A DNA stretch of 43,226 nt, taken from positions 1 to 43,226 of IMG/VR virus record IMGVR_UViG_3300044984_000613; one strand, given 5' to 3'. The stretch's first letter is position 1; the number at the start of each line of letters is the position of its first letter. The position numbers and the translations under genes were made by a program. Source of the DNA: a virus. Shown in pieces: positions 1 through 43,226 of this stretch. The notes below the pieces were generated by a model. That model was not told the origin of the DNA, ran no database searches, and worked only from the letters and a program-made list of their open reading frames with translations.

Positions 1-2
1 CT

Positions 3-992
3 ATGCTATTCGACGAGCGCATCCCCTACAAACCATTTGAATATCCAATATACTATACCGAGGGCTGGCTCAAGCAGGCGCAGGCGTTCTGGCTGCACAC
101 GGAGATATCTATGCAGAACGACGTTAAGGACTTCCGTGAGAATCTGAGTGATAGTGAGAAGAACCTAGTAGGCAATATCCTATTGGGATTCGCACAGACG
201 GAGACCGCAGTTGCGGACTATTGGACCGGTATGGTTACTAAGTGGTTCCCTAAGCACGAGATTAAGCAGATGGCTATGATGTTCGGCTCACAGGAGACCA
301 TCCACGCCACCGCCTATAGCTACCTCAACGAGACGTTAGGGCTTGAGAATTTCGAGGCGTTCCTTCAGGAGCCAGCCACTGCCGCTAGGTTTGAGAATCT
401 AGTAGAGACCAAGGCTGAGTACAGCCACACAATACTTAAGATAGACCCCAAGGCACGTCAGGACGTAGCCCGCTCCATAGCGGTATTCTCTGCCTTCGCT
501 GAGGGTATGGCCCTATACTCTTCCTTTGCTGTTCTGTACTCGTTCCAGATGCGTAACCTGCTGAAGGGAATAGGTCAGCAGATGAAGTGGTCAGTTAGAG
601 ATGAGTCCCTGCACTCCAAGATGGGTTGCATCCTGTTCAACCATATGTGCGAGGAAGACCAGGACATCAGGAATTCAGTGAAGTCTAAGATTGAGGAGGC
701 CGCAACGGTAGCGGTTGAAATGGAGATGGACTTCATCGACAAAATGTTCGAGATGGGAGACCTTGAGAACCTTAAGGCCGCAGACTTGAAGGAGTTTATC
801 AAAAAAAGAGGCAATGAAAAGTTGCGTGAGTTAGGATACGATGGTATCTTTGAGTATGACGAATCGAAGGCTTCTGAACTTGATTGGTTCTATCACCTTA
901 CCGGTGGTCACACTCATACTGATTTCTTCTCTATCCGCCCTACTGACTATTCAAAGGCTAACGAAGGCGAGGACTTCGAAGACATCTGGTAA
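3..992 (+). CDS. nrdB: Class I ribonucleotide reductase, beta (radical) subunit
   Basis: Makes the tyrosyl/metal radical that the alpha subunit uses to reduce ribonucleotides to deoxyribonucleotides for phage DNA synthesis. The 329-residue ferritin-like protein shows the full carboxylate/histidine metal site: E67 in helix 'FAQTETAV', E98 and H101 in 'ETIHATAY', E167 in 'FAEGMALY', and E201 and H204 in 'DESLH'. Y105 sits four residues after the first histidine, the place of the radical tyrosine in E. coli NrdB. The acidic aromatic tail 'EDFEDIW' fits the C-terminal peptide that docks into NrdA. The N-terminus 'LFDERIPYKPFEYP' resembles the start of Bacteroidota-type R2 proteins, so the ATG at 3 is probably the true start even though it lies at the window edge. 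The operon continues 11 nt downstream with a DnaA-like gene and nrdA. Confidence 0.95.
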   Translation: MLFDERIPYKPFEYPIYYTEGWLKQAQAFWLHTEISMQNDVKDFRENLSDSEKNLVGNILLGFAQTETAVADYWTGMVTKWFPKHEIKQMAMMFGSQETIHATAYSYLNETLGLENFEAFLQEPATAARFENLVETKAEYSHTILKIDPKARQDVARSIAVFSAFAEGMALYSSFAVLYSFQMRNLLKGIGQQMKWSVRDESLHSKMGCILFNHMCEEDQDIRNSVKSKIEEAATVAVEMEMDFIDKMFEMGDLENLKAADLKEFIKKRGNEKLRELGYDGIFEYDESKASELDWFYHLTGGHTHTDFFSIRPTDYSKANEGEDFEDIW

Positions 993-1003
993 TAATTAAA
1001 TTT

Positions 1004-1312
1004 ATGAATAATAATAGAATCGCAGCCATCGTGTTTCACGAGGTTAAGAATGAGTATGGTGTCAGCGCTACGCAGATGCGTAATAAGACCCGTGTATCCT
1101 TCATACGTGAGGCACGTCAGGTGTTCACTCAGCTTATGCGTGAGCACTCATCAATGACCACCACTGAGATTGGTAGACTGGTAAACAGAGACCACTCCAC
1201 GGTCATCATTACCACGAAGACCGTAGGCCGAGAGCTGGAGACAAACAAAGTATATCGAAATCGTTATAGTAAGATGAAGTTTAACATAGAATCAAAAATC
1301 GAAAATGTCTAA
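1004..1312 (+). CDS. Free-standing DnaA domain IV-like DNA-binding protein
   Basis: A 102-residue protein that consists almost wholly of a DnaA C-terminal (domain IV) helix-turn-helix. Residues 28-77 follow the family pattern: a basic helix with 'REARQVFTQLMRE', then 'TEIGRLVNRDHSTVI', where R62-D63-H64-S65-T66-V67 matches the DnaA signature loop (RDHTTV in E. coli) that contacts the DnaA box. The AAA+ ATPase and domains I-II are absent, so it can bind DNA but cannot assemble like DnaA. It lies between nrdB and nrdA and overlaps the nrdA start by 8 nt, which suggests translational coupling. Host DnaA is a known regulator of nrdAB in E. coli, so an operon regulator is one possibility. A replication-origin binder or a competitor of host DnaA is another. 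The fold call is firm; the role is inferred. Confidence 0.8.
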   Translation: MNNNRIAAIVFHEVKNEYGVSATQMRNKTRVSFIREARQVFTQLMREHSSMTTTEIGRLVNRDHSTVIITTKTVGRELETNKVYRNRYSKMKFNIESKIENV

Positions 1313-3083
1313 GAATTTTGCAGAGAGCCTAGGATGGGAGGTCGGAGTTGACTTCCCCGAATGGGGTAACACAGAGGAGTATGTGAAGACCATCTCCAGG
1401 GGATACCTCATCAACGATGAGAAACCCAAGGACGCCTATCTAAGGGTAGCCAAGGCGGCGGCATATCGCCTCAACCGCCCTGAATTGGCGAATAAGTTCT
1501 ATGAATATATATGGAACAACTGGCTCGGTTTGGCCACTCCCGTATTAGCAAATATGGGAACAGACCGTGGACTGCCAATCTCTTGTTTCGGTGTCGATAT
1601 TGGTGACAGTATCCACGACATCGGTATGAAGAATCTCGAAACTATGCTACTTGCGAAGCACGGAGGTGGGGTCGGTATCGGCCTCAATATGCTCCGCTCT
1701 GCGGGCTCTCCAATCTCCAACAGCAATGGAACAACCGATGGTGTCGTACCATTCTGTAAGATATACGACTCGACAATACTCGCGACTTCGCAGGGTAACG
1801 TCCGTCGTGGTGCGGCATCGGTTAACCTAAGCATAGAGCACGGTGATTTCTGGGAATGGATTGAAATCCGCGAACCCAAGGGCGACGTAAACCGTCAGTG
1901 CCTCAACTTAAATCAATCGGTTATTATCTCCGATAAGTTTATGCGTAAGCTCGAGGATGGGGACGAGGAATCACGTCGTCGCTGGTCTAAGGTGCTACAG
2001 AAGCGCAAGGCAACAGGTCAGCCTTACATTATGTATCGCGGTAACGTCAACAAGCAGAATCCTGATATGTATAAGCACAATGGGCTGAAGGTCTTTATGA
2101 CTAATATCTGCTCTGAGATTACCCTATACACCGACGAGTCACACAGCTTTGTTTGCTGCCTATCCTCACTTAACCTCGCCAAGTATGACGAGTGGAAGGA
2201 TACGGACGTAGTATACTACTCCACGTTCTTCTTGGACGGAGTGCTAGAGGAGTTCATCCAGAAAGCCAAGAATATGAGGGGCTTCGAAAATTCGGTTCGT
2301 TCTGCTGAAAAGGGACGGGCACTTGGACTGGGCGTACTCGGATGGCACACCTACTTGCAGCAACGTGGAGCCGCATTTGAGGGGCTACAGGCGCAGATTG
2401 AGACGCGCCGTATCTTCTCACACATCAAGATGGAATCAGAGCGTGCTAGTCGTGATATGGCTAAGATGTTCGGGGAGCCTCTATGGTGCCGTGGATTCGG
2501 TGTACGTAACACTCACCTGCGTGCGATAGCACCTACGGTGTCTAACTCTAAGCTCAGCGGTAACGTAAGCGCAGGCATCGAGCCCTGGGCCGCCAACGTA
2601 TTCACCGAGCAGTCCGCCAAGGGTACATTCATCCGTAAGAACCCAACACTTGAGCGCGTACTACGTAGGATAGGAATCAACAACAAGGAGACTTGGGACC
2701 AGATACTTGCCGACGAAGGCTCCGTGCAGAACATAGGCGAGCTTGATGCTTGGGGCTATCAGAAGGGTAAGCTTGTGCATAACGATGATGCAGACCCTAT
2801 GATTGACTCCGTCCCGGTGAAGGATGTCTACAAGACCTTTAAGGAAATTAATCAGTTAGATTTAATCTATCAGGCAGGAATCCGTCAGCAGTATATAGAC
2901 CAGTCAGTCTCTTTGAACCTCGCATTCCCTACGGAGGCTACTCCTAAATGGATTAACCAGGTACATATCGAGGCGTGGAATCAGGGAATAAAGACCCTCT
3001 ACTATATGCGTACAGAGTCGGTATTACGGGGAGACATAGCGGTAAAGGCTATGAACCCGGACTGCTTGAGCTGTGATGGATAG
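1305..3083 (+). CDS. nrdA: Class I ribonucleotide reductase, alpha (catalytic) subunit
   Basis: Catalyses ribonucleotide reduction together with NrdB. Catalytic residues are visible: C94 in 'PISCFG' and C284 in 'FVCCLSSLNL' form the redox pair, and N267-I-C269-S-E271 holds the thiyl-radical cysteine with its Asn and Glu partners. 'TLYYMRT' near residue 570 is the tyrosine pair of the radical-transfer path, and the tail 'CLSC' (C587, C590) is the shuttle that passes electrons from thioredoxin or glutaredoxin. At 592 residues it is much shorter than E. coli NrdA (761). It starts directly in the alpha-barrel region, with no N-terminal ATP-cone, so dATP feedback through that domain should be missing. 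The start ATG overlaps the end of the DnaA-like gene. No thioredoxin or glutaredoxin gene lies in the window. Confidence 0.95.
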   Translation: MSKNFAESLGWEVGVDFPEWGNTEEYVKTISRGYLINDEKPKDAYLRVAKAAAYRLNRPELANKFYEYIWNNWLGLATPVLANMGTDRGLPISCFGVDIGDSIHDIGMKNLETMLLAKHGGGVGIGLNMLRSAGSPISNSNGTTDGVVPFCKIYDSTILATSQGNVRRGAASVNLSIEHGDFWEWIEIREPKGDVNRQCLNLNQSVIISDKFMRKLEDGDEESRRRWSKVLQKRKATGQPYIMYRGNVNKQNPDMYKHNGLKVFMTNICSEITLYTDESHSFVCCLSSLNLAKYDEWKDTDVVYYSTFFLDGVLEEFIQKAKNMRGFENSVRSAEKGRALGLGVLGWHTYLQQRGAAFEGLQAQIETRRIFSHIKMESERASRDMAKMFGEPLWCRGFGVRNTHLRAIAPTVSNSKLSGNVSAGIEPWAANVFTEQSAKGTFIRKNPTLERVLRRIGINNKETWDQILADEGSVQNIGELDAWGYQKGKLVHNDDADPMIDSVPVKDVYKTFKEINQLDLIYQAGIRQQYIDQSVSLNLAFPTEATPKWINQVHIEAWNQGIKTLYYMRTESVLRGDIAVKAMNPDCLSCDG

Positions 3084-3094
3084 TCTATTGGGTG

Positions 3095-3120
3095 CTATTG
3101 CGTATGTCGACTACGCATAG
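3095..3120. repeat. Inverted repeat between promoter elements
   Basis: CTATTGCGTA and TACGCATAG form an imperfect palindrome (one bulged T) around the centre TGTCGAC. It fills most of the spacer between the TTG and TAnnTTTG elements of the promoter that follows nrdA. That position suits an operator, but binding is inferred only from position. It could instead be the end of the nrdA mRNA structure. Confidence 0.4.
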
Positions 3121-3128
3121 TATCTTTG
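3098..3128 (+). promoter_or_regulatory. Bacteroidota-type promoter, TTG-N20-TATCTTTG
   Basis: TTG at 3098-3100 and TATCTTTG at 3121-3128, separated by 20 nt, match the Bacteroidota primary sigma consensus (TTG, about 19-21 nt, TAnnTTTG). It lies just after the nrdA stop and points at the zinc-ribbon gene, leaving a leader of roughly 85-90 nt. An inverted repeat fills the spacer. Confidence 0.65.
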
Positions 3129-3151
3129 TAAAAGCAGCAGCAAGTCGGTTA

Positions 3152-3195
3152 CACTGTATATTAGGTTGTTCCGGTGGGATACAGTGGCTGTTTTT
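3152..3195 (+). terminator. Leader hairpin with T run (attenuator or nrd terminator)
   Basis: CACTGTAT (3152-3159) pairs with ATACAGTG (3179-3186), followed by GCTG and TTTTT (3191-3195). For transcripts coming from nrdA it could be an intrinsic terminator. For transcripts from the promoter at 3098-3128 it lies inside the leader and could act as an attenuator. The 19-nt loop is long, so efficiency is uncertain. Confidence 0.45.
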
Positions 3196-3221
3196 ATATA
3201 ACAATTTCAACCTACTAGGTT

Positions 3222-3431
3222 ATGAAAAAATGTAATAAGTGCGAGAAAGAGCGTCTAAACGAGTTCTTTGCTTGGAAAAACAAGGAGACAGGCGTACGCC
3301 ACTCTACCTGTAAGTTTTGCTACGCGGAGTTTTCACGTGAGTGGAGAAAGAAGCGCAAGCAAGAATTCGAGGATGAAGTAAACTCACCGACCCTTTGGGA
3401 GCGTGTTGTTGCTTTCATTACAGGTTCTTGA
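3222..3431 (+). CDS. Small zinc-ribbon protein
   Basis: A 69-residue basic protein with two CxxC pairs (C4-x2-C7 and C30-x2-C33), the zinc-ribbon module often found at the N-terminus of phage HNH and GIY-YIG endonucleases. Residues after the ribbon are highly basic ('REWRKKRKQ'), then a short amphipathic tail follows with no nuclease domain. The same module, in related form, heads the GIY-YIG gene at 18620-19018. It may be a complete DNA- or RNA-binding protein, or the leftover head of a mobile endonuclease. It has its own promoter and leader hairpin upstream. The ATG at 3222 is the only sensible start. Function not recognised beyond zinc binding. Confidence 0.7.
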   Translation: MKKCNKCEKERLNEFFAWKNKETGVRHSTCKFCYAEFSREWRKKRKQEFEDEVNSPTLWERVVAFITGS

Positions 3432-3477
3432 GCAGTTGTTGTTGCACTCGACCGGTCTAGTATAGCAGTATTTTGTT

Positions 3478-3492
3478 GGCCCGTCCTGGGCC
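3478..3492. terminator. Weak hairpin between convergent genes
   Basis: GGCCC-GTCCT-GGGCC is a perfect 5-bp GC stem in the 76-nt gap between the ends of the plus-strand zinc-ribbon gene and the minus-strand 46-residue gene. No clear T run follows on either strand, so it is only a candidate bidirectional terminator. Confidence 0.3.
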
Positions 3493-3507
3493 GCTTGATA
3501 TTGGGAC

Positions 3508-3648
3508 CTATCCCTGCCCACGGCTCAGCTTCTTGTATAGTTTAGAAGATTTAAGCTGTGAGTTTTTATTTTTAGAATGTATACCTGGTCGGGTCTTCTT
3601 GGGCTTAGCCAAGAATAATGCTGCGGTCTGAGCTTTCAGTTTTGCCAT
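3508..3648 (-). CDS. Conserved-looking 46-residue basic phage protein
   Basis: A short reading frame from the ATG at 3648 to a TAG at 3510-3508. The product is very basic, with the blocks 'KPKKTRPGIHSKNKN', 'LKSSKLYKK' and the end 'SRGQG'. I recall this pattern (KKTRPGxHSKxK..., xKxYKK, xGQG) from very small proteins of other Bacteroidota phages, but cannot confirm it here. Its ATG overlaps the stop codon of the lipoprotein gene upstream by one base (TAATG), a translational-coupling arrangement that supports real expression. No known fold; a nucleic-acid or virion-associated role is only a guess from charge. Confidence 0.65.
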   Translation of the reverse strand: MAKLKAQTAALFLAKPKKTRPGIHSKNKNSQLKSSKLYKKLSRGQG

Positions 3649-4067
3649 TATTTAAAGCGATATAGGAACATCATAACGGCAAGTGCCGCTGATAAGAAAA
3701 TAAGTAAATAATTCTTTACTTTATCTGTCTTGCTATCTGGCTTTACAAACTGAGGTGGGCACTCAGCCCGCACTGATACCGTGTATGGGATTTCCTTAAC
3801 CTTAGTTTTTACGATAATCTTATCCTGGAACTTTGTTATCACAATCCTAACGGTGTCGTTGTCGATAACTGAAGAATCAGCATCACCCGGAACCGATACT
3901 GTGTCAACCAAATAAATCGCTGGAGTCACAATCGTATCCCATATCGTAACAACCGTGGGCTTCAAAATCGATGGGTCCTTGCTTACCGCCTTCCGAAGGT
4001 GCCAGCTTGCTGAGCAGCCACTCAATAAAAGGGTTGATATCAGAATTATGCATAACTTGTTGAACAT
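3648..4067 (-). CDS. Lipoprotein with C-terminal membrane helix, candidate unimolecular spanin
   Basis: 139 residues from the ATG at 4067. An in-frame TTG six bases earlier lies in the promoter box and is rejected. A hydrophobic signal ends in the lipobox L15-S-G-C18, with Ser at +2, which predicts outer-membrane sorting. About 100 periplasmic residues follow, rich in Val/Ile/Thr and likely beta strand. The end is a transmembrane helix (about 120-136, 'YLLIFLSAALAVMMFLY') with a short basic tail 'RFK'. Outer-membrane lipid anchor plus inner-membrane helix in one chain is the layout of unimolecular spanins such as T1 gp11, which fuse the two membranes at the end of lysis. It is the second-to-last gene of the virion strand, preceded by TAAATTTG three nt before the ATG. 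The spanin role is inferred from topology alone. Confidence 0.65.
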   Translation of the reverse strand: MFNKLCIILISTLLLSGCSASWHLRKAVSKDPSILKPTVVTIWDTIVTPAIYLVDTVSVPGDADSSVIDNDTVRIVITKFQDKIIVKTKVKEIPYTVSVRAECPPQFVKPDSKTDKVKNYLLIFLSAALAVMMFLYRFK

Positions 4068-4070
4068 AAG

Positions 4071-4078
4071 CAAATTTA
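4071..4078 (-). promoter_or_regulatory. -7 box TAAATTTG, 3 nt before ATG
   Basis: An exact TAnnTTTG on the minus strand, separated from the lipoprotein ATG (4067) by only CTT. If it is a true -7 box the transcript would start at or near the A of ATG and be leaderless. No TTG is found 19-21 nt upstream. Confidence 0.5.
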
Positions 4079-4084
4079 CAAAAA

Positions 4085-7000
4085 TTACTTAGTTAATTTA
4101 TCGTACTCGTACTTGAACTTGGGTCCAAGTCTATAGCCAGATTCATTGTATATCATAGACCTAACCTCAAGAAGTTCCTGGTCCGTCATATCGCCATACA
4201 ACTCATAAACCTTTTTGGCCCTTGCTTGGTCATCAGTTGAGTAGATGATTTCATTGGTACTCTGTGTCGCTGCTCGTTTCTTGGCTGCCGTCATAAATGA
4301 GTCCTTGTAATACATAGCGTCGACCACATTGTCTTCCTTAATCTCGTCTACTCTCTCCTTAACCTTCTCTATTACAGCATTCTTTTCCGTCTCAGTCTTA
4401 GCGGAGATATACTCCATTCCAAGCTCTTTAGCGGAGTCCTTGAGCTTCATACGCTTACTTCCTGATTCTCTGTCTATCTGTTCTAGCTTCTCCTTCTGAT
4501 TGTAAATCTTCCAGTCGGGATTAGTACCCCCCCAAGTTGACTTAGTTATAGATATTCCATTATCAGCTAATGCGTCAACCACTTTACCCACTGCATTTCC
4601 AGCTTCTGCGGTCGACATATCATTATCTAGAGGCACTGCTGATGTTAATATATCAAGAATTGCGTATGTAGCTCCTACAAATAAGGAGGAACTTGGGCTA
4701 GTGATAACCTTTTCTACCGAAGCCTTTAATCTTATTGGGGACAGACCGCTTTTTTCGCCTGTAATTAATTCCTCACTTTCACCATACACCTTACCTACAA
4801 CTTTATAGAATCGCTCCACGTCTGGGTCGTTAATACCCTCATCCATAGGAAGGATTGGGTTATCAGCATCACCCATAAATACAGCCCTTTCTCTGAATGA
4901 GTCGTAGTTAGTTGAGTACGTCATAATCATATTAAAGACCGGAATCGATGATGTGATTTCGGTAAGTGCAACACCAGTAGGCATAGCGTTTTTAATTGAA
5001 CTAGTCACATAATCTAAAAGGTCGTCAGATGGTGAATACTTATCATTCCCAGTAATTAAAGCAAGAGTATATCCGTTAGCGACATCCATAAGCGCAAAGA
5101 ATGGAACCATCTGTTGTGGTTTTGCAATCTTAATATAAGCCCGGCGTAATCTACCCTTATCGTCGGTGTACTTGATTCCAGTCATAATGATAAAGTAGCG
5201 AAGCTTTATATCGTCCGGAACTTCTTCCATATCATCATCCCCGAAATGAGCATTCGACATAGCAAGTGCAAGCATACCAGCCTGAGCCTGCAAGAACTTA
5301 GATGCAAACTTCTTTGGGTTGTTTTTAATATATTCAGCACTCACTCTAAGACCCTGGAAGGCCGAGTTGATGTAAGGCTTAATTAACTCAAGACCCTTCG
5401 TTAGGTTACCCCCCTGAGAGAAGTCAATGATTGCACGTGCCCTACTGACCGCATTAACCTTTATGAGTTCTAATGCATCTCCAGTTGGGTTCTCACCGTA
5501 CTTCTTGTTATACTCGGCCGTAGCATCGTCCCTAAGTCTTTTATATACCGCAATGCGGAACCCAATCTCAGAAGATTCTCCAAGGCTTGACGCCTTATCT
5601 ACTATTTTAGTAAAGAATTTTCTATTATTCACTAGAGACCCAGGACGTCCGTCCGTTGACAGGAAGTCCATACCTCCACCCATCTCCATATACTCCTGGA
5701 AGTATTTGTCGTCTGACTTAAATGACTTAATGCCTTTCCTAAAGTCTCTGAACAAATTATAGCCAGCGAAGTATATATTCTGATTGTCATAAATGTCTGT
5801 GAAAAACAATATATGCCCGAAGTCACGTGGGAAGTTTCTCACGATAAACAATGGGTTAGCCCGGGTGGCAAGCAACTTTAAGGCCGCAGAGCCGGAAAGA
5901 TAACTAATATATTTAGTTGCCCTAGGCCCAATCTCAAATAGTCTATTGGCTCCGTCCCACTCTCTCTTTAGGTCAGTCCTAAGTTGAAACTTAGTGCTCT
6001 CACCCTTCACGAAGAAATTAACATTCTCATATCCCTTATCAGCCTCACCCGTCTTTGACTCAGTCCTAATCCAGCCGACATTATCGGGGTCTAGTGCTGC
6101 CGCATATAGTGCCTTGTTTGCCCTATTCTTAAGTATCCTTGACGACGCGGATGCGCTATAGATTGCAAGTAGGTACCTAGCATCCATAATAGTGTCATCG
6201 TTGCTACCGTCCTTAATTGCCTTTATCTGGTCCCCAGTTAATCCGTAATCACGTATTGACACATCATTATCACCGAAGTCAAAAGCGTGGCTTAGAAACA
6301 CCGTAGGCGAGTAATCGAAATCCTTAATCTTATTATATAATTCATCGGTTATTAACCCGTTCTTATATACGTCGTCAAGTATACTTCTAAACTCAACAAA
6401 GTATGCGTCTGCACGATTATTAAGGTCCTTGAAATTATCCAACTCTCTAGAGAACCTACTCAACTCTGCAAGTGCACCCTCCTTATCCATCGACACATTG
6501 TTCTTTTTATCGACGGTATGGAGCGGCCTCTTTGATTCCTCTACTACTTTTTGAATTCTATTGAATTCTTCTTTGGCAGAATCAAGTTTCTTTTTGAGTT
6601 CGTTTTTCTTCGGAACACTTAAATTACTAGCCATAGAGTCCACCCTGTACTGAGCGTAATCCATATCGGACTTTGCCTTAACAAGGTTTTCTGTAGCCAC
6701 GGCCCTTCTGTCGTCGAATGACTGGTCTACCTCTACTATACGACGTAAGGATATAATTTGATTTAAAAAATCAATCGACTTATTGTTAAGTCTACCAAAA
6801 ATCTTTCTATCGGACTTATTTATTGAATACTTAGCTCGAGCACTAGCACCGGCCTTACTTATTAGATAGTCGTATGCGCCCTCTATGTTGGCCTTTGTAA
6901 TCTCTCTCTTTATGTTTGACTGCCTATCGAAAAGAGAATTCACTATGTTCTTAACCTTGAACAGTTCCTTGTACCAGGGCTGCTGATATATCCTATCCTT

Positions 7001-10000
7001 GTACTGCTTGTATATATTTTCGATGTTAGCCTTAGGCTTTTTATTGTCGACCGAACCAGCGTCTAAGATATCCGCGTATAGTGTTCTAGCTAAGATGTCG
7101 CTGATACCCATTTTATTAGCCATCACAACAAAGTCCTGTTCGTTTATACTTGGTACGTACTTACCATCAATCATCTCAGCATTAGCCATAACATAGCTAC
7201 GGAGAATCTCCATAATGCCCTTCTGTTGTTTGAAAACTCTTGAGTTACTTATTAGATTTTGAGAATCAATCTTTGGCATCTTGACCCTGAATAGCCCTTC
7301 TAATTTTTTGATTGCTGTATTGTAGGTTATCGGGCTCCAAATATTAAAGACAATATTCTTGCCGTCACTGGAAATCGTAATACCGTCTTCAACATATACA
7401 CTTGAACGAGAATCGTCCAATTTTACCGTGTGGTCAGCAATCCTAAATGATAACTTATATTGGGTAGTAACACTATTCAGTCGGTTAGAGCGTTTGATGT
7501 CTGCCTCGAAATAGCGGCTCTCGTCTCTATCCCCAACTTCTTTCCTACCCCTTACATCAGTAATATTACTATCTCTGGGTACGAAAAACCCAAACTCATT
7601 AGCTGGACTATATATCATCTCACGAATTGCATCGTGAATAAATGATGAAGTCCTGTACGTATTTACGTACGATGTCTTTACATCTGCTCCCCGTCTGGCA
7701 TCAAGGCTGTCTCCGTTTTGTCCTGGCTTCCCAAGACCTGCCTGTTTTCTAACCACTGAGCTAGCAGATTCAAGTCCTCCTGTGACAGCTCCACCTGGGG
7801 TGTCTTTAGAGTCACTCTGTAATTCTGTTTGTTTTTCATTTGATGTAAAAAATACGTTTGTCTCTACAAAGTTACGCTCAATGTACGAAATATCTTCGTT
7901 TTTGCCAAACTTTGAATTAAGTTCTTTTTCAGCCCTGTCGAATATTGTCTCACCTTCAGATACTGGTTTGCCTTCAAACTCTTGGATAAACTGAGTTCTT
8001 ATACCGAGAATGTTACCTCTGCTGTCTCTAGAAATAGTAAATCCTTTAACGTCTAGTCCAGACAACATCTTCTTAACTTCATCAAGAGTTTTAGATTCCT
8101 TAGTGGGAGTCTTAAGACCAATCTCAATAATTGGAGAAGACTTATCTGTTTTTGATTCAATAATCTTACTAAACAGGACTGCTTCCTGATTGTACCTCTT
8201 GCCAATCTCTACTATTTTAGCTTCAATTGATGATACATCAGTTCCCTGTGTTACTGAGAACTCCACGTCGAAAGAAGGTTCAGTATAAACATCACCACTT
8301 GTAGAATAGAATTCACCCTCAGATTCATTTACTCTAGATACAACGACTCCATCTACGCTTCTGATAGTCTTGACTAATTCGTCCTTTGCTTTATCAAACT
8401 CGGCCTTGTTAAATGTATCTAAGTCCTTGAACGTAGTTACTCCTGCTTGATAGCGCTCAGTGTTTAGTTTAGCTGCCTCTTCTTCAAATGAAGACTTCTT
8501 CTTTCCTTGGGCTCCAGTCCAACCGTTTTTCTCCCAAACGTCTTTCTCTAAGAACCATAGGAACGCTTGAAGGTCATCAGCTTGCCAACCCAATTCTTTA
8601 GCGGCATCACGCATAACCTTTTCAGCAAAGAAATAATCCCCCCCAAGTTCTCCTTTAATATTAACGGTGTGCTCAACTGCGCCCTCTTGTGATGGATGAA
8701 TTCTCCAGCGCTCTACATTGTCTTTATAAATTAACCTCCTTAAGTATCTAGCGGCCCAAACATCAATAGTAGCCTCTAGAGAACGACCAGTTAAGTTCCC
8801 TGCGAAGTTCTTGGTTTTAGGTCCTTGAGTTTGAGACAGCCAGTTGCCGTATAAAGCTTGAAGAACCTTAGAGCTGTTAGCGTTAAACTTCTTCCCATTA
8901 CTTTGAAGAGGAGCCTCTTCGAATTGGTTAATGAGCTTTCTTTTAGCATCAATAACGTCTTTTTCGGTATGTGTCTTCTTTTTGTATTTGGTTGCGGTAA
9001 GAGCCTCATCGTCAGTCATCTTCTCGATAGACTTAACGTATTGGTGATATGACTCAATTAGAACATCATACTTACCTAATGAGAATTGACGCATAGCATC
9101 AACTGCTTGCCTAAAGTTGATATCTACTGGAGTACGCGCTGAAGTGGCGGCCAACAACTGACCAAACACTTCTATGTTTGCCCCGAACTTCTTCTGGAAC
9201 CAGTCGCGCATTTTAGAGTACCATCCGAGTCCATTCTTAACCTCTTCGTTGGTCATATTCGCTCTGACTTCCTCTACAACTTTAGCAGTAATCGTGCTTG
9301 CCGCGTCAGTACCAAAAAACTCACTAGCCCCAGCCTCAAGCCTATATGGTACTTGCTTTACAGTGTAATTAACGAACTGCCTACCATTATTCTCTTTCTT
9401 TTCAGCGCTTACAACCTCTTGCTCTACAGCCTCTGGATATTTATTATTTACATTTTTAGCAACAACAAGTGCTCCAGCCATAGCTGCTCCATCGGAAGTT
9501 TTGGTAATCTTCTGAGTCCTTGCAGCATCAAAGTCTATAGAGCCCAGCTCGGCAGAAAGCTTTACGCCACCCCCAAGTTCTTGAGCCATTATATTCAAGC
9601 CGTCAAACAGTTGTGCTGTTGATGGTTTCGTTTTGATTCCAGCTATACCAATAACACTCTTTACGGCTTCCATAAACTTAGTAGCGATACTACGTTTAAT
9701 AGAGATGTCAATATCTCCAGCAGCAACCATTGATGCAAGCTCGGTGAGGAACTCATCGTTAGTGTTTTCAGTAACATCGTATCCAGCTAGGAACTTATCC
9801 ATACGGGCTTGTAACTGCGGGTCTCTCTTAACTGCCTTCTTTAGTTTACTTGCAAGACTATTAACGCCATCAGCACCCATAGTGCGAGGAATAATCTCGT
9901 GTATAGCTTCGTGGTACGTCGTGTTTGAAAGTAGGGATGGTATATAAACGTGAATATCGCTAGGCTTACCTTCTTTGTAAGAAATATGCACACCTCTCTC

Positions 10001-12151
10001 AAGCTGACCAGTCTGCTGTTGCATACTCTCTGGGGTGGTATGAGCTATGAAGTTAACGTCAACCCCAGACTTAGAGAATGAGTCAATTACGTTAGCTATG
10101 CTTTGCACTCCAGCGTTTACGTTATCTCTAGATGTTTCATATGTTTGAAACACATCATCACTGATATTCGAGACAAACTGATTTAAATATCCTAAAGCCT
10201 CTCCAGCGGTTTGTTGGTTTACTTTAAGTCTTTTGATTTTGAAACCAAGACCACTTGCTGCTTGCTTCGCTTCTTGAGGTGCTTGAAAAATTCCACCTGC
10301 CTGAGTCTCTTGAGTGCCTGCTCCTTCGACAGGTTGGACTTGCTGAGGGGATTGCCCTTCGACGACAGGACTTGATACTTGTTGTTGCGCTTGGCTATCA
10401 TACTTCTGTTCGATTTTAGTTTTCTCCGTTACCGCTGTCTTTACCTCAGAAGCAAGCTGAGCCTTAGCCTCCGTACTATTTAGCTTGCTATAGTTCTTAA
10501 TACCATCGGATATGGTCTGATTAAGCTTAACGGTCTTTGCCGCGTCCTCTTCGGAAAAGTTAGAGTAGTATGCCTCAGACTCAGCCTGTATTTTCTTCTC
10601 CTTGGATATATATTCAGTTAGTCTTTTATTTAGCAAGTCTTTTTCTTCAACGGATATGCTCTCGTCTTTAATGAGCTCATTGATTTCATCAATCTTATTC
10701 CTAATCTCTACCCTATCCCCAAAGATTGGGATACGGCCAATCGCTGACGGACCATTAGTAAGAACACCCACTGAGCCACCCATAGCCGTACCAACGAATG
10801 CAGACTCGGCTATGTTTTTATAGTCAATCTTATCACCTGCGAACGCAAGCTGCATAACCTCCTGAGTGGTAGCCACGATAGCTTCTTCCAATCCTTCCTC
10901 TAGAGGTTGACGAGCTATTGCCGGAAGACTACCAAACAGCTTATCTCCAAACTCTCTACGCGACATCTTAGCTACTTCTTCTGCCGAACCAAACATTCCA
11001 CGCAAAGCCTTAAGGTCTGATGCGAAAATCTTCTCTGTTGCGTACTCAGCCAAACCAGAGCCAACTGCGTACAATAGCTTTTCAGCTTGATTGTATTTAT
11101 TGTCATCCATCACCTCAGTCCAAGCAGAACCAGTTGCGGTGGTTCCGAGAGCTACGAGTCCAACTCCACCTCCCACGGCACCAACTGCCAAATTCACCAC
11201 TTGGTCAGCCATATCTATAAGAAGAAGTCCGCCTCTACCTTCAAGAGCCATACTCATCGACCCCCTTTGTATCTCCTCGTTTGTGTAACCCAAATTAAAC
11301 TTCTCAGCGTAGTTAGCTAATGCCACTTCTTTTTGAAGTGTTTTTGCTTTCTCACCGAAAGTAGTGGAGCCAGTTATAGAGGCAACATTAACTCCAGTAG
11401 GGCCTGGAATGTTCTTGATTGTCATATCCAAGAATCCATTGACCCCGGCTACCATAGCGTCTAAACCTCTAGACATAAAATTGCTATTCTCGGCTAATTT
11501 CTTCTGCTCGTTAGCAAATCGACTCATAGACGACTTAATGTCCGACTCTATAAAAGAAGTGGTTGACGGATTAAATGAGCCGTCATCATTAAACAAAGAC
11601 GTAGGCGCGACTCCATCTAAGTCAAACTCCTTATACTTTGCGTATGCCTCATCAATCTCTGGTCGCAACTTAGCTAGGTCATCGCTTGACTTTATGGCTG
11701 ATAATTTGTCGGCTATACTGAGACTAAGCTCCTCTCGTTTTACTTGAGCGTTTTCTTGTATAGTGCTTTCAGAAACATACTTAGGTAATTCCAAGAATGG
11801 TTCCTTAGTCGTTGTAGGTTCGAATTCCCTGTCCGCAACAGATGTAGAGATTATTGGCTTAGTCGCCTTACTTACTGCTGACTCATACTTGGGTAACTCC
11901 AAAAACGAAGGCCCTTGAGCTTTCTCCGGCTGAGCCTGACGAATGGATGATTCCAAAAAAGAAGGTTCTTGAGCCTGCGTGGACTGAGATTCCCCACTTG
12001 TAGGTTTTTTTTTTTTACTATTGTAGAAATTACCGGCAAAGGAGATATCTTCGTCACCGTATCCGTTCTTCTTTAATGCTGCCGAAACCTCATCAATAGT
12101 CTTACCGTTAGCGTAGGCCTTCTCTAGAATGCCCTTAAGTTCTTCGTTCAT
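4085..12151 (-). CDS. Giant polyvalent internal virion protein with zincin-like protease motif
   Basis: 2688 residues from the ATG at 12151. An earlier in-frame TTG lies in the promoter box. Order: charged N-terminus with an A12-encoded KKKK (46-49) and three 'SFLE/PFLELPKY' repeats within about residues 60-125; a glycine-rich hydrophobic stretch (about 304-340); a metallopeptidase-like segment with H747-E-A-I-H751 and downstream E800/E804 as possible third zinc ligand; a segment near 1100-1140 with 'NFAGNLTGRSLEATIDVWAAR'-type sequence, unassigned; a long coiled coil (about 1820-1875); a region at about 2080-2290 with 'NPLFIVRNFPRD' and 'IDFSQGGN...KPYINSAFQG', resembling large polyvalent-protein-associated domain 38. 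Such proteins are thought to be carried in the capsid and ejected into the cell. It follows two other ejection-type genes. Domain calls are from memory of motifs; no enzymatic activity is shown. Confidence 0.8.
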   Translation of the reverse strand: MNEELKGILEKAYANGKTIDEVSAALKKNGYGDEDISFAGNFYNSKKKKPTSGESQSTQAQEPSFLESSIRQAQPEKAQGPSFLELPKYESAVSKATKPIISTSVADREFEPTTTKEPFLELPKYVSESTIQENAQVKREELSLSIADKLSAIKSSDDLAKLRPEIDEAYAKYKEFDLDGVAPTSLFNDDGSFNPSTTSFIESDIKSSMSRFANEQKKLAENSNFMSRGLDAMVAGVNGFLDMTIKNIPGPTGVNVASITGSTTFGEKAKTLQKEVALANYAEKFNLGYTNEEIQRGSMSMALEGRGGLLLIDMADQVVNLAVGAVGGGVGLVALGTTATGSAWTEVMDDNKYNQAEKLLYAVGSGLAEYATEKIFASDLKALRGMFGSAEEVAKMSRREFGDKLFGSLPAIARQPLEEGLEEAIVATTQEVMQLAFAGDKIDYKNIAESAFVGTAMGGSVGVLTNGPSAIGRIPIFGDRVEIRNKIDEINELIKDESISVEEKDLLNKRLTEYISKEKKIQAESEAYYSNFSEEDAAKTVKLNQTISDGIKNYSKLNSTEAKAQLASEVKTAVTEKTKIEQKYDSQAQQQVSSPVVEGQSPQQVQPVEGAGTQETQAGGIFQAPQEAKQAASGLGFKIKRLKVNQQTAGEALGYLNQFVSNISDDVFQTYETSRDNVNAGVQSIANVIDSFSKSGVDVNFIAHTTPESMQQQTGQLERGVHISYKEGKPSDIHVYIPSLLSNTTYHEAIHEIIPRTMGADGVNSLASKLKKAVKRDPQLQARMDKFLAGYDVTENTNDEFLTELASMVAAGDIDISIKRSIATKFMEAVKSVIGIAGIKTKPSTAQLFDGLNIMAQELGGGVKLSAELGSIDFDAARTQKITKTSDGAAMAGALVVAKNVNNKYPEAVEQEVVSAEKKENNGRQFVNYTVKQVPYRLEAGASEFFGTDAASTITAKVVEEVRANMTNEEVKNGLGWYSKMRDWFQKKFGANIEVFGQLLAATSARTPVDINFRQAVDAMRQFSLGKYDVLIESYHQYVKSIEKMTDDEALTATKYKKKTHTEKDVIDAKRKLINQFEEAPLQSNGKKFNANSSKVLQALYGNWLSQTQGPKTKNFAGNLTGRSLEATIDVWAARYLRRLIYKDNVERWRIHPSQEGAVEHTVNIKGELGGDYFFAEKVMRDAAKELGWQADDLQAFLWFLEKDVWEKNGWTGAQGKKKSSFEEEAAKLNTERYQAGVTTFKDLDTFNKAEFDKAKDELVKTIRSVDGVVVSRVNESEGEFYSTSGDVYTEPSFDVEFSVTQGTDVSSIEAKIVEIGKRYNQEAVLFSKIIESKTDKSSPIIEIGLKTPTKESKTLDEVKKMLSGLDVKGFTISRDSRGNILGIRTQFIQEFEGKPVSEGETIFDRAEKELNSKFGKNEDISYIERNFVETNVFFTSNEKQTELQSDSKDTPGGAVTGGLESASSVVRKQAGLGKPGQNGDSLDARRGADVKTSYVNTYRTSSFIHDAIREMIYSPANEFGFFVPRDSNITDVRGRKEVGDRDESRYFEADIKRSNRLNSVTTQYKLSFRIADHTVKLDDSRSSVYVEDGITISSDGKNIVFNIWSPITYNTAIKKLEGLFRVKMPKIDSQNLISNSRVFKQQKGIMEILRSYVMANAEMIDGKYVPSINEQDFVVMANKMGISDILARTLYADILDAGSVDNKKPKANIENIYKQYKDRIYQQPWYKELFKVKNIVNSLFDRQSNIKREITKANIEGAYDYLISKAGASARAKYSINKSDRKIFGRLNNKSIDFLNQIISLRRIVEVDQSFDDRRAVATENLVKAKSDMDYAQYRVDSMASNLSVPKKNELKKKLDSAKEEFNRIQKVVEESKRPLHTVDKKNNVSMDKEGALAELSRFSRELDNFKDLNNRADAYFVEFRSILDDVYKNGLITDELYNKIKDFDYSPTVFLSHAFDFGDNDVSIRDYGLTGDQIKAIKDGSNDDTIMDARYLLAIYSASASSRILKNRANKALYAAALDPDNVGWIRTESKTGEADKGYENVNFFVKGESTKFQLRTDLKREWDGANRLFEIGPRATKYISYLSGSAALKLLATRANPLFIVRNFPRDFGHILFFTDIYDNQNIYFAGYNLFRDFRKGIKSFKSDDKYFQEYMEMGGGMDFLSTDGRPGSLVNNRKFFTKIVDKASSLGESSEIGFRIAVYKRLRDDATAEYNKKYGENPTGDALELIKVNAVSRARAIIDFSQGGNLTKGLELIKPYINSAFQGLRVSAEYIKNNPKKFASKFLQAQAGMLALAMSNAHFGDDDMEEVPDDIKLRYFIIMTGIKYTDDKGRLRRAYIKIAKPQQMVPFFALMDVANGYTLALITGNDKYSPSDDLLDYVTSSIKNAMPTGVALTEITSSIPVFNMIMTYSTNYDSFRERAVFMGDADNPILPMDEGINDPDVERFYKVVGKVYGESEELITGEKSGLSPIRLKASVEKVITSPSSSLFVGATYAILDILTSAVPLDNDMSTAEAGNAVGKVVDALADNGISITKSTWGGTNPDWKIYNQKEKLEQIDRESGSKRMKLKDSAKELGMEYISAKTETEKNAVIEKVKERVDEIKEDNVVDAMYYKDSFMTAAKKRAATQSTNEIIYSTDDQARAKKVYELYGDMTDQELLEVRSMIYNESGYRLGPKFKYEYDKLTK
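12005..12016 (-). repeat. A12 homopolymer inside the giant gene
   Basis: Twelve consecutive A on the coding strand encode codons 46-49 (KKKK) of the giant protein. A one-base slip would switch to a frame that stops at about 11872 and give a product of roughly 93 residues. This could be a slippage or phase-variation site, or a place where the assembly is wrong. Confidence 0.8.
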
Positions 12152-12172
12152 AGCATATATATCTGCGATATA

Positions 12173-12180
12173 CAAATATA
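12173..12180 (-). promoter_or_regulatory. -7 box TATATTTG before the giant gene
   Basis: An exact TAnnTTTG lies 21 nt before the ATG at 12151 and just after the stop of the upstream gene at 12198. A TTG at 12201-12199 gives an 18-nt spacer, slightly short of consensus. This box decides against the in-frame TTG at 12175 as a start. Confidence 0.55.
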
Positions 12181-12197
12181 CTAAACTATTTCAAGAC

Positions 12198-13556
12198 TCA
12201 AGAACCTTCTTTTATCTCAAGGTCTGCAAGGACTCCGGCCGGATTGCGGGTCTTAATACTAGAAGCCATAGACATCATATTATCATATAGTCCTCTAGAA
12301 ATCAATTCAGACTCAATTCCTCGTCTCTGCTCATTGCTTATTTTCCCAGGAAAGACTTCCTTACTTGTGTCCGACATATTCAGGGGAGTCTTTGATTTTA
12401 TGATTTTATAGCTAACAATAGTTCCATTGGGGGCAAGAGATACATCAGTTAGGTATAAGTCGTCAGAGTCAGTAAGCTTTATTGGACTATTAGAGAAAGC
12501 AAATGTAACAGCATCTCTTTTATTGCCAGTTATCTTATCAGTGACCGTCTGCCGTGTAGCAGTCCTGATTACTCCAGAAGCTTCTAATTGAGCCTTAGTG
12601 GGCTTTTTATCTTCACCACCGGGGGCTGCGCCAATGGCGGATGCCGGGCGCTGTGACTTGATTCCCTCGGAATAGGCCGTCTCGAAATCCTTTTGTGCGG
12701 CCTCCATAAATGCAGGGTCGTTCTGAATCAACTGCTGGATTGCCGCTGAGTCCGTGAAGCCTAACCTATTACGGTCCAAGTTGTTGGTCTTAGCGTACCA
12801 TCGAGTCGCTACCATATTCAATACCTCCGGGTCGGATGCCATCCTAGCCTTTAGCTGAGACAGTCCCTTCTCTACCGCTGCGGCTGCGTTATATGTAGTT
12901 GAACTAGGTCCATCTATTCTAACACCGCTTAGCGTGTATATATTCTTGGCGTCCTGCATAGCCAACGCCATAGGGTCAAGGAACTTAATGTTCGGGTCTA
13001 CCCTATCTAGAGAGAAAGAGTTAAACTTATTCTGTTCCTGCTGAAAATAAACTGATTGAGATAGTGGTACCATCGCTCCGTCAGGTTCTTGCACCATAAC
13101 GATTCCGTTTTCAATCTTAGTTGGCAGACGGCTAGTAGAAAATTCACTGTACTTCTGCTTCGCGGAATCAGGAGTATCTATGTAGCCCACACCCTTAGAT
13201 GCATTCATCTTATTAACCTCGTCAGTTGCCGCTGCTGATGCGGATAGACCGATACCGAACGCCTGATTGAACTGATTGCGTGATGACTCTAATTTAGACT
13301 TAGCCTCCTGGGAGCCACTGGTTTCGAAATCAATGGCTGCCTGCTTATATGCGTCGAAGGCGGCTTGGGTGGCGTCCTTGTATTTACCCACAATCTTGTA
13401 CTGGTTCTCAGCAAACTGTCGGTCGATGCCCATAGCGTCGGTAAACTTCTGTCTTTTTTCAGAATCTTCCTTACGCCTCTGTGCGGCCTGAGCCTCCATA
13501 GCGGCACCTTGCGCCGCCCATTCGGGTACCTTAAATACTGTAGTGCTTAGAGCCAT
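12198..13556 (-). CDS. Putative internal virion protein
   Basis: 452 residues, mostly predicted helix with an Ala/Gln-rich charged N-terminal part ('AAQGAAMEAQAAQRRKEDSEKRQKF'-like, residues 13-38), then a long helical repeat-poor body. The C-terminal 120 residues look more beta-rich ('DAVTFAFSNSPIKLTDSDDLYLTDVSL'). It lies between the glycine/alanine-rich protein at 13556-14359 and the giant polyvalent protein, the usual place for podoviral ejection proteins such as the T7 gp14/15/16 set. Its ATG overlaps the upstream stop by one base (TAATG). No family was recognised with certainty; an internal or ejected virion protein is the best reading from position and composition. Confidence 0.6.
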   Translation of the reverse strand: MALSTTVFKVPEWAAQGAAMEAQAAQRRKEDSEKRQKFTDAMGIDRQFAENQYKIVGKYKDATQAAFDAYKQAAIDFETSGSQEAKSKLESSRNQFNQAFGIGLSASAAATDEVNKMNASKGVGYIDTPDSAKQKYSEFSTSRLPTKIENGIVMVQEPDGAMVPLSQSVYFQQEQNKFNSFSLDRVDPNIKFLDPMALAMQDAKNIYTLSGVRIDGPSSTTYNAAAAVEKGLSQLKARMASDPEVLNMVATRWYAKTNNLDRNRLGFTDSAAIQQLIQNDPAFMEAAQKDFETAYSEGIKSQRPASAIGAAPGGEDKKPTKAQLEASGVIRTATRQTVTDKITGNKRDAVTFAFSNSPIKLTDSDDLYLTDVSLAPNGTIVSYKIIKSKTPLNMSDTSKEVFPGKISNEQRRGIESELISRGLYDNMMSMASSIKTRNPAGVLADLEIKEGS

Positions 13557-14359
13557 TACTTCTCAAACTTCTTAATTAAACTTCTAACGTATGAATGGAG
13601 CTTTTCTTTATCTCCCGCGCTAGTGAACTTCTTAATGTTAGACATTTGAGTTGGGTTGAAGATGTACTCTCCCCCGGTCATTTCTCCAATCTTAGCACCG
13701 TCCTTCATAAGGTTGATGGGGTTCTCTTTGTGCGAGAACTTACCTGGGGTCTTCTCTATCTTACCGCCCTTAGCCTTAATTGGTACATCTGGTGTTTTTG
13801 TTTTACCTAACGGATTAGCAAGAGCCATACCTGCACCACCAATGGCACTAATACCCCCGGCAATGTTCTGCACCGCAGCTTCCTTGGCCGCCTGAGCGAA
13901 TCCTAGCTCCTGCTGGTAACGACCTTCCTTGCGTCCCATCGTAGCTTCTTGCGCCCCAGCTAACTGAGATAGTGCAGCGGTTTGGCGTTGCTGTTGCATA
14001 TCCGCTAGACCCTGCTGCTGCTGAGCTGCTCCTTCCGTTAGGGCACCTAGCCCACCTAATAGTGCACGTCCGCCAGCCGCACCCAGGGCCTGCGTTCCGC
14101 CCTGTAGAGCACGATTTACGTTCTCCATCTGGCGATTCATAATACCCTGGTCGTAGGACTCCTTGTACGCCTTGAAATACTCCGATGGGGTATCCAATGA
14201 CGGGGCAGACGCCCTTACTCGCTCAAGCTCCTTATTGGCTTTCTTGTTAGCGGCAATACCATAAATGGTCTGTCCAATACCGGCAGCCGCCTGTAGACCT
14301 GCCCCGATGACTGCGCCTCCTACGGCGTAAATTTTCTTATTTGACTTTTTGGGTTTCAT
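13556..14359 (-). CDS. Putative internal virion/ejection protein, Ala-Gly-Gln rich
   Basis: 267 residues. The N-terminus is basic ('KPKKSNKKI') and followed by a glycine/alanine membrane-like helix (about 12-36, 'AVGGAVIGAGLQAAAGIGQTIYGI'). A Gln/Ala-rich helical centre (about 80-150) and a second glycine/alanine hydrophobic segment (about 165-185) follow. The tail reads 'GGEYIFNPTQMSNIKKF...SLIKKFEK', a pattern I associate with virion proteins of Bacteroidota podoviruses. Small membrane-active helices in a protein placed right after the tail nozzle suggest that it is ejected to help DNA cross the inner membrane. It starts four nt after a TAnnTTTG box. Assignment is by composition and context. 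Confidence 0.6.
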   Translation of the reverse strand: MKPKKSNKKIYAVGGAVIGAGLQAAAGIGQTIYGIAANKKANKELERVRASAPSLDTPSEYFKAYKESYDQGIMNRQMENVNRALQGGTQALGAAGGRALLGGLGALTEGAAQQQQGLADMQQQRQTAALSQLAGAQEATMGRKEGRYQQELGFAQAAKEAAVQNIAGGISAIGGAGMALANPLGKTKTPDVPIKAKGGKIEKTPGKFSHKENPINLMKDGAKIGEMTGGEYIFNPTQMSNIKKFTSAGDKEKLHSYVRSLIKKFEK

Positions 14360-14363
14360 AATA

Positions 14364-14371
14364 CAAAGATA
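14364..14371 (-). promoter_or_regulatory. -7 box TATCTTTG, 4 nt before ATG
   Basis: An exact TAnnTTTG between the nozzle stop codon (14376) and the ATG at 14359, with TATT between box and ATG. A leaderless transcript is likely if it is active. No -33 TTG at the expected spacing. Confidence 0.5.
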
Positions 14372-14375
14372 TCTA

Positions 14376-17300
14376 TTAGTTAACTAATTCGTTGTGCAGC
14401 ATTGAGCGATTATATACTGCGTTAAAGGCGTAAGCCTCGATTGGAGAAGTGGAGCTATTGGTGAAGCTAATCACTGCGTATGGACCCCTCATCTTGTCTC
14501 CATCGACCGATGAATCGGATGATACGGCTATGGTCTGACCTGCGGTTATTACTGTGGTTCCAGTCACGGTAATAGTTTTCTTGGACGATATACCGGATAC
14601 CACTAGGTCGGTATTGGTGAATACTCCCCCGGCTACAACCTTTATAGCTCCATTCAGTGGGAACGGTAGAGAATTGATGTTTGCCTGTAGGGTTATTTGA
14701 TATCCACCACCTACTGCAACTACTGATGTAACGACTCCCAAAGGAACGAGATTAGATGTTGATGTGGTCGCGGTAGGGATTGATGAGTAGTACATACCCT
14801 CACGCTTATCCATCGTTGATATAGTGACGGTCGACTGGTCCCTCGTCTCTACGGAGAAAGACCACGGTGAGTCTCCCTCAACGCTTAACGCCTCGAAGGT
14901 CTTCACCATAGAGTTGTTCTGAGCCGACACTACCTTGACGAAGCTTGGCTGGAACACCCCATAGAAGTTGTTCCTGTTTGACTCATCTGTGTGCGCCCAC
15001 GCAGCACCGCTCTTAAACGTGATTAGCAGATTGTCAACGTATACTCCGGACTCCGGGATGAAAGAATAACGAGTCTTCCATACTCCCTCCTTGACGTCGT
15101 ATGCGATGGTATCGTTAGTGTATGCACCACCACCGAGCCTCTTCTGGAATGAAAGTATATATTCGCTACGCTCTGGGTCAAGCAGTCCCACAAGCTTAAA
15201 GTTCTGGTCTCCAAGCTTGATTGCGCTATTCATCTTATCCTGTATGTATGAGTCAACTCCCTGCTCGCTGATAGGACTGATTCCATCAGGGCCTAGGCGT
15301 ATCACCTTACCAGTGTTGATGTCAGCGAAGTATACCCTACCGAAGTAATTAACTACTGACTCCGGGTGCCTTCCCACCCCATAATCTCCTGCGTAGAAGC
15401 TCTGTGAACCTATGAAGTTGGTTGACACCGTAACTCCCGACCCACCGCTTATATACTCAATGATGTTTCGGTTGATGGGTGCCACCGAGCACTTACGCTC
15501 CTGAAGTATACTGATGGAGTCGCCTCCGTCGATGATGTACTGAATGCTACCATACACGGGTGATAGGTCAACGAAGTTAGCCTGACCGAGATTGAATGAT
15601 GATAGTGGCAACACCTGAGAGTCTAGTACGTATGGCTCGGAGTAGGTAATTGTTGACTTCCTATAAATACGTCCAGCGGTTGGTGCTGGTGCGTTTGGGC
15701 GGCCTAAGCTTGTGAACTTAGAGTCTGCAAAGTCACTAATTGAACTATCTTCAACGAACATACGCTCGTAGACCATAGTGGTCAACTGAGTAGGATGTAC
15801 CACATTCATTTGACGAATCCTGTAGTATGCGTCCCCATTGAATGTTTCAATAACCGCGCTGTTTTGGTTGGCTATTGTGGCAAGTGAATACGAGCCATTG
15901 GGTGGTACCGAGGCGCCTAACTGCCCAACAATGTTTGCGTTGGCAACGGAGAATACATTACCGCCGTTCACCTTAATAACAGTCGAGACTCTAACCTCGT
16001 ATGAGGTCTGAACTCCTAGTATCGTAATACTTATAGTAATTGAATCCCCTGCGCGTATGTCAAGTGCGGTAGTGGCCATACCCCCAGATATCGTGATGTT
16101 AGATGGCCCAGATGTCCAAGAGTAGGAGTAGTCCCTATCACCCTTATGTCTGTAAGTTCCAGATACATTCACAACGTCGTAAGTCTCGGATATCTCCCTG
16201 TAAATGTTCACTTCGGCCTGCCTTATCGGCCTGTAAATCTCTATTACGGTATTCTTATCCCATAAGTCGCCATTCGCTAAAACCTCTGCTCGAGTAAATC
16301 CACTGGCGGAACCATTGTTTTTTAGTTTTAAAAACCATCCGGTCTTTCTGTCAAGGTCTACTTCCGGGTTTGCAGTTACGGGTACTACTATTGGTGTATT
16401 GGTGCCATCAAAATACTCATATCCCAACACGTCGAATTCATAGCCTACAAACGTATTTTCCCCATTAGGAAGCGTTCCGGTCTCGTACTTGATTATCCTA
16501 ACCTTATCACCATCGGCGAACGTATAGCCTATATTAGCGTCCTTAGCGTCAACGTAAGAGTATTTCTTACCTTCTAATGCGTTCATTGATACATAAATCA
16601 AATCATCACCACTAACAGCGTGAGCCTCGCTAACAATGTATTGAATAAAGTAATTGTATGATGTGAACGGAGAATATAAAAGCTGCCACTTTCTGGCCCA
16701 ATCGGGAGGATTGTGGTTGACCCGAAACTGAAACGATGTCGGTCCTATCTCGTCAGGGCTTCGCTCTGAGTACCACGATACTTGCTTCTCTCCAATCTCA
16801 TTTACCGCACCGCTTCTATTGAACTTATCGTAGTAAACGATTCCAAACTTATGGTCTTGGCCGGCCTTGAACGACCTATCGGAGGCCACGTAATACTGAA
16901 GGGAGTTGTAATTATTAAAAATCCTAAACCCACCCCAGCCCGTAATGTATGTATTCTCTAATAGAGCCGACGATATGCTGAACGATAGAAAATCAGACGA
17001 CGGGACGGAGTTGCCGGTGAGTAAGTCAATCCCGCTAACGGTCTCAAGGTTAACTGAAACTAGCTTAAATAGAAACGAAATCTGAGTCGTTGAGTAGTTT
17101 ATGGAGCTTAATGATATATTTACTACAATAGTTCCTCTGAATTTATGTGTGTGGTCCGATAATAGGTCGGCCTCAGCGGAGACGGGTATGGTGTAATTAC
17201 CCGATATGTTATTCACAAAGTAAGAGTAAACATCAGGACTTCCAGAGGTCAAGTTACCGTAGGGAGGCAGCACAAACTGCTTGAATATATTTACGTCTAC

Positions 17301-18614
17301 CTTACCAAACAATATACTATAAGTAGACTCGGTCGGGCTTAAATCTATATCATCCGCCAATCCCGGGTCTATTACCAACCCCCCGGATAATTGAAAGTCT
17401 AAAATGACTTGACTGTTGTATGATGTAGTATTAAGCGTATCGCCCACGACTACATTGAACTTACTAGTAAATGACGATGCCCCAGGGTTGTACCCTACCG
17501 TTGCTGCCACCGTAGGATTTACACTGATATATGCTGAGTTCCCCGTTCCGTTGCTAATTTCTGTAATAGCTACGTTCGTGGGCACGTTATCATAGAACTC
17601 TGTATACCCACCGAACATCAAGCGGTTGCCTGATATTGCCTGCGCGTTAGCCTTCTGCGGTACGTTGTCGTACATCTTGTTCTGCTCTATCGCGGGGATA
17701 TATGAGCGAAGTTTGCTATTGGTAAAGGCAATCGATGCGGTCGACGATGACCTGGAGTTGTTTATCTCACCCGCAGCAAAGAAACCTAAGTTCTCAGCGG
17801 ATTTAGCGAGTAGTCTGATTTTAGAAACATCGGCACGACTATGCTTGACCGTTACGTTTATTGCGTTAAACAAGTCCTTGGCAGAATCACTAATTAAGCC
17901 ATCAAGAAGCTGCTGTGTGTTTACCCCAATCTCACTATATGGGGATAGCGCAGATACCTCACCGTCCTCATACACATACTGGTATGCGAACTGAAAGTAT
18001 TCATCGTATATAAAGTTATCTTGATTGGCTACGGTTGTGAATGCAAGTGTCGGGGGGTCAAGCGGTGGTTGTTTCGCGTTTGTGATGCATACCAACTTCT
18101 CCTCATCCGTGTAGGTATATCCCCCGGCAACCTTATACGGGTATCCAGTACCGAGCAATGCCTTCGTTATGTTTATTTTCTTTGGGTCAGTAACCCCGTC
18201 GGTGAAGTACGCCAGCGTATCCCCGTTCTCCTTCACTATGAAGTCAAACTTAACGAAGCTAATGGATGTGAAACCTAATATCGAATCACGATATACAAGG
18301 CGAAGCACGTTAGATGCGGTGGAGTAGTGATAGATGCTGTGATTCCCCAATGAGTTATGCACGGCGAAGACTATCTCGCTCTTTTCGATGTTTAAGCCTG
18401 AGCCTACCACGGTATTCGTTCCTGTTGCAGGCAACTCAGAACCGGCCGCAAAAGTCATTAACGTATTCCCACGGCTATTCTTCAGCACGTCAGCGTTACC
18501 CCCCAAGTTATCCCCTACGTGAACATTAATCGCGTCAATCATTTCGACTGACTTCACAACTAGGAAGTCGTCGTCATTATTTAGGTAACGAGGTATCAGC
18601 TTATCTATTGCCAT
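14376..18614 (-). CDS. Tail nozzle/stabilisation protein (P22 gp10 or T7 gp12-like)
   Basis: 1412 residues, almost all beta-rich. The start 'MAIDKLIPRYLNNDDDFLVVKSVEMIDAINVHV' and the early pattern of strands separated by 'GNT', 'DGVTDPKKIN' and 'YVYEDGEVSALSPYSE' are typical of the beta-propeller proteins that form the distal tail tube of podoviruses. The C-terminal third keeps propeller-like motifs ('GRVYFADINTGKVIRL', 'AYDVKEGVWKTRY'). Length is close to the muzzle proteins of crAss-like and related Bacteroidota podoviruses. It follows the two connector proteins in gene order, as expected. It likely forms the conduit for DNA exit and carries fibre attachment sites. Function is inferred from sequence pattern and position; the fold family is fairly safe. 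Confidence 0.75.
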   Translation of the reverse strand: MAIDKLIPRYLNNDDDFLVVKSVEMIDAINVHVGDNLGGNADVLKNSRGNTLMTFAAGSELPATGTNTVVGSGLNIEKSEIVFAVHNSLGNHSIYHYSTASNVLRLVYRDSILGFTSISFVKFDFIVKENGDTLAYFTDGVTDPKKINITKALLGTGYPYKVAGGYTYTDEEKLVCITNAKQPPLDPPTLAFTTVANQDNFIYDEYFQFAYQYVYEDGEVSALSPYSEIGVNTQQLLDGLISDSAKDLFNAINVTVKHSRADVSKIRLLAKSAENLGFFAAGEINNSRSSSTASIAFTNSKLRSYIPAIEQNKMYDNVPQKANAQAISGNRLMFGGYTEFYDNVPTNVAITEISNGTGNSAYISVNPTVAATVGYNPGASSFTSKFNVVVGDTLNTTSYNSQVILDFQLSGGLVIDPGLADDIDLSPTESTYSILFGKVDVNIFKQFVLPPYGNLTSGSPDVYSYFVNNISGNYTIPVSAEADLLSDHTHKFRGTIVVNISLSSINYSTTQISFLFKLVSVNLETVSGIDLLTGNSVPSSDFLSFSISSALLENTYITGWGGFRIFNNYNSLQYYVASDRSFKAGQDHKFGIVYYDKFNRSGAVNEIGEKQVSWYSERSPDEIGPTSFQFRVNHNPPDWARKWQLLYSPFTSYNYFIQYIVSEAHAVSGDDLIYVSMNALEGKKYSYVDAKDANIGYTFADGDKVRIIKYETGTLPNGENTFVGYEFDVLGYEYFDGTNTPIVVPVTANPEVDLDRKTGWFLKLKNNGSASGFTRAEVLANGDLWDKNTVIEIYRPIRQAEVNIYREISETYDVVNVSGTYRHKGDRDYSYSWTSGPSNITISGGMATTALDIRAGDSITISITILGVQTSYEVRVSTVIKVNGGNVFSVANANIVGQLGASVPPNGSYSLATIANQNSAVIETFNGDAYYRIRQMNVVHPTQLTTMVYERMFVEDSSISDFADSKFTSLGRPNAPAPTAGRIYRKSTITYSEPYVLDSQVLPLSSFNLGQANFVDLSPVYGSIQYIIDGGDSISILQERKCSVAPINRNIIEYISGGSGVTVSTNFIGSQSFYAGDYGVGRHPESVVNYFGRVYFADINTGKVIRLGPDGISPISEQGVDSYIQDKMNSAIKLGDQNFKLVGLLDPERSEYILSFQKRLGGGAYTNDTIAYDVKEGVWKTRYSFIPESGVYVDNLLITFKSGAAWAHTDESNRNNFYGVFQPSFVKVVSAQNNSMVKTFEALSVEGDSPWSFSVETRDQSTVTISTMDKREGMYYSSIPTATTSTSNLVPLGVVTSVVAVGGGYQITLQANINSLPFPLNGAIKVVAGGVFTNTDLVVSGISSKKTITVTGTTVITAGQTIAVSSDSSVDGDKMRGPYAVISFTNSSTSPIEAYAFNAVYNRSMLHNELVN

Positions 18615-18619
18615 CGGCC

Positions 18620-19018
18620 TTAGTATTTGTGTTGAAATCCGTGATAACCCCGCTGATGCAGCATAGTCTCAAAAAGGTGAGCATCTATTGGATTTTCAAA
18701 TTTACATATAACTTCAAATCCTAAAATAGACCGTCCTCTTTTTCTGTGGTCATTCATACGACTTCTCATATTATTAGTAAATCCAACATAATGCTCCTCG
18801 GGAAGGTAATATACAGCATATCCATTTGTCTCTTCCAAGTATAATTCCCTAAATTTAGAATTATTTTCTTTTGTCTTTTCTGGATTATTTAATCTATACA
18901 TCTTAGAGTAATCCGCTTTGCATTTTTTGCAAATAGTTTCCTTGCCAAGCGCCGACAAATTGTTTTTGCCGTACTCGTCAAGAGTTTTTTCTATATTACA
19001 TTTCCTACAAGTTCTCAT
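18620..19018 (-). CDS. Free-standing GIY-YIG homing endonuclease with zinc ribbon
   Basis: 132 residues from the ATG at 19018. A GTG one codon earlier is possible, but the ATG overlaps the upstream TGA by one base. Residues 1-40 form a zinc ribbon with two CxxC pairs ('CRKC' and 'CKKC'). The rest is a GIY-YIG nuclease: 'YAVYYL' and 'HYVGFT' give the two tyrosine strands, 'NNMRSRMNDHRKRG' the Arg/His helix, and 'DAHLFETMLHQRGY' the Glu helix that binds metal. It is a selfish element, cutting alleles that lack it so that it is copied in by repair. It sits tightly between a connector gene and the nozzle gene, 5 nt before the nozzle start. It is visibly more AT-rich than its neighbours, which suggests recent arrival. 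Confidence 0.85.
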   Translation of the reverse strand: MRTCRKCNIEKTLDEYGKNNLSALGKETICKKCKADYSKMYRLNNPEKTKENNSKFRELYLEETNGYAVYYLPEEHYVGFTNNMRSRMNDHRKRGRSILGFEVICKFENPIDAHLFETMLHQRGYHGFQHKY

Positions 19019-19830
19019 CACATCTTAGGCGATTGTTTGAAATTCTTCCGAATAGTCTTAAGTGCCTCATCCTTGTTGAAGCTCTTGATTCTAGCGTTAG
19101 CCAATCTCTTCTCGTTGTAGTATTCCTGACGTGCACGAGCCTTCTCTCCCTGGGGGACTGCGTTCTTGCGCTCAATCAGTTTGTAATAGATGTAAGAGCG
19201 TAATGCTGGCTCTGCATATATGTTAACCGATGGGTTAGAGCTCCGCGCCTCGTCGGCTACGTACTCTATAACAATGGTATCAAGATTACCACCTATTGAA
19301 AGCTCGATTCTGTTCTGCTCGTGGTTCATACGGTACTCACCGTTGTAGTGTCCTCCTCCGAGTCCGTATACGGCACCGTATGAGTTATCGTACAGGAAGT
19401 TCCTGAAGATGAACTGGTCGTAGCCCTTAGCGGATTGAAACAGCTCCACTTCGCCCTTATCGTCCTCCCTATCGTATACTCCGTCTCCGTCAGTGTCGAT
19501 AGGAATGCCGCTGGCGTCCTTAACGTACGCCTGAGAGTAGTTTATGTTCTTGTTGTGCCCGAAGATGTATACGAGACCATCGGTGCCCACATATCCAATC
19601 TTTATGATATCTACGTAATCATCCGGAAGGTCAACGGTCTTAAGGTCTTGATTGACGGGTAGCTTGATGCTCTTCACTATCTTAAGCATATCGAATCCAA
19701 ACTCACGAAGTCCACGTAGCGCCAGGTTACGAACTAGCGTATCGGTGGCGTCTGAGGCGAAGTCATCTTGGCCTACGGATAGAATGAAGTCATTTACTAC
19801 CTCGTCGATGGTGATTAGATTCCTAGCCAT
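19018..19830 (-). CDS. Head-tail connector / tail adaptor ring protein
   Basis: 270 residues. The N-terminal helices 'TIDEVVNDFILSVGQDDFASDATDTLVRNLALRGLREFGFDM' resemble the helical head of podoviral adaptor proteins (P22 gp4, T7 gp11 and crAss-like ring proteins), which sit under the portal. The middle is beta-rich ('DLPDDYVDIIKIGYV'). A strand-loop at 112-124 reads DTDGDGVYDREDD, an EF-hand/thrombospondin-type calcium loop (D112, D114, D116, D120, D123). The C-terminus is a basic helix. It lies between the second ring-like gene and the nozzle gene, overlapping the former by one base. The connector role is inferred from fold pattern and order; the calcium loop is seen directly. Confidence 0.65.
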   Translation of the reverse strand: MARNLITIDEVVNDFILSVGQDDFASDATDTLVRNLALRGLREFGFDMLKIVKSIKLPVNQDLKTVDLPDDYVDIIKIGYVGTDGLVYIFGHNKNINYSQAYVKDASGIPIDTDGDGVYDREDDKGEVELFQSAKGYDQFIFRNFLYDNSYGAVYGLGGGHYNGEYRMNHEQNRIELSIGGNLDTIVIEYVADEARSSNPSVNIYAEPALRSYIYYKLIERKNAVPQGEKARARQEYYNEKRLANARIKSFNKDEALKTIRKNFKQSPKM

Positions 19831-20561
19831 TACTGCTTAGTTTGTTCTGATGATGCGTAAGTAAACATATCGCTGTCCTTGATATTGATTCCAATCATCT
19901 TAGCTATCTCCATAACGAGATTAGGAGTGAAATGCTCCGGAAGCTCGAAGTCAACGCTAGTGGCGGCATCGAATACCTCCTTGTTTGATGCCACCGTGTA
20001 TCCGAATCGTGGGGTAAGCGCCATCTTCACGCCGCTGATGGGGTTGAGACCCTCGGGCTGCTTGTAGTATTTAAGCTTCACCCTCTTCACGCTCGTTGGA
20101 TAAACTGTGATGTCGTTTGATACAACCGCGATTGGGTTATTCTCGGTGGGACGCGATAGGGTGCTACGGAGTATGTATTCTGCCTTTAGCTCGTCGTAAA
20201 TGAGGTCGATGGGGGTAGACGTCGTCTGACCCATAATAAACGTCCCGAAGGTCTTTAATGACATTATACGGGCTAAATCCTCTGGCTTCTTGAATACCCC
20301 ATCAGTTTGACTGATTGATAACTCCTTAGAGAAGACCGCTAGGTCCTCACGAAGCTGCTTGCTCAGCGATAGGTCACGATGGCCGTCGATGCCACGACTC
20401 TTAGCAGTCGCCGATAGCGAATTCTTAGAGAATAGGGCATTGAACACGTTCTGTTGGGCCAACGCGGCAAAGGCATTAAAGGTTGAAGGAGTGACGAACC
20501 CTCGCTCGTCTTTGTTGGCCAAATCCTTCAATGTAGAATATACGGTATAGACGCTCGCCAT
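19830..20561 (-). CDS. Connector/ring structural protein
   Basis: 243 residues. Helical N-terminal half ('YSTLKDLANKDERGFVTPSTFNAFAALAQQNVFNALF'), beta-rich centre ('PIAVVSNDITVYPTSVKRVKLKYYKQPEG') and a C-terminal helix reading 'LPEHFTPNLVMEIAKMIGINIKDSDMF', a pattern I associate with ring or connector proteins of Bacteroidota podoviruses next to the adaptor gene. Its transcription unit begins here: a terminator and a TATATTTG box lie directly upstream, and its stop overlaps the next start by one base (TAATG). A specific ring position cannot be told from sequence alone. Confidence 0.6.
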   Translation of the reverse strand: MASVYTVYSTLKDLANKDERGFVTPSTFNAFAALAQQNVFNALFSKNSLSATAKSRGIDGHRDLSLSKQLREDLAVFSKELSISQTDGVFKKPEDLARIMSLKTFGTFIMGQTTSTPIDLIYDELKAEYILRSTLSRPTENNPIAVVSNDITVYPTSVKRVKLKYYKQPEGLNPISGVKMALTPRFGYTVASNKEVFDAATSVDFELPEHFTPNLVMEIAKMIGINIKDSDMFTYASSEQTKQ

Positions 20562-20578
20562 TATGCTGTGTTTATATG

Positions 20579-20586
20579 CAAATATA
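20579..20586 (-). promoter_or_regulatory. -7 box TATATTTG before connector operon
   Basis: Part of TATATTTGCATATAAAC, a 17-base sequence that is repeated exactly before the portal gene (41322-41306). It lies 17 nt before the ATG at 20561 and immediately after a terminator. No -33 TTG is present. Confidence 0.65.
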
Positions 20587-20591
20587 CCAAT

Positions 20592-20618
20592 AAAAAAGGG
20601 GCCACTCTCGTAGCCCCC
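20592..20618 (-). terminator. Intrinsic terminator
   Basis: On the minus strand GGGGC-TACGAGAGTG-GCCCC is followed by TTTTTT. It ends the short unit carrying gene 20642-21481, and the next promoter box starts five nt later. Confidence 0.8.
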
Positions 20619-20641
20619 ATATTGTCAAGCAGTTATGCTTT

Positions 20642-21481
20642 TTATGCCAGACGCTCAAGCCTGTTAATCACTTCATCGTAAATAGACACTCCCTTTTCGG
20701 TCATACAATAACGAGTAAGTACGTCCGTTGGGTCCTGTCCTGCCGGTGCTGTGATGATAAGACGATTCGTGTCAAACCAGTACATACCGTCGGGACGCTC
20801 GCGAATAATCTGAAAGTCAACCGATTGACGGATTGCGGAGCGAATCTTAACCATAGGGTTGTCAAACATCTCGATGAACGCCTTTGGATTGGCCTTAGCC
20901 TCACTTAGAAGCTCACGGCGAATCTCCTGATTGCGCTGCTCGATATTAACGCCTAGGTACATAGCCACAGGTAGAAGCTCGTCGATGCTCTTGTCGCGTA
21001 CCATAGATATGGCGTCGTGCATTAGGAACTCCTTATCGAGGTCATCCTCGGCAGTCTTGTGGGTGTCTATTACAAAGAACACACTACCACCGTTAGCAAT
21101 GTTGTCGGGATGTACGTCGAGGTAATCCTGAAGGTTTGGCTTGCTTGGTGGAACCGATAGTAAACCATCGCGGAAGACGATATGGTCGCGCATAGCGTTA
21201 ACTGATTGCTCATCAACATAAACCGATGGCTCGTTGGGGCAATAACGAATAGCCCTGACGGTATCCTTTGTTGGGTCGTAGATGGTGATATTGTTCTGAT
21301 TCATCTTGAACCAGATGCCTCCCCCTGAAGTTATGGAGTAGACTTTTTGTTTGCGACCATCTTTTTGTTTCTCCATCTGACGCTTAGGTCGGTATGATGA
21401 TGCAGCGGGTGCGGGTACTGCGGTAGGGTTTTCTGGGGCTCCGAGGATAGCTTCCTCTCGGCTGATTGTTGGACGTGCCAT
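20642..21481 (-). CDS. Hypothetical virion-associated protein downstream of the capsid gene
   Basis: 279 residues. The first 40 are Pro/Ala-rich and basic, probably disordered ('APENPTAVPAPAASSYRPKRQ'). A compact beta region follows ('YSITSGGGIWFKMNQNNITIYDPTKDTVRAIRYCPNEPSVYVDE'), then a helical C-terminal half. It sits alone between two terminators, right after the major capsid protein. Candidates are a head decoration or head-completion protein, or a late regulator of assembly. I do not recognise a family. No signal peptide or membrane helix is present. Confidence 0.55.
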   Translation of the reverse strand: MARPTISREEAILGAPENPTAVPAPAASSYRPKRQMEKQKDGRKQKVYSITSGGGIWFKMNQNNITIYDPTKDTVRAIRYCPNEPSVYVDEQSVNAMRDHIVFRDGLLSVPPSKPNLQDYLDVHPDNIANGGSVFFVIDTHKTAEDDLDKEFLMHDAISMVRDKSIDELLPVAMYLGVNIEQRNQEIRRELLSEAKANPKAFIEMFDNPMVKIRSAIRQSVDFQIIRERPDGMYWFDTNRLIITAPAGQDPTDVLTRYCMTEKGVSIYDEVINRLERLA

Positions 21482-21499
21482 ATTGAATATAATTGAAAA

Positions 21500-21537
21500 A
21501 TTAAAAAAGGGGTGAAGGGGGCCCGAAGACCCCCCCG
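21500..21537 (-). terminator. Terminator after the major capsid gene
   Basis: A minus-strand GC-rich hairpin (GGGGG pairing with CCCCC around a TTCG-containing loop) is followed by CCTTTTTT and a second T-rich run. It should stop most transcripts after the capsid gene, which fits a need for more capsid than downstream product. Confidence 0.7.
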
Positions 21538-21554
21538 TCCCTTAAACCTAATGA

Positions 21555-22895
21555 TTAGGCCTTCTTAAGAAGTACGTGGCGGTTAGCACCACGAACACAA
21601 AGAGCGATTTCAGATAGGTAGTTGAACTGAACCAAGTCTTTGGTGTCGTTCGATGCTCCCATAAATGAACCAGTCAACCAGTGGTGCATCTCGCGGCTTA
21701 CACCGTTAGTTGCCTTGTAGTTGATTTCCAATGAAGGATTGCGGTCGCCCGACTTGGGGTCAACTACAGTAGACATTGGGATAGCAACTCCAGCGAAGTT
21801 AGCGTTAGCCAACAATGTGGGGTCGTTCAGAAGCTTCCAATCGTGCTTGTGGAAGGTGTACCCACCACGTCCGAATGATTTAAAGCCAAGCTTGATAGCC
21901 ATATCAGCACTGTTACTGAATGCACCGAATTGCGTAGCAACTCCAGCAGTCAATGAGTTACCTACTCCCTTAGCGACTAAGTCGTCAAGCAATAGGTCCT
22001 GAGTGCGGTCAACGTAAAGGGCGTATTCAGAAGAAGCGCCTTGCTTGTCAAGCTCCTTGATGATAAGGTCAAGGTCAGATAGCTCAGTGATGTAACCGTT
22101 GGTAACCAAACCACGATTCTCAATGGCGGCGAAGTAACCTTCAGAACCGTCGATTGATACGTTGCCGGTGTTGGTAACCTTCTGGCCCAACAACATCATC
22201 ATCTCACGCTTGTCGAGGAAACGCTGACGAGTGTCGGCCTCACCTTTCATAAACCAGCGGTAGTCGCCATTGCCTAGGTCAATCCATCCAAGGTTCGTAG
22301 CTTGAGAGCCAGTCACTTTGAAGATTTCCTTAACAATCATATATGGGTTGGTACGCTTAACCACGTTAGACTCGAGGTACTCGGTCGGTTGGTCAGTTCC
22401 CTGTCCGAACAAGTTACCGATAATCGGAAGCTCGTAAGTACCAGCAACGATTGCGGTAAGGTTAGCGTCCAATAGGTTAGCAACGGTGAAGCTAGTAGTG
22501 CCGGTGATGGCAGTAACGATAGCACGCTCCTTGCCGCCCAATAGAACGACGTCATTCAAGCGAACAACAACAGCTTGTCCTCCGAGGGCGATAACCATCG
22601 TCTTTCCAGCAGTTGTGTCAGCAGCAAGAACAACCTTTTGGTTTTGGTGGAGGCGAACCTCTTCCCACCACTGAACTTGGTCAGCAGTACCTGCGCTCTT
22701 AACGGCTCCTACCATTTGTAGGAATCCTGTGATACCCTGAGCTCCGAAAGCCTTTACAAGGGCGTCGCGGTTGTCGGGTTTGTTGATTTCGTTAAAGTAG
22801 TCACCGAGGGCAACGTATTTAGCGGGGTCAAGACGCTTTACAGCGTTAGCTCCAGTGAAAAAAGTTCCAGCGGTAGCTGATGTCATATTTGCCAT
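21555..22895 (-). CDS. Major capsid protein
   Basis: 446 residues, the shell subunit. Size, the position directly after a scaffold-like gene, and a helix-rich N-terminus followed by alternating strands ('QNQKVVLAADTTAGKTMVIALGGQAVVVRLNDVVLLGG', 'ATNLGWIDLGNGDYRWFMKGEADTRQRFLDKREMMMLLG' region) are typical of capsid proteins of this phage group. The long helix with 'DTRQRFLDKREMMMLLGQK' matches the spine-helix region of the HK97 fold. The C-terminus 'LSEIALCVRGANRHVLLKKA' is a usual capsid ending. A hairpin terminator follows the stop. No cleaved prohead propeptide is evident. The ATG at 22895 is used. Confidence 0.85.
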   Translation of the reverse strand: MANMTSATAGTFFTGANAVKRLDPAKYVALGDYFNEINKPDNRDALVKAFGAQGITGFLQMVGAVKSAGTADQVQWWEEVRLHQNQKVVLAADTTAGKTMVIALGGQAVVVRLNDVVLLGGKERAIVTAITGTTSFTVANLLDANLTAIVAGTYELPIIGNLFGQGTDQPTEYLESNVVKRTNPYMIVKEIFKVTGSQATNLGWIDLGNGDYRWFMKGEADTRQRFLDKREMMMLLGQKVTNTGNVSIDGSEGYFAAIENRGLVTNGYITELSDLDLIIKELDKQGASSEYALYVDRTQDLLLDDLVAKGVGNSLTAGVATQFGAFSNSADMAIKLGFKSFGRGGYTFHKHDWKLLNDPTLLANANFAGVAIPMSTVVDPKSGDRNPSLEINYKATNGVSREMHHWLTGSFMGASNDTKDLVQFNYLSEIALCVRGANRHVLLKKA

Positions 22896-22922
22896 TTTAA
22901 AAGTGTTTTAGGCGTTATGTTT

Positions 22923-24095
22923 TTAGAATCTAAATCTCATCATTGAGTCAGACTCTCCGATGATTTGGCGAAGCTGCTCCTCTATGTTGCCCCCTGGCTG
23001 TACGTTACCTACGTTAGGTGTATTCACCTTCACGTTTGCTGCGGTTTCCACAACCCGTCGTTGTCCATCACTCATACCTTGCTGATAAACGGCCTTGACA
23101 ATTTCGTCAATGTTATCAACTACGGTTCTGTGCATATTGAACGTCTCGTGGTTCCAGTTGCCATCGCGGTCTACGTACTGGTCAAAATAGCTCTCTAGAT
23201 TAGCGTTTTTGGTTTTGAGTGATTCACGATACCGGTCACCTAGTCCGAAAGTAAAGGTCTTGTCTCCGGAGAGTTCAAAATCAATACCGTCAAGCGCATC
23301 GGCTTCCTGTCTCATAGTATTCACCCACTGCTCGTCAACAAACGATTCAGCCTTCTGCTCCTTCTCAATGGCCCTTTCGACCGGCTTGAGATAGTTGCTT
23401 CGTAGCCCATCAATTTGCTTTCTTGCGCTACCTGCGTCGATTTTTAGCTGAAGGGTAGCCATCTTCTGCTCTCTCTCGTCTAAGAATTCACTGTCAGTCT
23501 TGTATTTCGCCGATACAAGCATTTCAATGTCATCTCTTGACAAGTCGGGAAAGTCGTTCTGCATCTGGAGCTTCACCACCGACAAATCGTCCATTTCAGA
23601 CGGGTTGATGGATTGATATAGGAACCAATCCTGTGGGTCGCGACCAGTTTCTTGAACAAACCTCAGAATAGGCTCAAGCCTTTCATCAATCGTCGCCGGT
23701 TGTTCTAAACGTGCGAGGATGCTATCCAAGTCAAGACCTACCTGCTCTTGCAGATAAGAATTGACGAACTGGTTAACCTCCTCGTCCGTGAGTTCGTCGT
23801 TGGATGACTGTACGTCCTCCGTGTCCTGCTGGCGGTATACGTACCTGTTATCGTCGACCTGCTCGGTTACATCGTCTGAGGATGTCTCCTGGGTCTCCGT
23901 TACTTCAGGTACGCTGGGCTCAGCGAAAGAACTTTCGTTGCTAGTTTCGGTGGCAACGTCACCGTTTTCATTATCAAACTCGACAATAGTCGGTTCGAAC
24001 TGTGGTTGGTCCTGTGAAGGCTCTGCGGGTTGGTCAACAATGTTGAGCCCCATATCCTTCACTAAGTCCTCTAGGGATGAAATTCCATCTGCCAT
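22923..24095 (-). CDS. Capsid scaffolding protein
   Basis: 390 residues, strongly acidic and low-complexity in the first 110 (many Glu, Asp, Ser, Thr), then helical with coiled-coil potential (about 190-260). The C-terminus ends 'LRQIIGESDSMMRFRF', a short basic/aromatic tail of the kind that binds the capsid protein. It lies just upstream of the major capsid gene (27-nt gap) in the same direction, the standard place for a scaffold. No protease motif was seen. A TAATTTTG box precedes it. Function is inferred from composition and order. Confidence 0.75.
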   Translation of the reverse strand: MADGISSLEDLVKDMGLNIVDQPAEPSQDQPQFEPTIVEFDNENGDVATETSNESSFAEPSVPEVTETQETSSDDVTEQVDDNRYVYRQQDTEDVQSSNDELTDEEVNQFVNSYLQEQVGLDLDSILARLEQPATIDERLEPILRFVQETGRDPQDWFLYQSINPSEMDDLSVVKLQMQNDFPDLSRDDIEMLVSAKYKTDSEFLDEREQKMATLQLKIDAGSARKQIDGLRSNYLKPVERAIEKEQKAESFVDEQWVNTMRQEADALDGIDFELSGDKTFTFGLGDRYRESLKTKNANLESYFDQYVDRDGNWNHETFNMHRTVVDNIDEIVKAVYQQGMSDGQRRVVETAANVKVNTPNVGNVQPGGNIEEQLRQIIGESDSMMRFRF

Positions 24096-24119
24096 AATAA
24101 GTTGAATTAAAGTTCATTA

Positions 24120-24127
24120 CAAAATTA
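24120..24127 (-). promoter_or_regulatory. -7 box TAATTTTG before scaffold/capsid operon
   Basis: An exact TAnnTTTG 24 nt before the scaffold ATG (24095). No TTG at 19-21 nt. It faces the divergent promoter at 24151-24181, so the two units share a 104-nt control region. Confidence 0.6.
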
Positions 24128-24150
24128 TCTCTACTATTTAGCGTAAAAGT

Positions 24151-24181
24151 TTGCACAATCGAAAACTAATTGATACTTTTG
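24151..24181 (+). promoter_or_regulatory. Bacteroidota-type promoter, TTG-N20-TACTTTTG
   Basis: TTG at 24151-24153 and TACTTTTG at 24174-24181 with a 20-nt spacer, the same geometry as the promoter at 3098-3128. It drives only the secreted-protein gene, and transcription should start near 24185-24190. This rules out an in-frame TTG at 24170 as a start. Confidence 0.75.
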
Positions 24182-24199
24182 GGTAAACAATTAAATCTA

Positions 24200-24520
24200 A
24201 TGAATATGAAAAACACTCTTTTTATCGCCTTAGTAGCCCTGTCCACTTCTGTTTTTGCTCAAGAAGCCCCGTCATTCCTAAAAGAATTCAACTACACCGT
24301 AGAGACTTGCTTAAGCTCTGAAGGTATTGAGTTTGAATACTTCGAGGTGAAAGACGAGCAGTACAAAGAACTCAAGAACGTAATCAACAAACTAAACCGT
24401 CGTCGCTTTGTTCGGGTGGATAAGTCTGGGATGCTTATCACTAAGCGTTACGTGGACCAATGGACCGTTATGACCTTCAGTGGGTTTGGGTTCAAACGAA
24501 TCAGCGTATTCCAAGAATAA
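24200..24520 (+). CDS. Small secreted protein, moron-like
   Basis: 106 residues (ATG at 24200; an ATG at 24206 is equally good). A Sec signal peptide is clear: basic start, hydrophobic core 'TLFIALVALSTSVFA', likely cleavage before QEAP. The mature part is about 85 residues, mixed alpha/beta, with one cysteine and 'KNVINKLNRRRFVRVDKSGMLITKRYVDQWTVMTFSG'. It lies on the opposite strand to the whole virion block, between scaffold and small genes. It has its own full promoter and a tight terminator right after the stop, the unit structure of a moron that is expressed independently of the lytic programme. Periplasmic or surface action in the host (for example superinfection exclusion or envelope modification) is possible but unproven. 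No family recognised. Confidence 0.75.
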   Translation: MNMKNTLFIALVALSTSVFAQEAPSFLKEFNYTVETCLSSEGIEFEYFEVKDEQYKELKNVINKLNRRRFVRVDKSGMLITKRYVDQWTVMTFSGFGFKRISVFQE

Positions 24521-24545
24521 GAAAGGGGGCAATAGCCCCCTTCTT
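24521..24545. terminator. Bidirectional intrinsic terminator
   Basis: AAGGGGGC-AATA-GCCCCCTT hairpin starting directly after the TAA of the secreted-protein gene, followed by CTTTGTTTT on the plus strand. On the minus strand the same stem is followed by TCTTATTCTT, so it may also stop transcripts from gene 24566-24856. Confidence 0.8.
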
Positions 24546-24565
24546 TGTTTTACAGCCTATCTGTA

Positions 24566-24856
24566 TTACTTCTTAGGCTTCCTGTATTCAGCCGTGGAGA
24601 TACCTTGAGTTCCTCCTTCTACTTTCTTGTAGAACGCAGGTACTGCCATAGCCTTAGTGTACTGCTCAGGATTAGCCTCCATACGCTTTCTCTGGTCAAT
24701 TTCATTTTGACGACGAGTAGAGTTGGCCTTTTCTTGCTGCTCCTCACGCTTCTTCTGCTTGTTTAATTCGTAAGCAGAAACCTGCTTCTTAGCGAGGTCT
24801 TTATCTTTTTTCTTGGGACCAATGGGACCGCCCATTTCGTATTTTCTAGCTTTCAT
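24566..24856 (-). CDS. Basic hypothetical protein
   Basis: 96 residues, extremely rich in Lys, Arg, Glu and Gln. It begins 'MKARKYEMGGPIGPKKKDKDLAKKQ' and continues as a long charged helix ('NKQKKREEQQEKANSTRRQNEIDQRKRMEANPEQ'). The 'KYxMGGP' start is one I have seen in small proteins of Bacteroidota phages. Last gene of the small-gene cluster, ending next to the bidirectional terminator, with a TATATTTG box upstream. Charge and size suggest a nucleic-acid-binding or capsid-internal protein, but no function can be assigned. Confidence 0.55.
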   Translation of the reverse strand: MKARKYEMGGPIGPKKKDKDLAKKQVSAYELNKQKKREEQQEKANSTRRQNEIDQRKRMEANPEQYTKAMAVPAFYKKVEGGTQGISTAEYRKPKK

Positions 24857-24873
24857 CTTTTTAAAACTTTACA

Positions 24874-24881
24874 CAAATATA
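24874..24881 (-). promoter_or_regulatory. -7 box TATATTTG
   Basis: An exact TAnnTTTG 17 nt before the ATG at 24856, in the 37-nt gap after gene 24894-25178. No -33 TTG. Confidence 0.55.
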
Positions 24882-24893
24882 TGAATCAATGGC

Positions 24894-25178
24894 TCACCAT
24901 TTTTCGCGGTTAGCCCAGTACGCCGCGCTCATCTTACCCTTAGCGATATTCTTAGCGTGACGTGCCTTAAAGCTGGCACGCTTCTTAGCACGTGCCTCTG
25001 TTGGGTTGCTCTCGGTGACCGTATCGGCACCCTGCTCGCCGAAGCGTATAAGCTTTGTCTTGTTACCATCCTTAGCTAGGACGATATGCGACTTCTTAGG
25101 ATTCGATGGTGTGCTCTTGGGCTTATTAACTCCGGCTAGGCCGTGCTTCTTAATAAGGTTCTTAACTCTCGTGTCCAT
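24894..25178 (-). CDS. Conserved-type small basic phage protein
   Basis: 94 residues from the ATG at 25178 (a GTG one codon earlier is less likely). The central part 'KSHIVLAKDGNKTKLIRFGEQG' is a short beta unit. The C-terminus 'KKRASFKARHAKNIAKGKMSAAYWANREKW' is a strongly conserved-looking basic helix that I recall from many phage proteins of unknown function ('RHAKNIAKGKMSAAYWANxxKW'). The first 17 nt overlap the end of the membrane-protein gene upstream, so the two are probably coupled. A virion or DNA-packaging-associated role is possible; not established. Confidence 0.65.
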   Translation of the reverse strand: MDTRVKNLIKKHGLAGVNKPKSTPSNPKKSHIVLAKDGNKTKLIRFGEQGADTVTESNPTEARAKKRASFKARHAKNIAKGKMSAAYWANREKW

Positions 25179-25353
25179 CACCCTTGGCCTTGCGGTTCTG
25201 ATGTATTTCGTATATCTTATAGAATGTGTATACGATAGAGCCTACTAGAAGAATAATCTTCAAGATTGCTTCAATGTTTGTAAAAGACACTAGCATAGTA
25301 CCGCCATTTATCGCGGTAATTTTAACATCCTCGGTACTCATCTTGATAGTCAT
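25162..25353 (-). CDS. Single-helix membrane protein, possible holin-like
   Basis: 63 residues with one clear transmembrane helix (about 28-46, 'EAILKIILLVGSIVYTFYKIY') and a basic C-terminal tail 'HQNRKAKGDGHES'. The first 25 residues are polar. Size and topology fit small phage membrane proteins, some of which are holins or antiholins. The next gene upstream (25366-25584) encodes a two-helix membrane protein, so the pair could form a holin/antiholin set. No sequence motif proves this. The ATG at 25353 is used; a second ATG at 25341 is possible. Confidence 0.55.
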   Translation of the reverse strand: MTIKMSTEDVKITAINGGTMLVSFTNIEAILKIILLVGSIVYTFYKIYEIHQNRKAKGDGHES

Positions 25354-25365
25354 TTTTTATGTATC

Positions 25366-25584
25366 TCACTTCTTTGCGAACTTCTCTATTGCTGTACCGA
25401 AGAACATAGCTATAGTTAAGTATTCAACGGCCTCCACAAGCTCTTTACTTGGGGCTATATCTTTCGGGGAGAAGCTATTAGCTATCAGAGTACCGAACAG
25501 CACTAACGCGCCCAGGAGTCCTACAACCCTCTTAGATGATACCTCATCACCGTTACCTAATAGCTTTTTAACCCACTCTTTCAT
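25366..25584 (-). CDS. Two-helix membrane protein, holin candidate
   Basis: 72 residues from the ATG at 25584. A longer reading frame would start upstream inside the terminator and promoter and is rejected. 'SSKRVVGLLGALVLFGTLIANSF' (about 16-38) is the first membrane helix and 'YLTIAMFFGTAIEKF' (about 53-67) the second, with charged ends. Small phage proteins with 'SSKRxVG' before the first helix are often annotated as holins in Bacteroidota phages. It would form pores in the inner membrane to time lysis and would act with a spanin such as the one at 3648-4067. No endolysin is visible in the window. Holin function is inferred. Confidence 0.55.
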   Translation of the reverse strand: MKEWVKKLLGNGDEVSSKRVVGLLGALVLFGTLIANSFSPKDIAPSKELVEAVEYLTIAMFFGTAIEKFAKK

Positions 25585-25589
25585 AAATA

Positions 25590-25597
25590 CAAAAGTA
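25590..25597 (-). promoter_or_regulatory. -7 box TACTTTTG, 5 nt before ATG
   Basis: An exact TAnnTTTG between the terminator at 25603-25627 and the holin-like ATG at 25584, with TATTT in between. Leaderless or nearly leaderless start expected. No -33 TTG. Confidence 0.5.
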
Positions 25598-25602
25598 TGA
25601 CA

Positions 25603-25627
25603 AAAAAGAAGGCCCCACGAGGGGGCC
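25603..25627 (-). terminator. Intrinsic terminator
   Basis: On the minus strand GGCCCCC-TCGT-GGGGCC is followed by TTCTTTTTT. It ends the unit carrying 25658-26342; the next promoter box begins about six nt further on. Confidence 0.8.
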
Positions 25628-25657
25628 ATACTACACTTAAAGGTGTTATTTTACTCT

Positions 25658-25927
25658 CTATGAGGCGATTACGGGGGCTTCCTGCTCCTGTACGGTGAAC
25701 TCACCGGTCTCAAGATTTAGGCTTCCGTGGCCGTGCTCCTCAGCGAGCTCCTTCATAATAACTTGAATCTCCTCACCGCTTGCACGCAGTTCAGTGACTA
25801 AGGCTTCCTGACGTGCGGCGAGGTCTTTCTCGCTTACGTACAGAGCCCCAAGCTCCATTTGGATTTGCTGTTGTTTGGCGCGTACTTCACGTGCCTTAGT
25901 TAGTTGGTCTTCAGAAATCTGAGCCAT
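25658..25927 (-). CDS. Small coiled-coil phage protein
   Basis: 89 residues. Residues 5-62 form a continuous heptad-like helix ('LTKAREVRAKQQQIQMELGALYVSEKDLAARQEALVTELRAS...IMKELAEEHG'), followed by a short beta tail 'GSLNLETGEFTVQEQE'. This coiled-coil plus 'hGxGxhxhxTGxF' tail pattern is common in small virion-cluster proteins of Bacteroidota phages, including crAss-like ones, with no known role. It lies downstream of 25962-26342 and ends at a strong terminator. Confidence 0.6.
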   Translation of the reverse strand: MAQISEDQLTKAREVRAKQQQIQMELGALYVSEKDLAARQEALVTELRASGEEIQVIMKELAEEHGHGSLNLETGEFTVQEQEAPVIAS

Positions 25928-25961
25928 AATAAAATAGAATTAAAATTAAGAAAAGAAAGGA

Positions 25962-26342
25962 TTAACAGTCTACCGAATCTTCGTATCCTGGCTGAGCCTT
26001 TAGGTACTCGTATGCCTGGACGATGATGTCGGCGGCTTCGGCGCTAAGGATAGCTTCGAAGTTAAGGTGCGTGCGATAGATAGGCTCAGAGTGATTCTCA
26101 CGAGTCTCTTCAGTCGCGTAGGTAGCCACCTCGATGTGGCAGAAGTTCTTCTTTACCCAAGTCTCCGTGGGAGGCGCAGGCATAGTTGGTACGGGTGCAC
26201 CGTCGGCATCTACGGTAGCGGCAACAGGTGCCGCGTAGATGAATGTTTTCTGGTCGGTTGACTCGTATGTTAGACGAGTGATTTTATGATATGCTTCGGA
26301 GAAAGTCATCCCGAATTTATCTACAGTTGCGATTACAGCCAT
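25962..26342 (-). CDS. Hypothetical phage protein
   Basis: 126 residues, beta-rich. The start 'VIATVDKFGMTFSEAYHKITRLTYES' and the later 'HIEVATYATEETREN...PIYRTHLNFEAILSAEAADIIVQAYEYLK' look like a compact domain; the 'FG.T..EAYHKI' start is one I recall from small proteins in tail/adsorption regions of Bacteroidota phages. A Pro/Ala-rich linker (about 45-60) splits the two halves. It is first in its unit, with a TATATTTG box 21 nt upstream. A fibre-assembly or structural role is possible from position; not established. Confidence 0.55.
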   Translation of the reverse strand: MAVIATVDKFGMTFSEAYHKITRLTYESTDQKTFIYAAPVAATVDADGAPVPTMPAPPTETWVKKNFCHIEVATYATEETRENHSEPIYRTHLNFEAILSAEAADIIVQAYEYLKAQPGYEDSVDC

Positions 26343-26363
26343 TTTGATTACTAATTAGTTATA

Positions 26364-26371
26364 CAAATATA
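26364..26371 (-). promoter_or_regulatory. -7 box TATATTTG
   Basis: An exact TAnnTTTG 21 nt before the ATG at 26342, just after the stop of the tip-protein gene (26380). No -33 TTG at the expected spacing. Confidence 0.55.
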
Positions 26372-26379
26372 CAAAAAGA

Positions 26380-26775
26380 TTAGCAACCGCGAACAGCATC
26401 TATCTTACCACCGTTTCTTATTTCATATACTGATGCTCCATATTTATACCATAGGCCACCTCCGTCAAAAGGACTAGTTAATGCAGCATCATTGTATAGA
26501 TACACATTTACCGCTAATGACGTAGATGACGAATATAGAGTTAAAGGATTCGATGCATCAGAGCAGGCCTCAGCGAAATTTCCAAAACCCCCTCCGTCTC
26601 CTTGATAGAACTGGTATTCAGTTGCGGCGGAGAAGCCATAGAACTCACTCATAGCATCAGGAGAAGAAAAATTAGCCAATGCCGATAGCGCACGCAACGA
26701 GCTGTTTGCCTGTGCTTGACCTAATTCTGTCCTGATGTTATCTATGCTTATTGCACCACTACTTTGTAAGGCCAT
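26380..26775 (-). CDS. Fibre tip / adhesin-associated protein
   Basis: 131 residues. The N-terminal block 'LQSSGAISIDNIRTELGQAQANSSLRALSALANFSSPDAMSEFYGFS' is a recurring phage tail module (SGxISLxDIRTELG ... MSEFYG) found at fibre- or tip-associated proteins. The rest is Gly/Ser/Tyr/Asn-rich with several possible beta hairpins and three cysteines, as in receptor-facing domains. It overlaps the end of the 1807-residue fibre gene by 17 nt, so the two are coupled and may act together. Likely a distal adhesin or fibre cap; the exact role is inferred. Confidence 0.7.
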   Translation of the reverse strand: MALQSSGAISIDNIRTELGQAQANSSLRALSALANFSSPDAMSEFYGFSAATEYQFYQGDGGGFGNFAEACSDASNPLTLYSSSTSLAVNVYLYNDAALTSPFDGGGLWYKYGASVYEIRNGGKIDAVRGC

Positions 26776-29700
26776 CTATCTTCGCTTTAAGTTCTTCAAT
26801 CTGTGACTGCTGTTCCTTCATACCTTCGACCAGAAGACCAATCAGTTTCTCGTAGCGTACAGCCAAGAATCCAGTGTCGTTGGTTCTTACTGCGCTAGGT
26901 ATAACCTCTTGTACTTGCTGTGCGATGATACCAGTGTCGTGTCCTTCGTATCCGTGTGCGTGCTTGTACTCGGGCTTCCAGTCGAACTCCACACCAGTGA
27001 GTGACTTCACTTTGTCAAGTGCGTTCTCAATGGGTGTGATGTTATCCTTAAGACGTTCGTCAGAAGATGAGTATGCAACGATGTCGTTAGAGGCATCTAT
27101 ACGTCCAGCGGTTGCTGATGGCGCTATGTTGACACCGAGTGCCACTCCGTTTACATATACCTTCTTATTGAGGTTTATCTGGTCAACTGCACCTGCGGCT
27201 ATTACTAGCTGGTTGGATGAGTTTACAAACATTGCACTCACAGAAGAACTGCTAGTGTTGTGAATACGATAGCCCTTAGTGTTGTCAGAGTGACTGTTTA
27301 CTAAGAATGTAGGAGAGGTTGTAGCGGCAAACGATACTGAATCAGTAGTTCTAACCCACTGGTCCATATTCCAAGCATACGTATTTTGGTTGGATGTCAT
27401 TATTTCCGTCCAGCCAGATGTGGTTGTTCCCCATTTGCCACGTAGCCAATATCTGTTTGTGACTGCATCAGCAGCACCTACCATCATCCATCCATATCCG
27501 GAACTTCCATCAGTTGTTGCTAAGTGTTGACCTGACACAATACCTTGTGCGTGAACATACCCAGCACCTTGCGGGTGGTCTGTTCCAGTGCCCCAAATAT
27601 CCCATCCAGAAAAACCTCCATTCCAAGCGGTTGCCCAAGTTCCATCCCCTGTTCCCCATCCATTTGTTCCAGTCCAATAGTTTTGGTCTGAAGTCCTTGC
27701 ACTGCGGTCATTCCAAGTTCTTGGCATATTCCACCTTGCCCTAGTAGATGTCGTTAGGTTAACAAGGTTAGATGTTCCGTTGGGGTCTAAGTAATACCCG
27801 GTATCAGCAGAGTCGTAGAAGATTGGGGCACGAAAATCAGAAGTAGCGAAGGCGGTTCCATAAACGTGTAACTTATGTGAAGAAGCTGTTCCTCCTATAC
27901 TAACATTACCAGCATCAGTGGCTAACTGTGTGGTTCTGTATGTTCTAAGAGATGGGTTATTGTCGTCAAGTCCAGACGCAATCTTCAATGCGTTATACCA
28001 TCCACCAACCCACTGAACCTGTACATACAACGGAACACCATTTCCATCGTCCTGAGAGAACATACGTGCACCCCAGTATTCAAGGTTATTGTAGTACTGG
28101 CCATTTTGAAACCTAAGCTCGCCACCAATAATTCTAGTACTAACTAGTCTTGAAGTAGAGTTTGGGTCGACGTAGTAGTATGTGTCGTTAGAGTCGTAGA
28201 AGATTGGTGCGCGCATTGACACATTGGCAAACAAATTGTTGTTTACAACGACATCAGTATGGTTTGCTGTACCAACATACCCACCAATGGTCATCAATAG
28301 TGCTTCACCACCATCTCCATTGCCATCGTTATTTGCGTCTGTGGTTGGAGAGTTGTTATAGAAACGAATACCGCTATAGTTTGCGCCTAATCGAATACCA
28401 GTATGATATCCTATGATTACGTCTCTATAGTGTGGATGGTCCCATCCGCCATTACCAACATCAAGACCCATAGAGTAGTGATTTGCACCAAAACTATGTC
28501 CACCACCTGCGCCGGAAGGGAAATTAATTTTTAGGTCAGAAAAAACTATTTGTGATGTCGTTGCTGAATTACCGCTTATGTTAGTTTGGTCCCCTGTGTT
28601 CGTGCCACTAGATGACCCACTGAAGTTTGTTGCGGATAGTGTTCCGGTTACAACCAATCCTCCACTATTACCGTATCCAATAGTTGCCCCCCCATAAACA
28701 GATAGTCCATAAGTAGGAGCCGCTGTATTTGCAGCACCCCAACCACTTGGACCACCAATGTTAACTCTTTCGTACAACTGAATAAATTCCCCAGTTTGAG
28801 AACCTACCGCTCTACCTCTGATGGTTCCTACAGATATGGCGTGGTCATCAGTCTTAGTAAAACTTACTTGAGAAGCTGTGGTTGCGCCCCTTCCAGTTAC
28901 ACTAGATAATGTATCTGTCTCAGTATATCCAGTTATGTACCCTGGGCCGTTAGTAAGTTGGTTTAAGTTAGTAAGGTTACCAGAGTCCCAAACTTGTCTC
29001 CAAGCTTGAGAATTATTTATAGCTGCAGCACTAAAGCTTCTATAGTACATACTACCATTAGAGCTGAATCCTAACTGACTATTATATTCTCCAGGATGCC
29101 TATTAATATTTATAATTGCATTAGAGTTATCGGTAGAAGGCATACCTAAAACAGGTGCTCCTAAACTAAGTTGTCCTGTAAATATTATTCTATCCGTTCC
29201 AGGATGAGTATCTGCATTACCACCATCTCCTAAAAAAGTATTTGTTTCAGTAAATGATGTTATATATCCACTGTTATTAGTGAACTGTGATATGTTCATA
29301 GAGGTTAATGAACCTGCAGTAGTTGCATAGCTTACCGACTGAGAACCGATGTTACCGGAAGTAATAATTTCTCTCCAAGCATTTAATGCACCAGCATCAC
29401 CATCTCTTGTTCTAAGAAAAAACGCATTTCCACCCCCATTGTACGAACCACCGAGCCATAAATCATATCCACCTCCAGTGCTAAATCGTGCAATAGGACC
29501 ATAAAATGGAGCGTTATTAGCATATGTAAATCCAGTGGAGTTTGTGGTCATTGTGTTCGCGTCGAGAGTAAACCCTTCGTAAAACATAATGTTACCTGGC
29601 TTGCTAGATACATTCCCCCAGGCTACTGCCCCTGCACTTCCAGCACTAGTAGCATAAGTAGCTGTCGCAGCGTTCCCAGTGATATTCATTGAGTTACCAC

Positions 29701-32182
29701 TAGTACTAAAAGTAGCAAGTGTTACTCCAGTGCTTGAAGCGATTCTTAATCCTGTTCCACTATATGCTACAATTTCCTCCCAGTCGTCGGCAGCATTCCA
29801 TATGTAGTGGTTATTATCTCCGTTAGTCCTAAGATACAGCTTATTGTCGTTAAGACCAGTGCTGCTGGTCATATTACCGTATGGTACGGCATAAGAACTG
29901 ATGTTCTTATCGTCCACTACTAATCTCCAGTCTCCCCAAGTGCCGGAATTCTTACCTCTGATTGCAATCTGTCCCGACCTGAAGTCCCCGTAAATTTGGT
30001 GAATCCAAGAACTACTGTACGCTGATGAGTATAGTCCCCCATCTGTCTGTCCGAATAACGAAACGCTTGTATTGTAACCTATCTGGTTTTGGGTTACATC
30101 GTTTGGGTTAAGGTTGTTTGCAGAGGAAGTTAAAGTCAAACCATCAACAGAACCAGCAGAGCCTGCGGTACCTGCGCTACCTGCGCTTGTCGCATAGGTT
30201 ACAGACTGAGAGCCGATGTTACCTGAGTGGATGAGTGTATACCAAGCATTCCAAGTAGAATTAATTCCATTTCTAATGCTAAGTTTGGGTTGTCCACTAG
30301 CATTTACACCTGTAGTATTAGCGAACGCCAACTGATAAGATGAGTCTCCTGTGCTTGCACTTGTCCCATCCCAGGGAACAAATGTCATTACACCACCATA
30401 ATTACCAGAACCATTAGCAGTACCAGCCCCAACAAAATCCCAAGCAACTGACCTGTTATTCCAGCTTGGAGACCTATCACTTAAATCACGCGGTCCGTCT
30501 GGATAAGAAATCCATTTTGCTTCGTCAGAAAATCCGGCTGTTGATGCAGAAGTTGCAGACCCTGCGCTAGTAGCAGTGTTAGCGTTACCTGTAATACTTA
30601 TACCCCAAGTACCACTTGCGTCTCCTCCTGTTTTTGTAGGGACATTTAGAAAAGCTCTAGCTCCCGAAGCATCAACCTTTACAGCTTGATTTGTAGTTGG
30701 GTAAATGGCCACCATTGAAGATGGAGTAAAGTTCTGAACAGCCACGTTCATTACAAGTTCTCTTACCGTTAAATCACCACTAGCATCTCTTAATGCTATC
30801 GTATTTATCGTAGCTGCCGTAGCTGCCGTTATAGTAGCAGAGTTTGCCTGGCTGGTTATAGAACCTGCAGTAGTTGCATAGCTTACCGACTGAGAGCCGA
30901 TGTTTCCAGAATGTATAACAGTATTACCGTTATACGTCATCTCTCCAGTGTTCGGTATAATAAAATCAGTACCTCCAGTAGTTGTAATTCGCATTCTGTT
31001 TCCAGACTGCATTCTAAACCAAGTGTCTGTACCATCATAGTTAATAAGAACACGACCTATATATGATGCTGCAAGGTTTGATGTACTGTTTGGGTCTACG
31101 TAGTATGCAGTGTCGGCAGAGTCGTAGAAGATTGGAGAATAAACCGCTGAGTTTGCCCTAACATTGTCAGCGTTTTGATTAGAGATATAGTTCACTCTCT
31201 CTCCACCGACAGACGCACCAGGGGCTTCCGCTGATGATAGAACAGTCCAGCCGTTACTTTCTAGTTGCCAGGTATTGTGGTTCCAGTTTGTCTCATAGAA
31301 CTGAACCTCATACTTTCTACTACCAGCGGATGACTCAATAAGTAGTACTCTAATCTTATCTCTATAGTTTGAATATGCAGTAGAGCCAGTAATGGTACAT
31401 CCAACATTTATGTAGTGAGACTCATTGTTTGATGTAAAGTCACACTCGGCTCTAGCTACAATAGAGATTTGATACGCATCAGCACCATCATATCTATGGT
31501 CATATAGTGTTCCGTAAAGAACAGCTCCACCACAGTTACTCGTGAGTCGTATTTCAGCCACACGAGTCCAACCAGCATTGCCACTGCTGTAGTAGTCTCC
31601 ATATCCGCTAATAGTTCTGTAGTAGCTGTCTCTAACATACTTACCTACGTTTTGCCTTAGTGTGCCAGCGAAGTAACCAGATGTACTTGAGTTTGGGTCT
31701 AGGTAATATGTGGTATCGTTAGAGTCGTAGAATATGGGGGCTCGCAATGAACCAGATGCAATAACGGTTCCTGCCGTATCTACAGTTAGTTTACCAGCTC
31801 CAACATTAAAGTTTCCACCAGAGCCGTTGTGATATTGTACATATAGCGTTGCTGAACCAGAACCATAATATGCATTTAATTGGTCTCCACCAACAAATGA
31901 AGTCTTATAGTTTAAGTCTGGTGCGTAAGTTCTAAACGCAACCTCAGCACCATTAAACCAGTGTCTTTTTACGGAATTAGTAGTAATATAAAATGTACCA
32001 GCTCCTGCAACATACATTGTAATATCAGCAGCACTTCCGCTATGAGCCCAGTCATCAAGGCCAAGACCTCCACGGAATGTTGTTCCATCATAAAAACGAA
32101 AAGCTGCACCATTGACATTAGTGTCAACATATCCAGATACATATAGTCTACCGCTTACGTTGGTACTTAAAAGATTTGCCAT
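26759..32182 (-). CDS. Long tail fibre with autocleaving S74 chaperone domain
   Basis: 1807 residues. The shaft is Gly/Ser/Thr/Asn-rich and built from repeats: four copies of 'PIFYDSxDTxYYxDPNxTS', three 'SGNIGSQSVxYATxAGS' units and a 'LTNLNQLxNGPGYIT' module. The C-terminus is a peptidase S74 intramolecular chaperone domain. The autocleavage motif S1707-D-E-R-L-K1712 carries the Ser/Lys dyad known from phage endosialidase fibres, followed by 'TGVEFDWKPEYKHAHG' and 'GIIAQQVQEVIPSAV'. A long terminal coiled coil ends the protein. The chaperone trimerises the fibre and is then cut off before S1707. It lies one nt after the stop of the other fibre gene. Receptor-binding function is from family knowledge; the receptor is unknown. 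Confidence 0.88.
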   Translation of the reverse strand: MANLLSTNVSGRLYVSGYVDTNVNGAAFRFYDGTTFRGGLGLDDWAHSGSAADITMYVAGAGTFYITTNSVKRHWFNGAEVAFRTYAPDLNYKTSFVGGDQLNAYYGSGSATLYVQYHNGSGGNFNVGAGKLTVDTAGTVIASGSLRAPIFYDSNDTTYYLDPNSSTSGYFAGTLRQNVGKYVRDSYYRTISGYGDYYSSGNAGWTRVAEIRLTSNCGGAVLYGTLYDHRYDGADAYQISIVARAECDFTSNNESHYINVGCTITGSTAYSNYRDKIRVLLIESSAGSRKYEVQFYETNWNHNTWQLESNGWTVLSSAEAPGASVGGERVNYISNQNADNVRANSAVYSPIFYDSADTAYYVDPNSTSNLAASYIGRVLINYDGTDTWFRMQSGNRMRITTTGGTDFIIPNTGEMTYNGNTVIHSGNIGSQSVSYATTAGSITSQANSATITAATAATINTIALRDASGDLTVRELVMNVAVQNFTPSSMVAIYPTTNQAVKVDASGARAFLNVPTKTGGDASGTWGISITGNANTATSAGSATSASTAGFSDEAKWISYPDGPRDLSDRSPSWNNRSVAWDFVGAGTANGSGNYGGVMTFVPWDGTSASTGDSSYQLAFANTTGVNASGQPKLSIRNGINSTWNAWYTLIHSGNIGSQSVTYATSAGSAGTAGSAGSVDGLTLTSSANNLNPNDVTQNQIGYNTSVSLFGQTDGGLYSSAYSSSWIHQIYGDFRSGQIAIRGKNSGTWGDWRLVVDDKNISSYAVPYGNMTSSTGLNDNKLYLRTNGDNNHYIWNAADDWEEIVAYSGTGLRIASSTGVTLATFSTSGNSMNITGNAATATYATSAGSAGAVAWGNVSSKPGNIMFYEGFTLDANTMTTNSTGFTYANNAPFYGPIARFSTGGGYDLWLGGSYNGGGNAFFLRTRDGDAGALNAWREIITSGNIGSQSVSYATTAGSLTSMNISQFTNNSGYITSFTETNTFLGDGGNADTHPGTDRIIFTGQLSLGAPVLGMPSTDNSNAIININRHPGEYNSQLGFSSNGSMYYRSFSAAAINNSQAWRQVWDSGNLTNLNQLTNGPGYITGYTETDTLSSVTGRGATTASQVSFTKTDDHAISVGTIRGRAVGSQTGEFIQLYERVNIGGPSGWGAANTAAPTYGLSVYGGATIGYGNSGGLVVTGTLSATNFSGSSSGTNTGDQTNISGNSATTSQIVFSDLKINFPSGAGGGHSFGANHYSMGLDVGNGGWDHPHYRDVIIGYHTGIRLGANYSGIRFYNNSPTTDANNDGNGDGGEALLMTIGGYVGTANHTDVVVNNNLFANVSMRAPIFYDSNDTYYYVDPNSTSRLVSTRIIGGELRFQNGQYYNNLEYWGARMFSQDDGNGVPLYVQVQWVGGWYNALKIASGLDDNNPSLRTYRTTQLATDAGNVSIGGTASSHKLHVYGTAFATSDFRAPIFYDSADTGYYLDPNGTSNLVNLTTSTRARWNMPRTWNDRSARTSDQNYWTGTNGWGTGDGTWATAWNGGFSGWDIWGTGTDHPQGAGYVHAQGIVSGQHLATTDGSSGYGWMMVGAADAVTNRYWLRGKWGTTTSGWTEIMTSNQNTYAWNMDQWVRTTDSVSFAATTSPTFLVNSHSDNTKGYRIHNTSSSSVSAMFVNSSNQLVIAAGAVDQINLNKKVYVNGVALGVNIAPSATAGRIDASNDIVAYSSSDERLKDNITPIENALDKVKSLTGVEFDWKPEYKHAHGYEGHDTGIIAQQVQEVIPSAVRTNDTGFLAVRYEKLIGLLVEGMKEQQSQIEELKAKIDGLTK
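27768..27832 (-). repeat. Fibre repeat 'PIFYDS..DPN' copy 4
   Basis: Encodes 'RAPIFYDSADTGYYLDPNGTS'-type sequence. The four copies share most bases of the stretch that codes for FYDS and DPN, notably the plus-strand block GAGTCGTAGAA. Confidence 0.8.
28154..28214 (-). repeat. Fibre repeat 'PIFYDS..DPN' copy 3
   Basis: Same unit, with 'SNDTYYYVDPNSTS'. It is followed, as in the other copies, by a new fibre segment, consistent with modular exchange. Confidence 0.8.
28874..28990 (-). repeat. Module shared between the two fibre genes, copy A
   Basis: 117 nt coding for 'SGNLTNLNQLTNGPGYIT..ETDTLSSVTGRGATT'. It matches 33310-33426 in the other fibre gene at roughly three bases in four. Confidence 0.75.
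31080..31142 (-). repeat. Fibre repeat 'PIFYDS..DPN' copy 2
   Basis: Same unit, with 'SADTAYYVDPNSTS'; about 600 nt from copy 1. Confidence 0.8.
31680..31744 (-). repeat. Fibre repeat 'PIFYDS..DPN' copy 1
   Basis: Same unit, with 'SNDTTYYLDPNSSTS'; nearest to the N-terminus. Confidence 0.8.
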
Positions 32183-32183
32183 A

Positions 32184-35100
32184 TTACTTGTTTTCTAACT
32201 TGTTTACTCGTTCTGTTAATTCCTGTACAGCCTTCAGCAAAATTACGCTTAGGCGAGAGTAGTTGACACCATCCGGCCTACCCTCATTGTCGTACTTAAC
32301 AACCTCTGGGAATAGCTCGGCTACGTCCTCAGCGATTAGACCAATCTCTTCCGATTCATCTCTTATTTTCTTGTATTTTACTGGGCGAAGTAGTTGAACT
32401 TTTGAAGACGTAGACTCAATATCTACTATATCTTTCTTATATCGAATAGAAGAGTTTTCTGTAATTGTACCAGAAACAGAAAGATTCCCATCTGAACCAA
32501 CACTGAATAATACAACACTCCAAGCGTAATCTACTACTTCGAAGGACCTGCTAGAGGCACTATTGCCCCCCAGTTGAACAGTCATTGTTCCGGCGCTGCG
32601 GTCTGCTGCTCTACCTATCCAAGCCTCCCCAGTGTTAGTTGTAGAATTTGGGAATCTACCCATCCTAATGTACTGAGTTCCCGTAGTACCCATAGTAAGA
32701 GTTCCGGTCAGAGTACCCCCTGATAGAGGTAAATAAGAACCAGTAATATAACCCTGACCTGTGACAAACTCTTCTGTGGCAAGACCTTCGAGTGCAATAC
32801 TATTACCGTTTGAAATGCTTAAAGTGATAGATGGTTTATCCCAAGTTAATTGCTGGGCGTCATTATCAGTATCGTAATCAGTCCACGAGGCGGTAATGGT
32901 ACCTCCGTCACCCTGAGTTAGGGTAAGTGTCTTGGTGGTAGTTCCCGTTACGGCAGCAGAGGAAATCCTGTCGTTGTAGGCCGTGTTCCAGTTAGAAGAC
33001 GTTCCTCCAGTAGCGGTAATAACTCCATCAACGTGTAGTTTAGTAGATGGACTAATACCTATACCTACGCTGCCATATGGAACAAGAATTCTACCGCTAT
33101 CATAACCAGAAGCCCCAGTATTTAAAGTTATTGTTCCATTGTAACCCGCAATTATTTCTACGTTTCTCCCAGGAAAACTTAAGTTTCCAGTATTACCACT
33201 AAATCCAACATACCCTGTCCAAACATTATCTTGGTCTTTAAATGTTATATTGCTTCCCAGTCCAGTAAGATTAACAGCAGAACCTGCTGCTGTAAAGTTT
33301 ACAACTGTAGCTGTTGTTGCTCCCCTACCTGTTACACTTGCTAAAGTATCAGTCTCAGAATAACTAGTAATATACCCAGGACCGTTACTAAGCTGGTTTA
33401 AGTTAGTTAAGTTGCCAGATGTCCATACTTGACGGTCTTCCCAATAGAGAATACCATCGGTTCTCATTTCTAAGAACTTACCTACGTTGCCGCTAATGTG
33501 GAATGCAATACCTGTAGTAGTATTACCATACGATTCAGTCCAAAGAGCAGCAGTAGTATAATTATTATTAGTTTGATTTTTTCTAGCTTGTAAACCGCCA
33601 GTAAAAACTGAATTAGTTGATGTGCTTGCTCCACGAGCAGTTACACTAGCTAACGTATCAGTTTCAGTATATCCAGTTATATAACCAGCGGGATTAGAAT
33701 CAGAGTAAGCATTTCTCCAAACTACCGTGTCTTTGTTTGTGTAAGAAGAAACATCATTTGTTCCTCTAATAGTCCATCCCTCACCATATGTACTACCATC
33801 TGTTTGACTATAGCCTAACCAAAGGTCTCTTGCAACAATAACGGGATAAGACAAACTAACACCATAAATAATAAATGCTGTTTTTCCTTCACTATTTCTA
33901 GATACTTCAATAGTGGGTTTGTATTGGGGATTTGTTCCGTGGGCCTCAAATCCAATAAAGCCACCATTCGACTCCGAATTCCAATACCCACCTAGGTCAA
34001 TCTTTGTTTTGTTATTTGTTTCGCCATATCTTCCAAATAATTCAATGGTGAAACCACCCATTTGATAATCATCTTGCGGAACATTAGTCTCGATTACATA
34101 GTAAGTGTATCCACCACCATTGTCAGAACGAGACGCTAAAACTCCAGATGCGGTCTTTACGGGATTATCACCAACGCCAGTAATTTTCTTTTTAATTACA
34201 GCAGCCGCATCAAACGATAAACTGCCGCTCATTGTGTCTCCAGATGCGTTTATATACCTAGAATCAGATTCTGTTTCAGTGTAATACCTGTCATCGTGGT
34301 TGTGAGCAGGTAGAGACTCAAGGTATCGACCGTCGAGGTCTACCGTTACAGTGCCTGTATCTTGCTGAGTAAGAGTAAGGACGCCAGTGGTAGTACTAAA
34401 CGATGCGCTGTTAATCTTGTCGTTGTACGCCGCATCCCAGTTAGACTTATTGTATCCGCTAATGGCCTCAGCCCCACCGAAGAAGTCATCAATCTGGTCC
34501 CGATTGTAATAGTTTGTGTTTACCCAAGATTCAGTGGCGTATCCATTAAGGGCGGTTGAGGTGATGTATGTGTTAGAATCAACCGTTCCGTTTGCTTTTA
34601 AAAACTGAGATGATGTCCCAGCGGGAGTCTTGAATCCAGAGAATGTTATCTTGTTGTCGGTGTCAATGTATCCGACCTCATTACCCTGCCATCTAAAAGA
34701 GTAAATCTTATTGGCTGGGTCTCCTTGGTCTGGCTGAAGACTTCCGCTTGTGTCTGCGTTTGTAATCAATAACGCCGTTGACGAGAATGATGTGGCGTTG
34801 GCTGCTCCGTTTACATCAAGAGTTGCGTTCGGAGAAGTTGTTCCTATACCGACTCTAGCAGACCCTTGCGTGGCAGTAGAGTTTGTATCAATTACCATCA
34901 CGGAGTGGGCCAGAGATGTAGCTGACCCTGAGCCTATATTATTAAGTAGGAAGTGTATCTTTCCGGAAGCGTTACCGCCTTGACCGTGATTGTCTGTCCT
35001 TTCAAATACTAATGCTGATTTCTTATAGTTATCACTATTAACGTATGATTCTGAATAACCAAAGTGTAATCCAGCAAAACTACCCGGGCTAAAACCCCCG

Positions 35101-36896
35101 CCAAAAGACGCTACTATTCCACTTCCATTTACGTCTAATAACTTTTTAGGAGTGGTTGTATTTATTCCTACGTTGCCGGATGGCACTATAAAATTTGTAC
35201 TTGCTCCTATAGAAACAACATTAGTAGAATAGCCTGCTATTGTATTTGTATATAAAGCACCGGCCTCTCTTATGTATACGTTACCGTTAACATCTAGAGG
35301 AGCCGCTGGCACCGTCGTCCCAATGCCGACATTACCCCCAGTAAAAAAAGAGTCTCCAGTTCTAGTTGAACGTATTAGACTTTTCCATATTGAACTATTA
35401 TCCCACAGTAGTATATTACTAGAGACGTTCCAGCTTCCAGTTCCGTTATCAGATGCATAGAACCTAACTCCGGTACTAGGTTCTAAAACAAATAATTGAT
35501 TATGAGTATCATTACTATGATGTATCCATTGATTTCCGTCGTAGTAAATTCCTGATGAAAGAAATACCCCTGCATCCCAAGGTAGAAGTCCGAAAGCTGG
35601 TTTACTAGTGGTTTTTCTTGCAACGAAAGCGCTATTTCCAGTATCTCCTGTGTCTATGGTAATTCCGGGAATAGTTGCAAAAGAAGTTCCAACTGTGAGA
35701 TTTGACCCAGGGTTAGTAATCCCAATACCTACGCTACCGGCTATCGTCATACCTGTTGTAGTAGCGGACCCTCGGGTTGTTACCGTCTGTAGAGTATCAG
35801 CCTCAGACTCAAGATAGCGACCATCAAGGTCTACAGTAATAGTGCCCGTATCCTGCTGAGTAAGAGTAAGGACGCCAGTGGTAGTACTAAATGATGCGCT
35901 GTTAATCTTATCGTTGTACGCTATATCCCAAGCACCTCGGTTGTATCCCTCGATTTCTTCCTCTCCATTAAAGAAAGAATCAATCTCTCCCTTAGTATAA
36001 TATGCATCGTTATGGTTGTGAGCGGGGAGCGAAGTAAGGAAGTTCGGGGTCCAGTTCTTCCATAGACCATCGGACTCTCTTCGGATGAGCTGTCCGGTGG
36101 CAGGTGACGAGATGAGCACGTCGTGAATCTCATTGAGCTCGAAGCCGTTCTGTACCTTAACGAAAATCTCTCCGTTGTTCTGCTGTACCCTCGTTACGAT
36201 ACCAATAAACACCAAGTGAGCGGGAGCCACTGGCTTGTTGAGTAAACCAAAGATGAGGTTACCACTGGTACCTAGCCATACTGGGTCACCAGCCGTAGCC
36301 GTTGACGTGTCAAGTCCCGCAAGCAATCCCTCTGTTACAACGAAAATGTTATCGTTAATCGCTGCGGTTGACGCCGCAAGTCCCATAGTCTTAGATGACG
36401 TACTCTCGGATGCGTTAGACGCAAGCCCAACAATCATATTGGTACCGTTCGACGAGGTGACATAGACAGCCTGGCCCTTAGCTATCGCGACACCTGCCTT
36501 AACTGTGTGTTGCACCTTCGACACATACTCAACCGTAGATAGTGTGGCGTTAACCCACGCGCTTCCGTTATATTGAAGAATCTGTCCGACAGCCGCTGTG
36601 GTGATGACTACATCATTAAGCGCATTAATAGACGATGACGGGGTTAGGAAGTTCGGCGTGAAGTTATGCCATACGGGTACGGTATCCCCCTGCCGGAGGC
36701 CGTAGCGTAGCATTTGGTCGCTAGACGGAGAGGTGATGATTACATCCGAAAGCCCATCGAGGGGGAGTGAACCGATACTGATGGTACCCCAATAAGCAAC
36801 ACCATTACCATCGGTGGATAGCACCTGTCCGTTCGTTCCATCAACCATCGGGAGTGTGTACCTCGTGTTGACATTAATTTGAGATAAAAACTTCAT
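32184..36896 (-). CDS. Second long tail fibre with S74 chaperone domain
   Basis: 1570 residues. The N-terminus (about 1-290) holds a compact domain, 'VQHTVKAGVAIAKGQAVYVTSSNGTNMIVGLASNASES...GDPVWLGTSG', likely the attachment part. Several 'GLSDVIITSPSSDQ'-like and 'LPAHNHxDxYY' repeats follow. The shaft carries duplicated 'AYNDKINSASFSTTTGVLTLTQQ' modules. The C-terminus is a peptidase S74-type domain: S1482-S-I-R-Y-K1487 supplies the Ser/Lys dyad, then 'LLRPVKYKKIRDESEEIGLIAEDVAELFPEVVKYD' and a coiled-coil end. The chaperone parts of the two fibres are clearly different in sequence, so they probably form separate trimers. It starts a unit after a strong terminator and TACTTTTG box, and it leads into the second fibre gene. 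Confidence 0.88.
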   Translation of the reverse strand: MKFLSQINVNTRYTLPMVDGTNGQVLSTDGNGVAYWGTISIGSLPLDGLSDVIITSPSSDQMLRYGLRQGDTVPVWHNFTPNFLTPSSSINALNDVVITTAAVGQILQYNGSAWVNATLSTVEYVSKVQHTVKAGVAIAKGQAVYVTSSNGTNMIVGLASNASESTSSKTMGLAASTAAINDNIFVVTEGLLAGLDTSTATAGDPVWLGTSGNLIFGLLNKPVAPAHLVFIGIVTRVQQNNGEIFVKVQNGFELNEIHDVLISSPATGQLIRRESDGLWKNWTPNFLTSLPAHNHNDAYYTKGEIDSFFNGEEEIEGYNRGAWDIAYNDKINSASFSTTTGVLTLTQQDTGTITVDLDGRYLESEADTLQTVTTRGSATTTGMTIAGSVGIGITNPGSNLTVGTSFATIPGITIDTGDTGNSAFVARKTTSKPAFGLLPWDAGVFLSSGIYYDGNQWIHHSNDTHNQLFVLEPSTGVRFYASDNGTGSWNVSSNILLWDNSSIWKSLIRSTRTGDSFFTGGNVGIGTTVPAAPLDVNGNVYIREAGALYTNTIAGYSTNVVSIGASTNFIVPSGNVGINTTTPKKLLDVNGSGIVASFGGGFSPGSFAGLHFGYSESYVNSDNYKKSALVFERTDNHGQGGNASGKIHFLLNNIGSGSATSLAHSVMVIDTNSTATQGSARVGIGTTSPNATLDVNGAANATSFSSTALLITNADTSGSLQPDQGDPANKIYSFRWQGNEVGYIDTDNKITFSGFKTPAGTSSQFLKANGTVDSNTYITSTALNGYATESWVNTNYYNRDQIDDFFGGAEAISGYNKSNWDAAYNDKINSASFSTTTGVLTLTQQDTGTVTVDLDGRYLESLPAHNHDDRYYTETESDSRYINASGDTMSGSLSFDAAAVIKKKITGVGDNPVKTASGVLASRSDNGGGYTYYVIETNVPQDDYQMGGFTIELFGRYGETNNKTKIDLGGYWNSESNGGFIGFEAHGTNPQYKPTIEVSRNSEGKTAFIIYGVSLSYPVIVARDLWLGYSQTDGSTYGEGWTIRGTNDVSSYTNKDTVVWRNAYSDSNPAGYITGYTETDTLASVTARGASTSTNSVFTGGLQARKNQTNNNYTTAALWTESYGNTTTGIAFHISGNVGKFLEMRTDGILYWEDRQVWTSGNLTNLNQLSNGPGYITSYSETDTLASVTGRGATTATVVNFTAAGSAVNLTGLGSNITFKDQDNVWTGYVGFSGNTGNLSFPGRNVEIIAGYNGTITLNTGASGYDSGRILVPYGSVGIGISPSTKLHVDGVITATGGTSSNWNTAYNDRISSAAVTGTTTKTLTLTQGDGGTITASWTDYDTDNDAQQLTWDKPSITLSISNGNSIALEGLATEEFVTGQGYITGSYLPLSGGTLTGTLTMGTTGTQYIRMGRFPNSTTNTGEAWIGRAADRSAGTMTVQLGGNSASSRSFEVVDYAWSVVLFSVGSDGNLSVSGTITENSSIRYKKDIVDIESTSSKVQLLRPVKYKKIRDESEEIGLIAEDVAELFPEVVKYDNEGRPDGVNYSRLSVILLKAVQELTERVNKLENK
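33310..33426 (-). repeat. Module shared between the two fibre genes, copy B
   Basis: Partner of 28874-28990. A shorter, diverged third copy lies at about 33628-33693 in the same gene ('YITGYTETDTLASVTARGAST'). Confidence 0.75.
34315..34439 (-). repeat. Direct repeat within second fibre, copy 2
   Basis: 125 nt, 111 of them identical to 35806-35930 by my alignment, with no gap and a 38-nt perfect core. It encodes 'YNDKINSASFSTTTGVLTL'-type sequence. Confidence 0.85.
35806..35930 (-). repeat. Direct repeat within second fibre, copy 1
   Basis: Partner of 34315-34439, 1.49 kb away in the same direction. Recombination between them would delete or duplicate 497 codons in frame. Confidence 0.85.
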
Positions 36897-36922
36897 AGTT
36901 TACCAAACTTATACAGCATAAG

Positions 36923-36930
36923 CAAAAGTA
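36923..36930 (-). promoter_or_regulatory. -7 box TACTTTTG before the fibre operon
   Basis: An exact TAnnTTTG 26 nt before the ATG at 36896 and directly after a terminator. No -33 TTG. Confidence 0.6.
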
Positions 36931-36931
36931 C

Positions 36932-36959
36932 AAAATAAAAGGGGGGCCATTGCCCCCCC
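36932..36959 (-). terminator. Strong intrinsic terminator
   Basis: On the minus strand GGGGGGC-AATG-GCCCCCC is followed by TTTTATTTT. It ends the portal-proximal adsorption unit after gene 36990-38147. Confidence 0.85.
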
Positions 36960-36989
36960 TATATTTGCTTAGCTATTGGCAATTAATTG

Positions 36990-38147
36990 TTATGAGGCAG
37001 GAGCGTCACCCTCTACTGAGCCCGCTACCGTATCACCGGTGCGCTTTGACGCTTGTAATACAACGTAGTGTGTATTGTCCGTTACCGCCCCACCGAATGT
37101 AACTACAATGGTATTAACTGTGGGTCTGGTAATATCAACAATAACAGTCTCTTGGGTTGCGTATGCAATAACCTCAGCCATAACAGCCTTAGTTCCAAAG
37201 TTGTGGGTCACCGTGTATGCGTTAGCGGCCTTTGATACATTACCCTGAGCGTCGTCAAGTGAGAAGTGTATGGGAAGACCGAGATAATTAGCAACCGCAG
37301 TAAACGTAGCCAAGCGAAGAACTCCTTCTTGACCACTTGCATTGCTCTGCATAATGAAGTGGTCGGTCGTTGTTCCACTCGGGGTTAGTGAAGGTAGGCT
37401 ACCGACGTGCAATGGCTGGTTAACCGTAGTGAATCGGTCGTTTGTCTCGTCCCACAGGAACGATACGGCGGCTGAGCTACCTCGCTTTACGGAGAATCCA
37501 CCATTTTCAGTCGGGGCAGTCTCAGCTGCGATGTCAGAGTTCAGCAAGATGATGCTGTCTCCGATGTTCACCTCATTAGAAGTGATAGAAGTCAACTGAC
37601 CATTTACAGTAAGGTTACCGCTAATTACCGTATTTTCTGCGTCGATGGTTACAGTGTATGACGTTCCACCTCCCTGAAGAGATACGGCCTCCTGTAGAAT
37701 CTTAGCGTTCTCAAGTTGGGTATTTAGGTCGTTCCAGTAAAGGAGTCTACCCTCAGAAAGGCCGGTGGCGTTTTTGAACCTTACGTTGTCCCCGGTGAGT
37801 TCAAGGCCATCGCTGACACCTACGTTTAGGATTCCAGTGGTTGTTCCGTCCCAAGTAAGACCGTTACCAGCAATGGTTGAAGCAACGCTGATGGTTACCT
37901 CGCCGTCACTACCGCCCCCGGTAAGACCAACCCCGGCGGTTACGCTGCGGATGTCTCCGGTGATGTCGTGCCATCCGGTACCGTCGTAGTATTTTATTTT
38001 GTTAACCGTAGAGTCGTATACAATTCTACCGGTGTAAAGAGCACCTCCTGCTAATCCAGTAATCTGCGAGGTGGATAGGTGCTCAGGACGGAGACCGAAG
38101 AGTGGGAATCCGTTGAGCTGGAGGGAGACTAAATGACTTAGTGCCAT
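36990..38147 (-). CDS. Tail fibre/baseplate-type protein
   Basis: 385 residues. The N-terminal 35 residues 'LSHLVSLQLNGFPLFGLRPEHLSTSQITGLAGGALYTGRIVYDSTVNKIKYYDGTGWHDI' lead into 'GVGLTGGGSDGEVTISV' repeats, the usual look of phage fibre shafts ('G.GLTGGG'). The centre has 'ISGNLTVNGQLTSITSNEVNIGDSIILLNSD', another fibre motif. The C-terminal domain has 'YTVTHNFGTKAVMAEVIAY...VTFGGAVTDNTHYVVLQ', related to the 'THNLG' domain in the small protein at 38155-38481. It lies between that protein and the big fibres, so it may be a hub or connector of the fibre apparatus. Role inferred. Confidence 0.7.
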   Translation of the reverse strand: MALSHLVSLQLNGFPLFGLRPEHLSTSQITGLAGGALYTGRIVYDSTVNKIKYYDGTGWHDITGDIRSVTAGVGLTGGGSDGEVTISVASTIAGNGLTWDGTTTGILNVGVSDGLELTGDNVRFKNATGLSEGRLLYWNDLNTQLENAKILQEAVSLQGGGTSYTVTIDAENTVISGNLTVNGQLTSITSNEVNIGDSIILLNSDIAAETAPTENGGFSVKRGSSAAVSFLWDETNDRFTTVNQPLHVGSLPSLTPSGTTTDHFIMQSNASGQEGVLRLATFTAVANYLGLPIHFSLDDAQGNVSKAANAYTVTHNFGTKAVMAEVIAYATQETVIVDITRPTVNTIVVTFGGAVTDNTHYVVLQASKRTGDTVAGSVEGDAPAS

Positions 38148-38154
38148 ATCATTT

Positions 38155-38481
38155 TTAGTTTAGGTACGCCTTCCCGCTGAATGGGTCGACGAAGGTTATG
38201 GTTAGGGTGTTTAAGGAGTTATATTGGAGGTCTCCAATAACAACATTTTCTGTGGAATCAACAACGACAGCCACTGGCTTCTTGCCTAGATTGTGCGTTA
38301 TGACCCATACCGCCGATGGCATATTTTGCTCATAGACAAAGTGAGCATCTCCGCCGCCTCCGGTGACGCCCTTGACGGACATAGAGGTAGTGGGCCTTGG
38401 TATGACAATAGTATTCTGTAGCGTCGGTTGTTTGACGCTTACATTGATTTGTTCACCGCTATTTATGGATATATCGCTCAT
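38155..38481 (-). CDS. Small fibre/baseplate protein with HNLG beta domain
   Basis: 108 residues. A Ser/Asn/Val-rich N-terminus (about 1-45) precedes 'WVITHNLGKKPVAVVVDSTENVVIGDLQYNSLNTLTITFVDPFSGKAYLN', a C-terminal beta domain met in many phage tail and fibre proteins. The same kind of domain closes the 385-residue neighbour. Its ATG overlaps the stop of the preceding gene (ATGA), and it lies 7 nt before the next gene, so expression is tightly coupled. Probably an accessory part of the adsorption apparatus. Confidence 0.65.
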   Translation of the reverse strand: MSDISINSGEQINVSVKQPTLQNTIVIPRPTTSMSVKGVTGGGGDAHFVYEQNMPSAVWVITHNLGKKPVAVVVDSTENVVIGDLQYNSLNTLTITFVDPFSGKAYLN

Positions 38482-38837
38482 ATCGTAACGTCCTCATTTA
38501 CTTTGAATATACCATAGAGCCACGTCTTCACGGCGCCGGCGTTGGTGCTCTGTAGGTCATATACATATAAACCCCCTTCGATACCCGCCATAGTTGCAGG
38601 GGCCGCAGTGATGGTTAGTACACCTAAGTTGGTGCCGTTGTAGGTGAATAAGCTATCCTCGACGATTGCTGATGCTGAAGTGTCGGTCTCCCTAACGTCA
38701 AGCTTCCAGGTGTATCCGGTCAGGTTTATCACCACGCCGGCATCGTCCTTGAACGTAAGCTCAAGACGGAATGAGTCCCCCTTACGACAGGTTATATCGA
38801 CTCTTTGTGCTGTATCTAGATTAATCTGGGCTGCCAT
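38478..38837 (-). CDS. Baseplate/fibre adaptor protein (BppU N-terminal-like)
   Basis: 119 residues, all beta. 'ITCRKGDSFRLELTFKDDAGVVINLTGYTWKLDVRETDTS' resembles the immunoglobulin-like N-terminal domain of phage upper-baseplate proteins (BppU family). That domain typically anchors fibres, and 'GGLYVYDLQSTNAGAVKTWLYGIFKVNEDVTI' completes it. First gene of the adsorption block, directly after portal, with a TATATTTG box four nt before its ATG. The family call is tentative; the link to fibre attachment is inferred from it and from the neighbours. Confidence 0.55.
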   Translation of the reverse strand: MAAQINLDTAQRVDITCRKGDSFRLELTFKDDAGVVINLTGYTWKLDVRETDTSASAIVEDSLFTYNGTNLGVLTITAAPATMAGIEGGLYVYDLQSTNAGAVKTWLYGIFKVNEDVTI

Positions 38838-38841
38838 AGTG

Positions 38842-38849
38842 CAAATATA
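38842..38849 (-). promoter_or_regulatory. -7 box TATATTTG, 4 nt before ATG
   Basis: An exact TAnnTTTG in the 17-nt gap between portal stop and the adaptor ATG (38837), with CACT between. Surrounding bases TTGGTATATTTGCA are shared with the connector promoter. Leaderless start likely. A TTG at 16 nt is too close for the normal spacing. Confidence 0.55.
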
Positions 38850-38854
38850 CCAAC

Positions 38855-41287
38855 TTATTGATTGCCAAGAATTTGAGACATCAGGTCCTGCTGCTCGTCG
38901 GTTAGCTCGCCTCGCTCGCCCTTACGCTGTGATATCAGCTTGGATTGCTCGACGGCCTGCTTCTTAACGCGGGAGTCCTTGGCCTGCTCACGCTGACCTT
39001 CTACGTTCATACGGAAATCACGCTCCTCTTGGTTTACCGCCATACGGGATTCACCCTCAGCCTTGGCGAGTTCTATCTTAAGCTGGTATTCCCGCTCGAG
39101 CAACTGCATCTTAATCTGAGACTCTAGGTTTAACCTCTGCATCTCAAGCTGCGACTTCACTTCCTCAGTCTGCACCGCGGCCTGTGCGGACGCCTGAACC
39201 GATTGCTGGTTCATCTGCGACTGCATCTGGCTGTTCTGTGCGGCGATGTCTTGCTTTTGCTTGATGCGCTTCTTACGGCGTACCACAAGTAGCTGCTCGG
39301 CCTGGTCGACGTCCTTGAGTCTACGGATGGACATAGCGTCCTCCAGGTCAATCTCTCCCTGCGCCAGCGACTGCTGGATGTTAGCCTCCAGGTACATCTT
39401 ATCGGAATCCGACATCTCAGGTACCACACGCACTCCGAAGTTATACATCGGTAGGTCGCGGAACGATGCCAGTACATCCATATTGGATTTACCGATGGCG
39501 TTCTCGTACACGCGGTATATCACGGACTGAGGCGGCATAATCTGCATACACTTCACTATGTACTCCACCACCTTCTTGTACAGCATCATAGATGCGTGGG
39601 TGATGTCATACGTTGCGTTGTTGGATGCCTCGATGGCCTGCTGACGTACCCCAACCAATGCGTCACCCTTTGGGGTGGATGCGTCGACGACCTCGTTGAT
39701 ACCGGTGGCGTCGCGAATCATACGCAGATAGTGGTTATATATACCTACGTATGCCTCGATATTACGGATGGCGTTGCCAATCTCGCGAATCGGTGGGTTC
39801 TGAAATCCTCCCTCGGGGTTCTTGGAGCGGTAGTAGAATATACCCGTCTGTTCGTAGATATCCTGTATCTCAAGCGGTTGGAGGTCTCCACCCTGTCCTA
39901 GCTGTACGTTCTCGAGTCCCTCGATATCGATGATTAGACCGTCAGGCTTAGCCTTAGCTACGGACTGCTGAATCTTCAGGTGAGTAATCTGCAACTGGTC
40001 GGCGAATCCTACGATGCCGCTAACCATAGACTTAGGAATCATCCGGCGCATATTCACGGCCACGGCGCTGTACGACAGGCGTGTCCTGGTGATATCGTGG
40101 ATGTTACGGGGCTGGTTGTGCTTCATCCCATACCCGTATAGCTTGTCGGTTCCCACGATAAAGCTGCCCCCGTATAGGGTGACGAACGACATACGCGTGG
40201 GCTTGCGGTCAAATACGCTCTCCTTGGGTGGCTGATATGCCATACCCTTATAGTAGAAGCCTACGTTGCCGAAGCGTGATTCCTTGGACTCATAGAACAC
40301 ATCGTCTACCGATAGGAACTCGAAGTCCATAACCTCCACGATGTACTCGTCGTATCCGAAGATGGTGCGCTGGAGGTTTCTATCGTAGTATGAGTGAGAT
40401 AGCTTGTTGGGGTCGTTGGCGTACTTGTTCTGTACGTTACGTGCCATCTGCGTGTACTCCTCCTCGGTGAACTCATCGCCTGCAAGGCGTCGTAGCTCAG
40501 AGATAGTCAGTCGCTTAACGTGACCCGCGTAGGTCAGGTCATTCATCAGGGGGTCCTCGGTGTACGAGTGGATGAAGTATGCGGGGTCAACGTATTTAGC
40601 GACTAGACCATAGTTGGGGTCGTAATCGGTCTTAGTGACTCCCATACCCACCGATACTAGGTCGGTGACGGCACGGCGGTGGATGGTGTGGTTGTATTCG
40701 TTCCACTCCAGCGTTAGGTTGGCGGCAATCTGCGCGGCAATCTCAGCGTTGGTCTTGACGTTGGAGGCAAGGAAGATTTCAGCCTCCTCGGGGGTATCTG
40801 GAATCTGCTCTAGGTTAGTCCCGATATCGAGTCCAGCCATCTGAGCCTGCTGGAGCATATCCTTATTATCGACGTTAAACTTTACCTCCGCCTTCTTGCG
40901 CTCCTTCTCAGTTATGCTCAAAGGGTCGATTGCTTCGACGTTGGGGTATGGATTCTTAGATAGAATCTTATTGACGACAATCTTAACGAACTTAGGGATG
41001 ATGGGTACCGGTGACCAGTCAATGTTCAACAGTGTACCGTCGCCATTGTTGGGGTCAAGCGAGTTTAGAATCTGCTTGTATATCTTAGTGTCCTGAGTTC
41101 CGTTAGCGTAGTCGCGGTATCGTTCGAACTCATCGAGACGACGCCTAAAAATACTTCCGTGGTCATCCGTATGACCCCACTGCGACTCGATGGCCCTAGC
41201 GTACTTAAGCCCATAGGACTTAGCCGACTTTGCCTCGGTAGATGCTAACGGGTCAGGGAAGTTACCCTGCTTATTATTTTTTTCCAT
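38855..41287 (-). CDS. Portal protein
   Basis: 810 residues from the ATG at 41287. An in-frame TTG 30 nt earlier lies in the promoter box and is rejected. The portal forms the dodecameric ring for DNA entry and exit at one vertex. The N-terminal core has 'DWSPVPIIPKFVKIVVNKILSKNPYPNVEAID' and 'VTDLVSVGMGVTKTDYDPNYGLVAKYVDPAYF', and the stem region has 'GIYNHYLRMIRDATGINEVVDASTPKGDALVGVRQQAIEAS', as in portals of Bacteroidota podoviruses. The last about 150 residues form a Gln/Lys/Glu-rich coiled coil ('QMNQQSVQASAQAAVQTEEVKSQLEMQRLNLESQIKMQLLEREYQLK'), a long barrel/crown extension. It is followed by the adsorption genes and preceded by terminase. Confidence 0.85.
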   Translation of the reverse strand: MEKNNKQGNFPDPLASTEAKSAKSYGLKYARAIESQWGHTDDHGSIFRRRLDEFERYRDYANGTQDTKIYKQILNSLDPNNGDGTLLNIDWSPVPIIPKFVKIVVNKILSKNPYPNVEAIDPLSITEKERKKAEVKFNVDNKDMLQQAQMAGLDIGTNLEQIPDTPEEAEIFLASNVKTNAEIAAQIAANLTLEWNEYNHTIHRRAVTDLVSVGMGVTKTDYDPNYGLVAKYVDPAYFIHSYTEDPLMNDLTYAGHVKRLTISELRRLAGDEFTEEEYTQMARNVQNKYANDPNKLSHSYYDRNLQRTIFGYDEYIVEVMDFEFLSVDDVFYESKESRFGNVGFYYKGMAYQPPKESVFDRKPTRMSFVTLYGGSFIVGTDKLYGYGMKHNQPRNIHDITRTRLSYSAVAVNMRRMIPKSMVSGIVGFADQLQITHLKIQQSVAKAKPDGLIIDIEGLENVQLGQGGDLQPLEIQDIYEQTGIFYYRSKNPEGGFQNPPIREIGNAIRNIEAYVGIYNHYLRMIRDATGINEVVDASTPKGDALVGVRQQAIEASNNATYDITHASMMLYKKVVEYIVKCMQIMPPQSVIYRVYENAIGKSNMDVLASFRDLPMYNFGVRVVPEMSDSDKMYLEANIQQSLAQGEIDLEDAMSIRRLKDVDQAEQLLVVRRKKRIKQKQDIAAQNSQMQSQMNQQSVQASAQAAVQTEEVKSQLEMQRLNLESQIKMQLLEREYQLKIELAKAEGESRMAVNQEERDFRMNVEGQREQAKDSRVKKQAVEQSKLISQRKGERGELTDEQQDLMSQILGNQ

Positions 41288-41314
41288 ACCTATTGTTTGT
41301 CCCCAGTTTATATG

Positions 41315-41322
41315 CAAATATA
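41315..41322 (-). promoter_or_regulatory. -7 box TATATTTG before portal
   Basis: Part of TATATTTGCATATAAAC, identical over 17 bases to the element before the connector operon. It lies 27 nt before the portal ATG. No -33 TTG. Confidence 0.65.
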
Positions 41323-41341
41323 CCCAATAATATGTTGTCGC

Positions 41342-43226
41342 CTAACGACTTACATCCTTGAATCTTCTGAGGAATACTTTGTTCGACATATCGGACGTCT
41401 TCCGCTCCTGTTTTACCTTCTGTGCGGCAAGCAACGCGAGTCCTGAACTGATGGTTAAGTCAAACTTAGTCCTATCGTCGATGCGGTATCCTATCCAATC
41501 CTCCAGTGTCCTGTCGAGGTACATCCTCCCATAATCACCGCTCTCTGAGTCCATACCCACGTGTTCGTGAATATACGCCTCAATAGCTTGCGCGTGGGAC
41601 TGTATCACGTCCTGTGAGTTGGATGGTATACCCTTGGTCTTTACGTTGGAGTGTGAGCCCGGAGCCTTCAGGTGTTCGGGTCTATCCATAATATATCCGT
41701 CGTAACCCCTCGACTCGAAATACCTTACTATCCCGTATTTGTTATTCTCAATAAGGAGCGAATAACCGTAGAATACCGCAGCCATAAGTATATCCTCATA
41801 GAATATACGCGCGAGCGGTGGGCGGTTAGCATATTCGGCCACGAACATATTCGATGGGAAGCTCATATTGAACTTGTTGTATATATGGCAGGCGCCCTTG
41901 GACCCCCTACCGTCCATCGTATTATCGATGTCATAGGAGTCAACGCCTCCGGTGCCTATGTGGTCGTTACCGGGGTATATCTTCCCCTGCTCCTTACGCT
42001 GGTTGTTTCTCACCTCATCGGGCGGAATCCAAGCCACGGTCCACCTTCCGTTCTCGTCGGGGTTCCATAGCACCTTAGTATCCGGCTTGCCGTCCTCCCA
42101 CACGAAGTTACCCTTGATGACTGGGGATGGGTACATCTCCCTGTTATGCTGCAACTGTTCGTATATCCTCCCCACGTTGAAGTGTGATGACTTGGTGGAG
42201 TCGCGGAACGCTTCCTCCTCGCTCCACGGGAACTGACGTATCACCTCATTGAGCTCATAGGGGTCGTGCATCAGCGCCTTGCGCTCGTTCGATAGGAACG
42301 TCTTAGCGCCGATTGATGTGACGTCGCCGTCCATAGTAAGCTCTGGCTCCTTGGGGTCCTCGATGATGGGCATACCATAGATATCGAAGAAACCCTCAAG
42401 CGCCTCGTATGATGGGATGAACAGTTTATATAGCCCACTCTTTGTCCTTCCGTTCTCATTGCGGCGCGTGGGGTCGGAGTCATAGTATAGCTTCCTGTAG
42501 TTAGCGCCCCCCTTATCCAGCGGGTTTACCGTGGAGCCCACCATAGCCTTGCCTACGATTTTCTTACCGACCAGAAGACACGTGCGGTGTACCCTCCATA
42601 CCTCGTTTATATCCAACGGGTTCTCCCACTTACCGGCCTCATCGAGGTATAGGTAGTGCAGCTTCTCACCGTCATAGGCGTTGGCGACGGAGTTCTTCCA
42701 GTTAATAATAGTATCTAGCGCCTCGGTCTGTGAGCTGACCTTATTGGTCTTGGTAATCCTCTTCGCTGGCTCTCGGAACGCAAGCTCCATACGCGGGTTG
42801 GTGGTACCATCCTGTATCGGTTTAAAGAAGAATGGGTACGAGCGGAACATAGGGAGCAGCTTCTTCATAAAGATGTTCTCCTGCGCGTCCTTACCGGTCT
42901 TTGACATAATGCCCAGTACCTTGTTTGACACCTGAGTGCCCTCGTCCGCCAGTGCCGCCCCGCAGATGTTAGTGTATCCGGAGCGTCGGCATTTCGTGTA
43001 TATCTGCCCTACGCATCGTGGGTCCTGCTTACAGGCCTCGAAGTGGATGTATATCTTACGCTGGAAGTCAAGGAAGCTCGCATATCCGATATCCATCTGA
43101 CTCCACTGTAGGAGCATATAGTGATGTCCGGTTATATAGGTAGGAACCCCGTTGTTATAGAACCACACCCCATCGCGGCGTCTGTTGAACTCCTGGTCGA
43201 TGTATTCGGCGTGCTTCACCCTGAAC
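41342..43226 (-). CDS. Terminase large subunit (partial, N-terminus beyond window)
   Basis: Packages DNA into the prohead: an ATPase motor plus a nuclease. The frame is open to the right edge, so the true start is outside; a GTG at 43219 is only the first internal candidate. Visible are 'YITGHHYMLLQWSQMDIGYASFLDFQRKIYIH' near the window edge, a Walker A-like 'KCRRSGYTN' that lacks the usual GK[ST] lysine, and 'GIMSKTGKDAQENIF'. Walker B is 'LHYLYLDEAGKWENP' (acidic DE). The RNase H-type nuclease begins with 'GVDSYDIDNT' and ends with 'KFDLTISSGLALLAA'. The atypical Walker A has basic residues before the glycine, as in some TerL families. It precedes portal, from which it is separated by 54 nt. 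Confidence 0.88.
   Translation of the reverse strand, partial: FRVKHAEYIDQEFNRRRDGVWFYNNGVPTYITGHHYMLLQWSQMDIGYASFLDFQRKIYIHFEACKQDPRCVGQIYTKCRRSGYTNICGAALADEGTQVSNKVLGIMSKTGKDAQENIFMKKLLPMFRSYPFFFKPIQDGTTNPRMELAFREPAKRITKTNKVSSQTEALDTIINWKNSVANAYDGEKLHYLYLDEAGKWENPLDINEVWRVHRTCLLVGKKIVGKAMVGSTVNPLDKGGANYRKLYYDSDPTRRNENGRTKSGLYKLFIPSYEALEGFFDIYGMPIIEDPKEPELTMDGDVTSIGAKTFLSNERKALMHDPYELNEVIRQFPWSEEEAFRDSTKSSHFNVGRIYEQLQHNREMYPSPVIKGNFVWEDGKPDTKVLWNPDENGRWTVAWIPPDEVRNNQRKEQGKIYPGNDHIGTGGVDSYDIDNTMDGRGSKGACHIYNKFNMSFPSNMFVAEYANRPPLARIFYEDILMAAVFYGYSLLIENNKYGIVRYFESRGYDGYIMDRPEHLKAPGSHSNVKTKGIPSNSQDVIQSHAQAIEAYIHEHVGMDSESGDYGRMYLDRTLEDWIGYRIDDRTKFDLTISSGLALLAAQKVKQERKTSDMSNKVFLRRFKDVSR

Follow-up and report, generated by a model that had tools for sequence, protein, structure and literature searches.

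The sigma-ABfr (sigma-A) promoter of the Bacteroidota comprises a -33 TTTG element and a -7 TAnnTTTG element (PMC6847099, PMC9723704). In Flavobacterium johnsoniae, sigma-A promoters have a clear -7 element from which G is excluded at box positions 3 and 4, a weak -33 element, and AT-rich motifs at -18 and -28, with RNA starting 4–5 nt past the box (PMC6847099). The box of F. psychrophilum occupies positions -12 to -5 (PMC9723704). Leaderless messages are rare in this phylum, accounting for 5.5% of mRNAs in F. psychrophilum (PMC9723704), and in B. thetaiotaomicron only 3.7% of leaders are under 10 nt (PMC7366714). Elsewhere, phage T4 transcribes its virion genes from late promoters that have a single 8-bp element and no conserved -35-type element (PMC2988020), and the leaderless genes of Actinobacteria and Deinococcus have a TANNNT promoter near the start codon (PMC3160421). 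For phages of the Bacteroidota, an RNA-seq study of crAss001 describes early, middle, and late modules, with no promoter motif in the portion of the report available to us (PMC8375218), and we found no earlier description of a late promoter class in the open-access full-text literature.

The window, that is, the whole stretch of DNA analyzed here, is IMG/VR virus record IMGVR_UViG_3300044984_000613 (43,226 bases). Its minus strand carries the terL, portal, tail-fibre-like, and capsid genes, with ribonucleotide reductase genes on the plus strand; the labels “late” and “early” used below for the two strands are inferred from this gene content and orientation. The portal protein is ~31% identical to that of Cellulophaga phage phi38:1 (Pervagoviridae), the ORF at 21555–22895 has a match in phage Calle_1 to the protein annotated there as major capsid, and the hosts of the matching phages are Flavobacterium, Cellulophaga, Tenacibaculum, and Maribacter. 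Between nrdB and nrdA, a plus-strand gene (1004–1312) encodes a 102-aa stand-alone DnaA C-terminal DNA-binding domain (Bac_DnaA_C, E = 2.7e-14).

An earlier, sequence-only reading had reported exact TAnnTTTG boxes on the minus strand in 11 short gaps before genes, six of them identical, and all 11 are present as described. The six identical boxes read TATATTTG and lie at 41315–41322, 27 nt before the portal ATG (41287); at 38842–38849, 4 nt before the ATG of gene 38478–38837; at 26364–26371, 21 nt before that of gene 25962–26342; at 24874–24881, 17 nt before that of gene 24566–24856; at 20579–20586, 17 nt before that of gene 19830–20561; and at 12173–12180, 16 or 21 nt before the ATG of gene 4085–12151, which encodes a giant, 2,688-aa protein. 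Two boxes read TACTTTTG, one at 36923–36930, 26 nt before the ATG of gene 32184–36896, and one at 25590–25597, 5 nt before a gene start that we corrected to 25584. The remaining three are TAATTTTG at 24120–24127, 24 nt before the ATG of gene 22923–24095 and probably also serving the major capsid gene behind it; TATCTTTG at 14364–14371, 4 nt before the ATG of gene 13556–14359; and TAAATTTG at 4071–4078, 3 nt before the start (4067) of a lipoprotein-like gene. For four of these genes, the longest-ORF starts (4073, 12175, 25629, and 41317) fall in or above the box, and the true ATG starts likely lie 3–27 nt downstream of it.

The window as a whole contains 34 boxes versus 28.3 expected, so that it is position rather than number that counts. 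The curated gaps of the minus strand (1,092 nt) hold 12 sense boxes, the 11 above and one at 36904, where dinucleotide shuffles average 1.1 (maximum 6 in 5,000), and TA..TTTG leads all patterns of the form XX..XXXX in these gaps, with 12 occurrences against 7 for the runner-up. Gaps hold 11 boxes per kb and genes 0.26, rather than the similar densities that would have spoken against the sequence-only reading. Its estimate that the gaps total under 1 kb holds for a mechanical gene call (744 nt) and fails for the curated starts, where 470 nt of the 1,092 (24096–24565) contain a plus-strand gene. Given this enrichment and the conservation at orthologous gaps, we rejected a chance origin of the boxes. 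The twelfth box, TAAGTTTG, falls in a stretch (36904–36919, minus strand) that also holds an 8-codon open frame; the box, with G at position 4, is probably non-functional, and the stop of the frame, which seems unconserved in relatives G001 and G003, overlaps the ATG of gene 32184–36896.

The gap between terL and portal carries a box in 77 of 78 relatives (terL 68–100% identical), nearly always TATATTTG. Orthologous starts were mapped over all fetched loci with near-identical upstream regions merged, and among the resulting distinct upstreams a box precedes the portal gene in 31/31, gene 19830–20561 in 39/39, gene 25962–26342 in 6/6, gene 32184–36896 (box 36923) in 4/4, gene 22923–24095 in 17/19, gene 13556–14359 in 15/18 (at a spacing of 4 in 12 of those), the gene behind box 25590 in 4/5, and gene 24566–24856 in 2/3. 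For gene 4085–12151, a box is found in 12 of 15 orthologues and two of four distinct upstreams. Conservation is lower for gene 38478–38837 (20/33, with a spacing of 4 in 17) and for gene 24894 (23/44). Genes that have no box in the window have none in the distinct upstreams of their relatives either: major capsid, 0/49; terL, 0/28; 19018–19830, 0/41; and 38155–38481, 0/14. The cultured phages elemoE, phi18:3, and phi38:1 have boxes at the gaps matching 22923–24095 and 19830–20561, and no TTG stands 19–21 nt upstream of those boxes.

The late boxes follow the -7 rule of the published sigma-A promoters, which bars G from positions 3 and 4: 165 of 168 distinct late contexts fit TAHHTTTG, and within the window G occupies position 3 or 4 in none of the 11 gap boxes versus six of the 10 boxes in coding sequence (Fisher p = 0.004). 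Three boxes begin directly behind intrinsic terminator hairpins on the same strand, at 36939–36960 (box 36923), 25611–25627 (box 25590), and 20597–20618 (box 20579). The distance from box to ATG is bimodal, exactly 4 nt in 53/168 contexts and 5 nt in 8/168, with the rest mostly at 15–30 nt. The peak at exactly 4 is consistent with an RNA start 4–5 nt past the box, a geometry that would place the first nucleotide on the A of the ATG and yield a leaderless mRNA, as predicted here for boxes 38842, 25590, 14364, and 4071. A logo of the late contexts shows a T-rich stretch 3–10 nt before the box, part of which is terminator sequence, a G immediately ahead of the box in 51%, and a pyrimidine immediately behind it in 162/168; the near fixation of this pyrimidine sets the late boxes apart from the sigma-ABfr promoter. 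Taken together, an assignment of the boxes as putative promoters of virion transcription units is well supported by sequence. A host-promoter control was sought by scanning genome contigs for nrdA and GroEL, which returned no relatives, and the comparison with the host therefore rests on published promoters.

The second difference from the sigma-ABfr promoter lies in the -33 region. The sequence-only reading had found no TTG at 19–21 nt from any of the 11 boxes, in contrast to both plus-strand promoters, and this is borne out: the nearest TTG is 18 nt upstream (box 12173), whereas TTG stands exactly 20 nt upstream of the plus-strand boxes at 3121 and 24174. The former belongs to an early-type promoter (3098–3128, plus strand, box TATCTTTG) preceding a small endonuclease-like gene (3222–3431), and the latter to one (24151–24181, plus strand, box TACTTTTG) preceding a small secreted-protein gene (24200–24520). 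Across relatives, TTG at 19–21 nt occurs in one of 168 late contexts, whereas control windows average 9.6 (minimum 3), and a stricter set of 114 contexts gives one against 6.25. In 13 genomes, the early strand shows a TTG peak precisely 20 nt upstream of the box, with 30 hits versus ~3 at most neighbouring spacings, and 14 of 41 distinct early-strand gap boxes have it there; the late strand of the same genomes has no such peak, which points to two promoter architectures within one genome. A selection specifically against TTG at -33 is not supported, as other G-containing triplets are depleted there too and AAA and AAT are enriched; the late -33 position is AT-rich overall, so TTG appears to have been replaced rather than specially avoided.

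The explanation that we favor, and regard as probable, is that the host polymerase reads the boxes as the -7 elements of late promoters. Host RNA polymerase with a Bacteroidota sigma-A of the sigma-ABfr type would most likely open the DNA at TAHHTTTG and start RNA 4–5 nt past the G of the box, at promoters where AT-rich DNA stands in place of the -33 TTG, together with a T-rich stretch and, in many cases, a G just before the box. A virion transcription unit would begin at each box, three of them right behind terminators, and boxes 3–5 nt before an ATG would give leaderless mRNAs. The placement of the latter is reminiscent of the TANNNT promoters, from which RNA would likewise begin at the start codon; here, however, the genes are late genes of Bacteroidota phages, the box is TAHHTTTG, and leaderlessness is a prediction. 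It would also depart from host practice, as about a third of the late boxes stand 4–5 nt before the ATG, compared with the 3.7–5.5% of the host surveys cited above (PMC7366714, PMC9723704).

The closest competitor, which we consider quite possible though somewhat short of even, holds that these are ordinary host sigma-A promoters read by a flavobacterial holoenzyme that would seldom need a -33, with neither a special class nor a phage factor, and whose lateness would be due to weak promoters, DNA copy number, or position; it departs from the favored explanation only by denying a regulated class. It draws on the fit to TAHHTTTG, on upstream DNA that is AT-rich, like that of sigma-ABfr promoters, on the lack of a conserved phage sigma factor in relatives, and on the F. 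johnsoniae promoters, whose weak -33 (perhaps not strictly required; PMC6847099) suggests that the host sigma-A holoenzyme alone could read the late boxes. Since flavobacterial host promoters also have a weak -33, speaking of a late class may overstate the difference. Against it stand the sharp early-strand TTG peak in the very same phages, the fall of TTG below background in late contexts, and the pyrimidine that follows nearly every late box. The proposal of a late class needing only the -7 element thus survives in part: the boxes look like promoters and are unlike the early TTG-N20 type. It is likely that the late promoters need only the -7 element, but this may be ordinary for flavobacterial sigma-A.

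A more doubtful alternative is that -7-only late promoters depend on a phage regulator for firing, in the way that the TATA box of T4 depends on gp55, gp33, and gp45. The late boxes share with the T4 promoters a single -10-region box without an upstream element; however, the late boxes use the -7 element of the host itself and not a novel motif, and 24 relatives yielded no sigma factor resembling gp55, for which reason we do not file the late boxes under a T4-type system. The profile for sigma region 2 (PF04542) matched nothing in these 24 relatives, whose records may be incomplete and from which a very divergent factor could escape. One of 10 relatives encodes a sigma-70 region 4 protein near the Pfam cut-off (G022 5162–5947; L209:5210–5944, plus), on the early strand; a pattern search of IMG/VR found no homologues at its sensitivity, and a shared phage sigma factor was rejected, the region 4 protein having turned up in this one relative of the 10. 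Another relative, G004, has a helix-turn-helix protein that weakly matches a PHROG labelled “late transcriptional activator” and falls outside the families common to at least four genomes.

The best candidate for such a regulator is a MarR-like protein of ~140 aa with profile matches in 14/14 relatives, its gene lying beside the terminase-side operon (L087:8513–8932, minus; L085:11847–12266, minus; L096:15877–16353, plus; L001:1214–1705, minus; and others) and, wherever it was found in a terL-oriented locus, running antisense to the late genes. The window stops inside terL and so lacks the gene; L001, with a 100% identical terL, carries it. AlphaFold2 predicts a winged-helix fold (mean pLDDT 83.5), and the best PDB matches to the model are mostly MarR-family proteins (probability 1.00, TM about 0.5–0.56). 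The candidate is thus MarR-like in its predicted fold and not placed as a member of the MarR family: 28 members gave no match to Pfam MarR families at E up to 0.1, with weak other matches only, and there is one weak PHROG “transcriptional regulator” match. In 16/30 distinct upstreams, its -7 box faces that of the divergent terminase-side gene a few bases away, an arrangement in which the two promoters should exclude each other.

This position, from which any tie to the late boxes would derive, and the different early and late architectures argue for the regulator, but no conserved operator is apparent beside the late boxes in 168 contexts, the protein might just as well repress the terminase-side operon locally, and its link to the family is structural only. 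For the phage factor suggested in the sequence-only reading, no conserved sigma factor was found in relatives, and the MarR-like protein is a candidate whose role is inferred from position. That a phage factor, best represented by this winged-helix protein, offsets the missing -33 contact and sets timing is speculative. The fuller scenario, in which the MarR-like protein, encoded antisense to the virion genes from promoters overlapping those of the terminase-side operon, lets the host polymerase use -7-only promoters and throws an early-to-late switch, with about a third of the late promoters yielding leaderless mRNAs, we consider unlikely.

It is very improbable that the boxes are signals for translation initiation or RNA processing: many do lie 3–30 nt from start codons, but that spacing varies (4, then 15–30 nt), operon-internal genes such as major capsid and terL are box-free in all relatives, and the boxes follow terminators and match the host -7 rule. 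Least credible of all is a phage-encoded RNA polymerase, for which one could cite the very large virion proteins and the giant virion polymerases described for crAss-like phages of Bacteroidota (PMC8375218), but the box is the host -7 element, the beta-subunit profile PF00562, with a working control, found no polymerase in 14 relatives (PF00940 also gave no match, but its control was silent too and it proves nothing), and Pfam returned only DUF7178 for the 2,688-aa protein.

On the favored explanation, in which host polymerase reads late -7 elements, the boxes would mark early and late gene classes directly in sequence, and the late class would map the virion transcription units across a large group of phages, most of them uncultured. 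Since its reach includes Cellulophaga and Flavobacterium phages that are in culture, it is already open to test. Many late mRNAs are predicted to be leaderless, in a phylum that itself rarely makes such messages, and a candidate regulator gene, MarR-like in nature, is identified.

Two small genes in the region of the late block deserve mention. The lipoprotein-like gene at the end of the late block (3648–4067, minus strand; MFNKLCIILISTLLLSGCSA) has no Pfam match and is possibly a lysis protein. The plus-strand gene 24200–24520, which sits within the late block behind its own TTG-N20 promoter, encodes a small protein with a signal-peptide-like start, and the terminator hairpin at 24523–24542 belongs to it; relatives G015 and G016 encode small secreted-looking proteins at a similar place, with similar promoters.
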